From the NCBI RefSeq assembly GCF_001625015.1, contig NZ_LVWJ02000014.1:2170001-2234000 (forward strand): a DNA stretch of 64,000 nt, given 5' to 3'. Under the pieces are notes generated by a model that searched no databases, was not told the DNA's origin, and saw nothing but the letters and a program-made list of their open reading frames with translations. Position numbers and translations under genes: made by a program. The stretch is from Lewinella sp. 4G2. GTDB lineage: Bacteria; Bacteroidota; Bacteroidia; Chitinophagales; Saprospiraceae. Below, piece after piece: positions 1-64,000 of this stretch; positions within the stretch are counted from its first letter, which is position 1, and each line of letters starts with the position of its first letter.

Positions 1-96
1 TTGCCGTTAGCCACACCGTGCCAACTTGATGCATTATCGAATAACTATTTTGAGGGATTTGGACGGAGAGACGCAAAATTGATTATTGGTGAGTAG
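1..96 (+). CDS. C-terminal end of an upstream gene (partial)
   Basis: Frame 1 is open from the first base to a TAG at 94-96 and reads as a plausible protein tail with motifs such as NNYFEGFGR and AKLIIGE. It overlaps the start of the next glycosyltransferase by a few bases, the ATGA/GTGAG style of overlap typical of cotranscribed genes, so an upstream member of the same glycan operon is likely. Thirty-one residues are too few to name a family. The only support is the open frame and the overlap. Confidence 0.45.
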   Translation: MPLATPCQLDALSNNYFEGFGRRDAKLIIGE

Positions 97-1219
97 ACGA
101 ATCGTTCTAGTAGGTAATACATCCTGGAGCATGTACAATTTTCGCATGCCGCTATTCAAGCTCCTGCGTGAGCACGATTATGAGGTGCACATCGTCGCTC
201 CAGCCGATGAATTTGGCCAGCGGTTGGAAGAAACCGGCTTTACTTTTCACCCAATTAAGATTGATAACAAGGGTAGTAATCCGCTGGCTGATCTCACTAC
301 TTTGAGAGCTTTTCGACAGATCTACCGGCGAATTTTGCCGGATATAGTCGTCCATTACACGATTAAACCCAACATCTACGGAACCCTCGCCGCTGCTCGT
401 TTGGGTATCCCGAGTATAGCCATTACTACGGGGCTTGGGCAGATTTTTAATGAACGAAGCGTCAGGTCTCAGGTGGCTAAAAGCCTCTACAAATACGCTT
501 TTCGTAAACCTGAAAGAGTTCTTTTTTTGAATGGTGACGACCGGGATATCTTTGTAACCAATAAAATCGTACCTAACGGTAGTATTACGAAGGTCTTAAG
601 GGGGGAAGGAATCGATACGGCAAATTTTGTTAGAAAATCACCACTACCTACTGGGCAAAGGTCCTTTGTTTTAATCGGAAGGCTACTTTGGCCGAAGGGG
701 GTAGGAGAATTCGTGGCTGCTGCTCGAACACTCAAAGCAAAGTATCCGGACGTAGCGTTCAATATTTTGGGCTTCGTCAATCCGCAAGACCCTACGAGCG
801 TAAGTCTTGAGGACCTTGACCAATGGGAAGTCGAAGGAATAATCAACTACCTGGGTTCGACCGACGATGTTGCCAGTTTCATCGAAAAAACGACCTGCGT
901 CGTTCTTCCTTCGTATTACCGGGAAGGCGTCCCGAGGACGTTGATGGAGGCAGCTAGCATGGCAACACCCATAATAACCACTGACAACGTTGGGTGCCGG
1001 GAAGTAGTGGATCACGGAGAAAATGGGCTATTGGTGCCAGTCAAAGATGCCGAAGCCTTGGCCAATGCTATGGAGCGCATCATACTGGCAAATCCGGAAG
1101 ATTTGTTGGCCATGGGCCGGGCCGGCCGCAAGCTGATGGAGGATCAATTTTCTATTGAAACCATCAATGGCGAACTCATTGAATTATTCGACTCGATACT
1201 GACGAAATCCGGCAGATAA
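89..1219 (+). CDS. glycosyltransferase family 4 protein
   Basis: GT-B fold sugar transferase of the WbpH/PglA-like kind, expected to add a sugar from an NDP donor to a lipid-linked glycan at the inner face of the cytoplasmic membrane. The N-terminal half has the acceptor-side pattern VGNTSWSMYNFR and the TIKPNIYGTLAA stretch. The C-terminal half has the donor-side pattern IGRLLWPKG, then LPSYYREGVPRTLMEA with the E-x7-E element, then ENGLLVPVKD. Length (about 376 residues) is normal. I chose GTG at 89; TTG at 86 is in frame and also possible. No ATG fits. It is paralogous to the gene at 14537. The gene looks AT-richer than the genes after 10.4 kb. The exact sugar cannot be told. Confidence 0.88.
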   Translation: MSRRIVLVGNTSWSMYNFRMPLFKLLREHDYEVHIVAPADEFGQRLEETGFTFHPIKIDNKGSNPLADLTTLRAFRQIYRRILPDIVVHYTIKPNIYGTLAAARLGIPSIAITTGLGQIFNERSVRSQVAKSLYKYAFRKPERVLFLNGDDRDIFVTNKIVPNGSITKVLRGEGIDTANFVRKSPLPTGQRSFVLIGRLLWPKGVGEFVAAARTLKAKYPDVAFNILGFVNPQDPTSVSLEDLDQWEVEGIINYLGSTDDVASFIEKTTCVVLPSYYREGVPRTLMEAASMATPIITTDNVGCREVVDHGENGLLVPVKDAEALANAMERIILANPEDLLAMGRAGRKLMEDQFSIETINGELIELFDSILTKSGR

Positions 1220-1366
1220 TAAGCTGAGCACGATTTACGACCAATGGTTTCCTGGCCGTTCAAAACAAGTGCAAAGACAGACCGAACCAACCCAATCCGT
1301 ACTGCGATACTGATTGAGAGGATGGAAACAGCCATTTCCCTATCAATGTGGCACTAACCAACAGAC

Positions 1367-3676
1367 ATGCGTTGCTACCTATTTTTGGTCCTTCTGATTT
1401 CAGGCTTCGGGAGCTGTGCCAAACAAGTGATAGAAACAGCTCCGGCTAGTTCCATGGCAAGTAACGGTCAAGCTATTAGTATTCTTAGTGAAGCGCTGAC
1501 CTCCGCCGGGCTGGAGGTTGAAGTTGTTCGGTCGGATGAGCTGCGCGTTGCTGGGAAGGGCCTGGTTTTAGCCGTTGATGCCTCCTTGCCACCCAACGTA
1601 GCTTACCAGGTAAGTTCTCGGGGAGGCAATAGTATAGTTGTGAAAGCCCGCAATGAATCACTCCTGGCAGATGCCGCTTACGGATTACTCCGCGAATTAG
1701 GTTTCAAATATCTTCATCCTGCGCCGGGTTGGTCAATTGTTCCCAAGCTTAGTAGCCAAGACTTAAATGCTATCAACCTCACCGGTAGCAATGCCTTTCC
1801 CTACGCCAAAATCTTTAGTAGCCGTAGCATAAACGGCCTGCCAGCCTATGGTGAGTGGCTGCAACAGAATGGAGTTTACTCCATCACCAACGTGCAACTC
1901 GGACACTACGGAGTTACTTTCAACAAGCGCTACCGTGATCAGATTGAATCGAATCCTGAATGGAGGCCCATTGTCAATGGCCAGCGGATCAAGTACAACA
2001 AGAAAATGAAATTGGATTACACCCATCCGGGTGTCATTCAATTGATGAAATCGGATGCGGAAAAGAACCTGCGCAAGCTGATCGCAGCAGACGTACCACC
2101 GCCTTACTTTATCTCCGTAGAGCCTACCGATCGGGGGGGCTTCACCGAACGGCCTTATCGAAAAGGTAGCTCCGTCAGCGATCAGGTGTTCTTTGCAGCA
2201 AATGAAGTGGCCAAACATCTCAGTTCGGTTCATCCTGAGGCTAATGCTAGCCTGCTAGCCTATACCCACCACAGTGATTTACCTTCCTTCCCGCTGGAGC
2301 CGAACGTAGCGGTAACGGTCGTTACTGGCTGGTTCCAATACACCGGATCAACGGAAAATCTGCTACAACAATGGGGGCGGTCCAGCTTGGACTACTTGGG
2401 GCTACGTACCTATTCCGGAGTGCCGAAAGCGAAGGAAGTTCGGGTTCAGTTTCCAGCCCCAGCTACCCCAGTGGATCTACTTCAGACCGGGGCAAAATAT
2501 GGCTACCAACTTTATCGTGAACAATCGGTCTACTCCGGCGGGGCCATGGGTTACCGGCACTACCTGACGGCTAAACTATTGGCCGAGCCCAACGCCGATC
2601 TTAATGCAGTAAAGGAGGAGTATTTCCGCCTAGCTTTCGGGCCCGCCGCCGCCAAAATGCGTGAACTATACGATGTCGTATGGTACGGTTTTAACGGTAA
2701 ACAGGATTTGCAACTTAGCGTCCAGCTCATTAATGAGGCTGACGCACTTACCCGCAACGATCCCGCAATCCAAAAACGAATCGCCGACGTAATGGCCTAC
2801 GTGATCTATCTCGACCGCGCACTCGGCATTTCCGGCTCAGCCGATGTTGCCGGTATTGAAAGCTTGCTGGCTTACGCTAGTAGCATTGATGATCGGATGA
2901 TGGTCAATACCGAACACCTGGCGCGCCACTTCCGAAATATGCTGCGTAAAACGCATGCGATCAGTATTCCAAAGGGTCCAGGTCTCAGCCCTCAGCTTGA
3001 CGACCGTGCAGTGCGGAACCTATTTGCAACTCTTGATCCAGGCACAGCACCCGCGGCAGCGCCCAAAATGGCTACCGTAGGCAAAGCGAAATTTCCCGAT
3101 GAACGACTTGGTGAACCGATGCTGTCCCTCCGTGGTGGTAGTGAATTTGGCCTGCAGGATATTGATAGTGATGGCTTTATTAACACCCAAATCACTACGA
3201 CGGGATTAGGAAAATCAGACTTGTTCATCGCTTTGGACTTCTTTACGGATTCTGGCGAATTGGTACGCAGCGAGAAAATTTCCACCAATAACAAGCAGGC
3301 AAAAACACTGCGAATCCCCGTACCGCGAGGTGGGACGCTGCGCCTTAAATGCCACGCACGCGGAGGCCGGTATGCCCTGAAAATCACTGAGGAAGTACGA
3401 TTTTGGGAGGGGCAATCGCTCAGGCTATCAAAACCCTTTTCCGGGCTCGTTTACCTGGATTTGGATGCCAAAAGAAAAGTAATTAAACCCAGCCCCAATG
3501 CCGCCAACCTAACCGCAGTAGGTCGTACTACCGGCCGAGAGGCCTCAATCACCGGCGGCCGTAGCTTGGACCTTAACCAGGTGTTTGAAGGGGAAAGCAT
3601 TATCGCGATCAGTGGCTTAAATAGCAGTTTTGTATCCCCGGATAGGCTGCGGTTGTTCTTTGATTATGCTCCGTAG
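1367..3676 (+). CDS. secreted DUF4838-like lipoprotein, glycoside-hydrolase related
   Basis: 769-residue exported protein. The N-terminus is a lipoprotein signal (hydrophobic LFLVLLIS then lipobox GFGSC), so it is probably anchored to the outer membrane. Residues around 40-130 look like the small alpha/beta domain found ahead of GH67-type glucuronidases (NESLLADAAYGLLRELG, then HPAPGW), followed by a TIM-barrel-like region with the pattern YFISVEPTDRGG. This arrangement matches DUF4838 proteins, thought to be carbohydrate-active but without a proven activity. A beta-rich C-terminal part follows (about 570-769). It sits between a glycosyltransferase and the nonulosonic-acid operon, so trimming or modifying surface glycan is a fair guess. 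The dispersed 18-bp motif lies inside it at 3047. The family call comes from motif memory and is moderate. Confidence 0.6.
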   Translation: MRCYLFLVLLISGFGSCAKQVIETAPASSMASNGQAISILSEALTSAGLEVEVVRSDELRVAGKGLVLAVDASLPPNVAYQVSSRGGNSIVVKARNESLLADAAYGLLRELGFKYLHPAPGWSIVPKLSSQDLNAINLTGSNAFPYAKIFSSRSINGLPAYGEWLQQNGVYSITNVQLGHYGVTFNKRYRDQIESNPEWRPIVNGQRIKYNKKMKLDYTHPGVIQLMKSDAEKNLRKLIAADVPPPYFISVEPTDRGGFTERPYRKGSSVSDQVFFAANEVAKHLSSVHPEANASLLAYTHHSDLPSFPLEPNVAVTVVTGWFQYTGSTENLLQQWGRSSLDYLGLRTYSGVPKAKEVRVQFPAPATPVDLLQTGAKYGYQLYREQSVYSGGAMGYRHYLTAKLLAEPNADLNAVKEEYFRLAFGPAAAKMRELYDVVWYGFNGKQDLQLSVQLINEADALTRNDPAIQKRIADVMAYVIYLDRALGISGSADVAGIESLLAYASSIDDRMMVNTEHLARHFRNMLRKTHAISIPKGPGLSPQLDDRAVRNLFATLDPGTAPAAAPKMATVGKAKFPDERLGEPMLSLRGGSEFGLQDIDSDGFINTQITTTGLGKSDLFIALDFFTDSGELVRSEKISTNNKQAKTLRIPVPRGGTLRLKCHARGGRYALKITEEVRFWEGQSLRLSKPFSGLVYLDLDAKRKVIKPSPNAANLTAVGRTTGREASITGGRSLDLNQVFEGESIIAISGLNSSFVSPDRLRLFFDYAP
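3047..3064 (-). repeat. dispersed 18-bp motif, copy 1 (in CDS)
   Basis: GCACCCGCGGCAGCGCCC, the reverse complement of the window-wide motif with the A-to-G variant at one position. Read in the gene it encodes APAAAP in what looks like a linker between the barrel and the beta-rich C-terminal part. Confidence 0.75.
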
Positions 3677-4030
3677 TGGCTTTTCTACGGGATGAGTAGT
3701 TAGATTTGATATGATCTAATTTTCTTACACTTGTCGCTTGAAATGAGCGTACAGTGGAGGAAGATCGCCGCGGGATTTCATATGATATGGTAGAGAGCAA
3801 TGCAATTTCATTTACCAATTTCTTTGAAAAGATACCAAACTGATGAGCAATGTCGGCACTATAAAAGTCGATCTACGCACTAAAGTTAAATACTACTGCG
3901 ATACCTAGGGCTTACGAAGGGCGGGCCAGTGAATTAGATAGACATTACATCGTTTGCTTTTATCAGCTCGCCAAAAAGTGCGCTCTTCCCACCTCCTGAA
4001 CTACCTTTACGGCAACTCCACCCCTTCCCC
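3677..4030. other. intergenic region without a recognised gene
   Basis: About 350 bases between the DUF4838-like gene and the nonulosonic-acid operon. It is AT-richer than the genes that follow. I see no open frame with coding character, no tRNA and no clear hairpin terminator. A promoter for the operon starting at 4031 must lie here or upstream, but no good TAnnTTTG match stands at a convincing distance. Confidence 0.4.
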
Positions 4031-5167
4031 ATGATCCCACTCTCCATCCCCAACCTAGCCGGCAACGAATGGGCCTACGTCAAGCAGTGCCTCGATACTG
4101 GGTGGGTCTCCTCCGCCGGAAAGTTCGTCAATCAGTTTGAGGACGAGGTGCGGGGCTTCACCGGGGCCGGCCACGCCATCGCGTGTATGAATGGTACGGC
4201 AGCCCTTCACGTAGCGCAAATTATTGCCGGAGTCGGACCTGGTGACTTGGTCATCGCCCCCAACATCACTTTCGTAGCGACGCTGAACAGCATCAGTTAC
4301 ACGGGGGCGGAGGCCATTCTGCTGGATACAAATCCCGCTACCTGGCAGTTGGATCTTGACGTCCTAGAACGCTTCTTTGAGGAGGAATGCGAACTCACCG
4401 ACCAGGGTCTTATCCACAAAGCTGATGGAAAAACGATCAAGGCCGTCATGCCCGTCCACGTACTGGGGAATATGTGTGACATGGCCCGCCTATCCGAACT
4501 TTGCACCCGCGTCAGCGCCCCGATAATTGAAGACAGCACGGAAGCGCTTGGTTCGACTTTCCGCGGTAAACACGCCGGAACTTTTGGGTTGTTCGGAACG
4601 AGTAGTTTTAATGGAAATAAAATCATCACCACTGGCGGCGGAGGAATGATCTTTACAAATGATGCTGATTTAGCCGCCCGCGCTAAGCACCTGACCACCA
4701 CGGCCAAAACGGATCCGCTCGACTATTTCCACGATGAAGTGGGGTATAATTACCGCCTGGTAAATATCCTGGCTGCCGTGGGTGTCGCGCAAATGGAACA
4801 ATTATCTGGCATAATTGAGACCAAGAAATTTATTGACGAATATTACCGGAGTGAACTCGCTGGGGTAGGGGACATTCGTTTTCAAAAAATTACGGATGGG
4901 GTGGACGCCAATTGCTGGTTATTCACTTTCCGGACCAGTCGGATGCGAGAATTGCTTACTTACCTAAACGCAAACGGTGTGCAAAGCCGGCCGTTTTGGA
5001 CGCCTATGAATCAACTCCCGATGTACAATGGTTACCGGTATTATCACGTCAGTGATGAGAGTAGTAAGCTCCACGCGGAAGCCATCAGTATACCGAGCTC
5101 CAGCAACCTAACCGAGACGGATTTGGCTACCGTTGTGGCCACCATCAAAAATTTTTACGCTAGCTAA
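4031..5167 (+). CDS. legC: LegC-family PLP-dependent aminotransferase
   Basis: DegT/DnrJ/EryC1 sugar aminotransferase, expected to aminate the C4 keto group of a UDP-4-keto-6-deoxy-GlcNAc intermediate in legionaminic/bacillosamine-type synthesis. Visible elements are the N-terminal DTGWVSSAGKFV pattern typical of this subfamily, the cofactor region MNGTAALHVA, the aspartate region EDSTEALGS, and the PLP-lysine region SFNGNKIITTGGGG (Lys near residue 197). Length of 378 is normal. It is the first gene of a tight operon; the dehydratase that makes its substrate begins four bases after its stop. The LegC name is preferred over other DegT enzymes because of the neighbouring NeuB, NeuC and PglD-like genes. 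Confidence 0.88.
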   Translation: MIPLSIPNLAGNEWAYVKQCLDTGWVSSAGKFVNQFEDEVRGFTGAGHAIACMNGTAALHVAQIIAGVGPGDLVIAPNITFVATLNSISYTGAEAILLDTNPATWQLDLDVLERFFEEECELTDQGLIHKADGKTIKAVMPVHVLGNMCDMARLSELCTRVSAPIIEDSTEALGSTFRGKHAGTFGLFGTSSFNGNKIITTGGGGMIFTNDADLAARAKHLTTTAKTDPLDYFHDEVGYNYRLVNILAAVGVAQMEQLSGIIETKKFIDEYYRSELAGVGDIRFQKITDGVDANCWLFTFRTSRMRELLTYLNANGVQSRPFWTPMNQLPMYNGYRYYHVSDESSKLHAEAISIPSSSNLTETDLATVVATIKNFYAS

Positions 5168-5171
5168 GCCT

Positions 5172-6386
5172 ATGGCCTCCTTCGATTTACACGCATTTAT
5201 TAACCAATACGTCACCGGGCGGGACGAAAGTCTATTTACCCGTGACCTGGCCGAGAACCACGACGCCATGGCGGCGCGCATTGATGGCAAGCGACTGCTC
5301 GTCATTGGTGGCGCCGGCACTATAGGAAGTTCATTCATCCGGGCTGCGCTGCAATTTCACCCCGCCAAATTAGTAGTGGTAGATACCAATGAAAATGGAC
5401 TGACGGAACTGACCCGAGACCTCCGTTCCGCCGGTAAATTTAACGTGCCAGCTGATTATTTGACGTATCCAATGGACTTCGGCGCGCCGGTATTTGAAAA
5501 AATGTTCCGCCACCATGGCGGCTTTGATATTGTCGCAAATTTCGCGGCGCACAAACACGTACGGAGCGAAAAAGACCGCTTCAGCATCGAAGCGATGTTG
5601 AATAATAATGTCTTCAAAGCGAAGGATCTACTTGATCTTTTATTAGAATATAAGCCCGAGCGCTACTTCAGCGTGAGTACGGACAAAGCGGCCAATCCCG
5701 TTAACGTGATGGGCGCGAGTAAGAAATTAATGGAGGAAGTTATTTTGGCTTACGGTCGCGATTTCCCCGTTACTACCGCCCGTTTCGCTAACGTCGCATT
5801 CAGCAATGGCAGCCTCCCCGCCGGCTTCCTGGAGCGACTCAACAAACGTCAGCCGCTTAGTGCGCCGACCAACGTCAAGCGTTATTTCGTGAGCCCGGAT
5901 GAGTCCGGCCAATTATGTCTTATCGCATGTATTCTCGGCGAAACGGGGCAGGTGTTCTTCCCCAAATTGGGCGAGGAACAGATGATCACTTTTAGCGGCA
6001 TTGGCGAAGACTTTTTGCGTGTCCAGGGTTTCACGCCACTTTACTGTGAGACGGAGGAAGAGGCGCTGTCGCGGGTGCAAAGCATGGGGGCAAGCAGTAC
6101 GGAATACCCCGTATTATTCCACCCCGCCACGACGAGTGGTGAAAAAAGCTTTGAAGAATTTTATACCCCCGGCGAAGAGGTGGACCTCCAACGTTTCGCC
6201 GAACTCGGTTTCGTGAAAAACGCCGCCCGCAGGGATCGGGAAGAACTTAGTCCGTTGATTAAAGAGATCCAGGATTTAATGGACCGCCCCACCGTAACGA
6301 AAGCAGACATCGTTGGTGCCCTTGCAGAACGGATACCAAATTTTGCGCATATCGAGACGGGGAAGAGTTTGGACGGAAAAATGTAA
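5172..6386 (+). CDS. legB: UDP-N-acetylglucosamine 4,6-dehydratase, LegB/CapD-like
   Basis: Short-chain dehydrogenase-fold nucleotide-sugar dehydratase of the soluble FlaA1/PglF type. It would form the 4-keto-6-deoxy sugar used by the preceding aminotransferase. The NAD-binding glycine motif GGAGTIGS lies near residue 50, the NFAAHKHVRSEKD motif near 130, and the catalytic region is STDKAANPVNVMGASKK, with the Met-x3-Lys variant of the usual Tyr-x3-Lys, as known for this subfamily. An in-frame start exists at 5133 inside legC, but ATG 5172, just after the legC stop, is much more plausible and gives 404 residues. The stop TAA shares its last base with the next ATG. Confidence 0.88.
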   Translation: MASFDLHAFINQYVTGRDESLFTRDLAENHDAMAARIDGKRLLVIGGAGTIGSSFIRAALQFHPAKLVVVDTNENGLTELTRDLRSAGKFNVPADYLTYPMDFGAPVFEKMFRHHGGFDIVANFAAHKHVRSEKDRFSIEAMLNNNVFKAKDLLDLLLEYKPERYFSVSTDKAANPVNVMGASKKLMEEVILAYGRDFPVTTARFANVAFSNGSLPAGFLERLNKRQPLSAPTNVKRYFVSPDESGQLCLIACILGETGQVFFPKLGEEQMITFSGIGEDFLRVQGFTPLYCETEEEALSRVQSMGASSTEYPVLFHPATTSGEKSFEEFYTPGEEVDLQRFAELGFVKNAARRDREELSPLIKEIQDLMDRPTVTKADIVGALAERIPNFAHIETGKSLDGKM

Positions 6387-7033
6387 TGGGAACCAATGAC
6401 CTAAATACACAACCAATCCTGGTAGGCATGGGTGGCCATGCCCTAGTCGTTCGGGAATTACTGGAATCTCTTGGCTTTTCCCCGAAAGGATATTTGGACG
6501 ATTCTTCAGGCGATGACTTCGCGGAAAAGCTGCCTTACCTGGGGAGTGAAAGTTCCCCCGAAATCCAACCGTTATTGCGGGAACACCCACTTTGCATTAC
6601 CGTGGGTACCAATGCTATTCGGGCACGCCTGGATGAACAGTTAAGCAGTTTGGGAGGGCAGATACTGGAGCCCATTATCCACCCCACTGCTTACGTTTCC
6701 GATTCCGCTTCATTGGCAGCTGGAACGCAAGTACTCCCGCAGGCTGCGGTTAACGCGCGTTCCGTAGTTGGCCGCTGCGTAATTATCAACACCAGTGCGA
6801 TTGTGGAGCACGAATGCCAGATTGGGGATTACTGTCATTTGGCCCCAGGGTCAGTACTGGCAGGAAATGTCACGCTGGGGAAAAGCGTTTTTGTGGGGGC
6901 TAACGCTAGTATTATTCAAGGTATTAAAGTGGGCGAAAAGGTCATCATTGGTGCGGGAGCGGTGGTTATTCGCGACGTTCCGGCTGGCGCCACCGTGGTG
7001 GGTAATCCCGCCCGGATCATTAAACTAAGGTAA
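6386..7033 (+). CDS. PglD/LegH/NeuD-family sugar N-acetyltransferase
   Basis: Left-handed beta-helix acyltransferase expected to N-acetylate the 4-amino sugar made by the aminotransferase, using acetyl-CoA. The N-terminus is a Rossmann-like sugar-nucleotide domain (ILVGMGGHALVV, then GYLDD). From about residue 95 come hexapeptide repeats, with the active-site His segment IVEHECQIGDYCHLAPG and the terminal AGATVVGNPARI signature. 215 residues is normal. The start overlaps the previous stop by one base (TAATG), indicating translational coupling. Which position is acetylated is inferred from the cluster. Confidence 0.88.
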   Translation: MGTNDLNTQPILVGMGGHALVVRELLESLGFSPKGYLDDSSGDDFAEKLPYLGSESSPEIQPLLREHPLCITVGTNAIRARLDEQLSSLGGQILEPIIHPTAYVSDSASLAAGTQVLPQAAVNARSVVGRCVIINTSAIVEHECQIGDYCHLAPGSVLAGNVTLGKSVFVGANASIIQGIKVGEKVIIGAGAVVIRDVPAGATVVGNPARIIKLR

Positions 7034-8062
7034 ATGAGTCAACGCCAAAGAACATTGATCATCGCCGAAGCCGGCGTTAACCACAACGGAAGTCTGGAGC
7101 TAGCTAAGCAGCTAATTGATGCTGCCGCTGCCGCGGGGGTTGACTACGTGAAATTTCAAACCTTCAAGACGGAGAAACTGGTAAGTAAGGCTGCCGCCAA
7201 AGCGGACTACCAGGTGGCCAATACCGGCGATGCGGTGGAGACCCAGTTTGAAATGATCAAAAAACTGGAGATCGATGCGGATACCCATCGATTGTTGATT
7301 GACTATTGCTCGGAAAAAGGAATCCAATTCTTCAGTACCGCCTTTGACCTGGATAGCATTGATTTGCTGGAAGAGTTGGGACTTGATTTGTATAAAGTTC
7401 CCTCGGGCGAAATGACGAATCTTCCTTACCTAAGGGCAATCGCCGCTAAAGGAAAGCCGGTCATCCTCTCCACCGGTATGTGCACCCTGTCGGATATCGA
7501 AGCAGCGCTGAACGTGATGTTGGCGGCAGGTCAGGACCGGGAACGAATTACCATTCTTCACTGCAACACTGAATATCCTACCCCGATGGAGGACGTAAAC
7601 CTCCGGGCCATGCAAACCATCGGGACAGCCTTCGGGGTACGGGTGGGCTATTCGGACCACACCCTGGGCATTGAGGTGCCCATCGCAGCGGTAGCCATGG
7701 GCGCCGTCTGCATCGAGAAACACTTCACCCTCGACCGAACTATGGAAGGCCCCGACCATCGAGCTAGCCTGGAACCGAATGAGCTCAAGGCCATGGTCAG
7801 CGCCATTCGAAATATCGAAGTTGCGTTGGGCTCAACTCAAAAACTTCCTTCCTCTTCGGAGCGGAAGAACATCCCCATCGCCAGGAAATCCATCTTCGTC
7901 AGTAAGGATCTCCCGAAGGGTCACGTCCTGACGGAAGCCGACCTCAGTATGATGCGACCTGGAGACGGTATCTCGCCCATGCGTATGGAAGAGTTAATTG
8001 GTCGCTCGCTGAGCCGCCCCCTCGCCGCGGCCACCAAAATTGCTTTGGGTGATTACCAGTAA
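7034..8062 (+). CDS. neuB: N-acetylneuraminate/legionaminate synthase family (NeuB/LegI)
   Basis: Condenses phosphoenolpyruvate with a six-carbon 2,4-diacetamido sugar to give a nine-carbon nonulosonic acid. The NeuB TIM barrel occupies about residues 10-250, with IAEAGVNHNGS, VKFQTFK, KVPSGEMTN, ILSTGM, HCNTEYPTP, GYSDHTLG and the metal/substrate segment IEKHFTLDRTMEGPDH. A C-terminal SAF (antifreeze-like) domain follows (about 280-342; ARKSIFVSKDLPKGHVL). 342 residues is standard. It starts immediately after the stop of the acetyltransferase. The context with LegB, LegC and LegG homologues favours N,N'-diacetyllegionaminate over sialic acid, but the sequence alone does not fix the substrate. 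Confidence 0.93.
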   Translation: MSQRQRTLIIAEAGVNHNGSLELAKQLIDAAAAAGVDYVKFQTFKTEKLVSKAAAKADYQVANTGDAVETQFEMIKKLEIDADTHRLLIDYCSEKGIQFFSTAFDLDSIDLLEELGLDLYKVPSGEMTNLPYLRAIAAKGKPVILSTGMCTLSDIEAALNVMLAAGQDRERITILHCNTEYPTPMEDVNLRAMQTIGTAFGVRVGYSDHTLGIEVPIAAVAMGAVCIEKHFTLDRTMEGPDHRASLEPNELKAMVSAIRNIEVALGSTQKLPSSSERKNIPIARKSIFVSKDLPKGHVLTEADLSMMRPGDGISPMRMEELIGRSLSRPLAAATKIALGDYQ

Positions 8063-8069
8063 GGATAAG

Positions 8070-9191
8070 ATGATGACGGTTCGGCTCATCACCACTTCCC
8101 GTGCGGATTATGGTATCTATGCGTCCCTGCTGACAGCCTTGGAAGCTGACCCTGCGATTGATCTTCAATTGGTGGTGGCTGGTACTCACTTGTCAAAAGA
8201 GCATGGATATACTGTCACCGCGATTGAGCTCGATGGGTATCAAATAGCCGGAAGGGTTGAAACGGTACCAAGCGATGACTCGCCCGCCGGCATTGCCCGG
8301 ATGCTGGGGGAAGCCACCCGTAAATTTGCCGACCTCTGGGCGGAAATAGCCGATAACACTGATTGGGTCATTGCGTTGGGTGACCGCTACGAGATGTTCG
8401 CCGCCGTTGCAGCTACCGTCCCTTTCAACCTGCGGGTGGCGCACCTTCACGGCGGAGAGACTTCTTTGGGAGCAATCGATGATAAGTTTCGGCATGCCAT
8501 CACGGTGATGTCCACCGCTCACTTTACCGCAACTGCAGCTTACGCAGATCGCGTCACGGAGCTTATTGGGAGCGAACGGAGCGTGCACTACGTTGGTGCG
8601 CCGGCTTTGGACGGGCTGGAAGAAATGGAACTCTTTGAACCGCAAGAAATGCTTCCAACTTTCGGAACGGACTTTTCGGAGCCACCCATCCTGGTAACTT
8701 TTCATCCCGAAACCGTTGCCACTAAACGGAACCAGGTGTACGGAGAGGCCCTTTGTAGTGCATTAGCTAGACTTTCTGGTCAGTATCCGGTAGTGATTAC
8801 CATGCCGAACGCCGATACCATGGGCTCAGTACTTCGGCAACAATTCAATAATTTGGCTGATGATAATGATCGGATAACTACGATCGAGAATTTCGGTAAA
8901 AAGGGGTACTTCTCCGCCATGAAACACTGTGCTTTTCTGCTGGGCAATACTTCCAGTGGAATCATTGAGGCCGCTTCTTTCGGTAAATATGCCATCAATT
9001 TGGGTAACCGTCAGGACGGCCGTATGCGAAGCCCAAACCTCATCGACGTAGAAGTAGACGAACAAGCCATCTTGTCAGCTGTCGATATTCTCAGGACAAA
9101 AGGCTTTCTTTATGCCGGGGATAATGTCTACCGGAAAGATAGCCCCGCAGCTGCCGCTATTGTCGCGGCCCTAAAAGCAGCCAATGATTAA
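8070..9191 (+). CDS. neuC: UDP-GlcNAc / UDP-diNAc-bacillosamine 2-epimerase, hydrolysing (NeuC/LegG)
   Basis: Hydrolysing 2-epimerase that releases UDP and the 2-epimerised sugar used by the NeuB synthase. Hallmarks are the N-terminal TTSRADYGIY, LGDRYEMFAA near residue 100, LHGGETSLGAIDD with the UDP-GlcNAc 2-epimerase His-Gly-Gly-Glu, VTFHPET, and GNTSSGIIEAASF near 300. ATG ATG at 8070/8073 lies a few bases after the synthase stop. An in-frame start at 8040 would overlap that gene and is less likely. 373 residues is normal. The LegG assignment (GDP or UDP sugar) depends on the neighbouring nucleotidyltransferase and is inferred. Confidence 0.9.
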   Translation: MMTVRLITTSRADYGIYASLLTALEADPAIDLQLVVAGTHLSKEHGYTVTAIELDGYQIAGRVETVPSDDSPAGIARMLGEATRKFADLWAEIADNTDWVIALGDRYEMFAAVAATVPFNLRVAHLHGGETSLGAIDDKFRHAITVMSTAHFTATAAYADRVTELIGSERSVHYVGAPALDGLEEMELFEPQEMLPTFGTDFSEPPILVTFHPETVATKRNQVYGEALCSALARLSGQYPVVITMPNADTMGSVLRQQFNNLADDNDRITTIENFGKKGYFSAMKHCAFLLGNTSSGIIEAASFGKYAINLGNRQDGRMRSPNLIDVEVDEQAILSAVDILRTKGFLYAGDNVYRKDSPAAAAIVAALKAAND

Positions 9192-10233
9192 TAGTATTCA
9201 ACGCCACCTATTACCGCAATCAGCTAGCGTAAGGGAGGCCCTTGCCCGCCTCGACAAACTGGCTTCCGATGCTGTTGTTTTTCTGATCAAAGACAGAAAT
9301 ATCTTGGTCGGTTCCATCACCGACGGAGACATCCGCCGCGGCTTGATCAACGGCCTGACACTGGAAACACCCCTGATGGAGTTTGTTCAGGCTGCCCCTA
9401 AAGCGTTTCGCCGCTCGACCTTCAACCTGCAGCAAATGCAGGAATGGCGAGAGAAGAACTTCAGGATATTACCGGTCATCAACGATGAAAACCGGATTGT
9501 GGACATCATCAATTTCCGCAAGCAACGCTCCTTTCTGCCGATGGATGCAGTAATCATGGCCGGTGGGGTAGGGAGCCGTCTCCGACCCTTGACGCTTGAT
9601 ACCCCAAAACCGCTGCTGAAGGTGGGGGATAAGCCCATCATCGAGCACAACATTGAAAGGCTCAGGTCATTCGGCGTAGTCAACCTGACCATCAGTATCA
9701 AGTACCTCGGCCAACAGCTGATCGATTATTTTGGTGATGGCAGCGACCGTGGAATGAATATCACCTACGTCACCGAAGACGAACCGCGGGGAACAATTGG
9801 CGCCGTGAGTGAGATCCAGGAGATATTTAATCCCTACGTACTCGTCATGAATTCAGATTTGCTGACGACTATTGACCTCGAAGAAATGTTTTCGGAAATG
9901 CTCGCGAAAGAAGCGGACATGACCGTCGCTACCGTGCCCTACGAAGTAGAAATTCCCTATGGTGTAATCGAGACCGAAGGTGATCTGATCAAAGCGCTCA
10001 AGGAGAAGCCCACCTACACGTACTACTCCAACGCCGGGATCTACATCATCCGCAAAGAGCATATCGCTAAGGTGCCCGCGACGGGCCGGTACAGTGCTCC
10101 GGATCTGATGGAGAATCTCTACACCTCCGACCACCGGGTGACTCACTTCCCCATCCTGGGCTACTGGCTTGATATTGGCAAGCATAACGACTTTGAGAAG
10201 GCGCAGCGGGACATTGAACACTTGAAGCTTTAA
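9184..10233 (+). CDS. CBS-domain sugar-1-phosphate nucleotidyltransferase (PtmE-like)
   Basis: Two modules. Residues about 1-115 form a CBS pair (GSITDGDIRRGLI and ILPVINDENRIVDIIN). Residues about 120-349 are an RmlA/ManC-type nucleotidyltransferase with MAGGVGSRLRPLTLDTPKPL, then VMNSDLLTTIDLEEM and YWLDIGKHNDFEKA. The fusion resembles PtmE, the glucosamine-1-phosphate guanylyltransferase of the Campylobacter legionaminic-acid route, which makes the GDP-linked precursor. It overlaps the previous gene by eight bases. The specificity for GTP and GlcN-1-P is inferred from this similarity and the neighbourhood. No CMP-nonulosonate synthetase follows it. Confidence 0.85.
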   Translation: MINSIQRHLLPQSASVREALARLDKLASDAVVFLIKDRNILVGSITDGDIRRGLINGLTLETPLMEFVQAAPKAFRRSTFNLQQMQEWREKNFRILPVINDENRIVDIINFRKQRSFLPMDAVIMAGGVGSRLRPLTLDTPKPLLKVGDKPIIEHNIERLRSFGVVNLTISIKYLGQQLIDYFGDGSDRGMNITYVTEDEPRGTIGAVSEIQEIFNPYVLVMNSDLLTTIDLEEMFSEMLAKEADMTVATVPYEVEIPYGVIETEGDLIKALKEKPTYTYYSNAGIYIIRKEHIAKVPATGRYSAPDLMENLYTSDHRVTHFPILGYWLDIGKHNDFEKAQRDIEHLKL

Positions 10234-10340
10234 GTGAACAGGAGAAATTCCACCCCGGTATACCTGTGTACGGCGACTTAGGACCTTTTATGCAAGGCAT
10301 CACCGAATGGCTTATTGCGCAAGAAGAAATTTGCATTTAA
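10231..10340 (+). other. possible gene remnant after the nonulosonic-acid operon
   Basis: Directly after the nucleotidyltransferase, one base out of its frame, 36 codons are open to a TAA at 10338-10340. They read as protein-like sequence, with GIPVYGDLGPF and GITEWLIAQEE. There is no start codon near the beginning, so if it is real it is a decayed 3' end of a gene once placed here. It may equally be chance. Confidence 0.2.
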
Positions 10341-10387
10341 GGGGAGTCAGTCTCTCAGGTAGGTATAAGTTGTGTTAGCCCGTAATT

Positions 10388-11593
10388 ATGCCAACCCTCC
10401 TAATCATCTCCCAAACCCTCCCCCCCCGGCCAGCCGCCGGAACCCGCCGCTTGCGCTACCTCGCCGAGCAGGCCCTGAATAACTACGACCGCGTTTTCGC
10501 CATCCAACTAGACCGGGGCTACGCGGGCGAAACCATCCCCGGCGTGGTGACGACGGTACTACCCGCCCGAGATCTGCGCGCGGCCGTATCCCCCGATTCC
10601 CCGGCGGGCACCGTCGCAAAGTCCGGAGAGCCCAGGTGGAAAGCCCACCTCCGCCACCTCCGCCACTCCTTCCCCTTAGTTTGGTTTTTTGATGATGGTG
10701 GCCCGATCTACCGGCGCAAAGCCTTTGTCCGGGCTTGCCAACTCGTGGAAGAAGAAGGCATCACTCACCTTCTCTCCTCCTTCCGCCCCTACTCCGATCA
10801 CCTAGTCGCTAAACGCCTCAAAGCCCGCTACCCCCACCTCCACTGGGTCGCCGATTTCCGCGACCTCCCCGTCGATCCCATCCGCCAGGATGTTTGGTCG
10901 CCCAACCTCCAAACCTGGTGGGGCAAACGCGTCATCGCGGCGGCGGATGAAGTCTGGTGCGTCTCCCGCGGCCAGCGGGCACAGCTGCGGGGCTGGCACT
11001 CCAACATCAAGGTCCGCTACAATCCACTACTCACCTTGCCGCCAGCAAGCACTGCCCCGGTATCCGATCAATTCACCATTGTCCACACCGGCAGCGTGTA
11101 TCCCGGTTTGCAGTCCGCAGAACCCCTGGTTCAAGTATTGTCAAAATTATTGGCAGAGGGTGCCGTCCAGCCCCACCAACTCTGCATTAAGTACCGGGGA
11201 AAAGATGGCGGGGTATTCCAAAAAATGATGCGCGGTCTTCCGCAGGAGTGCCTGGATATCCAACCTTCCATTGCACCCGCGGCAGCGCAAAAAATGCAAC
11301 GCGAGGCACAAGTATTATTAATGATGAATTGGTCCGCCCCCAATTATTACGGCGTCCTTACCGCCAAGCTCTGGGATTACCTCGCCACCGGCCGCCCCAT
11401 CCTCGCCCTCGTCAATGGCCCGGGCGATGTCGAATTAAATGAAATAATCACGGGCGCTGCCGCAGGTGCCACCTTCGGGAACGATAACGGACCCACCTTA
11501 AAAACATTCGTATCCAATTTAATTAATACTTGGAAACAGCAGAATTCTGTACCGTGGACAGTTAATGTCGAGTTTCTTAAAAAGTATCGATGA
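10388..11593 (+). CDS. GT-B fold glycosyltransferase
   Basis: 401 residues resembling family-4-like glycosyltransferases that begin with ISQTLPPRPAAGTRR, a form common in surface-polysaccharide clusters of Bacteroidota. The donor domain has FTIVHTGSVYPG near residue 228 and a C-terminal KLWDYLATGRPILAL segment that matches the nucleotide-sugar end of the fold. No catalytic E-x7-E is obvious, so the family is less certain than for the gene at 89. It is GC-richer than the genes before it. Two copies of the dispersed 18-bp motif lie in frame, encoding IAPAAAQ and TGAAAGAT. Confidence 0.75.
   Translation: MPTLLIISQTLPPRPAAGTRRLRYLAEQALNNYDRVFAIQLDRGYAGETIPGVVTTVLPARDLRAAVSPDSPAGTVAKSGEPRWKAHLRHLRHSFPLVWFFDDGGPIYRRKAFVRACQLVEEEGITHLLSSFRPYSDHLVAKRLKARYPHLHWVADFRDLPVDPIRQDVWSPNLQTWWGKRVIAAADEVWCVSRGQRAQLRGWHSNIKVRYNPLLTLPPASTAPVSDQFTIVHTGSVYPGLQSAEPLVQVLSKLLAEGAVQPHQLCIKYRGKDGGVFQKMMRGLPQECLDIQPSIAPAAAQKMQREAQVLLMMNWSAPNYYGVLTAKLWDYLATGRPILALVNGPGDVELNEIITGAAAGATFGNDNGPTLKTFVSNLINTWKQQNSVPWTVNVEFLKKYR
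11273..11288 (-). repeat. dispersed 18-bp motif, copy 2 (in CDS)
   Basis: GCACCCGCGGCAGCGC, 16 bases matching the reverse complement of the motif; the last two bases differ. Encodes APAAA in the glycosyltransferase. Confidence 0.65.
11452..11469 (+). repeat. dispersed 18-bp motif, copy 3 (in CDS)
   Basis: Exact GGGCGCTGCCGCAGGTGC inside the glycosyltransferase gene, encoding GAAAGA. It lies only 180 bases from copy 2 in the opposite orientation. Confidence 0.85.
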
Positions 11594-12005
11594 CTTGCTG
11601 GGACGTTAGATTTTAGACGTTAGATTTTGGACGTGATATCTTATCCCCCCGGACTGAATTCGTCCCTTAACCGTGGTAGTGATTTCTCGGCGGAAAGGCG
11701 TAAAGAAATCTGCATTGTTCGAGCACGCAAATGATTAAGGCTTTACCCACACAATTATGCAATCAATTGAATGAAGTGCAGCGCTAAAGGCGGATGGCGA
11801 GTTTGCAGATTTTAGCCTTTGCGCCGAGAAATCGCGTTAAGCCACGGTTACAGGACAAGACTTTTGCTTCTTTTGGTCACAAAAGAAGTGTTACAAAAGA
11901 AATGACTGAAAATCCCGGCCGGAGGTCGGGAACCGGGAAACCACAGCCTTACATTCGCACTACAACAACCGCTAAACACGACCTGAAGCAGCAGAGAATA
12001 CCCCC
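11594..12005. other. intergenic region with short direct repeats, no gene seen
   Basis: About 410 bases. It opens with a twice-repeated ACGTTAGATTTT-type word (about 11604-11632). A short open frame at 11794-12021 lacks coding character and overlaps the next gene's start. No RNA gene or terminator is recognisable. Confidence 0.4.
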
Positions 12006-12887
12006 ATGCCAACCCACCTAATCATCCCAACCCACAACCGCCCCAACCTCCTAAGCCGCTGCCTAAAAAGCATCGCCGCCCTCGGAGAAGAACTAACCGG
12101 TACGGTAGTGCACGTGGTAGAAAATGGGTCAAACGTATCACAAGCAATCGCGCAGCAATACGCGCAACAACTCAACCTCCGCTTCACCCAAACCGAACGC
12201 GGCAACAAGAGCCTGGCGCTGAACCAAGTCATTAAGGACATCGGAAATGATAACCTGCTGATCTTCCTCGACGACGACGTCGCCGTCCGCCCCGGCATCA
12301 TCACTGCTTTCCAAAAGGCCCACGACAAATATGGCCCCGGCCACTACTTCGGTGGCGTGCTGTACCCCGACTACGAAGTAGAACCGAAGGCCGAACACCG
12401 CTCCCACCTCCCGCCCTCCGCCAGAATGATCGACAATTCTCAGGGTAAGGACTACCGGGAATTCACCGAATTCCAGCTCTTCATGGGTGCCGTTTGGGCC
12501 TGCCACGCGGGTGACCTGGCCGCCATCGGTGGCTTCAACGCGGCCTTCGGGCCCGGCGCCAAATCGGGCGCGCGCGGCCAGGAAATGGACGCCGAGTTGC
12601 GACTCTTCGAGAACGGCGTGAAACCGGTATTCGTCCGCGCCGCCGCCGTGGACCACTACGTCACCGCCAAAATGGTGACGCCCGACTACGCCGTGGAACG
12701 CATCTTCCTGTCCAGTATGCACCTTGGCCGAGAACGCCCCGCTCTGATTCATTCCCTGGGGCTCACGGCCAAGCTCATCTACAGCTTCCTGCTGCTCCCC
12801 TTTGCGCCAAATAGCATCGGCCACCGTTACCGGATTGCGAAAGCGGCCGGATATTTCATCGGCCTGGCGCGCCGAAGTGACGACTAG
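12006..12887 (+). CDS. glycosyltransferase family 2 protein
   Basis: GT-A fold transferase. The N-terminal LIIPTHNRPNLLSRCLKS is the typical GT2 opening, and LLIFLDDDVAVRPG near residue 90 holds the metal- and nucleotide-binding acidic cluster. GARGQEMDAELRLFENG near 195 is the acceptor-side segment with an acidic residue typical for the catalytic base. A hydrophobic stretch near 250-262 may make a membrane contact. 293 residues is normal. It belongs with the glycan genes on either side; donor and acceptor are unknown. Confidence 0.85.
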   Translation: MPTHLIIPTHNRPNLLSRCLKSIAALGEELTGTVVHVVENGSNVSQAIAQQYAQQLNLRFTQTERGNKSLALNQVIKDIGNDNLLIFLDDDVAVRPGIITAFQKAHDKYGPGHYFGGVLYPDYEVEPKAEHRSHLPPSARMIDNSQGKDYREFTEFQLFMGAVWACHAGDLAAIGGFNAAFGPGAKSGARGQEMDAELRLFENGVKPVFVRAAAVDHYVTAKMVTPDYAVERIFLSSMHLGRERPALIHSLGLTAKLIYSFLLLPFAPNSIGHRYRIAKAAGYFIGLARRSDD

Positions 12888-12902
12888 TGCGTTCTCCCTG
12901 TC

Positions 12903-14540
12903 ATGATCGAAACCCTCGTCCAATCCCCCCTTCTCCTCCTATTCACCGTCATCGCAATCGGTTACGGGATAGGGGACATTAAGATCCGGGGCTTCAAGCT
13001 CGGCGTCGCGGCGGTTCTTTTCGTCGGCCTGGCGTTTGGTGGGCTGAGCCCGGACCTCAAGGTGCCGCAGTTCATCATCTTCCTCGGGCTGGCGATTTTC
13101 GTGTATACGGTGGGCCTGAGTTCCGCGCCCGCCTTCTTCGCCAGCTTCCGCCGCCACGGTTTTCGCGACCTCTATTTCGCCACTTTCACGGTATTGTTAT
13201 CGGCAGTGTTAGCCTACGTCATTGGCCGCGGCCTGGGCTTTGATGCGGCGCTGACGAGCGGTCTTTATGCCGGCGCAAGTACCAACACCCCGGCGCTGGC
13301 CGGTTTGCTCGACGCGATCCAACAATCAGTGGGCGCTGACGCAGGTGCAGCGGAAGGGATGAGCGAACAAGCCGTCGTTGGTTATTCCCTCGCCTATCCC
13401 ATGGGAGTGCTGGGCGTGATGCTGGCGATCGTCCTCCTGCAGAAGGCAATGGGGGTGGACTACCAAAAAGAAGCCGACGAGCTCTCCAAAGAATACCCTC
13501 TCGGCAGCAAACTGACCAGCCGGACCTACGTGGTGGCACACCCGGAGATCACCGGCAAAACCCTCCGGGAATTCCGCCGCGGCCACGACGTAAGGGTCGC
13601 CTTCGGCCGCATCCAACACGACGGAAAGACCACCCTCACCAACTGGGATACCATCCCCCTAGCTGGCGACAAACTCGTCCTGGTCGGGACGGAAGAAGCC
13701 ATCACCGAAGCCGCCGCACACGTAGGCCCCGCCGCCGCGGATCAGCTTACCCACGACCGGACGGTATTCGACGTCCGCCGCATCTTCATCTCCAACGACG
13801 CAATTGCGGGCAAGACCATCGCGAGCCTCAACCTCCAGGAGAAGTTCAACCTCCTCATCACCCGCGTCCAACGTGGAGATATGGACCTCCTCGCTACTGG
13901 GAATACCACCCTTGAGCTTGGCGACCGCATCCTCATGGTGGCCCACCGGGATGACCTACCGGCCCTCTTCAAAGTGTTTGGTAATAGCTACGAGGCCCTG
14001 TCGCGCGTCAATCTCCTCAGCTTCGGGTTGGGTATCGCCCTGGGACTGATCCTGGGTATGATCAGCATCACGCTGCCGGGAGGCTATACCTTCAGTCTGG
14101 GCTTCGCCGGTGGCCCGTTGATCGTCGCTTTGGTCCTGGGACAACTCCGCCGTACCGGCCCTATCCTCTGGACCTTGCCCTACGGCGCCAACCTCACCCT
14201 CCGCCAGGTTGGCCTGATCTTCTTGTTGGCGGGCATAGGGATCCGCTCCGGCCAAACCTTTTTCCAGACGCTTCAAACGCAACTTGGATACCAGGTATTC
14301 CTGGCCGGCGGCGTCATCGCCATTTTAAGTACGGTGGCCACCCTGATCGTAGGCTACCGAATGCTGAAGATCCCCTTCAGCTTTCTCGGCGGCATGGTCG
14401 GTAGCCAACCCGCCGTTCTCGATTTCGCCCAGGAACAAGCTGGGAACAATTACCCCACCATCGGCTACACCCGCTTACTGCCGATGGTGCTGATCGGGAA
14501 GATTCTGGCGGTGCAGATTCTGTATAATATCCTGGCTTGA
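12903..14540 (+). CDS. AspT/YidE/YbjL-type putative transporter with RCK_C domains
   Basis: 545-residue inner-membrane protein. Hydrophobic helices fill about residues 5-185 and 365-545, each half matching the AspT/YidE/YbjL antiporter duplication domain (GLSSAPAFF and GLYAGASTNTPALAG in the first, GGMVGSQPAVLDFA in the second). Between them lie two TrkA-C-like regulatory domains (about 200-350; EITGKTLREF and DAIAGKTIASLN). Family members include an aspartate:alanine antiporter, but most are uncharacterised. Its stop overlaps the start of the next glycosyltransferase, so the two are probably cotranscribed. A variant of the dispersed motif lies at 13331. Confidence 0.85.
   Translation: MIETLVQSPLLLLFTVIAIGYGIGDIKIRGFKLGVAAVLFVGLAFGGLSPDLKVPQFIIFLGLAIFVYTVGLSSAPAFFASFRRHGFRDLYFATFTVLLSAVLAYVIGRGLGFDAALTSGLYAGASTNTPALAGLLDAIQQSVGADAGAAEGMSEQAVVGYSLAYPMGVLGVMLAIVLLQKAMGVDYQKEADELSKEYPLGSKLTSRTYVVAHPEITGKTLREFRRGHDVRVAFGRIQHDGKTTLTNWDTIPLAGDKLVLVGTEEAITEAAAHVGPAAADQLTHDRTVFDVRRIFISNDAIAGKTIASLNLQEKFNLLITRVQRGDMDLLATGNTTLELGDRILMVAHRDDLPALFKVFGNSYEALSRVNLLSFGLGIALGLILGMISITLPGGYTFSLGFAGGPLIVALVLGQLRRTGPILWTLPYGANLTLRQVGLIFLLAGIGIRSGQTFFQTLQTQLGYQVFLAGGVIAILSTVATLIVGYRMLKIPFSFLGGMVGSQPAVLDFAQEQAGNNYPTIGYTRLLPMVLIGKILAVQILYNILA
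13331..13348 (+). repeat. dispersed 18-bp motif, copy 4 (variant, in CDS)
   Basis: GGGCGCTGACGCAGGTGC, one base from consensus (C to A at the centre). Encodes GADAGA in a loop of the transporter. Confidence 0.6.
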
Positions 14541-15688
14541 GGAAAGCGCCGCCAAACATTGAGGCTAGTGCTGCGCAAGGAGTCACCGTCGCCCTAGTAG
14601 CCAACGCAACCTGGAATTTCCACAACTTCCGCCGCGGCCTCATCAACGCCCTAGCGGAACGTGGTCACCAAGTGTTGCTGTTGGCTCCCGCCGACGATCA
14701 CGCCGCGGATTTGACGGATTTAAACGCCACCTTCATTCCCCTCCACCACCTCTCCCGTTCCGGCCGCAACCCGGGAAAGGATCTACAATTGGTATTGGAA
14801 CTACGCCATCACTACCGTAAGTACGGTGTGAGTCTTGCCTTCCTATTCACCATCAAGCCCGTGATCTACGGGACGCTGGCGGCGGTGGGTACGGCTACCC
14901 GTACGATCGCTACCCTTACTGGCCTCGGCTACGCGTACACGGGGAAGGGTAGGGGTGGTGCCCTCGTCAGCACCCTATACCGTTTGGCCCTGAAACGGGG
15001 AGACTTCACCTACTTCCATAATCCGGATGACCGGCAGTTGTTCCTGGAAAAGGGATTGGTGTCCGAGCAACGGTCAGATGTTATCCCCGGCTCCGGCCTC
15101 GACGTCACGGCTTACGAACCGACTCCCTTTCCCGGAGGAGAAGACCACCAAATACTTTTCGTCGGTCGCCTCCTTGAGGACAAGGGCATTCGCGAATTCG
15201 TGACTGCCGCAGCGAGCTCAGCCCCCAGTCATCCCAACTGGACTTTCCACGTAGTGGGAGACTTGGATCAGGAAAACCCCGCCGCCATCTCCGCCGAAGA
15301 AGTGAGCGGTTGGAAAGAACGCCCCGAACTCACCTTCCACGGGCAGGTAGCCGATGTGAAACCATACCTCAGTGCCGCTAGCCTAGTCGTCCTGCCCTCC
15401 TACCGTGAGGGTTGCCCCCGCGTCCTCCTGGAAGCCGGCGCCATGGAGCGCCCGGTTATTGGCGCAGACGTCCCCGGCGTACGTTCCGTAATCGATCACG
15501 AAAAAACAGGTTGGCTGGTACCGGTAGGCAATGCGTCGGCCTTATCTGATGCCATGAAAACCGCGTTAAAACAGCCACAAAAACTAGCCGAAATGGGCCA
15601 GGCCGGCCGAAGGCGGGTTGCCGAAGGGTTTAGTGAAAATATTGTAGTCAGTGAATACCTGAAACAGATGGATGAATTGACTATTTAA
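14537..15688 (+). CDS. glycosyltransferase family 4 protein
   Basis: 383-residue GT-B transferase and a clear paralogue of the gene at 89, sharing ATWNFHNFRR, LFTIKPVIYGTLAA, FVGRLLEDKGIREFV and LPSYREGCPRVLLEA. The last contains the E-x7-E element that binds the donor sugar. The start is a TTG that overlaps the TGA of the transporter by four bases (TTGA); no ATG or GTG is available in frame before the conserved N-terminus, so translational coupling is likely. An inverted repeat and a strong bidirectional terminator follow. The sugar transferred is unknown. Confidence 0.87.
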   Translation: MRKAPPNIEASAAQGVTVALVANATWNFHNFRRGLINALAERGHQVLLLAPADDHAADLTDLNATFIPLHHLSRSGRNPGKDLQLVLELRHHYRKYGVSLAFLFTIKPVIYGTLAAVGTATRTIATLTGLGYAYTGKGRGGALVSTLYRLALKRGDFTYFHNPDDRQLFLEKGLVSEQRSDVIPGSGLDVTAYEPTPFPGGEDHQILFVGRLLEDKGIREFVTAAASSAPSHPNWTFHVVGDLDQENPAAISAEEVSGWKERPELTFHGQVADVKPYLSAASLVVLPSYREGCPRVLLEAGAMERPVIGADVPGVRSVIDHEKTGWLVPVGNASALSDAMKTALKQPQKLAEMGQAGRRRVAEGFSENIVVSEYLKQMDELTI

Positions 15689-15694
15689 TTTTTA

Positions 15695-15741
15695 AGTCTA
15701 TAGTCTGCAGTCTGTAGTAGCGGCACTGCAGACTATAGACT
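15695..15741. repeat. perfect 17-bp inverted repeat in a word array
   Basis: AGTCTATAGTCTGCAGT at 15695-15711 is matched exactly by its reverse complement at 15725-15741, with a 13-base loop. The words AGTCTGCAG and CTGCAGACT recur around it up to 15756. It lies just before the terminator. Confidence 0.8.
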
Positions 15742-15755
15742 AAAGACTGCAGACT

Positions 15756-15797
15756 AAAAAAGCCCCGGCAGCGAATTCACGCAGCCAGGGCTTTTTT
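15756..15797. terminator. bidirectional intrinsic terminator
   Basis: AAAAAAGCCC (15756 on) pairs with GGGCTTTTTT (to 15797), with partial pairing between. It has an A run on one side and a T run on the other, so it can end both the + strand glycosyltransferase and the - strand sigma gene. Confidence 0.85.
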
Positions 15798-15830
15798 ATT
15801 AAAAGAGGGGGAAGAGTAATCCCAGCAACA

Positions 15831-16412
15831 TTACCGCAGGGCAATCTGCTTCTCGTCCACCATTTTGCGCATGTTGATGAGCGCGTAACGCATCCGGCCC
15901 AGGGCCGTATTGATGCTGACGCGGGTCAACTTCGCGATTTCTTTGAAGGACATATCCGCGTAGTGGCGCAGGATGACGACTTCGCGCTGCTCGGGCGGGA
16001 GGGCATCGACGAGGCCGCGCACCTTGTCGTGGGTTTGGCTGCGGATCATGTCGGCCTCCGCGTTGCGCTCGGAGCTCTGGAGCACGTCGAAGATGTCGAA
16101 GGTTTCCGTTTGGCCAACGATGGGGCGGCGCTTGTTGCGGCGGAAGGAATCCACGCACATGTTGTAGCTGATCCGCATGGCCCACTGCAGGAACTTGCCT
16201 TCGTGGTTGTACTTACCCTTGCGCAGGGTATCGATGATCTTGATGAATACCTCCTGGAAGATGTCCTCAGCCTGGCTGTGGTCCTTGGTAAACAGGTAGA
16301 TGGAGGTGTAGATTTTCTGTTGGTGGCGACCGAGGAGTTCCTCAAAAGCGCGGTCCGTTCCAGAAAGGTAAAGCGTGATCAGTTCCTGATCATTCAGCGA
16401 CTTGATGTCCAT
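15831..16412 (-). CDS. ECF-type RNA polymerase sigma factor
   Basis: 193-residue sigma-70 family protein with only regions 2 and 4. Region 2 spans about residues 20-90 (AEDIFQEVFIK is the core-binding helix, and WAMRISYNMCVDSFRR follows). Region 4 spans about 130-185 (LPPEQREVVILRHYADMSF, then helix-turn-helix EIAKLTRVSINTALGRM). No anti-sigma gene stands beside it and the gene is monocistronic, ending at the shared terminator. Its own promoter appears to be the TATCTTTG about 145 bases upstream. This short form is common in Bacteroidota as a general or stress ECF factor; its regulon cannot be told. Confidence 0.93.
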   Translation of the reverse strand: MDIKSLNDQELITLYLSGTDRAFEELLGRHQQKIYTSIYLFTKDHSQAEDIFQEVFIKIIDTLRKGKYNHEGKFLQWAMRISYNMCVDSFRRNKRRPIVGQTETFDIFDVLQSSERNAEADMIRSQTHDKVRGLVDALPPEQREVVILRHYADMSFKEIAKLTRVSINTALGRMRYALINMRKMVDEKQIALR

Positions 16413-16556
16413 GACTAACGTTTGAATGCATTGGGGGGATTATTCCCGGGGGGCCGCCGGCCTAAAAGTGATCGGCGTAGTTAGTGTAGACGTTGCTGTA
16501 TATAAATCGCTTTAGTAGTGAGTTGTCGGCGCAAAACGCTGCGCTTCGTGATGGAC

Positions 16557-16588
16557 CAAAGATAGGGAAAGGATTTTCACTTATACAA
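16557..16588 (-). promoter_or_regulatory. Bacteroidota-type promoter for the sigma gene
   Basis: On the minus strand, TATCTTTG (16564 to 16557) fits the -7 consensus TAnnTTTG, with TTG (16588 to 16586) 21 bases upstream as a possible -33 element. It implies a leader of roughly 140 bases. Confidence 0.6.
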
Positions 16589-16770
16589 GCCCTATCCCTG
16601 GGTAAACCTTGCTTTAACGCGCACTTAACGCCGGTTTTAACCCTTTTTTAGTGGCTCATTCTACCCGTCGATCCCCGAATTCATTGGCATTTTGCTGCCT
16701 CCTCCTAATTTTCTTCGCCCGCCCACTTTATTGCGTGAATTAGCCGTACACCTTGCACAATAAGCAGTGA

Positions 16771-16788
16771 GGGCGCTGCCGCAGGTGC
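16771..16788 (+). repeat. dispersed 18-bp motif, copy 5 (intergenic)
   Basis: Exact GGGCGCTGCCGCAGGTGC, 81 bases before the next gene's start codon. Confidence 0.85.
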
Positions 16789-16868
16789 AATGCAATGGGA
16801 TAAAACGGGACCGGTCACGTAGCTTTAGGACCATCATCTTTGAATAGGAAAGCACTATACCAATATTC

Positions 16869-18026
16869 ATGTCCAAGCAGAACCAACCCAACTTCGCCAC
16901 TAAATGCATCCACGGTGGCCTCAGCCCGGACCCAGCCACCGGCGCGGTGATGACCCCAATCTACCAAACCTCTACCTACGCGCAGTCGGCACCCGGCGTG
17001 AACCAGGGGTACGCGTATGCCCGGACCAAGAACCCCACCCGCAGTGCCCTCGAAAGTAACCTGGCTTCCCTAGAGAATGGTAAGCACGCCATCTGCTTCA
17101 GCAGCGGTCTCGCCGCCATGGATAACATCCTGAGGCTACTATCCCCCGGCGACGAAGTACTGGCCAGCGACGATCTCTATGGCGGCTCCTACCGTCTCCT
17201 GACTTCCGTTTTCGCAGGCTTCGGAATCAAATCCCGTTTTATCGACATGCGGGACGCAACTACCGTGGCCGCTGAGGTAAGTGATGCCACCAAAATGCTC
17301 TGGATCGAGACTCCCACCAACCCCATGCTCAACCTGGTGGACATTGCCGCGCTCACGGAAATCGCCAAAGAGAAAGGTCTCCTGTCCGTGATCGACAACA
17401 CCTTCGCCAGCCCCTACCTCCAACAACCCTTGGATATGGGGGCTGACCTCGTACTCCACTCCGCCACAAAGTACCTGGGCGGCCACTCCGACGTGGTGAT
17501 GGGCGCCGTCGTCACGCACAACGAAGAATTTGCCCAACGGCTTTACTATCTACAAAACGCAGTCGGCGCCATTCCCGGCCCACAGGATTGCTTCCTCGTT
17601 CTCCGCGGTATCAAAACACTACACCTCCGTGTCGAACGCGCCTGCCAGAACGCCCAGCGGATCGTGGAAGTCCTGCAGCGTGACGACCGCGTTGCCCATG
17701 TCTATTACCCCGGCCTTCCGGATCACCCCGGCCACGCCCTCGCCCGACGGCAAATGCGCGATTTCGGCGCCATGGTCTCCTTCGATCTGAAAGTGGATAC
17801 TATGGAGGCTGCCTCCGCCCTCATGCAGAAAACCCACTACTTCACCCTGGCCGAATCTTTGGGCGGCGTCGAATCACTGATTGGCCACCCCGCCACCATG
17901 ACCCACGCCAGCATCCCCCGCGAACAACGCCTTCAGGTGGGACTGACCGATTCCCTCATCCGACTCAGCGTGGGCATCGAAGACGCGGATGATTTAGTAG
18001 ACGACCTCACCAACGCCCTTCGCTAA
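16869..18026 (+). CDS. trans-sulfuration PLP enzyme (cystathionine gamma-synthase/lyase family)
   Basis: Cys/Met-metabolism PLP enzyme, 385 residues, cytosolic. It has TKCIHGG at the start, [13 protein letters not shown] (phosphate-binding Tyr and Arg of the partner subunit), [25 protein letters not shown], the cofactor aspartate in [15 protein letters not shown], and the PLP-lysine segment [12 protein letters not shown] (Lys near 200). Near the C-terminus [20 protein letters not shown] and [10 protein letters not shown] are the usual substrate-carboxylate region. Synthase, gamma-lyase and O-acetylhomoserine enzymes share these motifs. The length and the form of the C-terminal half fit cystathionine gamma-synthase or lyase better than the longer sulfhydrylases. 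It is a single gene. Confidence 0.9.
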
Positions 18027-18033
18027 AGAGCGA

Positions 18034-19170
18034 TTAATTTTCCTCCGTCCCCACTTTCTGGCTCAACGTAGCCCCACCACCTGGTGTAAGCGGCGCCGCC
18101 ACCCGGTTCTGCGGTAAACAGTGCCGGTAATTCTCCTGGATCCAGTTGATACAGTGCTCCCGGGTAGCGCAACGTAGCGTAAACGTATCCCCCGCATTCC
18201 TGGCGCTGACGAGGATACGGATAGTCATCGCGCGGTCGCTGTTATCCGTCACCATGACGGAGTTGACGCGCTCATCCCACAATTCTTGGGTAGGAAGGAA
18301 ACGGGTAACCTCTTCGCGCAGGTCCGGGACGGGGAAGGTGTAGTCCACGTAGAGTAGCACCGTACCGGTGAGTTCCGTGTTCGTCCGCGTCCAGTTTTGA
18401 AAAGTGTCGTCGATGAATTTTTGGAGGGGGACGATCTGCCGCCGCTGGTCCCACAAACGCATCGTGACGTACGTCAACGTAATTTCTTCCACCCAGCCGT
18501 ACTCCCCGTTCACAATGAGAGCATCGTCAATTCGGATGGGTTGCGTAAAGGCAATCTGAAAACCTGCCAGCAGATTAGCGATGGATTTCTGGGCGGCCAA
18601 ACCAATGATAATGCCGCCAACCCCGGCAGTCGTCAGCAGGGTAGTACCCAGCTTCTGCATCGCGGAGAATTGCATCAGGATCAGCGCCGCGAAGACGATG
18701 AACACGACGATCCCGACTACCCGCTGGATGTACTGCAACTGGGTAAGGATCTTCCTTTCCCGCAAGTTGTTCCCATCCTCAGCCGCGTAGTGGTGACGAA
18801 TCGTATCGGCCCCCACGTTCACGACCCGGATGATGAAGAGGGCAATGAAAACGTAGAGAAAGGTCCTTACCAGAATCTGGAGCCCGCGCACGAATAGCGG
18901 GAAGGTAGCCGCTTCGGGCGATCCAGCCTCCGGCGTCAACGTACTCCAAAAGATCAGCGTGAGCCCGGCCGAAAGAATCCAGAAGACACTGGACCGCGTC
19001 CGGTCAGAAAATTTGTCCAGCGATACGCTATTGATCCGCTTTGCGGTCGCCTTCAGGATCGGATACGTGACCATAACCACCACGGTACTGATCAACAAAG
19101 CCGTTCCCAGCAGGATAGCCATGCGTACGGATAAGGGTAGTTCTGCGATGTAATTCAGCAATTGCTCCAA
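18034..19170 (-). CDS. MscS-family mechanosensitive ion channel
   Basis: 378-residue inner-membrane channel that opens on membrane tension to release solutes. Hydrophobic helices lie near residues 15-37, 60-80, 95-115 and 145-165. The pore-lining helix TM3 is recognised by LLTTAGVGGIIIGLAAQKSIANLLAGFQIAF at about 175-205 (read as the usual Gly/Ala-rich face followed by Q-x2-IxN). A beta domain follows (DDALIVNGEYGWVEEITL and QRRQIVPLQKFIDD). It converges on the PLP enzyme gene, with only seven bases between the stops. Confidence 0.9.
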   Translation of the reverse strand: MEQLLNYIAELPLSVRMAILLGTALLISTVVVMVTYPILKATAKRINSVSLDKFSDRTRSSVFWILSAGLTLIFWSTLTPEAGSPEAATFPLFVRGLQILVRTFLYVFIALFIIRVVNVGADTIRHHYAAEDGNNLRERKILTQLQYIQRVVGIVVFIVFAALILMQFSAMQKLGTTLLTTAGVGGIIIGLAAQKSIANLLAGFQIAFTQPIRIDDALIVNGEYGWVEEITLTYVTMRLWDQRRQIVPLQKFIDDTFQNWTRTNTELTGTVLLYVDYTFPVPDLREEVTRFLPTQELWDERVNSVMVTDNSDRAMTIRILVSARNAGDTFTLRCATREHCINWIQENYRHCLPQNRVAAPLTPGGGATLSQKVGTEEN

Positions 19171-19208
19171 GAGAAGTTCGTTTATTAAAATTTACTCCGA
19201 AAGTTAAG

Positions 19209-19290
19209 TAGCAGCGCAGCTAAAGCACCACGACGAAGTAGCAGCGTAGCTAAAGCACCACCACGAAGTAGCAGCGCAGCTAAAGCACTA
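19209..19290. repeat. 30-bp tandem repeat, about 2.7 copies
   Basis: Exactly 30-base period: GCAGCGCAGCTAAAGCACCA recurs at 19211, 19241 (one base changed) and 19271 (partly decayed). It lies between two minus-strand genes and encodes nothing recognisable. Confidence 0.85.
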
Positions 19291-19309
19291 AAATACCAAA
19301 GCACCAACC

Positions 19310-20560
19310 CTAATCCTCCTCCTTCTCCACCCGAATCAACTCAACCTTAGTATTAGAAACCTCCACCATGATCAGACGGTAGCCTTTAATCTCAATGAGT
19401 TCATTGCGCTCCGGTACCCGTTCGGCTACGCCGGTGACGAGACCCGAAAGCGTGTGGTAATCTGCCTCAGGCAGCTGCAGGTCGTATTTTTCATTGAGGT
19501 AACTGACCTCCAGGCGGCCACTGAAAAGGTAGCGATCGTCCTCTAGTTCTTCCTCCACGTAAGTATCGTCGTCGTGCTCATCGTCGATCTCGCCGAAAAT
19601 CTCTTCCAGCATGTCCTCCATGGTGATTACGCCGGCTACGCTGCCAAACTCATCCACCACGCAAGCGATACTGAGTTGCTCTTTGATTGTATCGTGTAAT
19701 ACGTCAGTTACCCGGGCTACTTCGGGGAGGAATTTGATGTCCAGTACGATATCCGCCAAGGTTTCGGGCATCCGGAGTAGCTGGTGGTGGTGGACGTACC
19801 CGAGAATTTCATCAACGTCATCCTTGTAGACCAAAAGCCGGCTCAGACGGGAGTCGCGAAATTTCTCCTCTAACTCATCAATGGTGGCGTTGACGTCAAT
19901 CACGACGATCTCATTTCGCGGGATCATGCAGTCGCGCAGGCGGACGTTGTTGAGGTTCAGGGCATTCCCGAATAGCTTGGTATCAATACCACCGGGTTCT
20001 TCGTCGCCCGAGCCACTTTCGTTGACGAATTTCTCCAGGTCGAGACGGGTCAGTACGTTATCCAGGTCTTCACCGGGTTCTTTAAAGACGAGTTGCAGCA
20101 ACAGGTTGCTCACGCCCGTCATGATCTTGCTCGGTAGGTAGAGTAACCACGCGAGGCCACGGATAGGGTAGGCCAGGGTGTACAGGGCGTCATCGGCGTA
20201 AAGGCGGAAGAGTGTTTTGGGTAAGTACTCCCCGAAGATCAGCACGATTAATGTGATAATGAGGGTATTTACGAGTAATAACGTAAGCTCTCCCGTTATC
20301 CCGGTATAGCTTGCGAGCAGCGTGGTGATGGGAACGGTAATCAGACTGGTGAAGGCCACCAGCGCGATGTTATTCCCCACCAGCATGGCGCTCAAGAAAT
20401 CGGCTGGCCGCTCGTACCAACTCGCCAGGATGCGGCTTTGGCCGGTACCGCGCTTCTTCTTGAGCTCTACCTTCAGCTTGTTGGCGCTCACGTAGGCAAT
20501 CTCCGAACCACTGAACAGGGCGGAGAGAAACAAAAAGGCGATGATGGCGAAGGTGAGCAT
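19310..20560 (-). CDS. CNNM/CorC-type membrane protein with CBS domains (hemolysin family)
   Basis: 416 residues. The N-terminal CNNM membrane domain (about 1-185) begins with FLFLSALFSGSEIAYVSAN and continues with helices near 60-80, 90-110 and 130-150. A CBS pair follows (about 200-330; DCMIPRNEIVVID and ACVVDEFGSVAGVITMEDML with EEIFGEIDDEHD), then a CorC_HlyC domain (about 340-415). The family includes magnesium/cobalt efflux-related proteins and GldE; this copy cannot be assigned to either. The start is three bases after the lptC stop, so the genes are cotranscribed. Confidence 0.88.
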   Translation of the reverse strand: MLTFAIIAFLFLSALFSGSEIAYVSANKLKVELKKKRGTGQSRILASWYERPADFLSAMLVGNNIALVAFTSLITVPITTLLASYTGITGELTLLLVNTLIITLIVLIFGEYLPKTLFRLYADDALYTLAYPIRGLAWLLYLPSKIMTGVSNLLLQLVFKEPGEDLDNVLTRLDLEKFVNESGSGDEEPGGIDTKLFGNALNLNNVRLRDCMIPRNEIVVIDVNATIDELEEKFRDSRLSRLLVYKDDVDEILGYVHHHQLLRMPETLADIVLDIKFLPEVARVTDVLHDTIKEQLSIACVVDEFGSVAGVITMEDMLEEIFGEIDDEHDDDTYVEEELEDDRYLFSGRLEVSYLNEKYDLQLPEADYHTLSGLVTGVAERVPERNELIEIKGYRLIMVEVSNTKVELIRVEKEED

Positions 20561-20563
20561 AGC

Positions 20564-21130
20564 TTATGGGTCCTTCGGTCGGTTGAGGGGAATGCGGCCG
20601 GATACCTCCAGCACTTTAGCGTTCTCGAAGGCCTGGTCCGCTTCCAACCCGTAGCCCGTGATCAGGTAATCGGGTTGCTGCAGCACGACGAATTTGTTTG
20701 TGTGGATGCGGCCACTCTTCTCGTCCCAGTTCAACTCCTCGGTCTCCAGACGCTGTTGATCTACGGATTGCCACACGACGCTGTCCCGCACGGTGATCTT
20801 GCTGGTTCGCTGGTGGTACACGCCCCATTTTGCGATGAGGGTGGAGCTGGTGTCCTGCAATTCATCGAAGAAGGTGAGGTGTAGGCCATCGGGAAATTCC
20901 TGCCGGGCTTTGGCCTGGTCGACGTAATTCAGCATGGTCGGGGCTGTCACGATCACCCGCACTTTGGCCGAGTCGCTGTAGATCATTCGCACCCCGGAGG
21001 CCACCTCAACGTTGGGCTCATAGCGTTGCTGCAATTCCGCCACTTCCGCCGGATCATTGATACAGGCGGAGACCAGAAAGAGCAGGAGAAACAGTAGGGG
21101 AATTCGAAATAAAGGGCCAGGCTCGGGCAT
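20564..21130 (-). CDS. lptC: LPS export ABC transporter periplasmic protein LptC
   Basis: 188 residues: a hydrophobic N-terminus with lipobox LVSAC, then a single LptC domain (about 35-175) with GVRMIYSDSAKVRVIVTAP, FPDGLHLTFFDE and KITVRDSVVW, the repeated beta-jellyroll strands of this family. LptC bridges the LptB2FG transporter and LptA. In Bacteroidota it is often a lipoprotein, as here. It sits between a small membrane protein and the CNNM gene in one operon. Confidence 0.85.
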   Translation of the reverse strand: MPEPGPLFRIPLLFLLLFLVSACINDPAEVAELQQRYEPNVEVASGVRMIYSDSAKVRVIVTAPTMLNYVDQAKARQEFPDGLHLTFFDELQDTSSTLIAKWGVYHQRTSKITVRDSVVWQSVDQQRLETEELNWDEKSGRIHTNKFVVLQQPDYLITGYGLEADQAFENAKVLEVSGRIPLNRPKDP

Positions 21131-21142
21131 GGGGTAGGGGGC

Positions 21143-21322
21143 TTACGCGCGCATCAGCGACCGTGCTCCGTCCAGCAGCGCTCCGTAGAGTTGGGGCTCC
21201 GCCGGGACGTTCTCCTGGTTCGCTTTGTAGATGTAAACAACCAGGATGGTAAAGAGCATCAGGCCAACGAATGCGCCCAGGATTACGTAGCCTTTGATAC
21301 CGGCTTGCTTGATTTCTGACAT
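21143..21322 (-). CDS. small single-pass membrane protein
   Basis: 59 residues starting MSEIKQAGIKGYVILGAF, with one membrane helix (about 10-33) and a short tail ending GARSLMRA. An in-frame start further upstream exists, but ATG 21322 is preferred because a TATCTTTG promoter element stands 20 bases before it. It is the first gene of the lptC operon (13-base gap). I do not recognise a family; a role next to LPS export is only suggested by position. Confidence 0.65.
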   Translation of the reverse strand: MSEIKQAGIKGYVILGAFVGLMLFTILVVYIYKANQENVPAEPQLYGALLDGARSLMRA

Positions 21323-21342
21323 AATTATTCTAGATCTTAACG

Positions 21343-21350
21343 CAAAGATA
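21343..21350 (-). promoter_or_regulatory. promoter -7 element for the small membrane protein-lptC-CNNM operon
   Basis: Minus strand TATCTTTG (21350 to 21343) matches TAnnTTTG. No convincing -33 element. Confidence 0.5.
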
Positions 21351-21490
21351 ACTCCGGCCCGCCGATCTGGGATGGCCCGCCAGTTTAATCCTTGGGTCTT
21401 TTCCCCGCAGCCTGAGCCACCGAGCATTTGGGTGAATTTCTATACCTCATGAACGGACCGCCAGCCCGCCAGGTTTGCCCGGCGGGAGTG

Positions 21491-21937
21491 CTATTTAATC
21501 GCCAGTTTACCGTTCAAATAACAATCTTCAATCTCTGCGTTTTGGGCGGCGTAAAACTTCAGCGCTTCGGTATTCGTATCGGCGATCTGCCACTTCAGAA
21601 GGCGGCATTCGTGGCGCTTACCCACTTCCAATAGTGCATCCCAGAGTTGCTGTCCGATGCCCCGGCGGCGGTAGGCCGGGTCCAGTACGAAGTCCTCCAG
21701 GTAGATCATGCGGCCCTTCCAGGTGCTGTAAGTGAGGTAGTACAGGGCCATGCCTACTACTTTTTCCTCCTCCGTAGCTACGAGGGCCTTGAAGTAGCCC
21801 GCCGCAAAATCCCTTTCGTAATCGGCGATCGTAGCCGTGAAATCTGGCAGGTGGCCAACGTATTCCGCCAGTTCCGCCACCAGCGCGTGGATGGCGGGCA
21901 AATCTTTCAATTCAGCGTCTCTGGTTGTGATGGGCAT
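21491..21937 (-). CDS. GNAT family N-acetyltransferase
   Basis: 148-residue acetyl-CoA-dependent transferase. It starts MPITTRDAELKDLPAIHAL; GRMIYLEDFVLDPAYRRRGIGQQL carries the acetyl-CoA pyrophosphate loop (RRRGIG), and the motif-B region ends TNTEALKFYAAQNAE. ATG 21937 was chosen over longer in-frame starts because a TAGCTTTG promoter lies just upstream of it and the conserved domain begins there. The family resembles spermidine/thialysine acetyltransferases, and the divergent neighbour is a polyamine gene, but the substrate is not proven. Confidence 0.85.
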   Translation of the reverse strand: MPITTRDAELKDLPAIHALVAELAEYVGHLPDFTATIADYERDFAAGYFKALVATEEEKVVGMALYYLTYSTWKGRMIYLEDFVLDPAYRRRGIGQQLWDALLEVGKRHECRLLKWQIADTNTEALKFYAAQNAEIEDCYLNGKLAIK

Positions 21938-21952
21938 GGTACAAATTTTTAG

Positions 21953-21960
21953 CAAAGCTA
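21953..21960 (-). promoter_or_regulatory. promoter -7 element for the GNAT gene
   Basis: Minus strand TAGCTTTG (21960 to 21953), 15 bases before the start codon; fits TAnnTTTG. Confidence 0.5.
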
Positions 21961-21982
21961 ATAAGCGCACCACCGTAAATTT

Positions 21983-22000
21983 GGGCGCTGCCGCAGGTGC
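21983..22000 (+). repeat. dispersed 18-bp motif, copy 6 (intergenic, between divergent genes)
   Basis: Exact GGGCGCTGCCGCAGGTGC, just upstream of the GNAT promoter on one side and 53 bases before nspC on the other. Confidence 0.85.
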
Positions 22001-22053
22001 CTTGCGAATGGGGAATAAACAAGGGTACGCTGCCGGCAAAAGACTATATCTCA

Positions 22054-23169
22054 ATGGCTGAATTCCAACTCCACGAAGACCGGATCCGCAAAAACCTGGA
22101 ACTGATCGCCGACGTAGCCGCCGCGGCCGACGTCCGGATCATCCTCGCCCTCAAGGCCTTCGCCTACTGGCCCGCCTTCCCCATTTTCGCGGAATACCTG
22201 ACTGGCGCAACGGCCTCCAGCCTCAACGAAGCGACGCTCATCCAACGGCACTTCGGGAAGGCCCCCCACGTTTACGCCCCGGTTTACGTACCGGAGGAAT
22301 TCGACCAGGTCCTTTCGCTGGCGGGCCACCTCACTTTTAACAGCCTGACCGAACTGGAACGCTACCGTCCTCAGTGGGAGGATTCCTCCGTAAGCGTAGG
22401 CCTTCGCGTCAACCCGGAATACAGCCCCGTCGCTACGGACCTTTACAACCCAGCTTCCCCCCGGGGCCGGCTCGGTGAAACCCTGCCCAATCTTCCGACT
22501 AAGCCTCCTCCAGGGCTCAAGGGTCTCCACGTCCACACTCTCTGTGAATCTACGGCAGCGCAAACGGCTACACTGATTGAAAGGATCAAAGCCCAGTTTG
22601 GCCACTATCTCGGCCAGTTGGAATGGCTCAACCTCGGCGGCGGCCACCTAATGACGAAAGCCGGCTACGATGTGGATGAGTTGGTTCGGACACTTCGACA
22701 ACTCCGCGAACGCTACCCGAACCTGGAGGTGATCCTGGAACCGGGCTCCGCCATGCTCTGGAATACGGGAACGCTGAACGCCCGCGTGCTGGACATCGTG
22801 AACAACTACGGCACCCAAACCCTGATGCTCGACGTGAGCTTCACCTGCCACATGCCCGATACGCTGGAAATGCCCTACCGCCCGGAGATCCGCGGCGCCA
22901 GCACGACGGAAGACCCCACTTACCCCTACGCTTACCGACTTGGTGGGATGTCCTGCCTCGCCGGTGATTACCTCGCTGAATACTACTTCCGCCAGCCTGT
23001 CCGCCCCGGCGATACCCTGATCTTTGAGGACATGGCCCATTACACCACTGTGAAAACGACGATGTTCAACGGCGTCCCTCACCCAGACATCGTATTACTC
23101 GACGCCGATGGGGAGGAACTCCACCGGCGCTCCTTCAGCTACCAGGACTACGAAGCGCGGATGGGCTAG
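22054..23169 (+). CDS. nspC: carboxynorspermidine decarboxylase
   Basis: 371-residue PLP-dependent enzyme of the alanine-racemase fold that decarboxylates carboxy(nor)spermidine, the last step of the alternative polyamine route common in Bacteroidota. The PLP lysine is in ILALKAFAYWP near residue 30. TASSLNEA, LRVNPEYS, LHVHTLCES, LNLGGGH, ILEPGSAM and the C-terminal GGMSCLAGDYLAEY with its active-site Cys are all present. ATG 22054 begins the conserved part; an earlier in-frame ATG at 21997 would overlap the dispersed motif. No carboxyspermidine dehydrogenase is in the window. Confidence 0.93.
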   Translation: MAEFQLHEDRIRKNLELIADVAAAADVRIILALKAFAYWPAFPIFAEYLTGATASSLNEATLIQRHFGKAPHVYAPVYVPEEFDQVLSLAGHLTFNSLTELERYRPQWEDSSVSVGLRVNPEYSPVATDLYNPASPRGRLGETLPNLPTKPPPGLKGLHVHTLCESTAAQTATLIERIKAQFGHYLGQLEWLNLGGGHLMTKAGYDVDELVRTLRQLRERYPNLEVILEPGSAMLWNTGTLNARVLDIVNNYGTQTLMLDVSFTCHMPDTLEMPYRPEIRGASTTEDPTYPYAYRLGGMSCLAGDYLAEYYFRQPVRPGDTLIFEDMAHYTTVKTTMFNGVPHPDIVLLDADGEELHRRSFSYQDYEARMG

Positions 23170-23215
23170 GACTTGCGTATATTTCACTAATAGCCACGAT
23201 ACGCCTGTGACGTCT

Positions 23216-23236
23216 CCCCTCTCCTTTGGAGAGGGG
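23216..23236. terminator. perfect 9-bp hairpin after nspC
   Basis: CCCCTCTCC TTT GGAGAGGGG is a perfect 9-bp stem with a three-base loop, followed by CCGTGGGAGAGGG. It resembles a palindromic repeat that is frequent in Bacteroidota intergenic regions. It lacks a T run, so it could be a 3' end structure rather than an intrinsic terminator. Confidence 0.5.
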
Positions 23237-23310
23237 CCGTGGGAGAGGGCTATGCGAATTCACGAACATTAGTAGAAGCCCTCTTTAGTGATCTTGTCTT
23301 GGACAATGAC

Positions 23311-24231
23311 CTATTCCGCGGAAGAAGGGTCGGGGACCTCCGCCTTCCCCGTAGCCGTCTGAATAAAGTATACGCCCGCCAACATCACCACCCCCGCCAG
23401 GATGGTTTGCTTGGTGACGACCTCCCCGTTCAGCAAAGCACCCAACACGACGGCAACGACTGGATTGACGTAGGTATTCGTCGCCGCCTTATCCGGACTG
23501 ACACGCGACAACAAAAAATTGAAAGCGGAAAAAGCCAGAATCGCGCCAAAGAGCACCAGGAACACCCAGGCCAGGGCGGACTTCAGGCTTACCTGCTCCA
23601 CCGCAAAGCCGTCCCAGTCATTCGCCGCAAAACTGAAGGCGAGTAGCACGGCCCCACCCACCAGCATCTGCATGGAGGTGGCCCGAAATTTATTTTTTCC
23701 CATGTCCAGCTTCGGCGTCAGCGTCATGCCGAAGGCCCAGCAGCCCATCCCGAAAAGGATACCGAGAATTCCCTTGTAGGCGCCGTCCCCCGTCAGCGTA
23801 GCCGGTTGGTTGATGAGCAGAAACATCCCGCCGATGCTGACGGCCGCACCGATAAACGCTTTCGGGCCGGGCCGCTCGGTAAAGACCAACCACATGATGA
23901 GCATCACCAGCAGGGGCTCGAAAGCGATGATGAGCGCCGTCGTACTGGTAGGCACCCATTGCTGGGCCCAGACGACCGTACCGGTACCCATCGTCAGGAA
24001 AAGTATCCCAATCAAACCGCAGTTAAGGAACTGGCGCAGGGTCGGCGTGCCGCGGTCCCCAAAGAAAAGTGATAGGATCCACAACAGTACCCCGGCCGTG
24101 AGAAAACGGGCACCGCCCATCCCGAAAACGGGCAAAGTTTCAATGGCCCAGTAATTGGCCAGGTAGGTCGATCCCCACACAAAATAGGTGGTGAAAAAGG
24201 CGGCAACGATGAGCCACTTTTCTTTTTGCAT
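23311..24231 (-). CDS. EamA family (DMT) transporter
   Basis: 306-residue inner-membrane protein with about ten helices in two EamA halves (about 5-140 and 155-290). It opens FFTTYFVWGSTYLANYWAIETLP, a pattern typical of the YedA/RhaT-like drug/metabolite transporters. The second half has AFSAFNFLLSRV and ATNTYVNPVVAVVLG. The CAT at 24229-24231 gives MQKEKW as N-terminus; a longer in-frame start exists but would run through the divergent promoter region. The substrate is unknown; members export amino acids or other metabolites. Confidence 0.88.
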   Translation of the reverse strand: MQKEKWLIVAAFFTTYFVWGSTYLANYWAIETLPVFGMGGARFLTAGVLLWILSLFFGDRGTPTLRQFLNCGLIGILFLTMGTGTVVWAQQWVPTSTTALIIAFEPLLVMLIMWLVFTERPGPKAFIGAAVSIGGMFLLINQPATLTGDGAYKGILGILFGMGCWAFGMTLTPKLDMGKNKFRATSMQMLVGGAVLLAFSFAANDWDGFAVEQVSLKSALAWVFLVLFGAILAFSAFNFLLSRVSPDKAATNTYVNPVVAVVLGALLNGEVVTKQTILAGVVMLAGVYFIQTATGKAEVPDPSSAE

Positions 24232-24266
24232 GGGTTGGTTTACTGTGGGGTACGGATGAAGAAACG

Positions 24267-24274
24267 CAAAGGTA
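24267..24274 (-). promoter_or_regulatory. promoter -7 element for the EamA gene
   Basis: Minus strand TACCTTTG (24274 to 24267) fits TAnnTTTG and lies 36 bases before the EamA start. Confidence 0.5.
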
Positions 24275-24285
24275 AACGCTCGCAC

Positions 24286-24313
24286 TTGCCCACGCTGATA
24301 AAGCGTATCTTTG
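24286..24313 (+). promoter_or_regulatory. promoter for the OmpH-like gene
   Basis: TTG (24286-24288), 17 bases, then TATCTTTG (24306-24313): a good Bacteroidota promoter 20 bases before the ATG. It is divergent from and close to the EamA promoter. Confidence 0.65.
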
Positions 24314-24333
24314 CGGCCCAAATTTGAAATCTT

Positions 24334-24951
24334 ATGACTCGTTTCGTATCCACCCTGTTGCCGGCCGTGCTGTTCGTAACTCTGGCCACGCTCACCAGCT
24401 GCCAGCCACAAGAAAATGCAGCGTCTGCATCTACCACCACGGATGCAGCTAGCCACCAGGGGCTCAACCTGGTCTTCATCCGCCTCGATAGCCTGCAGAA
24501 CGGCTACACCGCGCTGGCGACCGAACTCGACCGCTTGGAAACCAACGCCAACGCGGCACAGGAGAATATCCAGAAGGAAGTAGTTGCCCTGGAAAACGAA
24601 GTGCGCAAACTCCAAAACCAGGCCCAACAGGGTCTCCTTACGCCGAATAAGATCAAGTCGGAACAGCAGCGCATCGCCCAAAAGGAGCAGCAGATCATGC
24701 AGCAGCGGGACATCGCGCTGGGTAGTATCCAGGAAGACCAGATGCGGCTTCAGACGGAATTCGGCATCAAGGTGAAGGACATCCTCCGCGAACTGCGCGA
24801 CGAGAAAGGTTACGACATGATCTTCAACGAAGGTGGCGGCAGCGGCCTGCTGATGGGCGCCGATGCGATGGACATCACCCCACTCGTCCTCGAACGCCTC
24901 AACGCCATGGAGGATACGACTGAAGCAGACGCTGAGGCGACGGAAGAGTAG
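24334..24951 (+). CDS. OmpH/Skp-like periplasmic chaperone lipoprotein
   Basis: 205 residues with a lipoprotein signal (lipobox LTSC, Cys near residue 23). An OmpH/Skp domain runs from about 45 to 190: FIRLDSLQNGYTAL, a long charged coiled coil (ENEVRKLQNQAQQGLL to IAQKEQQIMQQRD) and the closing GYDMIFNEGG. Skp-type proteins hold unfolded outer-membrane proteins in the periplasm. The lipid anchor differs from the soluble E. coli form but is seen in Bacteroidota. The tail is acidic (EDTTEADAEATEE). Confidence 0.85.
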   Translation: MTRFVSTLLPAVLFVTLATLTSCQPQENAASASTTTDAASHQGLNLVFIRLDSLQNGYTALATELDRLETNANAAQENIQKEVVALENEVRKLQNQAQQGLLTPNKIKSEQQRIAQKEQQIMQQRDIALGSIQEDQMRLQTEFGIKVKDILRELRDEKGYDMIFNEGGGSGLLMGADAMDITPLVLERLNAMEDTTEADAEATEE

Positions 24952-24992
24952 CTCGCTTGTAGTCAGCGCAATAAGCCGGCTTCTATTTTAGC

Positions 24993-26171
24993 CTATAAAC
25001 AGCGGCACAGTAGCTTAATCGCATCCACCCGCAGGATGGGGTATTCCTCGTACCCCCCGGCCCAAAATACCCGAACGTAATCGATCGCTTCCCGCTGCAG
25101 CGTACTCAACTCGTTGCGCTTTAGTGGGTAGTCGACGTCGTAATTGAGGGTTTGCTGGAGGTGGTTGACGATGCCGACACTCTCCCGTTCTCCTGAAAGG
25201 ACGAGGCTGCGGCCATCCAAAAAGTGGATACTAAGTGAAGGTCCCTGGGGCAGTGTCCCGTAGGCATTTCGCGCTACGGCATTGCTGAATCCAAACTGCA
25301 AATGCAGAAATGCAGATTGGTTCTGATCCCGACTCACGTACGCGGAGGCCGTCAGGTATTCTTTTCCTTCCAGAAAGGGACGGAGGCTCTCTTCGGTGAA
25401 GCTGAAGAAGGGTAATAACGGCGTCTGGGGTTGGGCTCCATTGCTTGCCTTGGGGGCGGGGACTTGCCGGCAGGGGAGGGGCTCGCGGATTCCGTCCCTT
25501 GCTTTGGCTGGTCCGTAGCCCGTGAACTCCGCTTCTTTGGGGTAGAGTAGGGATAGAGTGCGGTCCTGCCCGGTGGGTCGATCTACGGACTCCAGCCGTT
25601 TGGCGGTGCGGCGGCGGTCTTCATTGTAAGCTTTCACGAACTTGCCGGATTCTAACAATCCTTCAATTACGCCGACTTGCTGCTGGGCGTCGGCCTCGTC
25701 GTCCTGGGCCTTGATCTCCAAATCCTTGGCCAAATTGAAGCGGCGGCTGAGGGCGGAGAGCTCCGTCAGGTTACCGGCCCGGCGGGCGGCGTCCATTTCA
25801 TTTTCCAGTTGTTCTCTGTTGGTCGTTGCGGCGCTGGCGCGGGTGCTGGCTAAGGATAATGCAGTGCGCGCCAGGTTGAGGCGGCGTTCGGCGATGTGGC
25901 GGAGGTCCGCCTCCGTCGGGGTGAGGGCATCACCGAGGGGTTCGATGTTGACGGAGAGGACGGTATAGGCTGCATCGTCTCCAGCTGCCCCCGTCACCGG
26001 TTGCCCGTCGTTAAAGTAGCGGGCGGACCCATCCGGTTGGACGATGATCTTTTCGCCCGTGGCCGTCGTCCGTAATGCTTGCCCATTTCCTGGCACCTGC
26101 GCCAGCGCCCAAATCCCCGCGCAAAGCAGGATGGGAAGACAGGATCGACTGGTTGAAGGGCGGAAAAGCAT
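24993..26171 (-). CDS. secreted protein of unknown function with coiled-coil segment
   Basis: 392 residues; signal peptide-like N-terminus (LPILLCAGIWALA). Early on it has a repeat-like phrase, GEKIIVQPDGSARYFND, similar to segments in Bacteroidota surface proteins. Residues about 80-165 are Ala/Arg/Glu-rich and probably helical or coiled (RHIAERRLNLARTALSLAS). The C-terminal half has FFSFTEESLRPFLEGKEYLT and a final VDAIKLLCRCL. I do not recognise a family. Downstream it converges on the OmpH-like gene. Two variant copies of the dispersed motif lie in its sequence. Confidence 0.6.
   Translation of the reverse strand: MLFRPSTSRSCLPILLCAGIWALAQVPGNGQALRTTATGEKIIVQPDGSARYFNDGQPVTGAAGDDAAYTVLSVNIEPLGDALTPTEADLRHIAERRLNLARTALSLASTRASAATTNREQLENEMDAARRAGNLTELSALSRRFNLAKDLEIKAQDDEADAQQQVGVIEGLLESGKFVKAYNEDRRRTAKRLESVDRPTGQDRTLSLLYPKEAEFTGYGPAKARDGIREPLPCRQVPAPKASNGAQPQTPLLPFFSFTEESLRPFLEGKEYLTASAYVSRDQNQSAFLHLQFGFSNAVARNAYGTLPQGPSLSIHFLDGRSLVLSGERESVGIVNHLQQTLNYDVDYPLKRNELSTLQREAIDYVRVFWAGGYEEYPILRVDAIKLLCRCL
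25831..25846 (+). repeat. weak match to the dispersed motif (in CDS)
   Basis: GCGCTGGCGCGGGTGC, one base off the G-variant core. It lies in an Ala-rich coding segment, so chance is possible. Confidence 0.3.
26093..26110 (-). repeat. dispersed 18-bp motif, copy 7 (variant, in CDS)
   Basis: GCACCTGCGCCAGCGCCC, one base from the reverse-complement consensus. Falls in the signal-peptide region of the unknown secreted protein, reading ALAQVP. Confidence 0.55.
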
Positions 26172-26199
26172 GGGGCGAATATACGGCCACGCGCGTGCC

Positions 26200-26207
26200 T
26201 ATATTTG
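26200..26207 (+). promoter_or_regulatory. promoter -7 element for cdaA
   Basis: TATATTTG fits TAnnTTTG; it ends five bases before the GTG at 26213, so transcription would begin at or next to the start codon. Confidence 0.55.
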
Positions 26208-26212
26208 CGGCC

Positions 26213-27007
26213 GTGCTACCACTCCTCTTCAAAATTGGTTTCCTACCGGTGGATATCTGGGATTTCCTGGACATCTTCATCGTAGCGGTACTGCTGTACC
26301 AACTTTACCGGCTGCTGAAGGGAAGTATTGCCCTGAATATTTTCGTGGGGATGGTCCTGCTCTTCCTGAGCTACCAGGTGTTTCAGGCGCTCGGGATGGA
26401 CCTGCTGAGTAGCATCCTGACCCAGTTCATCAACATCGGTTTCGTCAGTCTCATCATCATCTTCCAACCGGAAGTGCGCCGCTTCCTGCTGCTGCTGGGG
26501 ACGAACACCCTCAAGCAACGGGATTCAGTTTGGGGCCGCCTGCTCGGAAAGGAGGAAGACGTGCACGCCAACTCCCCCGAACTGGAAGATATCAGCCGGG
26601 CGTTTCTCCGGATGGCGCGCAGCAAAACCGGTGCCCTGTTGGTCTGCACCCAGGAGGCTGACCCGGCCACGGTCATCACCGGCGGCACGGCCCTGCATTC
26701 GGACATCAGTTACGGACTGCTGGTGAGCATCTTCCACAAAGAAAGCCCCCTGCACGATGGCGCCGTCGTGATAGAAAACCGGCGCATCACCAGGGCCAGC
26801 GCCATCCTCCCCGTCTCCGAAAATGAGGACTTGCCTAAATCGGTAGGCCTGCGCCACCGCGCCGCCGTCGGCGTAACGGAAAAGATCGACGTGGTCTGCT
26901 TCATCGTCTCCGAAGAGACCGGCAAGATCTCCTTCAGCAAAGGCGGCGAGCTGGAGCGGGGGATTACAGAGAAGCGGCTTAGGGGGTTGTTGTTGGAATA
27001 TCTCTGA
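26213..27007 (+). CDS. cdaA: diadenylate cyclase CdaA
   Basis: Membrane-anchored enzyme making cyclic di-AMP from two ATP. From GTG 26213 it is 264 residues, the usual CdaA length: KIGFLPVDIWDFLDIFIVA starts the first of three N-terminal helices, then a DAC (DisA_N) domain with SPLHDGAVVI (DGA motif) and GLRHRAAVG (RHR motif). An in-frame ATG at 26075 would add a non-membrane stretch antisense to the divergent gene and lie upstream of the TATATTTG promoter, so I prefer GTG 26213, which aligns with the usual N-terminus. No YbbR-type regulator follows. Confidence 0.92.
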   Translation: MLPLLFKIGFLPVDIWDFLDIFIVAVLLYQLYRLLKGSIALNIFVGMVLLFLSYQVFQALGMDLLSSILTQFINIGFVSLIIIFQPEVRRFLLLLGTNTLKQRDSVWGRLLGKEEDVHANSPELEDISRAFLRMARSKTGALLVCTQEADPATVITGGTALHSDISYGLLVSIFHKESPLHDGAVVIENRRITRASAILPVSENEDLPKSVGLRHRAAVGVTEKIDVVCFIVSEETGKISFSKGGELERGITEKRLRGLLLEYL

Positions 27008-27339
27008 GGATTCTCGATTCTCGATTTGCTGCGCAGTACTTCGTGCTCTCGATTGGCGATTCTTGATTTGCTGCCGCTGGTTCAGTCGCTTCGCTCCGCT
27101 ACCGCTGTGACAAATGCGGGAGCACGCAGTGCGACAAAGCCGTACGGTAGCTAAATCAGTCCTTACTTATCGAGAATCGAGAGTACGACGTATTGCGCAG
27201 CAAATCGTCAATCGAATTTTGATAACTGCGTTGCTGTTTCGCGATCGCTACCGCTGAAGCACTTGCGGGAGCACGCAGTGCGACAAAGCCGTGCGGTAGC
27301 TAAATCAGTCCTCGCCAATCGAGAATCGAGAATCGCCAA
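27008..27339. repeat. intergenic word array with a 49-bp direct repeat
   Basis: Between cdaA (+) and the RNase gene (-). A 49-base segment beginning TGCGGGAGCACGCAGTGCGA stands at 27115-27163 and again at 27264-27312 with one difference. Around it the word CGATTCTCGATT and its complement GAGAATCGAGAATCG recur in both orientations, and GATTTGCTGCGCA near 27023 is mirrored by TGCGCAGCAAATC near 27196. No open frame or RNA gene is seen. Confidence 0.8.
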
Positions 27340-28893
27340 TCATTTCAGCTTAATCTCCTCATCATCCCCATCATAAAACTTGAACGTCGTGATCGGGAAG
27401 TCACTATCCTGCACGATGTTGAGCCAGCGGTAATACTTCAGGTACCACTTCATCTGCGTGCTCGGCATGCCACGCTTGAGGTAGGCGGCGATGAAGGGGT
27501 GCACCTTGAGTTTCAGCTTGGCCTTGGGCCGTGACTCCATGATGAAGTTGAGGTCGCGTTCGATGTCATCCGTCAGCAGGAGGGTAGCGTTGACTTTGCC
27601 GGTGCCGCCACAAGTGGGGCATTTCTCGGCGGTGGTGATCTTCACCTCGGGGCGGACCCGCTGGCGGGTGATCTGCATCAGACCGAACTTGCTGAGGCCG
27701 AGCACGGTGTGCTGAGCGCGGTCGTTCTTCATGGCCTTGCGCATGATGGCGAGCAGTTGCTTGCGGTGCTCGGCGTCGCGCATGTCGATGAAGTCGATGA
27801 CGATGATGCCACCGATGTCCCGTAGCCGTAGCTGGCGGGCGATCTCTTCGGCGCATTCGGAATTGACCTTGAAGACGGCCTCCGCCTGGTTCTGGCTCGG
27901 CATCTTGTTGCCGCTGTTGACGTCGATGGTGTGCATCGCTTCCGTATGCTCGATGACGACGTAGGCGCCGGAGGGTAGGGTAGCCGTCTTGCCAAAACTG
28001 CTCTTGATCTGCTTCGTGACGCCGTTGACGTCAAAGATTGGCTTATTGCTCTTGTGTAACTGGACAATACCGGCGCGCTGGGGCCCGGAGATGTCGGTGA
28101 CGTACTTGCGGGCAGATTCGTAGAGCGCCTTGTCGTCCACCACAATCTTGGTGAAGTCCGGGGTGAGCAAATCACGGAGGAGGCCCGTGGTTTTGTCCAC
28201 CTCGCTCAGCAATTTCGCGGGCGCTTGTGCAGTTTGGGCGGCTTCGTAGATCTCTTCCCACTTGGCCATGAGGAGTTCGATCTCTTCGAGTAGGTCGCCT
28301 ACGCCCTTACCCTCGGCGGCAGTGCGGACAATCACCCCAAAGTTTTGTGGGCGAATAGATTCGACCAACACGAGCAGACGCTTCCGTTCTTCCGTCGTGC
28401 TGATCTTTTTGGAAACAGCGACCGTCTGGTTAAACGGCGTGATGACGATGTAGCGTCCGGGAATCGTGATCTCACAGCTCAGGCGGGGCCCCTTCGTGCT
28501 GATGGGCTCCTTGAGTACCTGAGTGATCACGGTGTCCTTCCGTTTCAGGACTTCGTCGATCTTACCGGTTTTCACGATCTCCTTTTCCATTTGGAAATCA
28601 CCTAGCCGTGCCGTTTTCTGCTTCTTGGAAGCGGCACCGCGGTACCATTTCTGGAGAGAGCGGACGCGTGGGCCCAGGTCGGTGTAATGGAGGAAGGCAT
28701 CCTTTTTGTGGCCAATGTCCACGAAGGCGGCATTCATTGGGGCGCTGACGCGCTTGACCTTGCCGATGAAGACGTCACCAACCATGAACTGGTCGGTCGC
28801 TTTTTGTTTGTGTATCTCTACGAGCCGACCGTTTTCGATCAGCGCAACCTCAACGTCGGAGCCGCTGGAGGATACTATCATTTCTTTTTCCAC
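27340..28893 (-). CDS. rng: ribonuclease E/G family protein
   Basis: 517-residue endoribonuclease for rRNA/mRNA processing in the cytosol. The N-terminal S1-like part has GDVFIGKVKRVSAPMNAAFVDIG and KKDAFLHYTDL. The catalytic DNase I-like core has HTIDVNSGNK and IGGIIVIDFIDMRDAEHR, whose two aspartates bind the catalytic metal. The zinc link CPTCGGTGKV follows near residue 430. The length matches RNase G rather than RNase E (no long scaffold tail). It is the typical Bacteroidota neighbour of HU and a TPR gene, though here about 770 bases separate it from them. Confidence 0.93.
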   Translation of the reverse strand: MEKEMIVSSSGSDVEVALIENGRLVEIHKQKATDQFMVGDVFIGKVKRVSAPMNAAFVDIGHKKDAFLHYTDLGPRVRSLQKWYRGAASKKQKTARLGDFQMEKEIVKTGKIDEVLKRKDTVITQVLKEPISTKGPRLSCEITIPGRYIVITPFNQTVAVSKKISTTEERKRLLVLVESIRPQNFGVIVRTAAEGKGVGDLLEEIELLMAKWEEIYEAAQTAQAPAKLLSEVDKTTGLLRDLLTPDFTKIVVDDKALYESARKYVTDISGPQRAGIVQLHKSNKPIFDVNGVTKQIKSSFGKTATLPSGAYVVIEHTEAMHTIDVNSGNKMPSQNQAEAVFKVNSECAEEIARQLRLRDIGGIIVIDFIDMRDAEHRKQLLAIMRKAMKNDRAQHTVLGLSKFGLMQITRQRVRPEVKITTAEKCPTCGGTGKVNATLLLTDDIERDLNFIMESRPKAKLKLKVHPFIAAYLKRGMPSTQMKWYLKYYRWLNIVQDSDFPITTFKFYDGDDEEIKLK

Positions 28894-29620
28894 GCCAGTT
28901 AGCGTTTAGGGGGAAGGCCCGGTCTCTTGCGGGTCCGGCGTTGGGTAGGTACCCAAAACACGTTTGGCCCTTCGCGATGCAGTGATCGGAAGCGGCGCAA
29001 GGGGGCTCAACCAAATAATTTAGAGTGTACCGGGTAGTACGGTCAAACGCAGCCGTTAGTGGCCCTGGATATCAAATGGAAACGGAATACAAACCCGGAA
29101 TACGTGGCGATGCTGGCCACGGGAAAAAGGCAGCGTCCGCGAGTGGCACCCGTTAAGTTGGCGGGTGATCCGTTCAGTCGGATACGCGGTGGATGGACGG
29201 GGGTACGGCAATCTGATCGCTTTCAGCTCTGCACTGGGGGGAAGTTGACCGAGGCCGTGGTGTCCATAATTAGAAGGGAACCTGACCGGGGTAAAGATCT
29301 TGGAGAATGGAGTAGCGAACCTAAATCGGGCTCGGGCTACCGTGGCAGAAGTGAAAATTGAATGACCGACGTATCTGGCCTTGGTGTTGCGTGTTAGTGT
29401 AGTAGGTGTTCTTAATTGGTAACGTAAGGGCGCAAAACCTAAACCTAGAGGGACGTACGTCCGAAAAACTTGGATTTGATAAGGAGTTCGTTTACTCCGT
29501 TTCGATAAGGAATCAGTGGGCCAGTTGTCTGACGGGCGAAGGGCATACTACCACTCGCGGCCGGCTCGGGGAATAAACCCAAAGCCGGCCGGATATCGGT
29601 AGTTAATTCATTCACGAAGA
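28894..29620. other. 730-base region with no confident gene
   Basis: Lies between the start of the RNase gene and the terminator of the HU operon. An open frame at 29059-29361 (+) gives a basic 100-residue product with no recognisable motif, and a shorter one at 29445-29633 (-) overlaps the terminator; neither is convincing. I looked for RNase P RNA and tmRNA hallmarks and did not find them. A long untranslated leader of the RNase mRNA, often used for autoregulation in RNase E, could explain part of it. Confidence 0.4.
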
Positions 29621-29653
29621 AAAGGGCTAGCACGAGAACGTGTGGCCCTTTAG
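29621..29653 (-). terminator. terminator of the HU-TPR-AURKAIP1 operon
   Basis: On the minus strand AAAGGGCCACACG pairs with CGTGCTAGCCCTTTT around a short TTCT loop and ends in a T run, just after the stop of the 30-residue gene. Confidence 0.75.
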
Positions 29654-29664
29654 GTCGCTAAGAC

Positions 29665-29757
29665 TTATTTCTTCTTCTTGTGGCGGTTCTTGCGCAGACG
29701 CTTTTTCCGCTTATGGGTAGCAATCTTATGACGCTTCCGCTTCTTTCCACACGGCAT
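29665..29757 (-). CDS. 30-residue AURKAIP1/COX24-domain protein
   Basis: Starts MPCGKKRKRHKIATHKRKK and continues RLRKNRHKKKK: almost entirely Lys/Arg/His. This matches the very short AURKAIP1/COX24-domain proteins conserved in Bacteroidota, related to the C-terminus of mitochondrial ribosomal protein mS38, so binding to rRNA on the ribosome is likely. The gene is 93 bases, ends at a clear terminator and follows the TPR gene on the same strand (73-base gap). Its shortness makes it easy to miss. Confidence 0.85.
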   Translation of the reverse strand: MPCGKKRKRHKIATHKRKKRLRKNRHKKKK

Positions 29758-29830
29758 AGTTAGTCGTTTAGGGTGATGAAAAATGGTTGACGAAGTGCCG
29801 AAGCACGTATATAGTACACCCGGAGGGTAG

Positions 29831-30640
29831 CTATTGTTGCTTTTTAGCGGTTCTCTGCTCGAGCACTGCCGTACAACGGGCCGCAAAGATAGCCGATTTT
29901 TCGGGATTCCCGAGGTTTTCGTAGACGCGCGCCAGCGGGCAGAGGGCATCCGGGTTTTCCGGAGTGAGTTCCACCGCTTTTTCGAGGCGTTGCGCGGCCT
30001 TTTCAAACTGGCCGGTCTTGATGGCCAGCTGTGCGAGGGTAGTGTACACCCGGACTTCCTTTGGATACTGCTTCTCAATGTCCCGCAGCATCATGATGCC
30101 TTTCATCGGGTTTGCTAAAGAGGGCGCATCCGTATAGGTGAGAGCAAGGTTGATGCGGTTGTCCACGTTATCCGGCTCCAGACTGATGGCTGCCTGGTAG
30201 GCTTCCACCGCCTGCTCGGCGCAGAACTGGCGGGTCTTTTCATCACTTGCTTCCTGGCGGAGGCAGATGGTGAACGTCGTGGCAGCGATGGACCAGGCCT
30301 CACCCGTGTTGGTATCATCCGCAATACGGCGGGCGTAGATTCCGGAGATGGCCGGGTGGCCAGCCTGGTACCACTCGCCAGCGAGTTGCTCGTGCAATTC
30401 CCGTCGTTTGCCGTCGTCCGTCTGCGTTTCGAGGCGCTCTTCGAGGCTGGCCAGCGTCGCCATTTGGGCCGGAGTCAGACTGGCGCGCGCCGACCGAATT
30501 AAACTTTCCAACCCGGTAGACGCCGAGGGGCGGGCTACCAAACCTTCTTCCAAATCGGGTGGCTGTACGCTGCAAAACTGAAAGGTCACCAGCGTGAGGA
30601 GCGCGGTGATGGCAATGGCGATGTACTGGCTTTTTCCCAT
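29831..30640 (-). CDS. tetratricopeptide-repeat protein
   Basis: 269 residues with an N-terminal hydrophobic segment (IAIAITALLTLVTFQF) that anchors or exports it. Three or so TPR units lie between about 145 and 260: AVEAYQAAISLEPDNVDNRINLALTYTD, then VYTTLAQLAIKTGQFEKAAQ, then PDALCPLARVYENLGNPEKS. It probably acts as a periplasmic or membrane-facing scaffold. It stands between HU and the AURKAIP1-type gene, an arrangement that is common in this phylum. Partner unknown. Confidence 0.85.
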   Translation of the reverse strand: MGKSQYIAIAITALLTLVTFQFCSVQPPDLEEGLVARPSASTGLESLIRSARASLTPAQMATLASLEERLETQTDDGKRRELHEQLAGEWYQAGHPAISGIYARRIADDTNTGEAWSIAATTFTICLRQEASDEKTRQFCAEQAVEAYQAAISLEPDNVDNRINLALTYTDAPSLANPMKGIMMLRDIEKQYPKEVRVYTTLAQLAIKTGQFEKAAQRLEKAVELTPENPDALCPLARVYENLGNPEKSAIFAARCTAVLEQRTAKKQQ

Positions 30641-30683
30641 GGGGTTAAAGGTTGGCGGGTAGCCGGGGCGACCGGTTATGAGC

Positions 30684-30989
30684 TTACTCCTGGTCTTCCG
30701 GCAGGGCCGTTACCTTGTCCTTCACCTGCTCAACGAAGATCTTGGCGGGCTTGAAAGAGGGGATGTAGTGCTCGGGGATTTCAATGGCGCGGTTCTCCTG
30801 AATGTGGCGACCCACTTTCTTAGCACGTTTCTTGACGACAAAGGAGCCGAAGCCACGGATGTAGACATTCTCACCGTCCGCCAGGCTACCCTTCACTTCT
30901 TTAAAGAAGGCTTCGAGGGCGACGAGCACGTCCACTTTAGGTACGCCCGTCGTGTCGGCGATGTTGGCTACGATATCTGCTTTTCTCAT
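30684..30989 (-). CDS. HU/IHF-family DNA-binding protein
   Basis: 101 residues, nucleoid-associated protein that bends DNA. MRKADIVANIADTTGV starts the helical body; VYIRGFGSFVVKKRAKKVGRHI carries the beta-arm entry, and the tip of the arm is RAIEIPEHYIPSFKPAKIF, where the usual RNP is changed to Glu-His-Tyr. This form is typical of the Bacteroidota HU-like proteins. A longer in-frame start is possible but adds nothing conserved. First gene of the operon with the TPR and 30-residue genes. Confidence 0.92.
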   Translation of the reverse strand: MRKADIVANIADTTGVPKVDVLVALEAFFKEVKGSLADGENVYIRGFGSFVVKKRAKKVGRHIQENRAIEIPEHYIPSFKPAKIFVEQVKDKVTALPEDQE

Positions 30990-31149
30990 GCTAAATCTTG
31001 TTGTTGTTGGGGGCTGATTTCTAAGGGGGTGCAAATATCGTAATCTTTCGCACAGTGGCCTATCTTTTTACATTATTTCTTTACAAATCAGTTAGTTACG
31101 CCCAAATGCAAGGTGGGGGAATTACCGCGGTACTGGCCTGTTTTTAGCG

Positions 31150-31157
31150 TAACTTTG
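31150..31157 (+). promoter_or_regulatory. promoter -7 element for the PhnP-like gene
   Basis: TAACTTTG fits TAnnTTTG. It lies about 50 bases before the first conserved codons of the hydrolase and shows that its N-terminus must lie between about 31163 and 31206. Confidence 0.5.
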
Positions 31158-31184
31158 CCGTCATAATCCTCAATCCATTCCCCA

Positions 31185-31976
31185 ATCACTGATTGTTACT
31201 TAACCCTGCTGGGCACCGCCACTTCCCAGGGCGTACCCGTCATCGGGTGCGACTGCGCCGTTTGCCGGTCGGCTGACCCCCGCGACACCCGGTTGCGGAC
31301 CAGCGCTTTGCTCTCCGAAGGGGACCAACATTTGGCCATCGATGCCGGCCCGGACTTCCGCACTCAAATGCTACGGGCGAGCGTACAAGAGTTGGCGGGC
31401 CTTATCCTCACCCACGAGCACAATGATCATACGGCCGGCCTGGATGACGTCCGCCCCTTCTGTTTCAAACAAAGGATCGACATGCCCGTCTACTGTCTGC
31501 CGCGGGTAGCTAAGGATATAAGAAGCCGCTTTGCCTACGCCTTCACGGACTACCCCGGCGTTCCCCGCCTCGACGTGCGGGAGGTGAATTTTGGCGACTT
31601 TATCCCCTTCGGGTCCGGGGCGGTGGAAATCCTGGAGGTTACCCACGGCAAGCTCCCCATCATTGGCCTGCGCTGGCACGACCTGGTGTACCTGACGGAC
31701 GTAAAGGAGCTTACGGCGCTGACGCAGGTGCGGTGTAAAGGGGCAAAAACGGTCGTCATCTCCAGCCTGAACCGGCGCGGAACACACAGCCACCTCTCCC
31801 TGGCGGAGTCGCTAACCTATATAAAGGACATCGGCGCCGACCATAACGTACTCATCCACTTCAGCCACCGGATGGGCCGGGTAGCGGAGGTGAACCCGGA
31901 ATTACCCACGGGCGTAGAATGCGGCTACGACGGAATGAGATTGACGGTTGGAAAGAGTGCTGCAGGCGCACAATAA
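31185..31976 (+). CDS. MBL-fold metallo-hydrolase, PhnP-like
   Basis: Metallo-beta-lactamase fold phosphodiesterase-like enzyme. Active-site motif ILTHEHNDHTAGLDDVRPF (His-x-His-x-Asp-His), later HGKLPIIGLR and HFSHRMG with the remaining metal ligands. The N-terminal LLGTATSQGVPVIGC and the structural-zinc motif CDCAVCRSADPRDTRLR, conserved in PhnP-like proteins, are encoded at 31206-31290, before the first ATG of the frame (31293). The frame upstream is open back to a TAA at 31164-31166 but has no ATG, GTG or TTG, so the start is non-standard; I place it at ATC 31185, where an initial M would fit the family. CTG 31206 is another option. The substrate is unknown. Confidence 0.75.
   Translation: MTDCYLTLLGTATSQGVPVIGCDCAVCRSADPRDTRLRTSALLSEGDQHLAIDAGPDFRTQMLRASVQELAGLILTHEHNDHTAGLDDVRPFCFKQRIDMPVYCLPRVAKDIRSRFAYAFTDYPGVPRLDVREVNFGDFIPFGSGAVEILEVTHGKLPIIGLRWHDLVYLTDVKELTALTQVRCKGAKTVVISSLNRRGTHSHLSLAESLTYIKDIGADHNVLIHFSHRMGRVAEVNPELPTGVECGYDGMRLTVGKSAAGAQ
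31715..31731 (+). repeat. dispersed 18-bp motif, copy 8 (variant, in CDS)
   Basis: GGCGCTGACGCAGGTGC, 17 bases with the C-to-A centre variant, in the metallo-hydrolase. Unlike most coding copies it is read in another frame (ALTQVR), so chance is possible. Confidence 0.45.
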
Positions 31977-32035
31977 GCCATAATGCTAGCCGTCAGCTGT
32001 CACGCGTCTAAAATCGAAAGTCCAACTTCTAAAAT

Positions 32036-33154
32036 CTAGTTAGAAAGCATCACCGGCATCACCAACATCATAATGTCCTGCCCCGCGTTTTGCTCCGTAG
32101 GGACGAGGATACCGGCCCGGGTGGCGGTGGACATCTCCAGGCGAACTTCTTCACCCTCCAGCACGCCCAGCATTTCTACGAGGAACTTGGCGTTAAAACC
32201 AATCGTCAGTGGCTCGCCATCGTAGGTGCAGGAGAGTTGCTCAGTAGCCTCATTGCTGAAGTCTAAATCCTGCGCGGAGACGGTCAGGCTGCCATCGGCA
32301 ATGTTCAGGATAACCTGGTTAGTCGTCTTGTTGGCGTAGATCACGATCCGCTTCAGGCTCTGCTGCAGGTCGGAGCGGCTGATCATTAATTCGTTCGGGT
32401 TGTCTACCGGAATGACCGCATTGTAATCGGGGTAGCGGGCATCGATTAGGCGGCAAGCCATCTTGGTGTCACCGAAGGTGAAGAAAGCGTTGGCCTTGTC
32501 GAAGTTGACCTGTACTTGCTCGTCCGTACTCGGGAGAGCGCCCTTAAGCAGGTTTAGGGCTTTCTTGGGAATGATGAACTGGCTCGTTACCTCACCCGTG
32601 ATGTCGCTTACGGCGTACTTCACCAGTTTGTGGGCGTCGGTAGCTACCATCACCAGCTTGGAGAAATCTACCTGGAAGAACACGCCCGTCATGGCTGGGC
32701 GAAGTTCATCGGTGCTCGTCGCGAATAGCGTTTTGTTGATGCCTTCTAAGAGGGCAAGGGCTGAGAGGCTTACTTCATCCGCCTCCTCCGGGGTAGGAAT
32801 ATCGGGGTAGTCCTCCCCGTTCTCTCCCGCCAGTTTGTATTTACCGTAGGCACTGGTGATCTCGATGCCGAAAGTATCCATGTTCACGCTGAAGGTGATC
32901 GGCTGCTGGGGCAGGGCCTTAAGTGTATCGATCAGGATCTTGGCGGGAACGGCCACCGTGCCGTCACCATCCGCATTGACTTCGATGCTGGTGATGACGC
33001 TGGTCTCCAGATCAGTCGCCGCAATCGTCAGTGTACTACCCTCAATCTTGAAGAGAAAATCTTCCAGGATCGGTAGGACGGGATTGGAACTGATGGCTCC
33101 TCCGGCAAGGGTGAGCTTCTTCTGCAAATCGGAAGAGGAGACGCTGAACTTCAT
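32036..33154 (-). CDS. dnaN: DNA polymerase III subunit beta (sliding clamp)
   Basis: 372 residues, the ring-shaped processivity clamp of the replicative polymerase. MKFSVSSSDLQKKLTLAGGAISSNPVLPILEDF opens the first of three clamp domains; TVAVPAKILIDTLKALP, LRPAMTGVFFQV, IIPKKALNLL and the last-domain FNAKFLVEMLGVL follow. The C-terminal DIMMLVMPVMLSN is the family's usual M-P-hydrophobic ending. The start at 33154 was chosen over a longer frame because the family begins MKF and a TAAGTTTG promoter lies 19 bases upstream of it. Confidence 0.95.
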   Translation of the reverse strand: MKFSVSSSDLQKKLTLAGGAISSNPVLPILEDFLFKIEGSTLTIAATDLETSVITSIEVNADGDGTVAVPAKILIDTLKALPQQPITFSVNMDTFGIEITSAYGKYKLAGENGEDYPDIPTPEEADEVSLSALALLEGINKTLFATSTDELRPAMTGVFFQVDFSKLVMVATDAHKLVKYAVSDITGEVTSQFIIPKKALNLLKGALPSTDEQVQVNFDKANAFFTFGDTKMACRLIDARYPDYNAVIPVDNPNELMISRSDLQQSLKRIVIYANKTTNQVILNIADGSLTVSAQDLDFSNEATEQLSCTYDGEPLTIGFNAKFLVEMLGVLEGEEVRLEMSTATRAGILVPTEQNAGQDIMMLVMPVMLSN

Positions 33155-33172
33155 AAGTGATTGGGCTTTGGG

Positions 33173-33180
33173 CAAACTTA
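33173..33180 (-). promoter_or_regulatory. promoter -7 element for dnaN
   Basis: Minus strand TAAGTTTG (33180 to 33173), 18 bases before the dnaN start; fits TAnnTTTG. Confidence 0.5.
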
Positions 33181-33349
33181 CGTAAAGTATCGTGGCGTAG
33201 TTCAGCCTAATCAAATAAGGCCTCCGCTTTTTTTGAACAAGGGCTGTGGAAAACGGCCGGCCAGCCAACTTACCCCCCAAATTTCGGTTCCAACATAGGG
33301 TATGAATTCCGGAATGCGCGTATTATGTGCAATGGTTTGCAAATTTCCT

Positions 33350-33357
33350 TACTTTTG
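33350..33357 (+). promoter_or_regulatory. promoter -7 element for the susC-susD operon
   Basis: TACTTTTG fits TAnnTTTG; about 60 bases before the SusC start codon. No well-spaced -33 element. Confidence 0.5.
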
Positions 33358-33416
33358 CGGCCGATTTTCTACGTCATGCGCGTACACCCTGTTTTCCAAA
33401 ATTCAATCCTAAGTAC

Positions 33417-36368
33417 ATGAAGCTTACTCTAAAACAAATCATGCCCCGCGGGCTGGTCTTGTTCGCTTTGCTATTGGTCAGCCACCTGATGGTCGCCCAA
33501 AGCACGGTGACGGGCACGCTCACGGACGCCGATAGCGGGGACCCGCTGATTGGTGCCTACATCCTCGCCGTGGGGACTTCCACCGGTGCGGTGACCGATT
33601 ACGACGGTAACTACTCCGTCACCGTCCCCGCTGGTGTAACCCAGCTGCAGTTCAGCTACACCGGTTACTCCAATCAGGTGGTGGACATCAACGGCCAGTC
33701 CGTTATCAACCTGGCGATGACCTCCGGCCAGGACCTCGAAGAAGTGGTCGTCATCGGTTACGGTACCGTCAAACGCGACGAAGTGACCGGTGCTGTAGAA
33801 ACGGTCAGCAGTGCCCAATTCAACCAGGGTGCCGTTACCTCCGCTCAGGAACTTGTCTCCGGTAAGGTGGCTGGTGTCCAGATCACCACGGACGGTTCAC
33901 CCGGCGGTGGCGCGGCTATTCGCATTCGTGGTGGCTCTTCGCTGAGTGCGAGCAACGATCCGCTGATCATCATTGACGGCGTCCCCCTCCCCACCGGTGG
34001 CGTGGACGGTAGCCGTAACCCACTTAACCTCATCAACCCGAACGACATCGAGACCTTTACGGTCCTGAAGGATGCTTCCGCCGCCGCCATTTATGGTTCG
34101 CGCGCCTCCAACGGTGTCATCATCATCACCACCAAGAAGGGTAAGGCCGGCGCCGACCTCCGCGTCAGCTACAACGGTAAGGTGGGCGTTGGCTCCGCTA
34201 TCCAAACGCTGGACGTACTGAACGCTGCGGACTACCGCGCGCTCATCGAAGAACGCTTCGGCGCCGAAAGCACGCAGGCTGCTCTCCTCGGTGAGGCCGA
34301 TACGGACTGGCAGGATGAAGTGCTTCAGAACAGCCTCTTCCACGACCACAATGTGGGCCTGAGTGGTGCCATAAAGTCCTTACCCTTCCGCGTATCCGTT
34401 GGGTACACCAACCAGGAAGGCGTCCTGAAGACGGACCAATTCTCCCGTATCACCTACGGTCTGAATGTGAGCCCGAGCTTCTTTGAAAATACACTCCAGA
34501 TCAACGCCGGTATCAAGGGCATTAGCTCTGACAACCACTTCGCGGACCGGGGTGCCATCGGTGCCGCCGCTGCCTTCGACCCCACTCAGCCCGTGCGGGC
34601 GGAGAACGACTTCGGTGGTTACTACTTTACTCCGCAGACGGGTAGTGCTAATCCCAATACGTTAGCGCCGAATAATCCCCTAGCTCTTCTTGAGCAGCGG
34701 GACGATGACTCCAACGTACAGCGTTACATCGCCAACTTTACGGCGGATTACCGCATGCCATTCCTGCCCGCCCTGCGCGCGAACGTGAATATGTCCACGG
34801 ACCGCAGCAATAGCGATGGTACGACGATGATCCCCGACAATGCCGCCTTCGCCTTTGAAGCTGGTGGTTCCGGTGGTTTCATGAGCGAGTACGATGGGGA
34901 GACTTCCTCGAACCTCTTCGAATCCTACCTCAACTACGCGGATGACCTGACCGATGGCGTACGCCTCGACATCATGGGTGGTTACTCCTGGCAGAACTTC
35001 TACCGCGAGAACAGCTTCATGCGCTCCGACCTTGACGGTAGTGACCCCGAGATGGACGATTCCGCCAGCGAGTACTTCCTGGTTTCCCTCTTCAGCCGGG
35101 CCATCCTGACGCTCAATGATCGCCTCACGCTGACCGGTACCCTCCGCCGTGATGCCTCTTCCCGGTTCAATGCGGACAACCGCGCCGAGATCTTCCCTGG
35201 TGCATCCGCGGGCTACAACCTGATCGATCTGGACGACAACTTGAAGGGCCTCAACTTCCTGAAACTACGCGTCGGTTATGGATTGACGGGCCAGCAGGAA
35301 GTGGGTGGTGTCTACCCCTCACAGGCGCAGTACCTGGGTAGCCAGGAGAACGCTCGTTACCCGTTCGGTGGCCGCTTCATTACGACGCTGCGCCCCGAAG
35401 GCTACAACGCTAACCTCAAGTGGGAAGAGACCACTACCCTCAACTTTGGGGTGGACGCCGGTTTCTTCAACGACCGCCTGACCGGTTCGGTGGACGTCTA
35501 CCAACGTGAGACTTCCGACCTCCTGAACTTCATCCCCGTACCCGCCGGTACGAATCTGACCAACTTCATCACCTCTAACGTAGGTGATCTGGAAGTCCGT
35601 GGTTTTGAACTTGCCCTCTCCGGTGATGCCATCAGTACCGAGAAGAGTACGCTCTCGCTCAGTGCCAACTTCACGGTCAACCAAGTGGAGATTACCCGCC
35701 TGACTGCAACGGAAGACCCTGACTACATCGGCGTCCCCGTCGGTGGTATCGCCGGTGGTGTAGGTAACAACATCCAGATCCACAGCGTGGGCTTTGCACC
35801 TAATACCTTCTACGTATACGAGCAGGTGTACGATGAAAGCGGTACCCCCGTCGAAGGCGTTTACGTGGACCGTAACGGTGACGGCACCGTTGATGAAAAT
35901 GACCTGTACCGCTACGAGAACCCCGCTGCTCAGTCCTTCCTCGGATTGACGGCTAACTACCGCTACAACAATTTCGACCTCAGCTTCGCGGGCCGGGCCA
36001 GTTTCGGTAACTACGTGTACGACAACAACCTCTCCAACCGCGCGCTGTACAGCCAGCTGGCGAATAGCAACGGTTTCCTGACGAACACCATCCCCGCCAT
36101 TCGCGACGTGGACTTCAACGATGCCCAGTATTTCTCTGACCTCTACGTACGGGATGCGTCGTTCTTCCGACTCGACCACATCACTGCGGGGTATAACTTT
36201 GCCGACCTGATCGGTGAGGGAAGTTCCATCCGCACCTACATCACGGTGCAGAACCCACTTTTGATCACTGACTACGAGGGCATCGACCCGGAAGTATTTG
36301 GTGGTATTGACAACAACATTTATCCACGAGCCCGCACCATCCTCTTCGGAGTAGGTGCCAGCTTCTAA
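33417..36368 (+). CDS. SusC/RagA-family TonB-linked outer membrane transporter
   Basis: 983 residues. A signal peptide (LVLFALLLVSHLMVAQ) precedes a carboxypeptidase-regulatory-like domain (about 27-105; VTGTLTDADSGDPLIGAYI), the TonB-box/linker region with EEVVVIGYGTVKRDEVTGAV, the plug domain (about 115-240; SGKVAGVQITTDGSPGGGA, IRIRGGSSL, ILKDASAAAIYGSRASNGVI-like segment) and a long beta-barrel ending GASF with a terminal aromatic. It imports oligosaccharides across the outer membrane with its SusD partner, encoded 12 bases downstream. An in-frame ATG at 33327 lies upstream of the promoter and is rejected. The GH53 gene in the locus suggests beta-1,4-galactan fragments as cargo. Confidence 0.93.
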   Translation: MKLTLKQIMPRGLVLFALLLVSHLMVAQSTVTGTLTDADSGDPLIGAYILAVGTSTGAVTDYDGNYSVTVPAGVTQLQFSYTGYSNQVVDINGQSVINLAMTSGQDLEEVVVIGYGTVKRDEVTGAVETVSSAQFNQGAVTSAQELVSGKVAGVQITTDGSPGGGAAIRIRGGSSLSASNDPLIIIDGVPLPTGGVDGSRNPLNLINPNDIETFTVLKDASAAAIYGSRASNGVIIITTKKGKAGADLRVSYNGKVGVGSAIQTLDVLNAADYRALIEERFGAESTQAALLGEADTDWQDEVLQNSLFHDHNVGLSGAIKSLPFRVSVGYTNQEGVLKTDQFSRITYGLNVSPSFFENTLQINAGIKGISSDNHFADRGAIGAAAAFDPTQPVRAENDFGGYYFTPQTGSANPNTLAPNNPLALLEQRDDDSNVQRYIANFTADYRMPFLPALRANVNMSTDRSNSDGTTMIPDNAAFAFEAGGSGGFMSEYDGETSSNLFESYLNYADDLTDGVRLDIMGGYSWQNFYRENSFMRSDLDGSDPEMDDSASEYFLVSLFSRAILTLNDRLTLTGTLRRDASSRFNADNRAEIFPGASAGYNLIDLDDNLKGLNFLKLRVGYGLTGQQEVGGVYPSQAQYLGSQENARYPFGGRFITTLRPEGYNANLKWEETTTLNFGVDAGFFNDRLTGSVDVYQRETSDLLNFIPVPAGTNLTNFITSNVGDLEVRGFELALSGDAISTEKSTLSLSANFTVNQVEITRLTATEDPDYIGVPVGGIAGGVGNNIQIHSVGFAPNTFYVYEQVYDESGTPVEGVYVDRNGDGTVDENDLYRYENPAAQSFLGLTANYRYNNFDLSFAGRASFGNYVYDNNLSNRALYSQLANSNGFLTNTIPAIRDVDFNDAQYFSDLYVRDASFFRLDHITAGYNFADLIGEGSSIRTYITVQNPLLITDYEGIDPEVFGGIDNNIYPRARTILFGVGASF

Positions 36369-36380
36369 TAGTAAACTATC

Positions 36381-38591
36381 ATGCAAAAATTAGGAACACT
36401 CTCCCGCAGCCTGTTGCTGCTCCTGTTGATGACCGGTTTCACCGCGTGTTTCAACGATCTCGACACCGTCCCGCTGGACGAGGATGTACAAACGGCTAAC
36501 GTCGTTTACGACAGCCCCGAAGCTTACGAGCAGGTACTGGCCAAGCTTTACGCTGGTCTTGCCCTCAGTGGCCAGCAGGGCCCCGCCGGGCAGCCGGATA
36601 TTGCCGGTATTGACGAAGGTTTCTCTACCTACCTCCGCCAGTACTGGAAGATCCAGGAACTCCCCACGGACGAGGCGGTCATCGCCTGGAACGACGGTAA
36701 TATCCACGACTACGAGGATATGGACTGGACGCCCTCCAACGAATTCATCACGGCCATGTACAACCGTATCTTTTACCAGATCACGTTGGCCAATGAATTC
36801 ATTCGGGAGTCTTCGGACGACAAACTGAACAGCCGCGGCCAGTCCGGTATCGCCGATCAGATTTCTCAATTCCGTGCCGAAGCCCGCCTGCTGCGCGCCC
36901 TCAGTTACTACCACGCGCTGGATCTCTTCCGCAACGTGCCATTCGTAACCGAAGAGGATGCCGTCGGTGCCTTCTTCCCCGAGCAGATCAACGCAGACAA
37001 TCTCTTCGACTACGTAGAGAGCGAAGTGCTCGCCGTAGAAAGTGAGCTCGCCGAGCCACGCATGAATGACTACGGCCGCCTTGACAAAGCCGCAGCGTGG
37101 ATGTTGCTTTCCAAGCTCTACCTCAACGCTGAGGTTTACAATGGCACCCAGCGCTACGATGATGTCGTGACGTACACGCAGCGCGTCATCGACGCCGGCT
37201 ACGAGTTGGAGCCTGACTACGCTAACCTTTACGTAGCGGACAACAACACTAGCCCCGAGGTGATCTTCCCCATCATTTTCGACGGTGACTTCACCCGCAC
37301 CTGGGGTGGGATGACCTTTATTACCCACGCGGCGGTCGGGGGTTCCATGGACCCGCTCGCCTTTGGCCTCGACGGTGGCTGGGGTGGTACCCGCACGACC
37401 AGCGCCCTTGTAGAAAAATTCCCCTCCGTTGGTGGTGGTGGCATTGTGGTACAGGAGCCCGTGGATATGGCAACTAGCCTGTCCGTACTGAATGTCCCCG
37501 GTGCTTACCAAGGTTGGAACCCTGAGGACAACAGTACCGTACTCGTGGCTGACAACGCAGACAATCCTGATGCTTACACTGGTTTCATCTACTTCCCCGA
37601 AGGACTGGATTCCTACGAATTCAAGGTAGCGCGTGGTACCTGGGATGATTCATTCGGTATTGATGGTGACGGAAATGTCTCCGCCTCCGGTGGCAACTTC
37701 TCCGTAGAAGGCCCCGGCGTTTACCGCGCCGAGATCGACTTGGCGGCCATGACGGCCAACATATACCAGGTGCAGTTTGGCGTCATCGGTAGCGCAACCC
37801 TCGGCGGTTGGGACAGCGACCAGGACATGACTTGGAACGCTGAAATCGAAGCTTTCGAAATTACCACTCCACTGACAGCGGGCAACGAATTCAAATTCCG
37901 CGCCAACGACGATTGGGGACTCAACTTCGGTGACAACGATACGGACGGTACGTTGGAAGTGAACGGTGCCAACATTCCTAACGTACAGGGTGGCACTTAC
38001 CGCATCCGTTTGTTCCTCAACAGCTCCAAGGCTTACACCTACAGCATCGACGTCCCGGCTTCCGATAGCCGCGCGATGTTCTTTACGGAAGGCCAGACCC
38101 TCGAGATTGACGACGTGTTTGAATTCACGCAAGGGTACGCCATTACCAAGTTCAAGAACGTAACCCGCGACGGTACGGTGGGTGCTGATTTGACCTTCCC
38201 CGATACGGACTTCATGCTCTTCCGCCTCGGAGACGCTTACCTGATGTATGCCGAAGCCGTTCTCCGTGGGGGTAATGGTGACAGCGATCTAGCACTCGAG
38301 TACGTGAACCGCTTGCGCCAGCGTGCCTACGGTGGTGAATCCGGCAACGTTCAGCGCAGCGAATTTGATCTGCCCTTCATCCTCGACGAGCGCGCTCGCG
38401 AGCTGTACTGGGAAGGCCACCGCCGCACGGACCTCGTCCGCTTCGGCCTCTTCACCAGCGGTGATTACGTATGGCCGCTCAAAGGTGGTACGCCTGAGGG
38501 AACCGGCGTCGCGGATTTCCGCAACGTATACCCGATCCCCGCCGCCGATATCGGTGCTAACCCTAATCTCACCCAGAACGAGGGTTACTAA
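36381..38591 (+). CDS. SusD/RagB-family lipoprotein with inserted SusE/F-like binding modules
   Basis: 736 residues, about 190 more than a normal SusD. Lipobox FTAC near residue 23. SusD helical core about 30-365 (ISQFRAEARLLRALSYYHALDLFRNVPFV, AAWMLLSKLYLNAEVY). From about 366 to 556 comes VPGAYQGWNPED through FGVIGSATLGGWDSD and FKFRANDDWGLNFGDND, the same two-module pattern found in the SusE/F gene just downstream. The SusD fold then resumes (DSRAMFFTEGQTLEIDD, FRLGDAYLMYAEAVLRGG, FILDERARELYWEGHRRTDLVRFG). So the insertion sits between two halves of an otherwise intact SusD. It is the lid of the SusC transporter; the extra modules probably bind glycan. Confidence 0.9.
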   Translation: MQKLGTLSRSLLLLLLMTGFTACFNDLDTVPLDEDVQTANVVYDSPEAYEQVLAKLYAGLALSGQQGPAGQPDIAGIDEGFSTYLRQYWKIQELPTDEAVIAWNDGNIHDYEDMDWTPSNEFITAMYNRIFYQITLANEFIRESSDDKLNSRGQSGIADQISQFRAEARLLRALSYYHALDLFRNVPFVTEEDAVGAFFPEQINADNLFDYVESEVLAVESELAEPRMNDYGRLDKAAAWMLLSKLYLNAEVYNGTQRYDDVVTYTQRVIDAGYELEPDYANLYVADNNTSPEVIFPIIFDGDFTRTWGGMTFITHAAVGGSMDPLAFGLDGGWGGTRTTSALVEKFPSVGGGGIVVQEPVDMATSLSVLNVPGAYQGWNPEDNSTVLVADNADNPDAYTGFIYFPEGLDSYEFKVARGTWDDSFGIDGDGNVSASGGNFSVEGPGVYRAEIDLAAMTANIYQVQFGVIGSATLGGWDSDQDMTWNAEIEAFEITTPLTAGNEFKFRANDDWGLNFGDNDTDGTLEVNGANIPNVQGGTYRIRLFLNSSKAYTYSIDVPASDSRAMFFTEGQTLEIDDVFEFTQGYAITKFKNVTRDGTVGADLTFPDTDFMLFRLGDAYLMYAEAVLRGGNGDSDLALEYVNRLRQRAYGGESGNVQRSEFDLPFILDERARELYWEGHRRTDLVRFGLFTSGDYVWPLKGGTPEGTGVADFRNVYPIPAADIGANPNLTQNEGY

Positions 38592-38602
38592 TTCAAATCA
38601 TC

Positions 38603-38643
38603 CGATCAAGGGGGCTGGTAAATCATTGCCAGCCCCCCGATCG
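38603..38643. terminator. strong hairpin between susD and susE genes
   Basis: CGATC then GGGGGCTGG pairs with CCAGCCCCC then GATCG around a short AT-rich loop, followed by AAAAATAAAT. A stem this strong in an operon may cut transcription so that susC/susD are made in excess over the downstream genes, or may protect the 3' end. Confidence 0.6.
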
Positions 38644-38656
38644 AAAAATAAATATC

Positions 38657-39733
38657 ATGTTTAAGCAATCAATTTATTTGCTGGCGATCATGTTGGTTTT
38701 CGGATTTTCGTCCTGTGCGGATGAGGACCGTGACCCCGTGCTGCGCCTTGGTGATGCCGCATCTATCTCCGCCCCGGAAGATGGTGCTATTTTCATCGTG
38801 ACGGAAGAGAATTTAGGTGAGGATATGACCACCTTCTCCTGGAGCGCCGCCGACTTTGGCGTTGCTACTGCCGTCAATTACATCCTGGAAGCAGACCTGG
38901 CGGGAAACGACTTCGCTGACCCCATCCGCCTGGTGCCCAGCACGACGGCTACTGACGGCTCCATTACCTACGCTACCGTGAACAGCTTTTTGCTGGGCCG
39001 CGAGGTAGCTCCCGGTACCCCCACCGAGATCCAAACCCGCGTGCGGGCATTCGTCGGCCGCGCGGAGGATGGCAACGAAACCGTTTCCAGCGTAACAACT
39101 CTCGTAGTAACGCCCTTCGAAGCTGCCCGTGAATTCCCGCAGTACTACGTCCCCGGTGCGTACCAGGGCTGGTCGCCCGGCGCGGATAACGTTGGTCGTC
39201 TTTATTCCATCGATGACAATGGTGTTTACCGTGGTTTCGTCAATTTTGGCAACGAAGGTTCTGAGTACAAGATCACCGATCAAGCGAACTGGGACAACGG
39301 TATTTTTGGCGCATCCGGTGAAGAAGGTGTGTTGACCTCCCCCGGTGACAACCTTGTATCCCCCGGCACTGGATTCCACTACTTGGATTTCAACGTCAAT
39401 GACCTTTCATTTACCCAAACGGCCACGTCCTGGGGCATCATCGGTAGCGGTACCCCGACTGGTTGGGATAGCGATACCGATCTTGTTTTCAACGAGGCAG
39501 ATGGTACCCTCAGCATCACCCTCGATCTTCTTGGCGGGCAGGATGCCGATGGCAACGACTACGCCTTCAAGTTCCGCGCCAACGACGCCTGGGATACGGA
39601 CTTCGGTGACAACGATGCCGACGGTACCCTCGATTTCGGTGGAGCTAACATTGCCATCGCCGAATCTGGCAACTATACCGTCACGATGAATCTCCAGCAG
39701 GCGATTCCGACATACACGATCGTGAAGAACTAG
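38657..39733 (+). CDS. SusE/SusF-family outer membrane carbohydrate-binding lipoprotein
   Basis: 358 residues. Lipobox FSSC near residue 20. N-terminal SusE domain (about 25-155; FSWSAADFGVATAVNYILEAD, an Ig-like fold), then two starch-binding-type modules: VPGAYQGWSPGADN (about 168) and WGIIGSGTPTGWDSD (about 258) ending with FKFRANDAWDTDFGDND and NYTVTMNLQQAIPTYTI. It is held on the cell surface and helps capture glycan for SusC/SusD. The two modules are close relatives of those inserted in the neighbouring SusD. Confidence 0.88.
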   Translation: MFKQSIYLLAIMLVFGFSSCADEDRDPVLRLGDAASISAPEDGAIFIVTEENLGEDMTTFSWSAADFGVATAVNYILEADLAGNDFADPIRLVPSTTATDGSITYATVNSFLLGREVAPGTPTEIQTRVRAFVGRAEDGNETVSSVTTLVVTPFEAAREFPQYYVPGAYQGWSPGADNVGRLYSIDDNGVYRGFVNFGNEGSEYKITDQANWDNGIFGASGEEGVLTSPGDNLVSPGTGFHYLDFNVNDLSFTQTATSWGIIGSGTPTGWDSDTDLVFNEADGTLSITLDLLGGQDADGNDYAFKFRANDAWDTDFGDNDADGTLDFGGANIAIAESGNYTVTMNLQQAIPTYTIVKN

Positions 39734-39756
39734 GCAGGACCGCCGTTCTTTCATCT

Positions 39757-39774
39757 GGGCGCTGCCGCGGGTGC
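39757..39774 (+). repeat. dispersed 18-bp motif, copy 9 (intergenic)
   Basis: GGGCGCTGCCGCGGGTGC (G variant), 23 bases after the SusE/F stop; faces copy 10. Confidence 0.85.
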
Positions 39775-39830
39775 GAAGTAATGGGTAATTGGCCGGGGGA
39801 TTTATCCTTTGCCGTACTACCCTTTACCTT

Positions 39831-39848
39831 GCACCTGCGGCAGCGCCC
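39831..39848 (-). repeat. dispersed 18-bp motif, copy 10 (intergenic)
   Basis: GCACCTGCGGCAGCGCCC, inverted relative to copy 9 and 56 bases from it; 29 bases before the GH53 start. Copies 9 and 10 can pair as an 18-bp stem with one G-T type mismatch. Confidence 0.85.
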
Positions 39849-39877
39849 TTTTTATTTGACACCTAACGTCCGATACC

Positions 39878-41281
39878 ATGAGAGTTCTCATCCTTGTTTT
39901 GGCTACACTTAGTAACCTATGCCTGACCGCACAATCAGAGTTTCTGACTGGCGCGGACCTGAGTTACGTTAATGAGATGGAGGATTGCGGGGTGACTTAC
40001 AAAGTGGATAACGAAGAAAAGGACCCTTATGAAATCTTTGCCGATGCCGGAACCGGGATGGTCCGCCTTCGCCTGTGGCACACGCCCGCGTGGTACGATA
40101 CGCTGAATGCCGGGCGGCGCTACAGTGATTTAAATGATGTGAAAAAGAGTATTGGCCGGGCCAAAGCCGCGGGAATGCAAGTACTGCTGGACTTTCACCT
40201 GACGGACTTTTGGGCGGATCCAAGTAGGCAGATCGTCCCCGCCGCCTGGGCGGAGGTGGTGGACGATACCGAGGTGTTGGGTGATTCCGTATACAACTAC
40301 GTCAATAGCACCTTGCTGGAGTTGCACGCCGAAGGCCTCTTGCCGGACATGGTGCAAGTGGGTAACGAGACCAACAAGGGCATCCTGCAATCCGAAGTGG
40401 CGGATGCGAGCGGTTTTGTACTGGACTGGCCAAGGAATGCCGCCCTCTTCAACCGGGGGATTAAGGCCGTGCGGGATGCCAGCGCGGAAGCCGAAACACC
40501 GATCAAGGTGGCGCTGCACGTGGCCGGGCCAGAGAATGCTGGGTGGCTCTTTGCCGGCTTTAAGGAGCACGGCGTTACGGATTTTGATGTCATTGGCCTA
40601 TCCTACTACTGGGCCTGGCACCAACCGACGACGATTCAGCGGACCGGGCAGATCATCGCCGATCTGAAGCGTACCTATAGTAAGGAGGTAATGATCTTCG
40701 AAACGGGCTACATCTGGACGATGGACAGTAATGATTCAGCGGACAACATCATCGGTTCCGTGCAATCCGGATACGCACCGGCGACCACCGAAAACCAACG
40801 GCAGTGGCTGATTGACCTGACTCAGGAAGTATACGACCGGGGAGGATTGGGTGTCCTTTACTGGGAGCCGGCTTGGGTATCCTCCACCTGTTTTACACCG
40901 TGGGGACAGGGTTCACACCAAGAGCACGCGGCTTTCTTCGATTTCGATACGAATCTCCACGAACGGGGTGGGGCTGACTTTTTGGGTTACGACTATCAGA
41001 ATAGCACTTCCGTCACCACGCCGGCTGATGGCGCACCGTACCGGTTCACTTACCAACCGGAGGTGCGGGACATCTGGATGATGGGCCCATCCGAAAATTC
41101 AGCGCAGGCAGTTGAGTTATTGATTACCGATACGTTGGGGAGGCGCATTGAATCCGTTACTCTGACCGCTCGCGGAGACGGTGCATTCGCCGGGCGGTAC
41201 CGGACGGACTTGCGAGGGACATTTGTCGTCACGGCCGTTCTGGAAGGCCAAGTATTGGGGAGCGGATTGTTGATATTCTAG
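39878..41281 (+). CDS. GH53 arabinogalactan endo-beta-1,4-galactanase
   Basis: 467 residues with a signal peptide (VLILVLATLSNLCLTAQ). GH53 TIM barrel about 22-370: FLTGADLSYV, VRLRLWHTPAW, LLDFHLTDFWADP, the acid/base Glu in VQVGNETNKG (E164) and the nucleophile Glu in IFETGY (E275), with LSYYWAW and LYWEPAWVS as further family marks. It hydrolyses beta-1,4-galactan internally. A beta-rich tail (about 385-467; MMGPSENSAQAVELLI to GSGLLIF) may be a sorting or binding domain. With the upstream SusC/D/E genes it makes a galactan locus like those of Bacteroides, with GH53 as the surface or periplasmic endo-enzyme. Confidence 0.92.
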   Translation: MRVLILVLATLSNLCLTAQSEFLTGADLSYVNEMEDCGVTYKVDNEEKDPYEIFADAGTGMVRLRLWHTPAWYDTLNAGRRYSDLNDVKKSIGRAKAAGMQVLLDFHLTDFWADPSRQIVPAAWAEVVDDTEVLGDSVYNYVNSTLLELHAEGLLPDMVQVGNETNKGILQSEVADASGFVLDWPRNAALFNRGIKAVRDASAEAETPIKVALHVAGPENAGWLFAGFKEHGVTDFDVIGLSYYWAWHQPTTIQRTGQIIADLKRTYSKEVMIFETGYIWTMDSNDSADNIIGSVQSGYAPATTENQRQWLIDLTQEVYDRGGLGVLYWEPAWVSSTCFTPWGQGSHQEHAAFFDFDTNLHERGGADFLGYDYQNSTSVTTPADGAPYRFTYQPEVRDIWMMGPSENSAQAVELLITDTLGRRIESVTLTARGDGAFAGRYRTDLRGTFVVTAVLEGQVLGSGLLIF

Positions 41282-41391
41282 GTGCCGGGCGGTTGATCCG
41301 GTTGTGGTAGAAGCGATGAAGGATAGTTCATATGAAGAATGGTCCATGCTTAAACCGGGCGGAATGGTAGGTAGGGTAGGGCTGCGCGCCC

Positions 41392-41399
41392 TATCTTTG
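41392..41399 (+). promoter_or_regulatory. promoter -7 element for cysC
   Basis: TATCTTTG matches TAnnTTTG, 35 bases before the cysC ATG. Confidence 0.55.
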
Positions 41400-41434
41400 C
41401 ACAACTTTTAAGCAAAGCCCCCCCAGCTCCGTAT

Positions 41435-42031
41435 ATGGCCGACAACATTCACCCCGTATTTGATCGCATGGTTCCCCGTTCCGAACGGGAGGCACGTAAC
41501 GGGCACGTTGGTGGAGTGTTCTGGCTAACCGGGCTTTCGGGTAGTGGTAAGTCTACCATCGCTACCGCCGCCGAGCGCTTGCTTTTTGATGCCGGCCATC
41601 ACGTTGTGTTGCTGGATGGTGACAACATCCGTAGCGGCCTTTGTAATAATCTGGGCTTCAGTCTGGAGGATCGGCAGGAGAACATCCGCCGAATCGCCGA
41701 GGTGGCTAAACTCTTCGCCGTTTCTGGCGCGATCGTCATGTGCTCCTTCGTGAGCCCAACTCGGAAGATCCGCAGTATGGCCGGTAAGATCATTGGTTTG
41801 CAGGATTTTTACGAAGTGTTCGTCAACACCCCGTTGGAGATTTGTGAGCAACGTGATGTGAAGGGGCTTTACGCCAAAGCCCGCCGGGGTGAAATCAAAG
41901 GTTTTACGGGTATCGACAGCCCGTACGAGGCTCCGGAAGACCCATTTTTAGATCTGCGGACGGCGGACCTCACCGTTGAGGATGCCGCTGCCCAGCTCGT
42001 GAATACCATAAACAATCAATTGGTTTCTTGA
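41435..42031 (+). CDS. cysC: adenylyl-sulfate (APS) kinase
   Basis: 198 residues. Phosphorylates APS with ATP to PAPS. Walker A GLSGSGKST near residue 33, LLDGDNIRSGL (APS-binding), FSLEDRQENIRRIAEV, FVSPTRKIR and the lid/DGD-loop region GLYAKARRGEIKGFTGIDSPYE are all in order and intact. It begins the cysC-cysD-cysN group, with cysD 53 bases after it. Confidence 0.95.
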   Translation: MADNIHPVFDRMVPRSEREARNGHVGGVFWLTGLSGSGKSTIATAAERLLFDAGHHVVLLDGDNIRSGLCNNLGFSLEDRQENIRRIAEVAKLFAVSGAIVMCSFVSPTRKIRSMAGKIIGLQDFYEVFVNTPLEICEQRDVKGLYAKARRGEIKGFTGIDSPYEAPEDPFLDLRTADLTVEDAAAQLVNTINNQLVS

Positions 42032-42084
42032 GGAGCTGAAGCCCCCTCCATAACCAAGCCTGAGAATAGCATAACCGACCACCG

Positions 42085-42999
42085 ATGTCTAACATAAACT
42101 ACCAACTCAATCACCTGCGTGAGCTCGAATCCGAGTCCATCTTCGTACTCCGGGAAGTAGCTGCGCAATTTGAAAATCCCGTTCTGCTTTTTAGTGGAGG
42201 TAAGGATTCTATTTTGATGGTACACCTGGCGGTAAAAGCTTTTTACCCCGCTCGTATTCCCTTTACGCTGCTACACGTAGATACGGGCCACAACTTCCAG
42301 GAGGCGCTTGACTACCGGGATGCCCTCGTAGAAAAGACCGGCGCTAAGCTGGTGGTCGGATCCGTCCAGGAGGCCATCGACAGCGGGCTTGTCCGCGAGG
42401 AGACTGGCTTCAACGCTACCCGTAATTACCTGCAGACCGCCGTATTGCTAAAGTCCCTTGAAGACGGTAAGTACGATGCTGCCCTGGGTGGTGGCCGCCG
42501 CGATGAAGAGAAGGCACGCGCTAAAGAACGTTTCTTCAGCCACCGTGACGAGTTTGGCCAGTGGGACCCCAAAAACCAACGCCCCGAACTGTGGAACCTC
42601 TTCAACGGCCGCAAGCAGTACGGTGAGCACTTCCGGATCTTCCCCATCTCTAATTGGACGGAACTGGACGTGTGGCAGTACCTCGCCATGGAGAAAGTCG
42701 AGCTTCCCAGCCTGTACTTCGCCCACGAGCGGGAAGTACTCCACCGCGATGGTATGCTGCTCGCTACCGAGGGTGGCCTGATCCCCGTCCGGCCCGAAGA
42801 AAAAGTAGAAAAGCTGATGGTCCGCTGCCGCACGATCGGTGACATCACCACCACCGGCGTTTGGCGCTCCGAAGCTTCCAACCTGGAAGACATCATCGCC
42901 GAAGTATCCATGGCCCGCCAAACCGAACGGGGTGGCCGCGCCGATGATAAGCGCTCGGAAACGGCGATGGAGGACCGGAAGAAGCAAGGGTATTTCTAG
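42085..42999 (+). CDS. cysD: sulfate adenylyltransferase subunit 2 (CysD)
   Basis: 304 residues. PAPS-reductase-fold ATP pyrophosphatase domain: LLFSGGKDSILMVHLAVKAF near residue 33 is the PP-loop, then LLHVDTGHNFQE, GGGRRDEEKARAKERFFS and FPISNWTELDVWQYL. It forms APS from ATP and sulfate together with the GTPase CysN. 304 residues is normal. It ends ERGGRADDK-SETAMEDRKKQGYF, as in other CysD. Confidence 0.95.
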   Translation: MSNINYQLNHLRELESESIFVLREVAAQFENPVLLFSGGKDSILMVHLAVKAFYPARIPFTLLHVDTGHNFQEALDYRDALVEKTGAKLVVGSVQEAIDSGLVREETGFNATRNYLQTAVLLKSLEDGKYDAALGGGRRDEEKARAKERFFSHRDEFGQWDPKNQRPELWNLFNGRKQYGEHFRIFPISNWTELDVWQYLAMEKVELPSLYFAHEREVLHRDGMLLATEGGLIPVRPEEKVEKLMVRCRTIGDITTTGVWRSEASNLEDIIAEVSMARQTERGGRADDKRSETAMEDRKKQGYF

Positions 43000-43217
43000 A
43001 TATGTGATATGCGATTGGTGATATGCGATTTTTGATTTAGCTACCGCATTTGGATGCTCATCGCTTCGCTCTTCGTCCGGATATCAGCGCTTGGATTCCA
43101 TCAGAATATTTAACTATCACAGTAAGTACTACCGGACTACCAAACTACGCTACTAGGTACTACCCGACTACCATACTACCCGACTACAAGACTACGCTAC
43201 TACCATACTAAACGACT
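43000..43217. repeat. word-array spacer between cysD and cysN
   Basis: 218 bases. First a doubled word of the type GATATGCGATTGGTGATATG (about 43007-43030), then from about 43124 to the cysN start ten or so variants of ACTACCGGACTAC/ACTACGCTACT. No open frame. It interrupts two genes whose products form one enzyme. Confidence 0.75.
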
Positions 43218-44474
43218 ATGAATACCGACCATACCGAACTCCTCCGCTTTACCACCGCCGGCTCCGTTGATGACGGTAAGTCTACGCTAATTGGCCGTCT
43301 GCTTTATGATTCCAAATCGATTTTTGAGGATCAGTACGAAGCCATTACCAAAACCTCCGAAAAACGGGGTGAGGAAGGCGTTAACCTGGCACTTTTGACG
43401 GACGGCCTCAAGGCGGAACGTGAGCAGGGAATTACTATCGACGTAGCCTACCGCTACTTCGCTACCCCCAAGCGGAAGTTCATCATCGCCGATACGCCCG
43501 GCCACATTCAGTACACCCGGAACATGGTGACCGGTGCCTCTACGGCAAACGTCGCCCTCATCCTGGTGGATGCCCGGCAGGGAGTAGTGGAGCAGACCCG
43601 CCGCCACGCATTCATTGCGAGCCTGTTGCAGATCCCACACATTGTGGTTTGTATCAACAAGATGGACCTGGTGGACTTTGACGAGACGGCGTACGAGAAG
43701 ATCAAGGACGATTTCCAGAGTTTCAGCCACAAACTGGACGTTAAGGATATTGACTTCATCCCCATGTCTGCCCTCCTGGGTGATAACGTAGTCGAGCGGA
43801 GCGAGAATACCCCTTGGTACGAAGGCTCTACGTTGCTCTACACATTAGAGAACGTTCACATTGGCTCGGACAATAACTTTATCGATTGTCGTTTACCGGT
43901 TCAGACGGTTATCCGCCCCTACAATGATGAGTTCCACGACTACCGGGGCTACGCCGGACGGATTGCCGGTGGCGTCTTTAAGAAGGGAGATAAAGTGACG
44001 GTGCTGCCCAGTGGCTTCACCTCCACCATCGCCAAGATCGATACTTACGACGGGGAATTGCAGGAAGCCTACCCACCGATGTCCGTGACCCTATTATTGG
44101 AGGATGACATCGACATCAGCCGCGGCGATATGATCGTACGGGAGAACAACCAGCCCGACGTAAGCCAGGACGTTGAAGTAATGCTTTGCTGGTTCAACGA
44201 GCGGCCCCTGCAGCCACGCGGCAAGTACGCCATCATGCACACGACCAAAGAGGCGCGTTGTATGATCAAGGACGTACGCTACCGTCTGGACATCAATACC
44301 CTGCACCGGGACGAAGAGAACAAGGAAGTGAAGATGAACGACATCTGTCGGGTATTGCTGCGGACCACCGCGCCCCTCTTCACGGATGCCTACCGCAAAA
44401 ACCGCATCACTGGTTCCATTATCCTCATTGACGAAGGGACTAACGAGACGGTTGCCGCAGGCATGGTGATATAA
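43218..44474 (+). CDS. cysN: sulfate adenylyltransferase subunit 1 (CysN, GTPase)
   Basis: 418 residues. Translation-factor-type GTPase: P-loop GSVDDGKSTLIGRLLYDSK near residue 12, EREQGITIDVAYRYF (switch), ADTPGHIQYTRNM (G3), NKMDLVD (G4). Beta-barrel domains follow to the end (TVIRPYNDEFHDYRGYAG, INTLHRDE). GTP hydrolysis drives APS formation by CysD. There is no fused APS kinase; CysC is separate upstream. A strong terminator follows. Confidence 0.95.
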   Translation: MNTDHTELLRFTTAGSVDDGKSTLIGRLLYDSKSIFEDQYEAITKTSEKRGEEGVNLALLTDGLKAEREQGITIDVAYRYFATPKRKFIIADTPGHIQYTRNMVTGASTANVALILVDARQGVVEQTRRHAFIASLLQIPHIVVCINKMDLVDFDETAYEKIKDDFQSFSHKLDVKDIDFIPMSALLGDNVVERSENTPWYEGSTLLYTLENVHIGSDNNFIDCRLPVQTVIRPYNDEFHDYRGYAGRIAGGVFKKGDKVTVLPSGFTSTIAKIDTYDGELQEAYPPMSVTLLLEDDIDISRGDMIVRENNQPDVSQDVEVMLCWFNERPLQPRGKYAIMHTTKEARCMIKDVRYRLDINTLHRDEENKEVKMNDICRVLLRTTAPLFTDAYRKNRITGSIILIDEGTNETVAAGMVI

Positions 44475-44519
44475 TTCACCTCGCCTAAAGCCGGACCTCT
44501 TTGGATTTCGGCCTCATAG

Positions 44520-44556
44520 AAAAGCCCTTCCGTATCAATTTCGGAAGGGCTTTTTT
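44520..44556. terminator. intrinsic terminator after cysN
   Basis: AAAAGCCCTTCCG pairs perfectly with CGGAAGGGCTTTT across a nine-base loop and runs into T6. The A run on the other side lets it serve the convergent CAP gene as well. Confidence 0.9.
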
Positions 44557-44595
44557 AATTGGCTTTTGTAGTCCACCCGGAACGAGCGATGACTG

Positions 44596-45156
44596 TTAGC
44601 GCTGGCGTGCAAACACTTGCGTCCAGTACCGGTCCTGCTCGGCGAAGCCCATTTCGGTGTAGGTGGAAGACATCAGATTGCGGCAGTGGCCGGGGCTTCC
44701 CTTCCAGGCAGTGACCACGGCCGCTACGTCGGGTTGGTTCCAGGCGACGTTTTCGGCTACTGCCCGCCATTCGTAGCCCGTGCTGGATACGCGCTGGCCG
44801 ACGTTTGACCCGTCGCTACCCTGGTGTTGCATCTTGTTGTTACGGGCCATGTCCGTGGAGTGCGCGTAGGCGGCGCGGTTGAGGGCAGGAGCCAACGCGA
44901 GGGGAGCCACGGGTGGCATTTGCTCAGTACCGCAGCGACAGCCTTCGGCCCGGATATCGTTGACCAATTCTAGCGCTCGTAACTGTTGGGAGGAGAAGGT
45001 GTTGGTCGGCGGTTCGTCCACTGGCTCTACAGTAGTGATGACCGTCGAATCACCGGAGACGGGTTCACCGGTTACAATGTCGGTTTCGCAGCCACACGAT
45101 AGTAGCACGAATAAGCCGAGGAAAAGGGGAAGGGAAAAGGCACGTAGCTTCGTCAT
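44596..45156 (-). CDS. CAP (SCP/PR1)-domain lipoprotein
   Basis: 186 residues. The start at 45156 gives a lipoprotein signal (LPLFLGLFVLLSCGC). CAP domain about 55-186: LRALELVNDIRAEGC, LALAPALNRAAYAHSTDMARNN (His), GSNVGQRVSSTGYEWRAVAENVAW (Glu), SPGHCRNLMSSTYTEMGFA (His). The classic CAP tetrad-like residues are visible. Bacterial CAP proteins are exported; some bind lipids or act on peptides, most are unassigned. An in-frame longer start reaching 45348 would overlap the next gene's end and lacks a signal. Confidence 0.85.
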   Translation of the reverse strand: MTKLRAFSLPLFLGLFVLLSCGCETDIVTGEPVSGDSTVITTVEPVDEPPTNTFSSQQLRALELVNDIRAEGCRCGTEQMPPVAPLALAPALNRAAYAHSTDMARNNKMQHQGSDGSNVGQRVSSTGYEWRAVAENVAWNQPDVAAVVTAWKGSPGHCRNLMSSTYTEMGFAEQDRYWTQVFARQR

Positions 45157-45272
45157 GGCATCATCAACGCGGAAGACACGAGACAAAGTATCCTGGGCGG
45201 TTCGGGGAATCCTAATGAGCCGTGCAGCCGTCACATCCGTCACATCCGTCAAAGGTGAGGAACTGAATGGGT

Positions 45273-46451
45273 CTACTTCCAGCCCACATTGTCCAGCCAC
45301 ATCGTGATGTCTTTCTCGTCTTCCCGGAAGTTCAGGTTGAGGCGCCATTCGTAGACGGCGTCCAGAAAGTCACCGTCACCCTTTGCTACGCTGAGGTTGA
45401 CATCCTTAATGGGTAAGCGGACGGTCCTCCATTCTCCCGCTACGAAATCGGTGTACGCCCGGGGATCGATAAGGATGTCGTTCCAGTGCTCACTGGTGAG
45501 GTAAAGAGTGGCGCCGTCGAAGTCGTCACCGCCCGGCTCGAGGTAGTAATCGAAGAACAGCTCTTTCACTTTCGTGAAGTCCACTGGCTGCCCATTCATT
45601 TGCTGGACGATGGGGAGGAAGGCAATGTTGTTCAGTTCCGGCCGGCCCCGCATGCGGATGGCATTCGTTTCGTTGCCGCCGATCCCTTTCGCAAAGGCTT
45701 GGTTGGAGGCTTCAAAGACGCGGTAGGCCATGAGGGGATCCAACTCGGCGGGGTCATCAAAGGTGAAGGTGTAGCTTTGGTTAGGGATGCTCGGTTTGGA
45801 GAGCAGCGGCATGGCTACTCCGCCTTCTGGCTTAGCATCCGACAATTGGATACGGCTAACGTAATAAGCTTGGGGACCTTCCTGATTTGCATTGTAAGGA
45901 TTGAGGGAGAGTTCCGCAACTGCGGAGAGCGGACTGCTTTCACCGTGCCACAGTTTGAAATCCTGTAGTTGTTTCTCCAGATCGATGACGATAGTCTGCC
46001 ATTCCCCCCACTGGTCAGGGAAGTTATTGGCTACTTCGCCGATACCGCCAAAGTTCCCCTCAGCGTCGCGGAAGTTCAGTTTCATGGCGCGGACGTAGCT
46101 GCCTTTGGGCACAAGAAGATGGAGGGTGAGGTATTTCGCTTTGGTGAAGTCGAAGGTTTGCCCGTAGGTGTCTTCCAGGTTGAGTAGGTAGTCGCTGAAC
46201 TCCTGGTCGGTCGTTACTTTGATGGCATTGAACCCAGCGATTGGGGTGGGTGCAGGGGAGGCTTCGCATCCTTCGCATATCGCGTGGTAATTATCGTCCG
46301 GCCCAAGTTTAGCGCCAGTCATACCCAGATCAAAAGTGAATTCACTGGTGGAGGTAGCTTTAATAAGCGGTGGGGCGGGGGCTTCGCTGGAAGGGCTATT
46401 GCACGCCGTTAGCAATATTAACAGGGTAACTAGGTGGGAGAGGGTCTTCAT
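45273..46451 (-). CDS. secreted lipoprotein of unknown function, two beta-sandwich-like halves
   Basis: 392 residues; lipobox LLTAC near residue 17. Two halves share a pattern: FDFTKAKYLTLHLLVPKGS with GEWQTIVIDLEKQL in the first (about 100-170) and VDFTKVKELFFDYYLEPGG with GEWRTVRLPIKDV in the second (about 285-345), ending DITMWLDNVGW. This looks like two galactose-binding-like (CBM-type) domains. I cannot name a family. The start at 46451 is fixed by the signal peptide. Confidence 0.7.
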   Translation of the reverse strand: MKTLSHLVTLLILLTACNSPSSEAPAPPLIKATSTSEFTFDLGMTGAKLGPDDNYHAICEGCEASPAPTPIAGFNAIKVTTDQEFSDYLLNLEDTYGQTFDFTKAKYLTLHLLVPKGSYVRAMKLNFRDAEGNFGGIGEVANNFPDQWGEWQTIVIDLEKQLQDFKLWHGESSPLSAVAELSLNPYNANQEGPQAYYVSRIQLSDAKPEGGVAMPLLSKPSIPNQSYTFTFDDPAELDPLMAYRVFEASNQAFAKGIGGNETNAIRMRGRPELNNIAFLPIVQQMNGQPVDFTKVKELFFDYYLEPGGDDFDGATLYLTSEHWNDILIDPRAYTDFVAGEWRTVRLPIKDVNLSVAKGDGDFLDAVYEWRLNLNFREDEKDITMWLDNVGWK

Positions 46452-46553
46452 CGTCCGTAAGTTTCTTCCTGGAAGGTAACCCACCTCAGTCTTAGTGCTC
46501 CAATTAATTGCCGGAAAGTGCTCATTTGGTAGTTACCCTGGGTCCGAAACCCG

Positions 46554-46571
46554 GCACCTGCGGCAGCGCCC
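46554..46571 (-). repeat. dispersed 18-bp motif, copy 11 (intergenic, divergent genes)
   Basis: GCACCTGCGGCAGCGCCC, exact reverse complement of the consensus, 61 bases before the channel start and about 100 bases from the lipoprotein start. Confidence 0.85.
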
Positions 46572-46632
46572 AAAACCTGATGTGGGGAGGCCGCCGTAAA
46601 ACAATTACTTTTACCGCAAAGGAGTAATCTAC

Positions 46633-47466
46633 ATGGCCAACCGCCGCATCAGAAATCGGGTACACGAAATCATTTTCGAGGCGGACACGCCGACGGGGAA
46701 GTTCTTCGATATCCTGTTGCTCGTGATGATCGTGCTGAGCGTCATCACGGTGATGCTGGAGAGTTCGGATGATTACCAGGCCTCCTACGGGCAGTTATTT
46801 CTGGTGCTGGAATGGGGGTTTACCATCCTGTTTACGGTGGAATACCTGCTGCGCCTGTGGGTGACGATCCGGCCGTGGAAGTACGCCACCAGCTTTTACG
46901 GGATCATTGACCTGCTGGCGATCCTGCCAACTTACCTCACGATCTTCCTGTCCGGTTTTGGCGCCCAGGCCTTCGTCATTATTCGGATCCTGCGCCTGTT
47001 GCGGGTCTTCCGGATCTTCAAACTGGGGAAATTTCTCGGGGAAGGGGACCAACTACGGCGCGCCCTGATTGCCAGCCGGAATAAGATCACCGTCTTTCTT
47101 TTTGCCGTGACGCTGCTGGTCATCATCATCGGCGCCATCATGTACCTCGTGGAGGGCGGCTCCAACGAAGGCTTCAGCTCCATCCCCCGCGCCGTGTACT
47201 GGGCGATCGTGACGCTGACGACCGTGGGCTACGGCGACATTACGCCGAAGACCAACATCGGCCAGTTCCTTTCCGCAATGGTGATGATCATCGGTTACGC
47301 CATCATCGCCGTGCCCACCGGCATCGTCACCAACGAAATGTTGAGTTCGACGAATAGGGATAAGCACCGCAATACCCAGGTCTGCCGCTACTGCGCCAAG
47401 GACGGCCACGATAACGATGCCATTCACTGTAAGTACTGCGGTGGCCGCCTCAACGAGGAAACTTAG
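46633..47466 (+). CDS. voltage-gated-type potassium channel with C-terminal zinc ribbon
   Basis: 277 residues, ion_trans family. Six helices: S1 near 25-45, S2 near 58-75, S3 near 85-105, the S4 voltage sensor IIRILRLLRVFRIFKLGKF near 118 with regularly spaced Arg, then S5, the filter TLTTVGYGDITPK near 190 and S6. The TVGYGD filter indicates potassium selectivity. Unusually the C-terminus carries Cys at 251, 254, 266 and 269 (CRYCAKDGHDNDAIHCKYC), a zinc-ribbon spacing. Near-consensus TACTTTTA 20 bases upstream may be its promoter. Confidence 0.9.
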   Translation: MANRRIRNRVHEIIFEADTPTGKFFDILLLVMIVLSVITVMLESSDDYQASYGQLFLVLEWGFTILFTVEYLLRLWVTIRPWKYATSFYGIIDLLAILPTYLTIFLSGFGAQAFVIIRILRLLRVFRIFKLGKFLGEGDQLRRALIASRNKITVFLFAVTLLVIIIGAIMYLVEGGSNEGFSSIPRAVYWAIVTLTTVGYGDITPKTNIGQFLSAMVMIIGYAIIAVPTGIVTNEMLSSTNRDKHRNTQVCRYCAKDGHDNDAIHCKYCGGRLNEET

Positions 47467-47546
47467 GCGATAGGCGTTAGAGTACGCCGAACGATTCCAA
47501 CGAACTTGCCTCCGCGGTTCCCGTTAAATCGGGAAAGCAAACTATC

Positions 47547-48566
47547 GTGGAGCAGCATACAATTTTTAGCCGCGCCTGGGGATTTACCAAGGAATTATTC
47601 CAGAATTATACCGACGACGACGCCCTCAACCTCGGGGCCGCCCTGGCTTACTATACTGTCTTCAGTTTTGCTCCACTACTAATGGTGGCTACCACCATTG
47701 CGAGTTATTTCTTCGGAGAAGAAGCAGTTTCCGGGCGCTTGTACGGGGAGCTGGCCAGTTTACTCGGACCCAAATCGGCGGAAACCATTCAGGAAATTGT
47801 TTCCAACGCATATACTTCGGGGGATTCCTGGTGGGCTACGGCCATCAGCATCGGTACGCTCGTCTTCGCTGCTACCGGGGTGTTTGCCAACCTGCAAATC
47901 AGTTTGAATAAGATCTGGGAGATCAAACCGAAGCCGGAGAACGGCATCAAGGCGTTCATCATGAAGCGCATCCTCAGCTTCAGTTTCGTTGTGGGCCTGG
48001 GTTTTCTCCTGATGGTCACGCTCGTCGTCAACGCCCTCGTCCTGGGTTTTATGGATAAGATCGCCGAGATGATTCCCGGCCTGGGGACCTACGTACTGGC
48101 CATCGGTACCTGGCTCCTGACCACCATCATCACGGCCGGGGTTTTTGCCATGATGTTCCGTTACCTACCGGACGCCAAGGCGCGGTGGCGCGACATCCTC
48201 GTGGGCTCCGTCTTCACGGCCATTTTGTTTGGAATTGGCCGCATCCTGATCGGCTTCTACATTGGTAACAGTGACTTCAGCAGTACCTACGGAGCAGCGG
48301 GGGCCCTCATTACCCTGTTGGTTTGGACGTACTACAACAGCCAGATCCTATTTCTGGGAGCCGAATTCACCTTTGTCTGGGCGGCCAGAAACGGAAATCC
48401 CATTTTGCCGGACGACCACGCCGTGAAGATCGTTACCGAAGAGATTGTGCTAACCGAGAAGCAAATTCACCAACAGGCCCAGGAAACGGCGGTGAATGGA
48501 GCTATTACAACTCCGCCGCGGCCGGTAAAGGACCCGGACCGTATTTCCCAACGGCCGGTAGGTTAA
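47547..48566 (+). CDS. YihY/BrkB-family membrane protein
   Basis: 339 residues beginning with GTG at 47547. YihY/virulence factor BrkB domain about 20-285 with six helices: DDALNLGAALAYYTVFSFAPLLMV, the GVFANLQISLNKIWEIKP segment, FRYLPDAKARWRDILVGSVFTA and STYGAAGALITLLVWTYYNSQILFLGAEFTFV. Earlier annotation as ribonuclease BN was an error; the function remains unclear, perhaps transport. A hydrophilic tail of about 50 residues follows. Confidence 0.9.
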   Translation: MEQHTIFSRAWGFTKELFQNYTDDDALNLGAALAYYTVFSFAPLLMVATTIASYFFGEEAVSGRLYGELASLLGPKSAETIQEIVSNAYTSGDSWWATAISIGTLVFAATGVFANLQISLNKIWEIKPKPENGIKAFIMKRILSFSFVVGLGFLLMVTLVVNALVLGFMDKIAEMIPGLGTYVLAIGTWLLTTIITAGVFAMMFRYLPDAKARWRDILVGSVFTAILFGIGRILIGFYIGNSDFSSTYGAAGALITLLVWTYYNSQILFLGAEFTFVWAARNGNPILPDDHAVKIVTEEIVLTEKQIHQQAQETAVNGAITTPPRPVKDPDRISQRPVG

Positions 48567-48607
48567 AACAAATGTGTTGGAAATTATTTGAAGAAGTTTG
48601 AAAAGTG

Positions 48608-48639
48608 TTTGCGATATAAAACAAAGTGTTTTATATTTG
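48608..48639 (+). promoter_or_regulatory. promoter overlapped by a perfect palindrome (candidate operator)
   Basis: TTTG (48608-48611), 20 bases, then TATATTTG (48632-48639) fits a Bacteroidota promoter. Within it, ATATAAAACA (48614-48623) and its exact reverse complement TGTTTTATAT (48627-48636) form 10-bp arms around AAG, covering the spacer and half the -7 element. A dimeric repressor bound here would block transcription. Confidence 0.6.
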
Positions 48640-48697
48640 TAATCGAAGCCGCGGAATAGTTTTGTCCGGCGGCAGGTTGCAAAAAAATCTCAAGAAC

Positions 48698-49495
48698 ATG
48701 TCTTCTTCAAACACTGCTCCGGCGCGCACCGCCGGTAATGACCGCGTACTCACTATTGACTGGTCACTCCTTTTCCGGCGCATCGCTTCCCGTGGTCGCC
48801 AGGCTTTCACCTCCGCTCGCTATCAGGCGCAGCAAACCGAATACGTTCCGTCCGCCTGGATGCAACGGCTAGGCATCAGCTGGTTCCGTTTAGGTCTAAT
48901 CGCCATTGCCCTTTTCGTCTTCACGCAGAAGCAAGTTGACTTCAAAGTCAGCATGGGTGAGGAAGGATTGGCCTTTGGTGTCAGCCAACGCACCGCTTCT
49001 CCTACCGAGGGCGCTGCCGCAGGTGCCGGGGAAGGACGGACGGCCACGATGAGCCTGATCCCCTCCTTCACTGGGAACAGTAAAGAAACCGCGGTACCCG
49101 CCTGGAGCGTGGACGAATTAGACGAAGCCGCCGTACGGGCCTACATCAGCCGATTCGAAAAGGTGGCCCAGGGGGAAGAGCGCAAGTACAGCATCCCCGC
49201 TGCAGCGAACATGGCCCTGGCCATCATTCACAGCAATGCGGGTAAGAGTACGGCCGCTACGAAAAAGAACAACCACTTCTTCCCCGTAACCGCTAACACC
49301 TACTACGAGAATGCCTGGATGAACTGGCGTTCCCACAGCAAGTTGATCAGCGAGAAGTACCCGGAACTGGCCGCAGAATCCGTCAACTACCAGCAATGGA
49401 CGGCCGCCCTCGCCCGTACGAACTACAGCAACAATCCTAAGCTAGCTGACCGCATCATGGACGTCGTCGAACGCTACGGCCTGGAACGTCTGTAA
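48698..49495 (+). CDS. membrane-anchored glucosaminidase-like protein, possibly inactive
   Basis: 265 residues from ATG 48698; a start at 48626 would lie inside the promoter. One membrane helix (about 73-92; LGLIAIALFVFTQ) follows a cytosolic basic segment. The C-terminal domain (about 145-265) follows the lysozyme-like glucosaminidase layout: RKYSIPAAANMALAIIHSNAGKS, then NNHFFPV, NAWMNWRSHSKLIS and YSNNPKLADRIMDVVERYGL. In active members the first segment reads like ALAQGILESGWGKS, with catalytic Glu; here it is IIHSNAGKS with no Glu. It may be a binding protein. The dispersed motif forms its linker (EGAAAGAGEG). Confidence 0.65.
   Translation: MSSSNTAPARTAGNDRVLTIDWSLLFRRIASRGRQAFTSARYQAQQTEYVPSAWMQRLGISWFRLGLIAIALFVFTQKQVDFKVSMGEEGLAFGVSQRTASPTEGAAAGAGEGRTATMSLIPSFTGNSKETAVPAWSVDELDEAAVRAYISRFEKVAQGEERKYSIPAAANMALAIIHSNAGKSTAATKKNNHFFPVTANTYYENAWMNWRSHSKLISEKYPELAAESVNYQQWTAALARTNYSNNPKLADRIMDVVERYGLERL
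49009..49026 (+). repeat. dispersed 18-bp motif, copy 12 (in CDS)
   Basis: Exact GGGCGCTGCCGCAGGTGC, encoding GAAAGA in the linker between the membrane helix and the glucosaminidase-like domain. Confidence 0.85.
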
Positions 49496-49632
49496 CTAGG
49501 TTGGTATGGCTAAACACTAGTCATGAATATCCCAGCATTCAACCTAAACCCAGCAATTAATGCCCTGACCCTTCCGGAACTAACATTCGAGGTGGGGCAC
49601 AACAAGATTTGAATTCTCTAAGTGGTTTTTAG

Positions 49633-49669
49633 AGGCCTTTCACCTGCACTTGGGTGGAGGGCCTTTTTT
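49633..49669 (+). terminator. intrinsic terminator
   Basis: AGGCCTTTCACC pairs with GGTGGAGGGCCT (two bulged bases) and is followed by T6; about 140 bases after the glucosaminidase-like gene. Confidence 0.75.
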
Positions 49670-49718
49670 ACTAACTGGTTCCCTGTTCAAAATAGCCTAT
49701 CGACAAGGTCCGGCTAGA

Positions 49719-50378
49719 TCATTGCACTGCCGGTGGTCGCAACTCAATGCAGGCTACCACAACGGCTTCTTCGAGGTAACGGAAGTGGAGGTTAAAGACC
49801 ATTTCGGTCGGCCCCTTGCGCAACATGGCGGAAGCGGTGGTCTGGCCGGGCTGGTAGTTACCGAAGTCTACGTAAAGGTGTTCCCGGAAGTCCAGCTCTC
49901 GTTTGCCAAAAGCCTTGTACATGGCCTCCTTTGCCGACCAGATCAGGTGCATCTGCATGATCCGGTGTTGATTCTTGATCTGGACAAATTCGGCATCGCT
50001 AATGAAGCGAGGGGCAATCCGTTCAATCTTGGTGACGATCCGTTGCACGTCGATGCCACAGGGATCAGGGTGGGCAACCGCCGCAGCGTAGTTGACCGTA
50101 TGGCTAATGGAAACGTGGAAGTGGGAGTTGGCCAGGTGAGGTTTACCGTCGTTGTCCTTGTATAATTCGCCCCGCTCGTGGCGGCCACTCATTTTGTGGA
50201 GGAGCAGGCGTGCCGCGAGGTATTCCCGGCGTTGTCCGCTACCCTTTATCCGATCAATTTGCTCCTGCTCCAAGGGGAAAAGAGGGACGGACGCCGCCAA
50301 CTCCTCTTCAGCCTCGGTAATGTGGAACAGACCCCATTCGCCGGGTGCGCTAAGTGTTTCGTGAAATTGAATGGGCAT
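49719..50378 (-). CDS. 4'-phosphopantetheinyl transferase superfamily protein
   Basis: 219 residues. Transfers phosphopantetheine from CoA to a Ser of acyl or peptidyl carrier proteins. Sfp-type motifs are visible: RREYLAARLLLHKM, then HFHVSISHTVNYAAAVAHPDPCGIDVQRI (Mg-binding GIDV), then FISDAEF and HLIWSAKEAMYKAFGKRELDF (W-S-x-K-E-A). The length fits the Sfp/HetI type. No carrier-protein or polyketide genes are near; it probably serves fatty acid synthesis or a distant cluster. Confidence 0.9.
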   Translation of the reverse strand: MPIQFHETLSAPGEWGLFHITEAEEELAASVPLFPLEQEQIDRIKGSGQRREYLAARLLLHKMSGRHERGELYKDNDGKPHLANSHFHVSISHTVNYAAAVAHPDPCGIDVQRIVTKIERIAPRFISDAEFVQIKNQHRIMQMHLIWSAKEAMYKAFGKRELDFREHLYVDFGNYQPGQTTASAMLRKGPTEMVFNLHFRYLEEAVVVACIELRPPAVQ

Positions 50379-50572
50379 GAAGAGTCGCTTGGGCGCTAAC
50401 GAAGGTACCTCGGGCCAAACTGATAGCGGCCCGAATATTGCGCCTTATTTGAAGTGCTCAGGAGAACTTGGTGTTCATAATCGCCCGGCGAATGAGCGCG
50501 TGGGTGATTTGCTTACGGCAGTAAATGCTAAATTGGCTAAGCAATGCTGGTTTTAGTGGAAAGCAGCAGGTG

Positions 50573-50731
50573 CTAAGCGTATCCTTCCATGTCCGTTTCG
50601 AAAGCGGTGAAAAGAAGCGTTAGTAGTAAGAAGAAGAGGGCAACCGCTGCAAACCATTGTCCGGTAGCGCCAAGTGCGGGAAATAGGAACCCACTGGCAA
50701 AAAAGACCAGGGCGATGAATAAATATTTCAT
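50573..50731 (-). CDS. small membrane protein (52 residues)
   Basis: From ATG 50731: MKYLFIALVFFASGFLFPALG, then TGQWFAAVALFFLLLTLLFTAF and an acidic end ETDMEGYA. Two hydrophobic helices. No family recognised. A longer in-frame start is possible but has no conserved content. Confidence 0.55.
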   Translation of the reverse strand: MKYLFIALVFFASGFLFPALGATGQWFAAVALFFLLLTLLFTAFETDMEGYA

Positions 50732-50854
50732 GTGGGTTAGTTTAGATAGGGAAAGACAAAAAACACTAGCCAGACTGAGCGTAGCCTTCAAAAAACTAAG
50801 TGTCGGCATTGACTACTAAACCGGTTGCGGAAGCACCGTGTTCGAAATCTACCT

Positions 50855-51751
50855 ATGCTGAAAAGAATCGCCGAGCGCAACGGCCACCTAGGCGCTATTT
50901 ATGATTTGGAGCCTGCACCCGATGGTTTCTACTCCGCTGCAGCCGATGGTTACATCGTACACTGGCACTTACAGGACGTAGACTTCGGCCAGGTAGTCGC
51001 CCGCGTGGAAGGCGGCAAATTCTTTTCACTGGTGACGTTAGCAAGCGGGGGCTTCGTAGCCGGCGCGTTGGACGGTGGTGTCCACTGGCTCTACCCTGGC
51101 AACGATGACCATAACCTACACGTGGCCGCTCACCAGCGCCCGGTGTACGCAGCGGTAGTAGTGGCGGGTTGGCTATTTACTGCCGGTGGGGATGGAGTGC
51201 TCATCAAATGGGATCTCCAGCAACGCCGGACGGTTGAGAGTAGCGTCTTGAGCCCTAATTCTCTGCGATGCATCACCGCTGGGCCCGACGGCACTTTACT
51301 GGTTGGTGCCAGCGACGGCTACATATATATTGTACAGCAAGATTCGATGGAGGTACTGAGGAAGGTTTATGCCAACCAGCCTTCGGTATTCACCGTTGCC
51401 AGCGTACCGGGAGCAGCTGAATCTACTCTCATTTCCGGTGGACGGGATGCTCGTCTGTTAATTATGGAACTCAGCGGGGCCGCAGCCCAGACGGTTAGTG
51501 TGGACGCCCACCTATCTACGGTTAATCACCTCTCGTTCAGCCCCAACGGAGAATACCTGGCCACGGCCAGCCGGGATAAGACCGTTAAACTATGGCGTTA
51601 CAATAGTGGAAGCTTGACCTTACTAAAGGTCGCCGAAGTCGTCCGTGACCGCGGGCACGTCAATTCCGTGAATACTTTATTGTGGTTGGACGACCAGACA
51701 CTCATCACCGCTGGCGACGATCGTAGAATCCTGGAATGGCGGGTAGGGTAG
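50855..51751 (+). CDS. WD40-repeat protein
   Basis: 298 residues forming a probable seven-bladed propeller. Blade endings are easy to follow: GYIVHWHLQ, GVLIKWDLQ, DGYIYIVQQD, GRDARLLIMEL, SRDKTVKLWRY and DDRRILEWRVG. The clearest blade is HLSFSPNGEYLATASRDKTVKLW (about 230-252). No signal peptide, so probably cytosolic scaffold. ATG 50855 was chosen because the first blade begins there (NGHLGAIYDLEPAPDG). Partner unknown. Confidence 0.88.
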   Translation: MLKRIAERNGHLGAIYDLEPAPDGFYSAAADGYIVHWHLQDVDFGQVVARVEGGKFFSLVTLASGGFVAGALDGGVHWLYPGNDDHNLHVAAHQRPVYAAVVVAGWLFTAGGDGVLIKWDLQQRRTVESSVLSPNSLRCITAGPDGTLLVGASDGYIYIVQQDSMEVLRKVYANQPSVFTVASVPGAAESTLISGGRDARLLIMELSGAAAQTVSVDAHLSTVNHLSFSPNGEYLATASRDKTVKLWRYNSGSLTLLKVAEVVRDRGHVNSVNTLLWLDDQTLITAGDDRRILEWRVG

Positions 51752-51768
51752 GGCGTACGGTCACCACT

Positions 51769-52260
51769 TTACACAAAGAGCAGCACGAGCGTGAGGACGA
51801 TGCCACCGATCGTCCAGTACATTCCCTTTTTAAACACTTCCGTGGTTGGGCGGAACATCCAGAAGCTGGAGATGACGAAGAAGAAGAGGGCCGCGCCAAA
51901 GAACAGGTTCAGGTAATACAGAGGATCGTTCGTAGTAGCCTTATGCAGGTGGGTCATTTTGCCCAGCACGTAGGGAAGTTCCTTTTTGACCTGTACGGCT
52001 TCACCGGTGGCAGCGGTGTACTGTCCACCCTTGAAGTAAAGCGTGCCACCCTCGTTGCGCTCCACTTTGAAATCCTTGATTTTTAGTTCCTTCCCTACCT
52101 CACGTTCCGACAGGTTGGCAGCGAGTTGTACCTCCACGCGTTTTTCCTGTTTTAGGAAATCCGTTTTGCGGTAGATCAGCACCATTCCGCTGAGGGCGTA
52201 AACGGCCATGATGCCGGCCAAAAAGAAGCCAAGGTAACGGTGAAGGACGCGCATACTCAT
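51769..52260 (-). CDS. PepSY-associated membrane protein
   Basis: 163 residues. MRVLHRYLGFFLAGIMAVYALSGMVLIYR is the typical first helix of PepSY-associated proteins, with the His facing the membrane. A periplasmic domain (about 35-110) follows, then LGKMTHLHKATTNDPLYYLNLFFGAALFFFVISSFWMF, with a second His/Lys-rich entry, and a final helix. Such proteins are linked to iron or reductase functions. Promoter element TATCTTTG lies 18 bases upstream. Confidence 0.75.
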   Translation of the reverse strand: MSMRVLHRYLGFFLAGIMAVYALSGMVLIYRKTDFLKQEKRVEVQLAANLSEREVGKELKIKDFKVERNEGGTLYFKGGQYTAATGEAVQVKKELPYVLGKMTHLHKATTNDPLYYLNLFFGAALFFFVISSFWMFRPTTEVFKKGMYWTIGGIVLTLVLLFV

Positions 52261-52277
52261 AACGGTAGGGTTTTGCG

Positions 52278-52285
52278 CAAAGATA
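52278..52285 (-). promoter_or_regulatory. promoter -7 element for the PepSY gene
   Basis: Minus strand TATCTTTG (52285 to 52278), 17 bases before the start; matches TAnnTTTG. Confidence 0.5.
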
Positions 52286-52335
52286 GACTGTTTAGATAAA
52301 GTCTAGGTAGTGAAAGGGACTTTGCCAGACTTCGT

Positions 52336-52962
52336 TTATTTATCCGCGGTGACGATTCCCTCGTCTTCATTCAGCTCTACCACCGCTGGCATTTCTTGGT
52401 CATCCTCCCATGCGGCGATCAAGCCTTCGATTTCATCTGCGGAGAGGTAGTACTTCTCCAGGCGTTTTTTGTAGTGAGGCGGCAGAGTGCTGTGGCCCAT
52501 CAGGTAGTTCTTGGTCGCAATGATTTCCTGCCCGAAGCCGTGGTTGACGGCGATTTGATCCGCCCGTCTTTCGGCGGCGCGCATATAGCGTGACCACAGC
52601 GCATATCCTAAACCGAAGCTTACCATTCCGAGCGCGGGGCGGTGGAGGTAATCGACGACGTGGCCCAACTCGTGGGCGAACCAGCCTACTACAACCTCCT
52701 TGGGCACTTTATGGATCTTCACGTGCTGCGTCACCTTCAGGTGGCTACTGAAGTCCACTCGGTATTCCCGCGTGGCCCGGCGGAAGAACTTCCGGTTCAG
52801 TACGGGTTGGGCGCGCATGGTCGAGCGCTTCATATTGAGTTGGCGAAGGTAGACGGTCCGGCCGGCTAGCGCGGGGTACTGATGGAGCACATCGCAGAAC
52901 CAATCCTTAAGTCGGGGGTCCGCTACGTTTTGGAATTTGCAATCGTGGGTGGGTTTGGGCAT
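52336..52962 (-). CDS. HExxH-motif putative zinc metalloprotein
   Basis: 208 residues, no signal peptide. WFAHELGHVVDYLHRP at about 94-109 holds the zinc-binding His-Glu-x-x-His (97-101), and AAERRADQIAVNHGF about 30 residues later supplies the third ligand pattern (E-x2-x-D) of gluzincin-type peptidases like M48. The N-terminal ADPRLKDWFCDVLHQYP and the acidic tail are unfamiliar. Peptidase activity is inferred from the motif alone. Confidence 0.65.
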   Translation of the reverse strand: MPKPTHDCKFQNVADPRLKDWFCDVLHQYPALAGRTVYLRQLNMKRSTMRAQPVLNRKFFRRATREYRVDFSSHLKVTQHVKIHKVPKEVVVGWFAHELGHVVDYLHRPALGMVSFGLGYALWSRYMRAAERRADQIAVNHGFGQEIIATKNYLMGHSTLPPHYKKRLEKYYLSADEIEGLIAAWEDDQEMPAVVELNEDEGIVTADK

Positions 52963-53118
52963 ATCAGGTCCAACGTCCTTTGCTACACGAGGTTCTCAAG
53001 GAGCTGGCAAAACCAGTGTTTCTGCTAACAACGAACATGGGAATGCTTGCTTCCGTACTATTAAGCGACCACCGTCCGGTGACAGCGGGCATTCATTAAC
53101 CAATTAATACCATACATC

Positions 53119-53283
53119 ATGTTACGTTACGCCCTGATCTTTTTCGTTGTTGCCATTATTGCTGGAGTTTTAGGCCTTGGTGGCCTTGCCGGCGCCGCCT
53201 CCGGAATCGCAACGATCTTCTTTTACATTTTCTTGGCACTGTTGGTGATCAGCTTGGTCTCCGGCCTCTTCAAGAAAGCATAA
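53119..53283 (+). CDS. DUF1328/YtjA-family small membrane protein
   Basis: 54 residues: [19 protein letters not shown], then [20 protein letters not shown] and [10 protein letters not shown]. This is the DUF1328 pattern, two helices with a Gly/Ala-rich turn; function unknown, often stress-related. The gene is shorter than most cut-offs. A hairpin follows at 53318. Confidence 0.88.
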
Positions 53284-53317
53284 TAAACATACCGCAATAA
53301 CTGCGGTTTATCAATCA

Positions 53318-53348
53318 GTGGCTGTGCCGTACCCTACGGCGCAGCCAC
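53318..53348. terminator. hairpin after the DUF1328 gene
   Basis: GTGGCTGTGCCGTA pairs with TACGGCGCAGCCAC with one mismatch and a tight loop; weak T run. A smaller CCGCA/TGCGG stem lies just before at about 53291. Confidence 0.6.
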
Positions 53349-53372
53349 TTTGCTATTAATAAAATAAATACC

Positions 53373-53612
53373 ATGACGCAGCGCATTCAACGACTATTCT
53401 TCGGTTTTCTTGCCACCATTTTCAGCGTGACCACACTGTTGGCGCAGGCGGATCAGGAAAGTCCCTTCCAGGCCAGTGAGCCAGTTACGAAAAGCGGCGA
53501 AGGCCTGGGTTCTACCATTTGGATCATCGTTGGTATTGTTTTCCTGGTCGTCGTTTTTTTCTTGCTCAAGAAGGGCGGATCGGGCGCTACCCGCGCGGGC
53601 AATCCCAAATAA
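53373..53612 (+). CDS. small exported membrane protein (79 residues)
   Basis: Signal peptide-like start (RLFFGFLATIFSVTTLLAQA), a short polar middle and one helix near the end (STIWIIVGIVFLVVVFFLL) followed by KKGGSGATRAGNPK. No family recognised. It follows the DUF1328 gene, and both may belong to a small envelope set. Confidence 0.65.
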   Translation: MTQRIQRLFFGFLATIFSVTTLLAQADQESPFQASEPVTKSGEGLGSTIWIIVGIVFLVVVFFLLKKGGSGATRAGNPK

Positions 53613-53645
53613 AATATATATCCGAAATACGGAGCATAATTAACT

Positions 53646-53662
53646 GGCGCTGCCGCAGGTGC
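53646..53662 (+). repeat. dispersed 18-bp motif, copy 13 (intergenic)
   Basis: GGCGCTGCCGCAGGTGC, 17 of 18 bases, 33 bases after the 79-residue gene and directly before a hairpin. Confidence 0.8.
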
Positions 53663-53672
53663 CAAGAAATGG

Positions 53673-53708
53673 GAAGGGGACTAACGCAAAACGACGTTGG
53701 TCCCCTTC
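53673..53708. terminator. hairpin downstream of the 79-residue gene
   Basis: GAAGGGGACTAACG pairs with CGTTGGTCCCCTTC with a small internal mismatch; no long T run. Confidence 0.5.
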
Positions 53709-53839
53709 TCTACGTTGAAAACGAACATTGTTTGTAGAAACCCGGTAGTAATTAGTGGTTGGAAGGGCCAAGCTTTGACAATCATTCTGCTCCAATCTAT
53801 CGGGAGCCTTTTTTATCGCATTATTAAACTATACACATC

Positions 53840-55006
53840 ATGATTTCCCAGCAGACAATTGACTCCCTGGCGCAGGCAAACGGAGAACATCTCGTATCCC
53901 TAGTCGTCCCCACCGCCCAGGACAACGACAGTGAAAAGAACCGCATCCGGTTAAAAAATGCCCTCCAGGAAGCTAAAAATGAGCTCACTAAAAGAGGAAT
54001 GAACGACCGGCAGGCCATGGAATACCTGACCAAGGGAACCAACCTAAGCGAAGATTTTGATTTTACTCAGATCGACAAAGCCGTTGCATTATTTATTGGC
54101 GACGATATTTTTGAATTCGTAAGCTTGGATGAAGTTGCTAATGAGGCGGTGACGGTCGGACCTGAATTCGAATTGAACTCGCTGCTCAACACGAGCTCTA
54201 ACTCCGATCATTCTTTCTTCCTATTAGCGCTTAGTCGTGGTGGGACTAAGTTATTTATCGCCAAAGACGGCACCTTACAGCTTATCGATGCCACGGGTAT
54301 TATTCCAGAAGATATGGAAGCTGCCTTGTTGCTTGATGATCCGGATCGCCAACTCAATCAAGCTGGCCGCGCAGGTCGCGAAGGCACCTACTTTGGCCAT
54401 GGTGCCGGTAAGGACGAAGAAAGCGGCCACCTTAAAGCCTACCTGGATATCGTGGACCAGGGCGTCAACACCCTGCTCAAAAACGAAAAGCGACCCCTGC
54501 TCCTCGCCGGCGTGACCGAGATTGTTGCTATCTACCGCCAGGCCAATCAGTACAATCACCTCATTGAGGATCGCTACATCAGTGGTAACGTCAACGACGT
54601 ACCTACGCAGGAGCTCTTCGAACAAGCAACGGTGGTGCTCGGTGATTACTTCAACGAACAGCAGGAAAGAGATGTAGAATTATTCGGCCTCAATTTTGCC
54701 AAGGGCGAAGCCGGTGCTTCACTAGATAAAATCGTCCCTGCTGCCATCAACGGTCGAGTAGAAGTCCTCTGGGTGAAAAAGGGCAGCCGAGCCTTCGGTA
54801 GCTACGACGCAGCTACTAATGGGGTCAACTACCTCGAGGAGGGCGATGCTAATGCTAAGGATCTGTTCCAAACCGCACTCCGCCATACTCGCAAAAACGG
54901 CGGCCGCGTCTACTACGTGGAAGCCGATAAGATGCCCAAAGAGAACACAGACGTCTGTGCCATTTACCGTTACGGTACCAGCGCAGTTACTACGAACTTT
55001 AATTAA
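53840..55006 (+). CDS. baeRF-type (bacterial archaeo-eukaryotic release-factor-like) protein
   Basis: 388 residues, cytosolic. The layout matches the bacterial aRF1-like families: an N-terminal domain (LVSLVVPTAQDNDSEKNRIRLKNAL, AVALFIGDDIFEFVSLD), a middle domain of the eRF1 type (FFLLALSRGGTKLFIAKDG, then HGAGKDEESGHLKAYLDIVDQGVNTLL with KRPLLLAGV) and a C-terminal L7Ae-like part (VEVLWVKKGSRAFG to DVCAIYRYG). Such proteins have been proposed to act on ribosomes, including hibernation or rescue, but this family is not characterised. The family assignment is from motif pattern. Confidence 0.7.
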   Translation: MISQQTIDSLAQANGEHLVSLVVPTAQDNDSEKNRIRLKNALQEAKNELTKRGMNDRQAMEYLTKGTNLSEDFDFTQIDKAVALFIGDDIFEFVSLDEVANEAVTVGPEFELNSLLNTSSNSDHSFFLLALSRGGTKLFIAKDGTLQLIDATGIIPEDMEAALLLDDPDRQLNQAGRAGREGTYFGHGAGKDEESGHLKAYLDIVDQGVNTLLKNEKRPLLLAGVTEIVAIYRQANQYNHLIEDRYISGNVNDVPTQELFEQATVVLGDYFNEQQERDVELFGLNFAKGEAGASLDKIVPAAINGRVEVLWVKKGSRAFGSYDAATNGVNYLEEGDANAKDLFQTALRHTRKNGGRVYYVEADKMPKENTDVCAIYRYGTSAVTTNFN

Positions 55007-55056
55007 GATTTGTAGTTAGGCCTTTAGCGGGGGATGAGTCCCCGTCCAATTGCTTA

Positions 55057-55073
55057 GCACCTGCGGCAGCGCC
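55057..55073 (-). repeat. dispersed 18-bp motif, copy 14 (intergenic)
   Basis: GCACCTGCGGCAGCGCC, 17 of 18 bases, 50 bases after the baeRF stop. Confidence 0.8.
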
Positions 55074-55224
55074 AACTTATAAAGACCACAACCACTCTGA
55101 GTATCTAACTCAACCGTGGTCACCGCAGCTACAAGAACAGGGTAATACTGACCGCTATCTAAACGGAGATGTATATAAACTCCCGGCGAATGTACTTAAT
55201 GTACTCACCGGAAGGCCCATCATC

Positions 55225-55262
55225 GGAAAAGCCCTTCCCCGTTTTACGGAGGAAGGGCTTTC
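55225..55262. terminator. bidirectional terminator between baeRF and tRNA-Thr
   Basis: GAAAAGCCCTTCC pairs with GGAAGGGCTTTC around a CCG/CGG inner stem. Serves the + gene and the - tRNA. Confidence 0.8.
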
Positions 55263-55280
55263 TGTTGCTGGCCAAAGGCC

Positions 55281-55356
55281 TGGAGCCGCCCATCGGACTC
55301 GAACCGACGACCTATTCATTACGAATGAATTGCTCTACCAGCTGAGCTAGGGCGGC
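55281..55356 (-). tRNA. tRNA-Thr (anticodon CGU)
   Basis: Read on the minus strand: acceptor GCCGCCC/GGGCGGC, D-arm GCTC-AGCTGGTA-GAGC, anticodon stem ATTCA/TGAAT around loop TTCGTAA (anticodon CGT), variable loop AGGTC, T-arm GTCGG-TTCGAGT-CCGAT, discriminator T and an encoded CCA at 55281-55283. All stems pair, so the gene is intact. It decodes ACG. Confidence 0.95.
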
Positions 55357-55367
55357 GTGGCGGAGCG

Positions 55368-55375
55368 CAAAGGTA
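55368..55375 (-). promoter_or_regulatory. promoter -7 element for tRNA-Thr
   Basis: Minus strand TACCTTTG (55375 to 55368), 11 bases before the tRNA 5' end; matches TAnnTTTG. Confidence 0.6.
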
Positions 55376-55500
55376 AATGCTTCCGCGGAATTTTGTTGGT
55401 CATAGAAAAATAATTTATCACGACCACTTCCTACACTTTTTCTCGCTGTCTCAACTTCTCCTGCAAAACCGATTTTCTATCCGGACCGAAGGTCCAACAC

Positions 55501-55652
55501 TAAAGCGCCGCAGGCCTCTCCATCTACCCAACCTCGCCTGCTCCTGCGAAACCAAATCGCCGTAGGCCTCTCCTTCTCCCCAACCTCGCCTGCTCCTGCG
55601 AAACCAAAGCGCCGCAGGCCTCTCCGTCCGCCCAACTTCATCTGCTCCTGCG
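55501..55652. repeat. 52-bp tandem repeat, about three copies
   Basis: AGGCCTCTCC recurs at 55512, 55564 and 55616, exactly 52 bases apart, each followed by CCCAACCTCGCCTGCTCCTG or a close variant. It fills most of the 347 bases between tRNA-Thr and prfC; the rest (55376-55500) is AT-richer with no gene. A near-consensus TACCTTCG lies just before the prfC start. Confidence 0.85.
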
Positions 55653-55703
55653 AGCACTGAGTACTGCGAAGCAAAACTCTCCCCCGCCGTACCTTCGCGC
55701 CCC

Positions 55704-57290
55704 ATGACCAACCAGACCAAAGAAATTGCCCGCCGCCGCACTTTCGGCATCGTCGCCCACCCGGACGCTGGCAAGACGACACTGACGGAAAAGCTGCTCC
55801 TTTTTGGTGGCGCCATCCAGGTAGCCGGCGCGGTGAAGAGCAATAAGATAAAAAAGTCGACCACCTCCGACTTTATGGAGATCGAACGCCAACGGGGCAT
55901 CTCCGTAGCGACCTCCGTGATGGCTTTCGACTACGCGGACAAGAAGATCAATATTCTGGACACCCCCGGCCACAAAGATTTCGCCGAGGATACCTACCGC
56001 ACCCTCACCGCCGTGGATTCCGTGATCGTCGTGATCGACGTCGCCAAGGGCGTCGAGGAACAGACGGAGAAACTCGTGGAGGTCTGCCGGATGCGGAAAA
56101 CGCCGGTCATCGTCTTTATTAATAAAATGGATCGGCCCGGTAAGGAAGCCTTTGATTTGCTGGACGAAGTAGAGCAAAAACTCCTCCTCCGCTGCACGCC
56201 GCTGAGTTGGCCAATTGGTATGGGCGACCGGTTCCAGGGCGTCTACAATATCTTCGAACGCCGCCTCGTCCTCTTCCGGCCGGACAACAAACAGGGCCGC
56301 CCCGAAGAAACCATCGAATTTACCGATCTGGACGATCCGGAACTCGACAAATTGGTAGGTGAAGCCGCCGCTGAAGAACTCCGCGAGGAGGTGGAGATGA
56401 TCACTGAGGTTTACCCACCCTTCGAGCAACAGGAATACCTGACCCAGGAAGTAAGTCCGGTCTTCTTCGGCTCCGCCGTCAACAACTTCGGCGTGAAGGA
56501 ACTACTGGATTGTTTCGTGCAGATCGCCCCCCAACCCCGGCCGCGCCCGGCGGAGGAGCGGCAGGTCCTGCCGAACGAGGATAAGTTTTCGGGCTTCGTC
56601 TTCAAGATCCACGCCAATATGGACCCGCGCCACCGCGATCGGATCGCCTTCCTGCGCATCTGCTCCGGCACCTTTGAGCGGAATACGAATTACCTCCACG
56701 TCCGCCAGCAACGCAAGATGAAGTTTGCTAACCCCACCAGCTTCATGGCGGAACGCAAAGAAGTGATCGACGAAGCCTTCGCCGGCGACGTAGTGGGCTT
56801 ATACGACTCCGGCAACTTCAAAATCGGCGATACGCTGACGGAAGGGGAGCAGTTGCACTTTAAGGGCATTCCGAGCTTCAGCCCCGAGCAATTCCGCCGC
56901 GTTTACAACGGCGACCCGCTAAAGTCTAAACAGCTAGCCAAGGGAATTGACCAGCTGATGGACGAAGGCGTTGCCCAGCTCTTCGTCCGGGAGGTGGACA
57001 ATGCCCAGATCATCGGTTGCGTCGGTGCCCTCCAGTTCGACGTCATCCAGTACCGGCTCGAGCACGAATACGGCGCAACGGTGCAGTACGAAGGCATCAA
57101 CCTCCACAAAGCGCTATGGGTTACTTGCGATGACGATGCCGCCCTCGAACAATTCAAGGAGCGCCGCCGTCAACACATCGGCTACGATAAAGAAGGACGC
57201 CTCGTCTACCTCGCTGACTCCGCCTGGACGCTCCAGATGGCGAAGGATAATCACCCGGAGGTGGAATTTCATGCCACTTCGGAGTTTTAG
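55704..57290 (+). CDS. prfC: peptide chain release factor 3
   Basis: 528-residue GTPase that recycles RF1/RF2 from the ribosome. G1 [22 protein letters not shown] near residue 12, switch [19 protein letters not shown]3 [19 protein letters not shown]4 [12 protein letters not shown]; then the RF3 beta-barrel ([23 protein letters not shown]) and C-terminal domain ([18 protein letters not shown]). The length matches E. coli RF3 (529), which separates it from EF-G. Confidence 0.95.
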
Positions 57291-57442
57291 AGTTGAAAGT
57301 AGCGAGTTGCAAGTGACGAGTCTCGCAACTCAATACTCGCTACTTGCAACTCGCTACTCGACACTTGACACTCGCAACTATAACACTCGCAACTCGCAAC
57401 TTGCAACTTGCAACTTTACACTCGACACTCGCAACTAGAAAC
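57291..57442. repeat. word-array spacer between prfC and the arginine deiminase gene
   Basis: 152 bases made almost wholly of variants of ACTCGCAACTTGCAACT and its complement. GTAGCGAGTTGCAAGT (57299-57314) has an exact reverse complement at 57342-57357. It begins right after the prfC stop and ends at the next ATG. Confidence 0.85.
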
Positions 57443-58699
57443 ATGACCGTCAACGTACCCGCCGAAACTGCGCCCCTCAAAAAGGTGATCATTCACCGTC
57501 CTGACGCCGGAACGGCCAGCATTACTCCACGGCGCGCGGAGGAGCTTTTGTTTGACGACATCGTCTACCTACCCCAGATGCAACGGGAGCATGATGTCTT
57601 TACGCGAATCCTACGCCGCTTCATTGGTGACAACGGTGTGCTGGAGATCGCGGACTTGCTAGCCGAAGCCATTGTCGCCAACGAAAAGGCAACCCAAGAC
57701 GCGCTTGAGCTGATCATCGGCTGGGAAGAGCTACCGAAAAAGTTCGTAGGTGAACTATTGGATCTTTCCCCCCGGGAGTTAGCGGACGTCCTCATCACGG
57801 GGTACCATGAGACGGGAGAGCGTCGACTGTTTGACCCCATCCCCAACTTCATCTTCACGCGGGATATCGCCGTAACGATCAACGACCATTTGCTCATCAC
57901 TAAAGCGGCTAAGGCTGCCAGGAGCCGGGAGAACTTTCTGACCCGCCTGGTGATTTTCGCCCACCCCGCCTTCGCTGAACTGCGGGACGCCGGCCGCATC
58001 ATCAACCTGAACGACGTGGAAGCCTTCCCTCCCGGCGCTGACGGCGAAAAGGTCGCCATTGAAGGAGGTGACGTGATGATTCTCAATGAGGATACACTAC
58101 TAATTGGCGAGAGTGAACGGTCGAGCAACTACTCCCTGAAAGTCCTGGCCGACGAACTGTTCCGGCGCCAGGTGGTGAAAAGGGTCGTGCGCGTGAGCGT
58201 CCCCGCCGAGCGCAGCTTCATGCATTTGGATACCATTTTTACCCAGATCGATGCCCACGACTTCGTCTGCTACGAGCCCATCATCTGTACGGGCGGCCGC
58301 CTGGCTGGCGTGGAAGTGTGGAACATTGATGGGACGACGAGCAGCTACCTTAGCCTCAAGGAATGCATCCTTGCAGAGATCGATCCCGTTGCCCGTTTCC
58401 TGCCCGCCGGCGACGGCCGCAGCCCCTTCCAGGAGCGGGAGCAGTGGACGGACGGTTGTAACCTCGTCGCGTTGCGGCCCGGGGTAGCGCTGACGTACGA
58501 CCGTAACCCCGTCACCGCCCGGATGCTGCAGAACGCGGGGTACACCGTCACCGGCGCCATGCGTTTGCTGGAACAGATTGATAATGATGGGCTCAACCCG
58601 GCTACCATCACTAAAACGATCATCACCTTGCCGAGCGGTGAGCTCAGCCGGGGTAGGGGAGGGAGTCACTGTATGACTTGTCCGATCCTGCGGGGGTAG
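57443..58699 (+). CDS. arcA: arginine deiminase family protein
   Basis: 418 residues. Hydrolyses arginine to citrulline and ammonia. Guanidine-group hydrolase motifs in order: NFIFTRDIAVTIND (FTRD), VAIEGGDVMILNE (EGGD), RSFMHLDTIFTQID (catalytic His and Asp, HLD) and the nucleophile Cys in GGSHCMTCPILRG (C413). The length and the C-terminal placement match ArcA. ATG 57443 follows the repeat spacer; an earlier in-frame ATG inside the repeats (57344) is rejected. No arcB or arcC is near, so its use for energy is not supported here. Confidence 0.9.
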   Translation: MTVNVPAETAPLKKVIIHRPDAGTASITPRRAEELLFDDIVYLPQMQREHDVFTRILRRFIGDNGVLEIADLLAEAIVANEKATQDALELIIGWEELPKKFVGELLDLSPRELADVLITGYHETGERRLFDPIPNFIFTRDIAVTINDHLLITKAAKAARSRENFLTRLVIFAHPAFAELRDAGRIINLNDVEAFPPGADGEKVAIEGGDVMILNEDTLLIGESERSSNYSLKVLADELFRRQVVKRVVRVSVPAERSFMHLDTIFTQIDAHDFVCYEPIICTGGRLAGVEVWNIDGTTSSYLSLKECILAEIDPVARFLPAGDGRSPFQEREQWTDGCNLVALRPGVALTYDRNPVTARMLQNAGYTVTGAMRLLEQIDNDGLNPATITKTIITLPSGELSRGRGGSHCMTCPILRG

Positions 58700-58783
58700 G
58701 TGAGCAGCTAAGGATTGAGGTCAAAGAGTTAATGGGATCCGTCCGAATCTAAGATTTGGCTTCTACCTTCCGTTGGCCATCGT

Positions 58784-58813
58784 TTTGTGGCAGTTGACTA
58801 TTCTTTACCTTTG
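58784..58813 (+). promoter_or_regulatory. promoter for porV
   Basis: TTTG (58784-58787), 18 bases, TACCTTTG (58806-58813): a good Bacteroidota promoter. It leaves a leader of about 150 bases before the ATG. Confidence 0.65.
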
Positions 58814-58969
58814 CCCCGCATAAAGTTGGTGGCTTCAAAATAAGCCCCATCAAGCATCCGTTAATAAAGCCTTAAAGGGATCAGCTCACTTATCAAAACT
58901 GCGTTTCCTCTTACCCCTTTAACAGTATCATCAAGCCACGGATTTCCCTGGCGCCTGATCATTTCCCCC

Positions 58970-60166
58970 ATGCAACGAAACTTACTTAGCTCACTGAGCA
59001 CTTTGGCACTCTGTCTTTTCGGTTTCTCTTCCCTCTCCGCGCAATTTTGTGTTCAGGACGGTGACGATATCACTGGACCCGACGGTGGCCCCTGCGTCAA
59101 CACCGTTATCAGTGCCGTTCCCTTTCTTCGCATCAATCCGGATGCCCGGGGTGGGGCGATGGGAGATGCTGGCCTGGCCCTTTCGGCGGATGCCAACTCC
59201 CTCCACTACAACGCCAGCCGTTTGGCCTTTGCTAAGGAAGACGCCGCGCTTGGCGCCACGTATACGCCCTGGCTACAGGCCCTGGGCTTGAATGACGTCT
59301 ACCTCGCCTACGTCGGCGGCTACAAGAAACTGGATGAGTTCCAGGCCATCGGTGGCTCACTGCGCTACTTCAGCCTGGGTGATATTCAGTTTACCGACGT
59401 GAACGGTACCCCTACCATGACGGGCCGCCCGAACGAGTTCGAAGTTGCCCTGGCTTACACCCGGAAGCTCTCCGATCGTTTCTCCGCCAGCCTTACCGGT
59501 AAGTACATCAACTCCAACTTGGCTGCCGGCCAGGAAGTGGACGGAGTAGTGCTGGAGGCCGGTCAGGCTTTCGCCGCCGACCTGGGCTTTACTTACCGCA
59601 ACGAAGACACCAATAAGGGTGACGCGTTTGCCGTCGGTGCCGCCATCTCCAACATTGGTAATAAGATCTCTTACTCCAACGATACCATTCGCGACTTCCT
59701 CCCCGCTAACCTCGGTATTGGCGCAGCCTACACGTTCCGCCTCGATGAGTACAATGAGATCACCGTTACGGCGGAGACCAATAAACTGCTCGTTCCTACG
59801 CCCTGTAGCGTAGCGGGTGCTGACTGTGAGCAGGAGAACGAGCGCCTGAACGACCAATCTCCCGTCTCTTCCATCTTCTCTTCCTTTAGCGATGCGCCCG
59901 AAGGTTTCAGCGAAGAGTTGCGCGAGTTCACCTTCAGCGCTGGTGCAGAATACTGGTACGATCAGCAATTTGCCGTGCGGGCCGGGTACTTCCACGAACA
60001 CAGCACGAAGGGTGGCCGGAAGTACATCACGGCTGGTCTTGGCCTGAAGTACAACATCTTTGGCCTCAACTTCAGCTACCTGGTGCCCACCAGCAATCAG
60101 CGTAACCCGCTCGATAATACCCTGCGCTTTTCGCTGCTGTTTGACTTTGGTGCGCAGTCCAAGTAA
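58970..60166 (+). CDS. porV: type IX secretion outer membrane protein PorV (LptO)
   Basis: 398 residues. Signal peptide (STLALCLFGFSSLSAQ), then a FadL-like beta-barrel: AVPFLRINPDARGGAMGDAGLALSADANSLHYNASRLAFA is the family's N-terminal signature, followed by LGATYTPWLQALGLNDVYLAYVGG and SLRYFSLGDIQFTDVNG. PorV shuttles T9SS cargo from the Sov channel to the PorU sortase on the surface. 398 residues is typical. A T9SS cargo protein is encoded directly downstream. Confidence 0.92.
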   Translation: MQRNLLSSLSTLALCLFGFSSLSAQFCVQDGDDITGPDGGPCVNTVISAVPFLRINPDARGGAMGDAGLALSADANSLHYNASRLAFAKEDAALGATYTPWLQALGLNDVYLAYVGGYKKLDEFQAIGGSLRYFSLGDIQFTDVNGTPTMTGRPNEFEVALAYTRKLSDRFSASLTGKYINSNLAAGQEVDGVVLEAGQAFAADLGFTYRNEDTNKGDAFAVGAAISNIGNKISYSNDTIRDFLPANLGIGAAYTFRLDEYNEITVTAETNKLLVPTPCSVAGADCEQENERLNDQSPVSSIFSSFSDAPEGFSEELREFTFSAGAEYWYDQQFAVRAGYFHEHSTKGGRKYITAGLGLKYNIFGLNFSYLVPTSNQRNPLDNTLRFSLLFDFGAQSK

Positions 60167-60310
60167 CACCAATTATAATTAGGACTTATATGTTAAAGGC
60201 CGCTCGCAATTAGCATTAGTCGCCTCATCACCCTAATATTACATATGTAAACGGAGCACTTGCACAATTTCGCTCCGCCAAAATTTTTTATAACTGGGGT
60301 TTAGTTCAGG

Positions 60311-60347
60311 GAAGGTGCGTCACTTGTGACGTGCCTTTCTTTTTTTT
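60311..60347 (+). terminator. terminator of porV
   Basis: AAGGTGCGTCAC pairs with GTGACGTGCCTT (two mismatches) around TT, then TCTTTTTTTT. Confidence 0.7.
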
Positions 60348-60361
60348 GGGAAGATAGATGT

Positions 60362-60379
60362 GGGCGCTGCCGCGGGTGC
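60362..60379 (+). repeat. dispersed 18-bp motif, copy 15 (intergenic)
   Basis: GGGCGCTGCCGCGGGTGC (G variant), 14 bases after the porV terminator and 116 bases before the next start. Confidence 0.85.
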
Positions 60380-60494
60380 GGAGAAAAGTGGACGGGCGAA
60401 CATCCACAGCGATAAATACTCGCGTGGCGTCCGTAAGCCTACACCACCAATCCTCCGCCTCGCCGTACCTTGGCGCACCACCAGCTTTTGCTAC

Positions 60495-62357
60495 ATGCCT
60501 GCTTCGACTTTGCGTCTTGTTATCCTCGTCATCTTCACCAGTTTCGCATACTGCGGGCTCAACGGCCAGTGCGAAAACCTTGGGGAAAACATCTTCACCG
60601 ACGGCGATTTTGGTTCGGGGACGGACAACGTAGTTCCGGTCGATCCCGGCATTGCTCCCGGCTTTACCTACCAGCCATTTCCTCCACCAAACGATGGTTT
60701 CTACACCATCACCAACAATACGGGTGGCCCGCGGTGGAACAGCATCTTTGGTACCTGGTCTCGCTTCCGCGACAACAGCAACGACCCCAACGGGTACATG
60801 ATGATCGTCAACGCGAACTTCACGCCGGGTAAGTTTTACGAGCAGCGCGTAGATGGCCTCTGCGAAAACACCGAATATCAATTTGCCGTCGACGTTCGAA
60901 ACGTTCTGGCACCGGGGCCTCCAGGACTTTTCCCCGACGTGGCCTTCCTTATCGATGGGGTGGTGCGGGATTCTACGGACAACGTTCCGCAGGATGGAGC
61001 CTGGCATACTTACGACCTAACTTTCAGCACAATGCCTGGGCAAACTTCAGTCTTGCTCACACTCGCTAATAATAATCCGGGTGGTTTGGGGAACGACTTA
61101 GCGATTGACAATATTTCCTTCCGCGCCTGCGGGCCACAGGCACAAATCGAAGGCGCCCGCACTACGGTGGATGCGTGTTTGGGTGGCGACCCACCAATTC
61201 TTATTTCTGAGATCATTGGTGACCAGTACCCCACGCCCGCCTTTCAGTGGCAACGCAGTCTGGACGGGGGGCTTACCTGGGAAGACATCCCCGGAGAGAA
61301 TTCGGACCGTTACCAAGCGCCCATGTTACCCGTGGGGCGGCACCCGTTTCGCTACCTGGTAGCGGCGGCACCTTCCAACATCAATAACAATAAATGCAGG
61401 GTTACTTCCACGATCGTGGAGGTGAACGTTCAACCTTTGGAGTTTACCATCATCGATACGATCTGCGCTGGTTTATCCTTTCCCGTTGGCAACTCTGCGT
61501 ACACTGAGAGTGGCGTTTATCGTGACGATCTGATCTCCTCGCTGGGGTGCGACAGCACCGTCATCACCCAATTGACGGTCGTGCCCGATCCGGGGTTGGT
61601 TCCCAATTTTCAGGTAAATGATACGCGTTGTTCTGACGTTACCGATGGTTCCGTTTTGCTGCTTGACGTTGCCGGCGCCGCCCCGCCATTCACTTTAACG
61701 TTCGATGATAAATTCGCTGCCGGACGCATCGATAGTCTTGCGCCCGGTCCGTATTCCTATTCCATCACTGATCGGTTTGGATGCGCTGCCGCAGGTGCGG
61801 TGGAAGTAGGATCACCCGCCCCATTCGTGGTGGACCTGGGCCCCGACCTGGAGGTCGAGCTCGGAGATGAAGTGGCCGTCTTTCCCAACTCAAACTATGG
61901 CATATCCTCCCTGACCTACAGCCCTCCCGTTCCAGGGTGCGAAATGGGTTGTGACGATCTCCTTTTTACGCCCACCTCCACCCTGAACCTGCGTTTACTC
62001 GCCCTAAGCGATACGGGGTGTGTGGCCGTAGATAGTCTGGAAATCGTGGTGGTGAAGAACCGGGAAGTGTACTTTCCCAACAGCTTTAGCCCGAACGGCG
62101 ACGGGGTGAACGATGACTTCGCTCCCTTCACCAGGGCTTCACGAATAGTGGCCGTGTCCTACCTGCGGGTGTTTGACCGCTGGGGCAGCCTCGTCTTCGA
62201 AGCCGAAAACATCCCCGCCAACGAATTGAGCGCGGGTTGGGATGGTAAGATCGGTGAAGAACTGGCGCCTCCGGGAAGCTACGTATACGCCTCGGAGGTC
62301 CTGTACGTGGACGGTGAAAGCCGCCGCTTCAGCGGGAGCCTGATGCTACTTCGCTAA
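60495..62357 (+). CDS. T9SS type B (gliding-motility C-terminal domain) secreted protein
   Basis: 620 residues from ATG 60495. Signal peptide (LRLVILVIFTSFAYCGLNGQ). N-terminal carbohydrate-binding-like domain (about 22-215) with NLGENIFTDGDFGSG, PNGYMMIVNA and LAIDNISFRACG, the pattern of jelly-roll domains in cell-surface proteins. Then an Ig-like/PKD-type part with FQWQRSLDGGLTWEDI and two SprB-like segments. The C-terminus, NREVYFPNSFSPNGDGVNDDF to GSYVYASEVLYVDGE, is the CHU_C type B sorting domain, so export is by T9SS, whose PorV is encoded just upstream. The dispersed motif encodes CAAAGA near residue 432. Confidence 0.85.
   Translation: MPASTLRLVILVIFTSFAYCGLNGQCENLGENIFTDGDFGSGTDNVVPVDPGIAPGFTYQPFPPPNDGFYTITNNTGGPRWNSIFGTWSRFRDNSNDPNGYMMIVNANFTPGKFYEQRVDGLCENTEYQFAVDVRNVLAPGPPGLFPDVAFLIDGVVRDSTDNVPQDGAWHTYDLTFSTMPGQTSVLLTLANNNPGGLGNDLAIDNISFRACGPQAQIEGARTTVDACLGGDPPILISEIIGDQYPTPAFQWQRSLDGGLTWEDIPGENSDRYQAPMLPVGRHPFRYLVAAAPSNINNNKCRVTSTIVEVNVQPLEFTIIDTICAGLSFPVGNSAYTESGVYRDDLISSLGCDSTVITQLTVVPDPGLVPNFQVNDTRCSDVTDGSVLLLDVAGAAPPFTLTFDDKFAAGRIDSLAPGPYSYSITDRFGCAAAGAVEVGSPAPFVVDLGPDLEVELGDEVAVFPNSNYGISSLTYSPPVPGCEMGCDDLLFTPTSTLNLRLLALSDTGCVAVDSLEIVVVKNREVYFPNSFSPNGDGVNDDFAPFTRASRIVAVSYLRVFDRWGSLVFEAENIPANELSAGWDGKIGEELAPPGSYVYASEVLYVDGESRRFSGSLMLLR
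61783..61798 (+). repeat. dispersed 18-bp motif, copy 16 (in CDS)
   Basis: GCGCTGCCGCAGGTGC, 16-base core, encoding AAAGA between two beta-domains of the secreted protein. Confidence 0.75.
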
Positions 62358-63850
62358 CGGCCGAGCCCATAATTGTGGCGGCTGATGATGACCCGCCCCG
62401 TCGTGGTTATATCCGCCGTCGTGGTGGAATCACTGATGGGCCAGGAGCGGAGGATGAAATCGGCCTCGGTGCTGTCCTGCACGACCGGAACCCCCGCCCG
62501 TAATAAAGCTGGAAGCGCCACGTCCGTTCCCTCGCCGGGGCTAATGTAGACGGGGAGTTTGACTTCCATTTTCTGAACGAGTTGCTCCGCCCACTGCCGC
62601 TCCGTTTCGAAGTAAGGGTACACCTGGACCCAGAAAAAGAGAATACTGAGTAGCCCGGCCAGTAGGGTGCCACCGAGGGCAAAATCACGCTTATCTCCGT
62701 AGAGGCCGATGACGCCCAGCAGGGAGAAGATCCAGTAGGCTGCTACCATTCCGAGGGCCGCGCGGAAGCCGGCGCCGGGGAAGGAAATACCACCAAACAA
62801 TAGGACGAAAAAAGCGCCGAGAAAGGCAAAAATGAGGTGAATAACGGCGCCTCCCCGCACCCAATCCTTCCAAGGGTAATTGGGCGCATTGAAGTACAAT
62901 TGCATCTGCTTACCCGCAAGAAGCGCCAGAACCAGGGGGAAAACGAGTGACTGGGTAAGCAGCGAGATGGCGAGGCCAGCGGCGAACAAACGCCCGGCCT
63001 GCTCTCCCCGGGCTACCTTATAAAAGAGGTCGCGCACCCCCGCCAAAAAGAATCCGAAGAGGGGAAGGAACCCAAGCGCGACGTATCCGATAAACTTAAG
63101 GTACGCCAGGGGCTGGCTCCCCCAAAACCAGTAGGAACGCACGCCCTGGTTGCCCTGAAGCAAGAGGATGACCAATGGCAAAGAGACCAAGATCATGGCG
63201 CTCAACCACTGCTTGCCTCCACCTAGGATGAACCGCGCCGCGACGATGGTCGCTACCCCAAATACCAAGGTTGAAATTGGCGCCGCCAGGCCGGCTACAA
63301 AAAGAAAGATTCCCGCCGGCAATAGATAATTGCGGCTTTTATCCGCACCCATTAGGAAGACGGTAAGCAGAAACCCGGTCTGGCCAAGTAGCGCCAGCGC
63401 ATCTGGCGTAGCGACTTTACCGAAGAAGGGGAGAAAGAGCGAAGCCCCCGCTGCCAACAGACCAAGTGCGATACCTGATTTACCAAACAGCCGGGAGCCG
63501 TATTTATAAGTGAAGTAGGCCGTCAGTAGCACGGCAACCGAACTCAGCAGGCGGGGGAACAACCAAACTGCTTGCGTACTCGCATCAATGGCCGACCCGT
63601 AGCCAAAGAGTTGGTAGTAAAGAAAAGAGAGCAAACTGTAGCCCCGGAGGTTGCTGAGGGCGTGGCCGAGCGAAAGGCTTTCCGCACCGGGCCAGGGGCT
63701 GATAACGTCGGTACGAATCAGGAGCGCAGCGAAGAAAAAGAAGGAACAGATCCACAAAAAGAACTGAAAGCGGGAGGAATAACCCACCGCTGATTCGGAT
63801 GTCTCCACGGTTGCCGGGGCCGGCTTCTTTTTGCGGTTCTTTTTGGGCAA
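62354..63850 (-). CDS. polytopic membrane protein, GT-C (ArnT-like) type
   Basis: 498 residues. A Lys-rich start (PKKNRKKKPAP) precedes ten or more helices. The first loop has LIRTDVISPWPGAESLSLG, where ArnT/PMT-type enzymes carry their catalytic acidic residue(s), and FPRLLSSVAVLLTAYFTYKYG resembles the next helices of this fold. The C-terminal domain is soluble (about 420-498). This suggests transfer of a sugar from a polyprenyl donor, but similarity is weak and the protein may lack activity. It overlaps the end of the convergent gene by four bases. Confidence 0.55.
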   Translation of the reverse strand: MPKKNRKKKPAPATVETSESAVGYSSRFQFFLWICSFFFFAALLIRTDVISPWPGAESLSLGHALSNLRGYSLLSFLYYQLFGYGSAIDASTQAVWLFPRLLSSVAVLLTAYFTYKYGSRLFGKSGIALGLLAAGASLFLPFFGKVATPDALALLGQTGFLLTVFLMGADKSRNYLLPAGIFLFVAGLAAPISTLVFGVATIVAARFILGGGKQWLSAMILVSLPLVILLLQGNQGVRSYWFWGSQPLAYLKFIGYVALGFLPLFGFFLAGVRDLFYKVARGEQAGRLFAAGLAISLLTQSLVFPLVLALLAGKQMQLYFNAPNYPWKDWVRGGAVIHLIFAFLGAFFVLLFGGISFPGAGFRAALGMVAAYWIFSLLGVIGLYGDKRDFALGGTLLAGLLSILFFWVQVYPYFETERQWAEQLVQKMEVKLPVYISPGEGTDVALPALLRAGVPVVQDSTEADFILRSWPISDSTTTADITTTGRVIISRHNYGLGR

Positions 63851-63942
63851 GGCCTGATACTTTAATGAGTCCTACTAATGCAAGCGCCGGGGTATTGTTG
63901 GCCGAGCACCCTCCTTAAATATAGGTAGGGTGCCGCTGGCAT

Positions 63943-64000
63943 TTACACACCTTCGTTCTTCTCCATGAACTCCTGGGCCAGGTTAAGGAAGTTGGTCGCC
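63943..64000 (-). CDS. C-terminal end of a gene entering from the right edge (partial)
   Basis: Minus strand frame open from the window end to a TAA (63945 to 63943), reading ATNFLNLAQEFMEKNEGV. It looks protein-like and lies on the same strand as the GT-C-like gene. Too short to name. Confidence 0.5.
   Translation of the reverse strand, partial: ATNFLNLAQEFMEKNEGV

What the first reader, a model, noticed from the sequence alone, without database searches (positions are those of the whole stretch)
3047..61798. Dispersed 18-bp motif GGGCGCTGCCGCAGGTGC, about 16 copies in 64 kb
Copies on the sequence: 3047, 11273, 11452, 13331, 16771, 21983, 26093, 31715, 39757, 39831, 46554, 49009, 53646, 55057, 60362, 61783, on both strands, exact or one to two changes. 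An 18-mer should not recur by chance in a window this size. Eight copies lie in the small non-coding fraction. Most coding copies are read as GAAAGA or APAAAP in linkers. The core CTGCSGCAG is a 9-bp odd-centred palindrome, and the flanks are asymmetric, giving an orientation. Variation is confined to the centre base and one A/G position. It could be a binding site for a nucleoid or repair protein, an uptake-type signal, or a very small mobile repeat that is tolerated in proteins as an Ala/Gly linker. I know of no described element with this sequence in this group.
Basis: partly seen in the sequence, partly recalled or inferred. Interest (0 to 1): 0.82.

Follow-up and report, generated by a model that had tools for sequence, protein, structure and literature searches.

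The report
Uptake-like DNA tag in Neolewinella
A short oriented DNA word is written about a thousand times across the chromosome of this bacterium, evenly spaced on each strand separately and spelled in species dialects, much like the tags by which a few other bacteria recognise their own DNA before taking it up, although the pilus motor those bacteria use was not found here.

Summary
It lies in a ~45-bp asymmetric pattern (ATTTGG + core + RRGnAAnGGG + purine-rich tail) with flat flanks beyond. The organism is a Neolewinella (Saprospirales). Congeners carry dialects (up to 1072 GCGCGG copies; a third form in IMCC34191). The GCGCTG form was found in 0 of 39 genomes outside the genus.

New here: copies on one strand keep 2-3 kb apart (7 same-strand pairs under 2 kb, 78 expected; same-strand gap CV 0.52), while opposite-strand copies do not avoid each other. 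A sister species repeats this; 0 of 985 and 0 of 819 decoy words do; E. coli Chi in 300 kb does not.

The genus keeps ComEC, and no full-length type IV pilus/secretion ATPase was found in it. The barrel-DUF5689 genes that Riemerella needs for transformation were found in 1 of 21 genus genomes, motif-poor SD302.

Best explanation: a DNA-uptake (transformation) sequence read strand by strand, served by an unidentified receptor. No uptake assay exists to my knowledge, and the gene correlation rests on one branch.

The parts
3047..3062 (-). motif core, in ORF 1367-3676 (DUF4838)
11273..11288 (-). motif core, in ORF 10388-11593 (no Pfam match)
11454..11469 (+). motif core, same ORF, opposite strand to 11273
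13333..13348 (+). motif core in ORF 12903-14540 (Asp-Al_Ex permease); the site aligned across 18 species
16773..16788 (+). motif core, intergenic, upstream of ORF 16869-18026 (Cys_Met_Meta_PP)
21985..22000 (+). motif core at the start of ORF 21997-23169, overlapping ORF 21491-22054 (-); coding status unsure
26093..26108 (-). motif core; ORFs 24993-26171 (-) and 26075-27007 (+) overlap here
31716..31731 (+). motif core, in ORF 31293-31976 (Lactamase_B_2 fold)
39759..39774 (+). motif core, intergenic between SusE-like and GH53 ORFs; left arm of an inverted pair
39831..39846 (-). motif core, right arm of the inverted pair; the pair and its tails fold into one long hairpin followed by a T-rich stretch
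46554..46569 (-). motif core, intergenic between divergent ORFs
49011..49026 (+). motif core, in ORF 48626-49495 (Glucosaminidase)
53647..53662 (+). motif core, intergenic
55057..55072 (-). motif core, intergenic, 50 bp past ORF 53840-55006 (baeRF family)
60364..60379 (+). motif core at the very start of ORF 60360-62357; the true start may lie downstream
61783..61798 (+). motif core, in ORF 60360-62357 (CHU_C type IX secretion tail)

Best explanation
The motif is most likely the DNA-uptake (transformation) sequence of Neolewinella: an oriented ~45-bp self-tag that lets the cell prefer its own kind's DNA, and that has multiplied because tagged alleles are imported and recombined more often (uptake-driven molecular drive). 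Shown here: abundance; both strands, no link to GC skew; excess in non-coding DNA; in-place substitution at one compared site; species dialects; and spacing that is regular on each strand and independent between strands. Inferred: that the tag acts in DNA import or in the use of imported DNA; that it is read on single strands, each stretch of a few kb needing one tag; and that it works through an unidentified outer-membrane receptor, without type IV pili, which took the place of the Bacteroidota barrel-DUF5689 apparatus when the tag arose.
For: Abundance: 957 exact copies, reversed control 0; no strand/GC-skew link (+24/-26 where skew is positive, +24/-20 where negative, 20 stretches). Anatomy: 5' T-tract, core, RRGnAAnGGG and purine-rich tail in G000, a similar layout in seven congeners, five of them from only 12-26 copies. 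Dialects: GCGCTG 957 and GCGCGG 65 in this genome, GCGCGG 1072 and GCGCTG 140 in lacunae, GCGCGG 783 in persica and 746 in antarctica; GGCGGCGGNGCGCAGGTR 252 in IMCC34191 against 0-57 elsewhere. In place; the 38 of 130 aligned cells that keep the motif are 0.94 identical in it and 0.68 in the flanks. Spacing: same-strand pairs under 2 kb 7 against 78.0 expected in 1.23 Mb, opposite 85 against 77.8; lacunae 3 against 31.5, opposite 31 against 31.4; antarctica 0 against 10.2; decoys as low: 0 of 985 and 0 of 819. A toy model gives this pattern only when redundancy is counted per strand. Machinery: ComEC in 21 of 21 genus genomes, DprA and HHH_3 in 20 of 21. DUF5689, its barrel and the nuclease found beside them in outgroups: 1 of 21 each, always G011/SD302, which has 0, 4 and 0 copies of the three forms and is sister to the other 17 species sampled (99/99).
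Against: No uptake or transformation assay is known to me for any Neolewinella. Losing the barrel-DUF5689 genes could equally mean loss of competence. The correlation with that loss is one event on one branch, and 9 of 39 genomes outside the genus also lack DUF5689 without having this motif. No receptor was found. The core (16 bp) is longer than the ca. 9-12 nt of known uptake sequences. Strand-specific exclusion is not a property that I saw reported for DUS or USS in the passages read, so it may point to another process. Several congeners have few copies (xylanilytica 16 GCGCGG and 41 of the third form; JB7 26 and 21). In one search, 49 of 130 cells lack the motif with some gap in the BLAST alignment. 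The per-strand toy model gives a gap CV of 0.66, the genomes 0.50-0.52. Three of the seven exceptions to the exclusion lie in this window.
Confidence: 0.6

Rival explanations
1. Chi-like recombination signal: an oriented word read on one strand by a RecBCD/AddAB-type helicase-nuclease during break repair, kept at useful intervals in each orientation by selection.
For: Oriented, read per strand, density (one per ~5 kb) like E. coli Chi; independence of the two orientations follows naturally.
Against: E. coli Chi in 300 kb shows the reverse: 49 same-strand pairs under 2 kb against 24.5 expected, CV 1.25 (one species, and the stretch holds Rhs repeats). Known Chi words are 5-8 nt and often biased to one replication strand (recalled); here 16 nt plus tail and no skew link. 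Does not predict the coincidence with the missing uptake genes.
Confidence: 0.15
2. Binding site of a nucleoid or chromosome-organising protein placed at regular intervals.
For: Even distribution over the chromosome; even spacing of USS was once read this way (Karlin, as cited in PMC1939737, passages).
Against: A duplex-binding protein would not by itself make same-strand copies exclude each other while ignoring the opposite strand; no link to GC skew; dialect turnover of ~1000 sites would need coordinated change without a drive.
Confidence: 0.13
3. Spacing is a by-product: close direct copies are lost through deletion between direct repeats, inverted ones are not; the motif itself may have any function.
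For: Direct-repeat deletion is strand-specific and symmetric, as observed.
Against: Depletion is still about 85% at 1-2 kb (6 against 38.6 in G000, 2 against 15.7 in lacunae) and nearly gone at 3-4 kb; slippage between ~16-bp repeats should fall off much sooner (recalled, not tested); regular gaps (CV 0.5) are not explained.
Confidence: 0.07
4. Very small mobile repeat tolerated in proteins.
For: Many near-identical copies.
Against: No insertion at the motif in the 18-species alignment, flat flanks, same-strand exclusion.
Confidence: 0.02

Closest known systems
DNA uptake sequence (DUS) of Neisseriaceae, with dialects (PMC3630211; abstract and passages seen)
   Same: Many copies, coding and non-coding, species dialects that follow phylogeny.
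   Different: DUS is a shorter word read by the type IV minor pilin ComP. Here the core is 16 nt with a tail, the phylum is different, and no full-length pilus ATPase was found.
Uptake signal sequence (USS) of Pasteurellaceae (PMC7811141, PMC1939737, PMC12616744; abstract or summary starts and passages seen)
   Different: 9-nt core with AT tracts; type IV pilus/secretin uptake. The passages seen report no exclusion between same-strand copies with indifference to the other strand.
Transformation genes of Riemerella (PMC8459023; abstract part, passages and one section seen)
   Same: Same phylum; needs ComEC, DprA and an HHH-domain protein, families that Neolewinella keeps.
   Different: Its DUF5689 surface protein and CarboxypepD_reg barrel relatives were not found in motif-bearing Neolewinella. 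R. columbina is reported to prefer its own DNA (PMC7965970, passages seen); only frequent k-mers were listed there, with their function left open.
Chi recombination hotspot of E. coli
   Same: Short oriented word of similar density.
   Different: 8 nt, and clustered on the same strand in the 300-kb control.

Membership tests
DNA uptake sequence (functional class) | strong genome-wide over-representation on both strands | tested here: met
   476 + 481 against control 0 + 0
DNA uptake sequence (functional class) | dispersed in genes and between genes with an excess between genes | tested here: met
   0.51 against 0.13 per kb; C11 0.43 against 0.15 per kb; own gene caller
DNA uptake sequence (functional class) | species dialects that follow phylogeny | tested here: met
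   three core forms with different dominance by species; phylogeny from one protein only
DNA uptake sequence (functional class) | inner-membrane and cytosolic transformation genes present | tested here: met
   ComEC 21 of 21, DprA 20 of 21, HHH_3 20 of 21 genus genomes; ComF and RecA not searched
DNA uptake sequence (functional class) | tagged DNA is taken up or transformed preferentially | not testable with these tools
   needs an uptake assay
DUS/USS of Neisseriaceae/Pasteurellaceae | type IV pilus machinery with a minor-pilin receptor | tested here: not met
   no full-length PF00437 ATPase in G000 or 20 congeners; only partial matches of about 24-85 positions, some of which just pass the family's cut-off. 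Not filed as a member of either family
Riemerella-type uptake apparatus | CarboxypepD_reg barrel + DUF5689 genes | tested here: not met
   0 of 20 genus genomes other than SD302
Chi | same-strand spacing as seen for E. coli Chi | tested here: not met
   7 against 78.0 here, 49 against 24.5 in E. coli; spacing is not a formal definition of Chi
Chi | recognised by RecBCD/AddAB | not testable with these tools
   needs biochemistry
small mobile repeat (REP/MITE) | insertion footprint and shared sequence beyond the core | tested here: not met
   flat flanks; no insertion at the one site aligned across 18 species

The most novel reading that the evidence does not exclude
A further independent origin of a DNA-uptake sequence, the first in Bacteroidota and the first without type IV pili, in which the tag is read on single-stranded DNA (each strand keeps its own evenly spaced set). 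It would have arisen together with the replacement of the phylum's known outer-membrane uptake genes by a new, sequence-specific receptor.
Probability: 0.4. Interest if true: 0.94.

Novelty: new variant of a known kind. Interest (0 to 1): 0.85.

Why it matters
[quoted passage not shown] A case in another phylum, without the pilus, would show that such tags do not need pilus receptors, would give a handle on the outer-membrane DNA receptor of Bacteroidota, and would offer a dialect series to test how such tags spread. The strand-specific spacing rule is a quantitative signature that can be checked at once in Haemophilus and Neisseria genomes, and bears on the open question whether uptake bias alone (molecular drive) or a benefit to the cell places the tags.

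Tried and rejected
Strand polarity: the listing for antarctica looked almost one-stranded over 0.5 Mb. Stretches that I fetched hold both strands, including copies absent from that listing, so the listing is cut short and I drew nothing from it.

Replication-linked orientation (KOPS-like or lagging-strand site): no link to GC skew. Single-strand hairpin: three copies folded as DNA on both strands fold no better than shuffles. Terminators: the 13 inverted pairs under 100 bp in 1.23 Mb all fold into hairpins, but most of the 313 copies are not so paired.

Directional import from the tag to one side: in the toy model this removes convergent pairs; observed convergent/divergent pairs under 2 kb are 49/36, 38.9 expected each, so rejected as the cause of the spacing. 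The toy model is simple and its parameters are mine.

Receptor hunt: gene lists of 71 kb around comEC (4 of these proteins scanned against Pfam) and of the region of an HHH_3 gene on contig C11 (no Pfam scan) gave no convincing candidate. A gene-content comparison of whole genomes could not be run. A first decoy test had only 2 decoys, one or both probably parts of the motif, and was replaced. Plasmids: no match for one 251-bp query.

Dropped before counts: motif hits too near a stretch end for the flank shown, pairs within one genome and HSPs above 97% identity. (first spacing test) used positions of the C11 and C12 copies as listed; C12 alone was not significant for alternation (p 0.11; C11 0.001).
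Full report
1. Observation. A scan with up to 3 mismatches finds 19 copies of the 18-mer, 0.11 expected from 100 shuffles. All 19 fit the core GCGCTGNCGCRGGTGC exactly, 12 on the + and 7 on the - strand. The genome (G000, 5,213,657 bases in 21 contigs) holds 476 + 481 exact copies; the pattern read backwards gives 0 + 0. In the listing, contig C11 has 74 and C12 has 20, near the genome mean per kb (lengths 398,648 and 100,276 bp).

2. Anatomy. In 464 kb of G000 (20 stretches plus the window) 90 exact copies with flanks give a base profile: 5' ATTTGG (-6 to -1), the core (0 to 15; mostly C at the centre base, A or G at one place), then RRG at +17 to +19, AA at +21/+22, GGG at +24 to +26, and a purine-rich tail to about +38. 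Beyond this the profile is flat. Congeners show a similar layout with changed core letters: lacunae (117 copies), antarctica (39), aurantiaca (26), agarilytica (21), IMCC34191 (15), marina (13), IMCC34183 (12). Word counts made without the motif (11 genomes) put it or its dialect among the top words in G000, lacunae, aurantiaca and IMCC34191 and show parts of it in antarctica and marina; in agarilytica an abundant other repeat fills the list, and xylanilytica, SD302, maritima and IMCC34183 did not show it at the top.

3. Where. By a simple gene caller of my own, coding DNA carries 0.13 and non-coding 0.51 copies per kb (52 and 38 of 90); on C11 0.15 and 0.43 (53 and 23 of 76). In genes orientation is balanced (28 same, 24 opposite) and one of three frames is nearly unused in each orientation. 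There is no link to GC skew over 20 stretches of the main contig (+24/-26 where skew is positive, +24/-20 where negative).

4. Who has it. The Asp-Al_Ex permease of the window found named relatives; equal coordinates link 17 unnamed handles to Neolewinella and Lewinella records. The GCGCTG form is in 17 of 20 congeners, from 2 to 140 copies, and in 0 of 39 genomes outside the genus; reversed controls are 0-5. The GCGCGG form is in 20 of 21 genus genomes: lacunae 1072, persica 783, antarctica 746, aurantiaca 645, agarilytica 543, this genome 65, JB7 26, xylanilytica 16, SD302 4, IMCC34191 0; reversed controls 0-5. A third form, GGCGGCGGNGCGCAGGTR, is 252 in IMCC34191 and 0-57 in the others, control 0 in all 21. 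In a tree of the permease (21 rows) SD302 is sister to the 17 other Neolewinella rows, support 99/99. So the tag rose inside the genus and split into dialects.

5. How copies arise. At the window's copy 13333, 18 species align. Six (own, agarilytica, antarctica, persica, W8, lacunae) have GCGCKGNCGCRGGTGC, two (aurantiaca, ANT-68) a one-base variant, and ten have other codons; the alignment has no gap at the motif (own has 6 extra bases just upstream). In a BLAST comparison of fetched stretches, 130 copy-partner cells from 15 copies, most of them this same gene and counted in both directions, 38 keep the motif (0.94 identity, flanks 0.68), 43 lack it without a gap and 49 lack it with a gap of 1-7 bases in that alignment. 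This favours substitution in place, but rests mainly on one gene.

6. Spacing rule. In 1.23 Mb of G000 (C11, 300 kb of C19, 71 kb of C14, the window and 20 further 20-kb stretches; 313 copies with up to one mismatch) same-strand pairs closer than 2 kb number 7 against 78.0 expected; opposite-strand pairs 85 against 77.8, convergent 49 and divergent 36. Exclusion fades at 2-3 kb (12 against 37.8) and is nearly gone at 3-4 kb (32 against 37.0). Same-strand gaps on C11 + C19 average 8.0 kb with CV 0.52 (n 173). A 384-kb contig of lacunae gives 3 against 31.5, opposite 31 against 31.4, CV 0.50 (n 108). Antarctica (142 kb, 39 copies) has 0 against 10.2. Shuffling strand labels in G000 gives a mean of 43 and a minimum of 26 in 2000 runs. 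None of 985 and none of 819 decoy 6-7-mers of similar count is as low. Opposite pairs under 100 bp are in excess (13 against 4.0). Three of the seven exceptions lie in this window (3047/4503, 11454/13333, 60364/61783). E. coli Chi in 300 kb of K-12 shows the reverse: 49 same-strand pairs against 24.5 expected, CV 1.25.

7. What the rule means. In a toy birth-death model, redundancy between any two copies removes both kinds of pairs, redundancy by one-sided import removes convergent pairs, and redundancy counted per strand gives the observed pattern (same/expected 0.06, opposite 0.94-0.97; gap CV 0.66, against 0.50-0.52 observed). This shows consistency, not proof. My reading is that the tag is tested on single strands of a few kb.

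8. Machinery. No full-length type II/IV secretion ATPase (PF00437) was found in G000 or 20 congeners; they have only partial matches, a few just over the cut-off; full-length matches occur in three genomes outside the genus. ComEC is in 21 of 21 genus genomes, DprA and HHH_3 in 20 of 21, the miss being G010, 55% complete. In Riemerella anatipestifer transformation needs ComEC, DprA, ComF, RecA, an HHH protein, a DUF1343 protein, a CarboxypepD_reg barrel and a DUF5689 protein (PMC8459023, abstract part, passages and section 19). DUF5689 occurs in 30 of 39 genomes outside the genus but in 1 of 21 inside, SD302. The barrel that lies beside it in six outgroup loci and in SD302 is also found in SD302 alone within the genus (1 of 21). 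A secreted-looking Exo_endo_phos_3 nuclease lies next to the barrel in five outgroup loci, with a PIF1-like helicase in three; within the genus its relatives too are in SD302 alone (1 of 21), unlinked there. Thus the motif-bearing clade kept inner components and lacks the known outer ones; SD302, with almost no motif, has both. That is one branch, and nine genomes outside the genus lack DUF5689 without this motif, so it suggests and does not prove.

9. Literature. [quoted passage not shown] PMC3630211 (abstract and passages) gives eight DUS dialects. PMC1939737 and PMC7811141 (passages) give even spacing, no orientation bias, many copies in genes, and close inverted pairs as terminators. PMC7965970 (passages) reports self-DNA preference in R. 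columbina and lists frequent k-mers whose role is left open. Searches for an uptake sequence or transformation in Bacteroidetes/Bacteroidota, Saprospiraceae and Neolewinella/Lewinella (open-access PMC only, capped lists) showed no title reporting this motif.

10. Verdict. The element is real and under a tight, strand-specific spacing rule. A DNA-uptake sequence is the best-supported reading (0.6); a Chi-like or a nucleoid site remains possible. It works like DUS/USS but is not filed as a member of either, because the type IV pilus ATPase was sought and not found.

Noticed in passing
window about 15694-15760; L007 about 2829-2905 and 11036-11090; also L005, L160, L202, L213: Arrays of a 7-nt unit (AGTCTRT)n followed by its complement, in 24 of 58 G000 sources listed in the scan, looking like hairpins between genes. 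Lacunae has arrays of an 8-nt unit around TAGTTCAG; aurantiaca and IMCC34183 have units of their own. Species-specific micro-repeats, unexplained.
   Followed up: partly
L196-L201 (SD302 and five Saprospirales genomes outside the genus): Conserved barrel + DUF5689 locus, in five outgroup loci with an adjacent secreted-looking Exo_endo_phos_3 nuclease and in three with a PIF1-like helicase. These may belong to the Bacteroidota DNA-uptake apparatus.
   Followed up: partly
L014 (G000:C14:1469001-1489000): A 20-kb stretch without a motif copy; it holds a DDE transposase, large proteins without Pfam matches and two proteins with type IX sorting-tail matches, one weak. Would fit acquired DNA lacking the tag; one case only.
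   Followed up: partly
L037-L040 (agarilytica, G002:C27): Words of one repeat (around TCACAAGAAGGATTAAGAC) occur about 58 times in 80 kb, perhaps a CRISPR array; not examined.
   Followed up: no
L269, L276, L286 (IMG/VR contigs): The 3 of 80 listed viral loci with two motif copies, each pair in opposite orientation; may be Neolewinella prophages or host DNA.
   Followed up: no
window 55281-55356 (-): tRNA-Thr (CGT), the only hit in the window by Rfam gathering thresholds and by ARAGORN.
   Followed up: no
G000:C14:789421-791739: ComEC here matches the DUF4131 and Competence domains and no metallo-beta-lactamase domain, so another nuclease may be needed to degrade one strand.
   Followed up: no
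G041 (outside the genus): This genome has full-length PF00437 matches and no DUF5689, a possible separate swap of uptake apparatus in the order; G035 and G046 have both.
   Followed up: no
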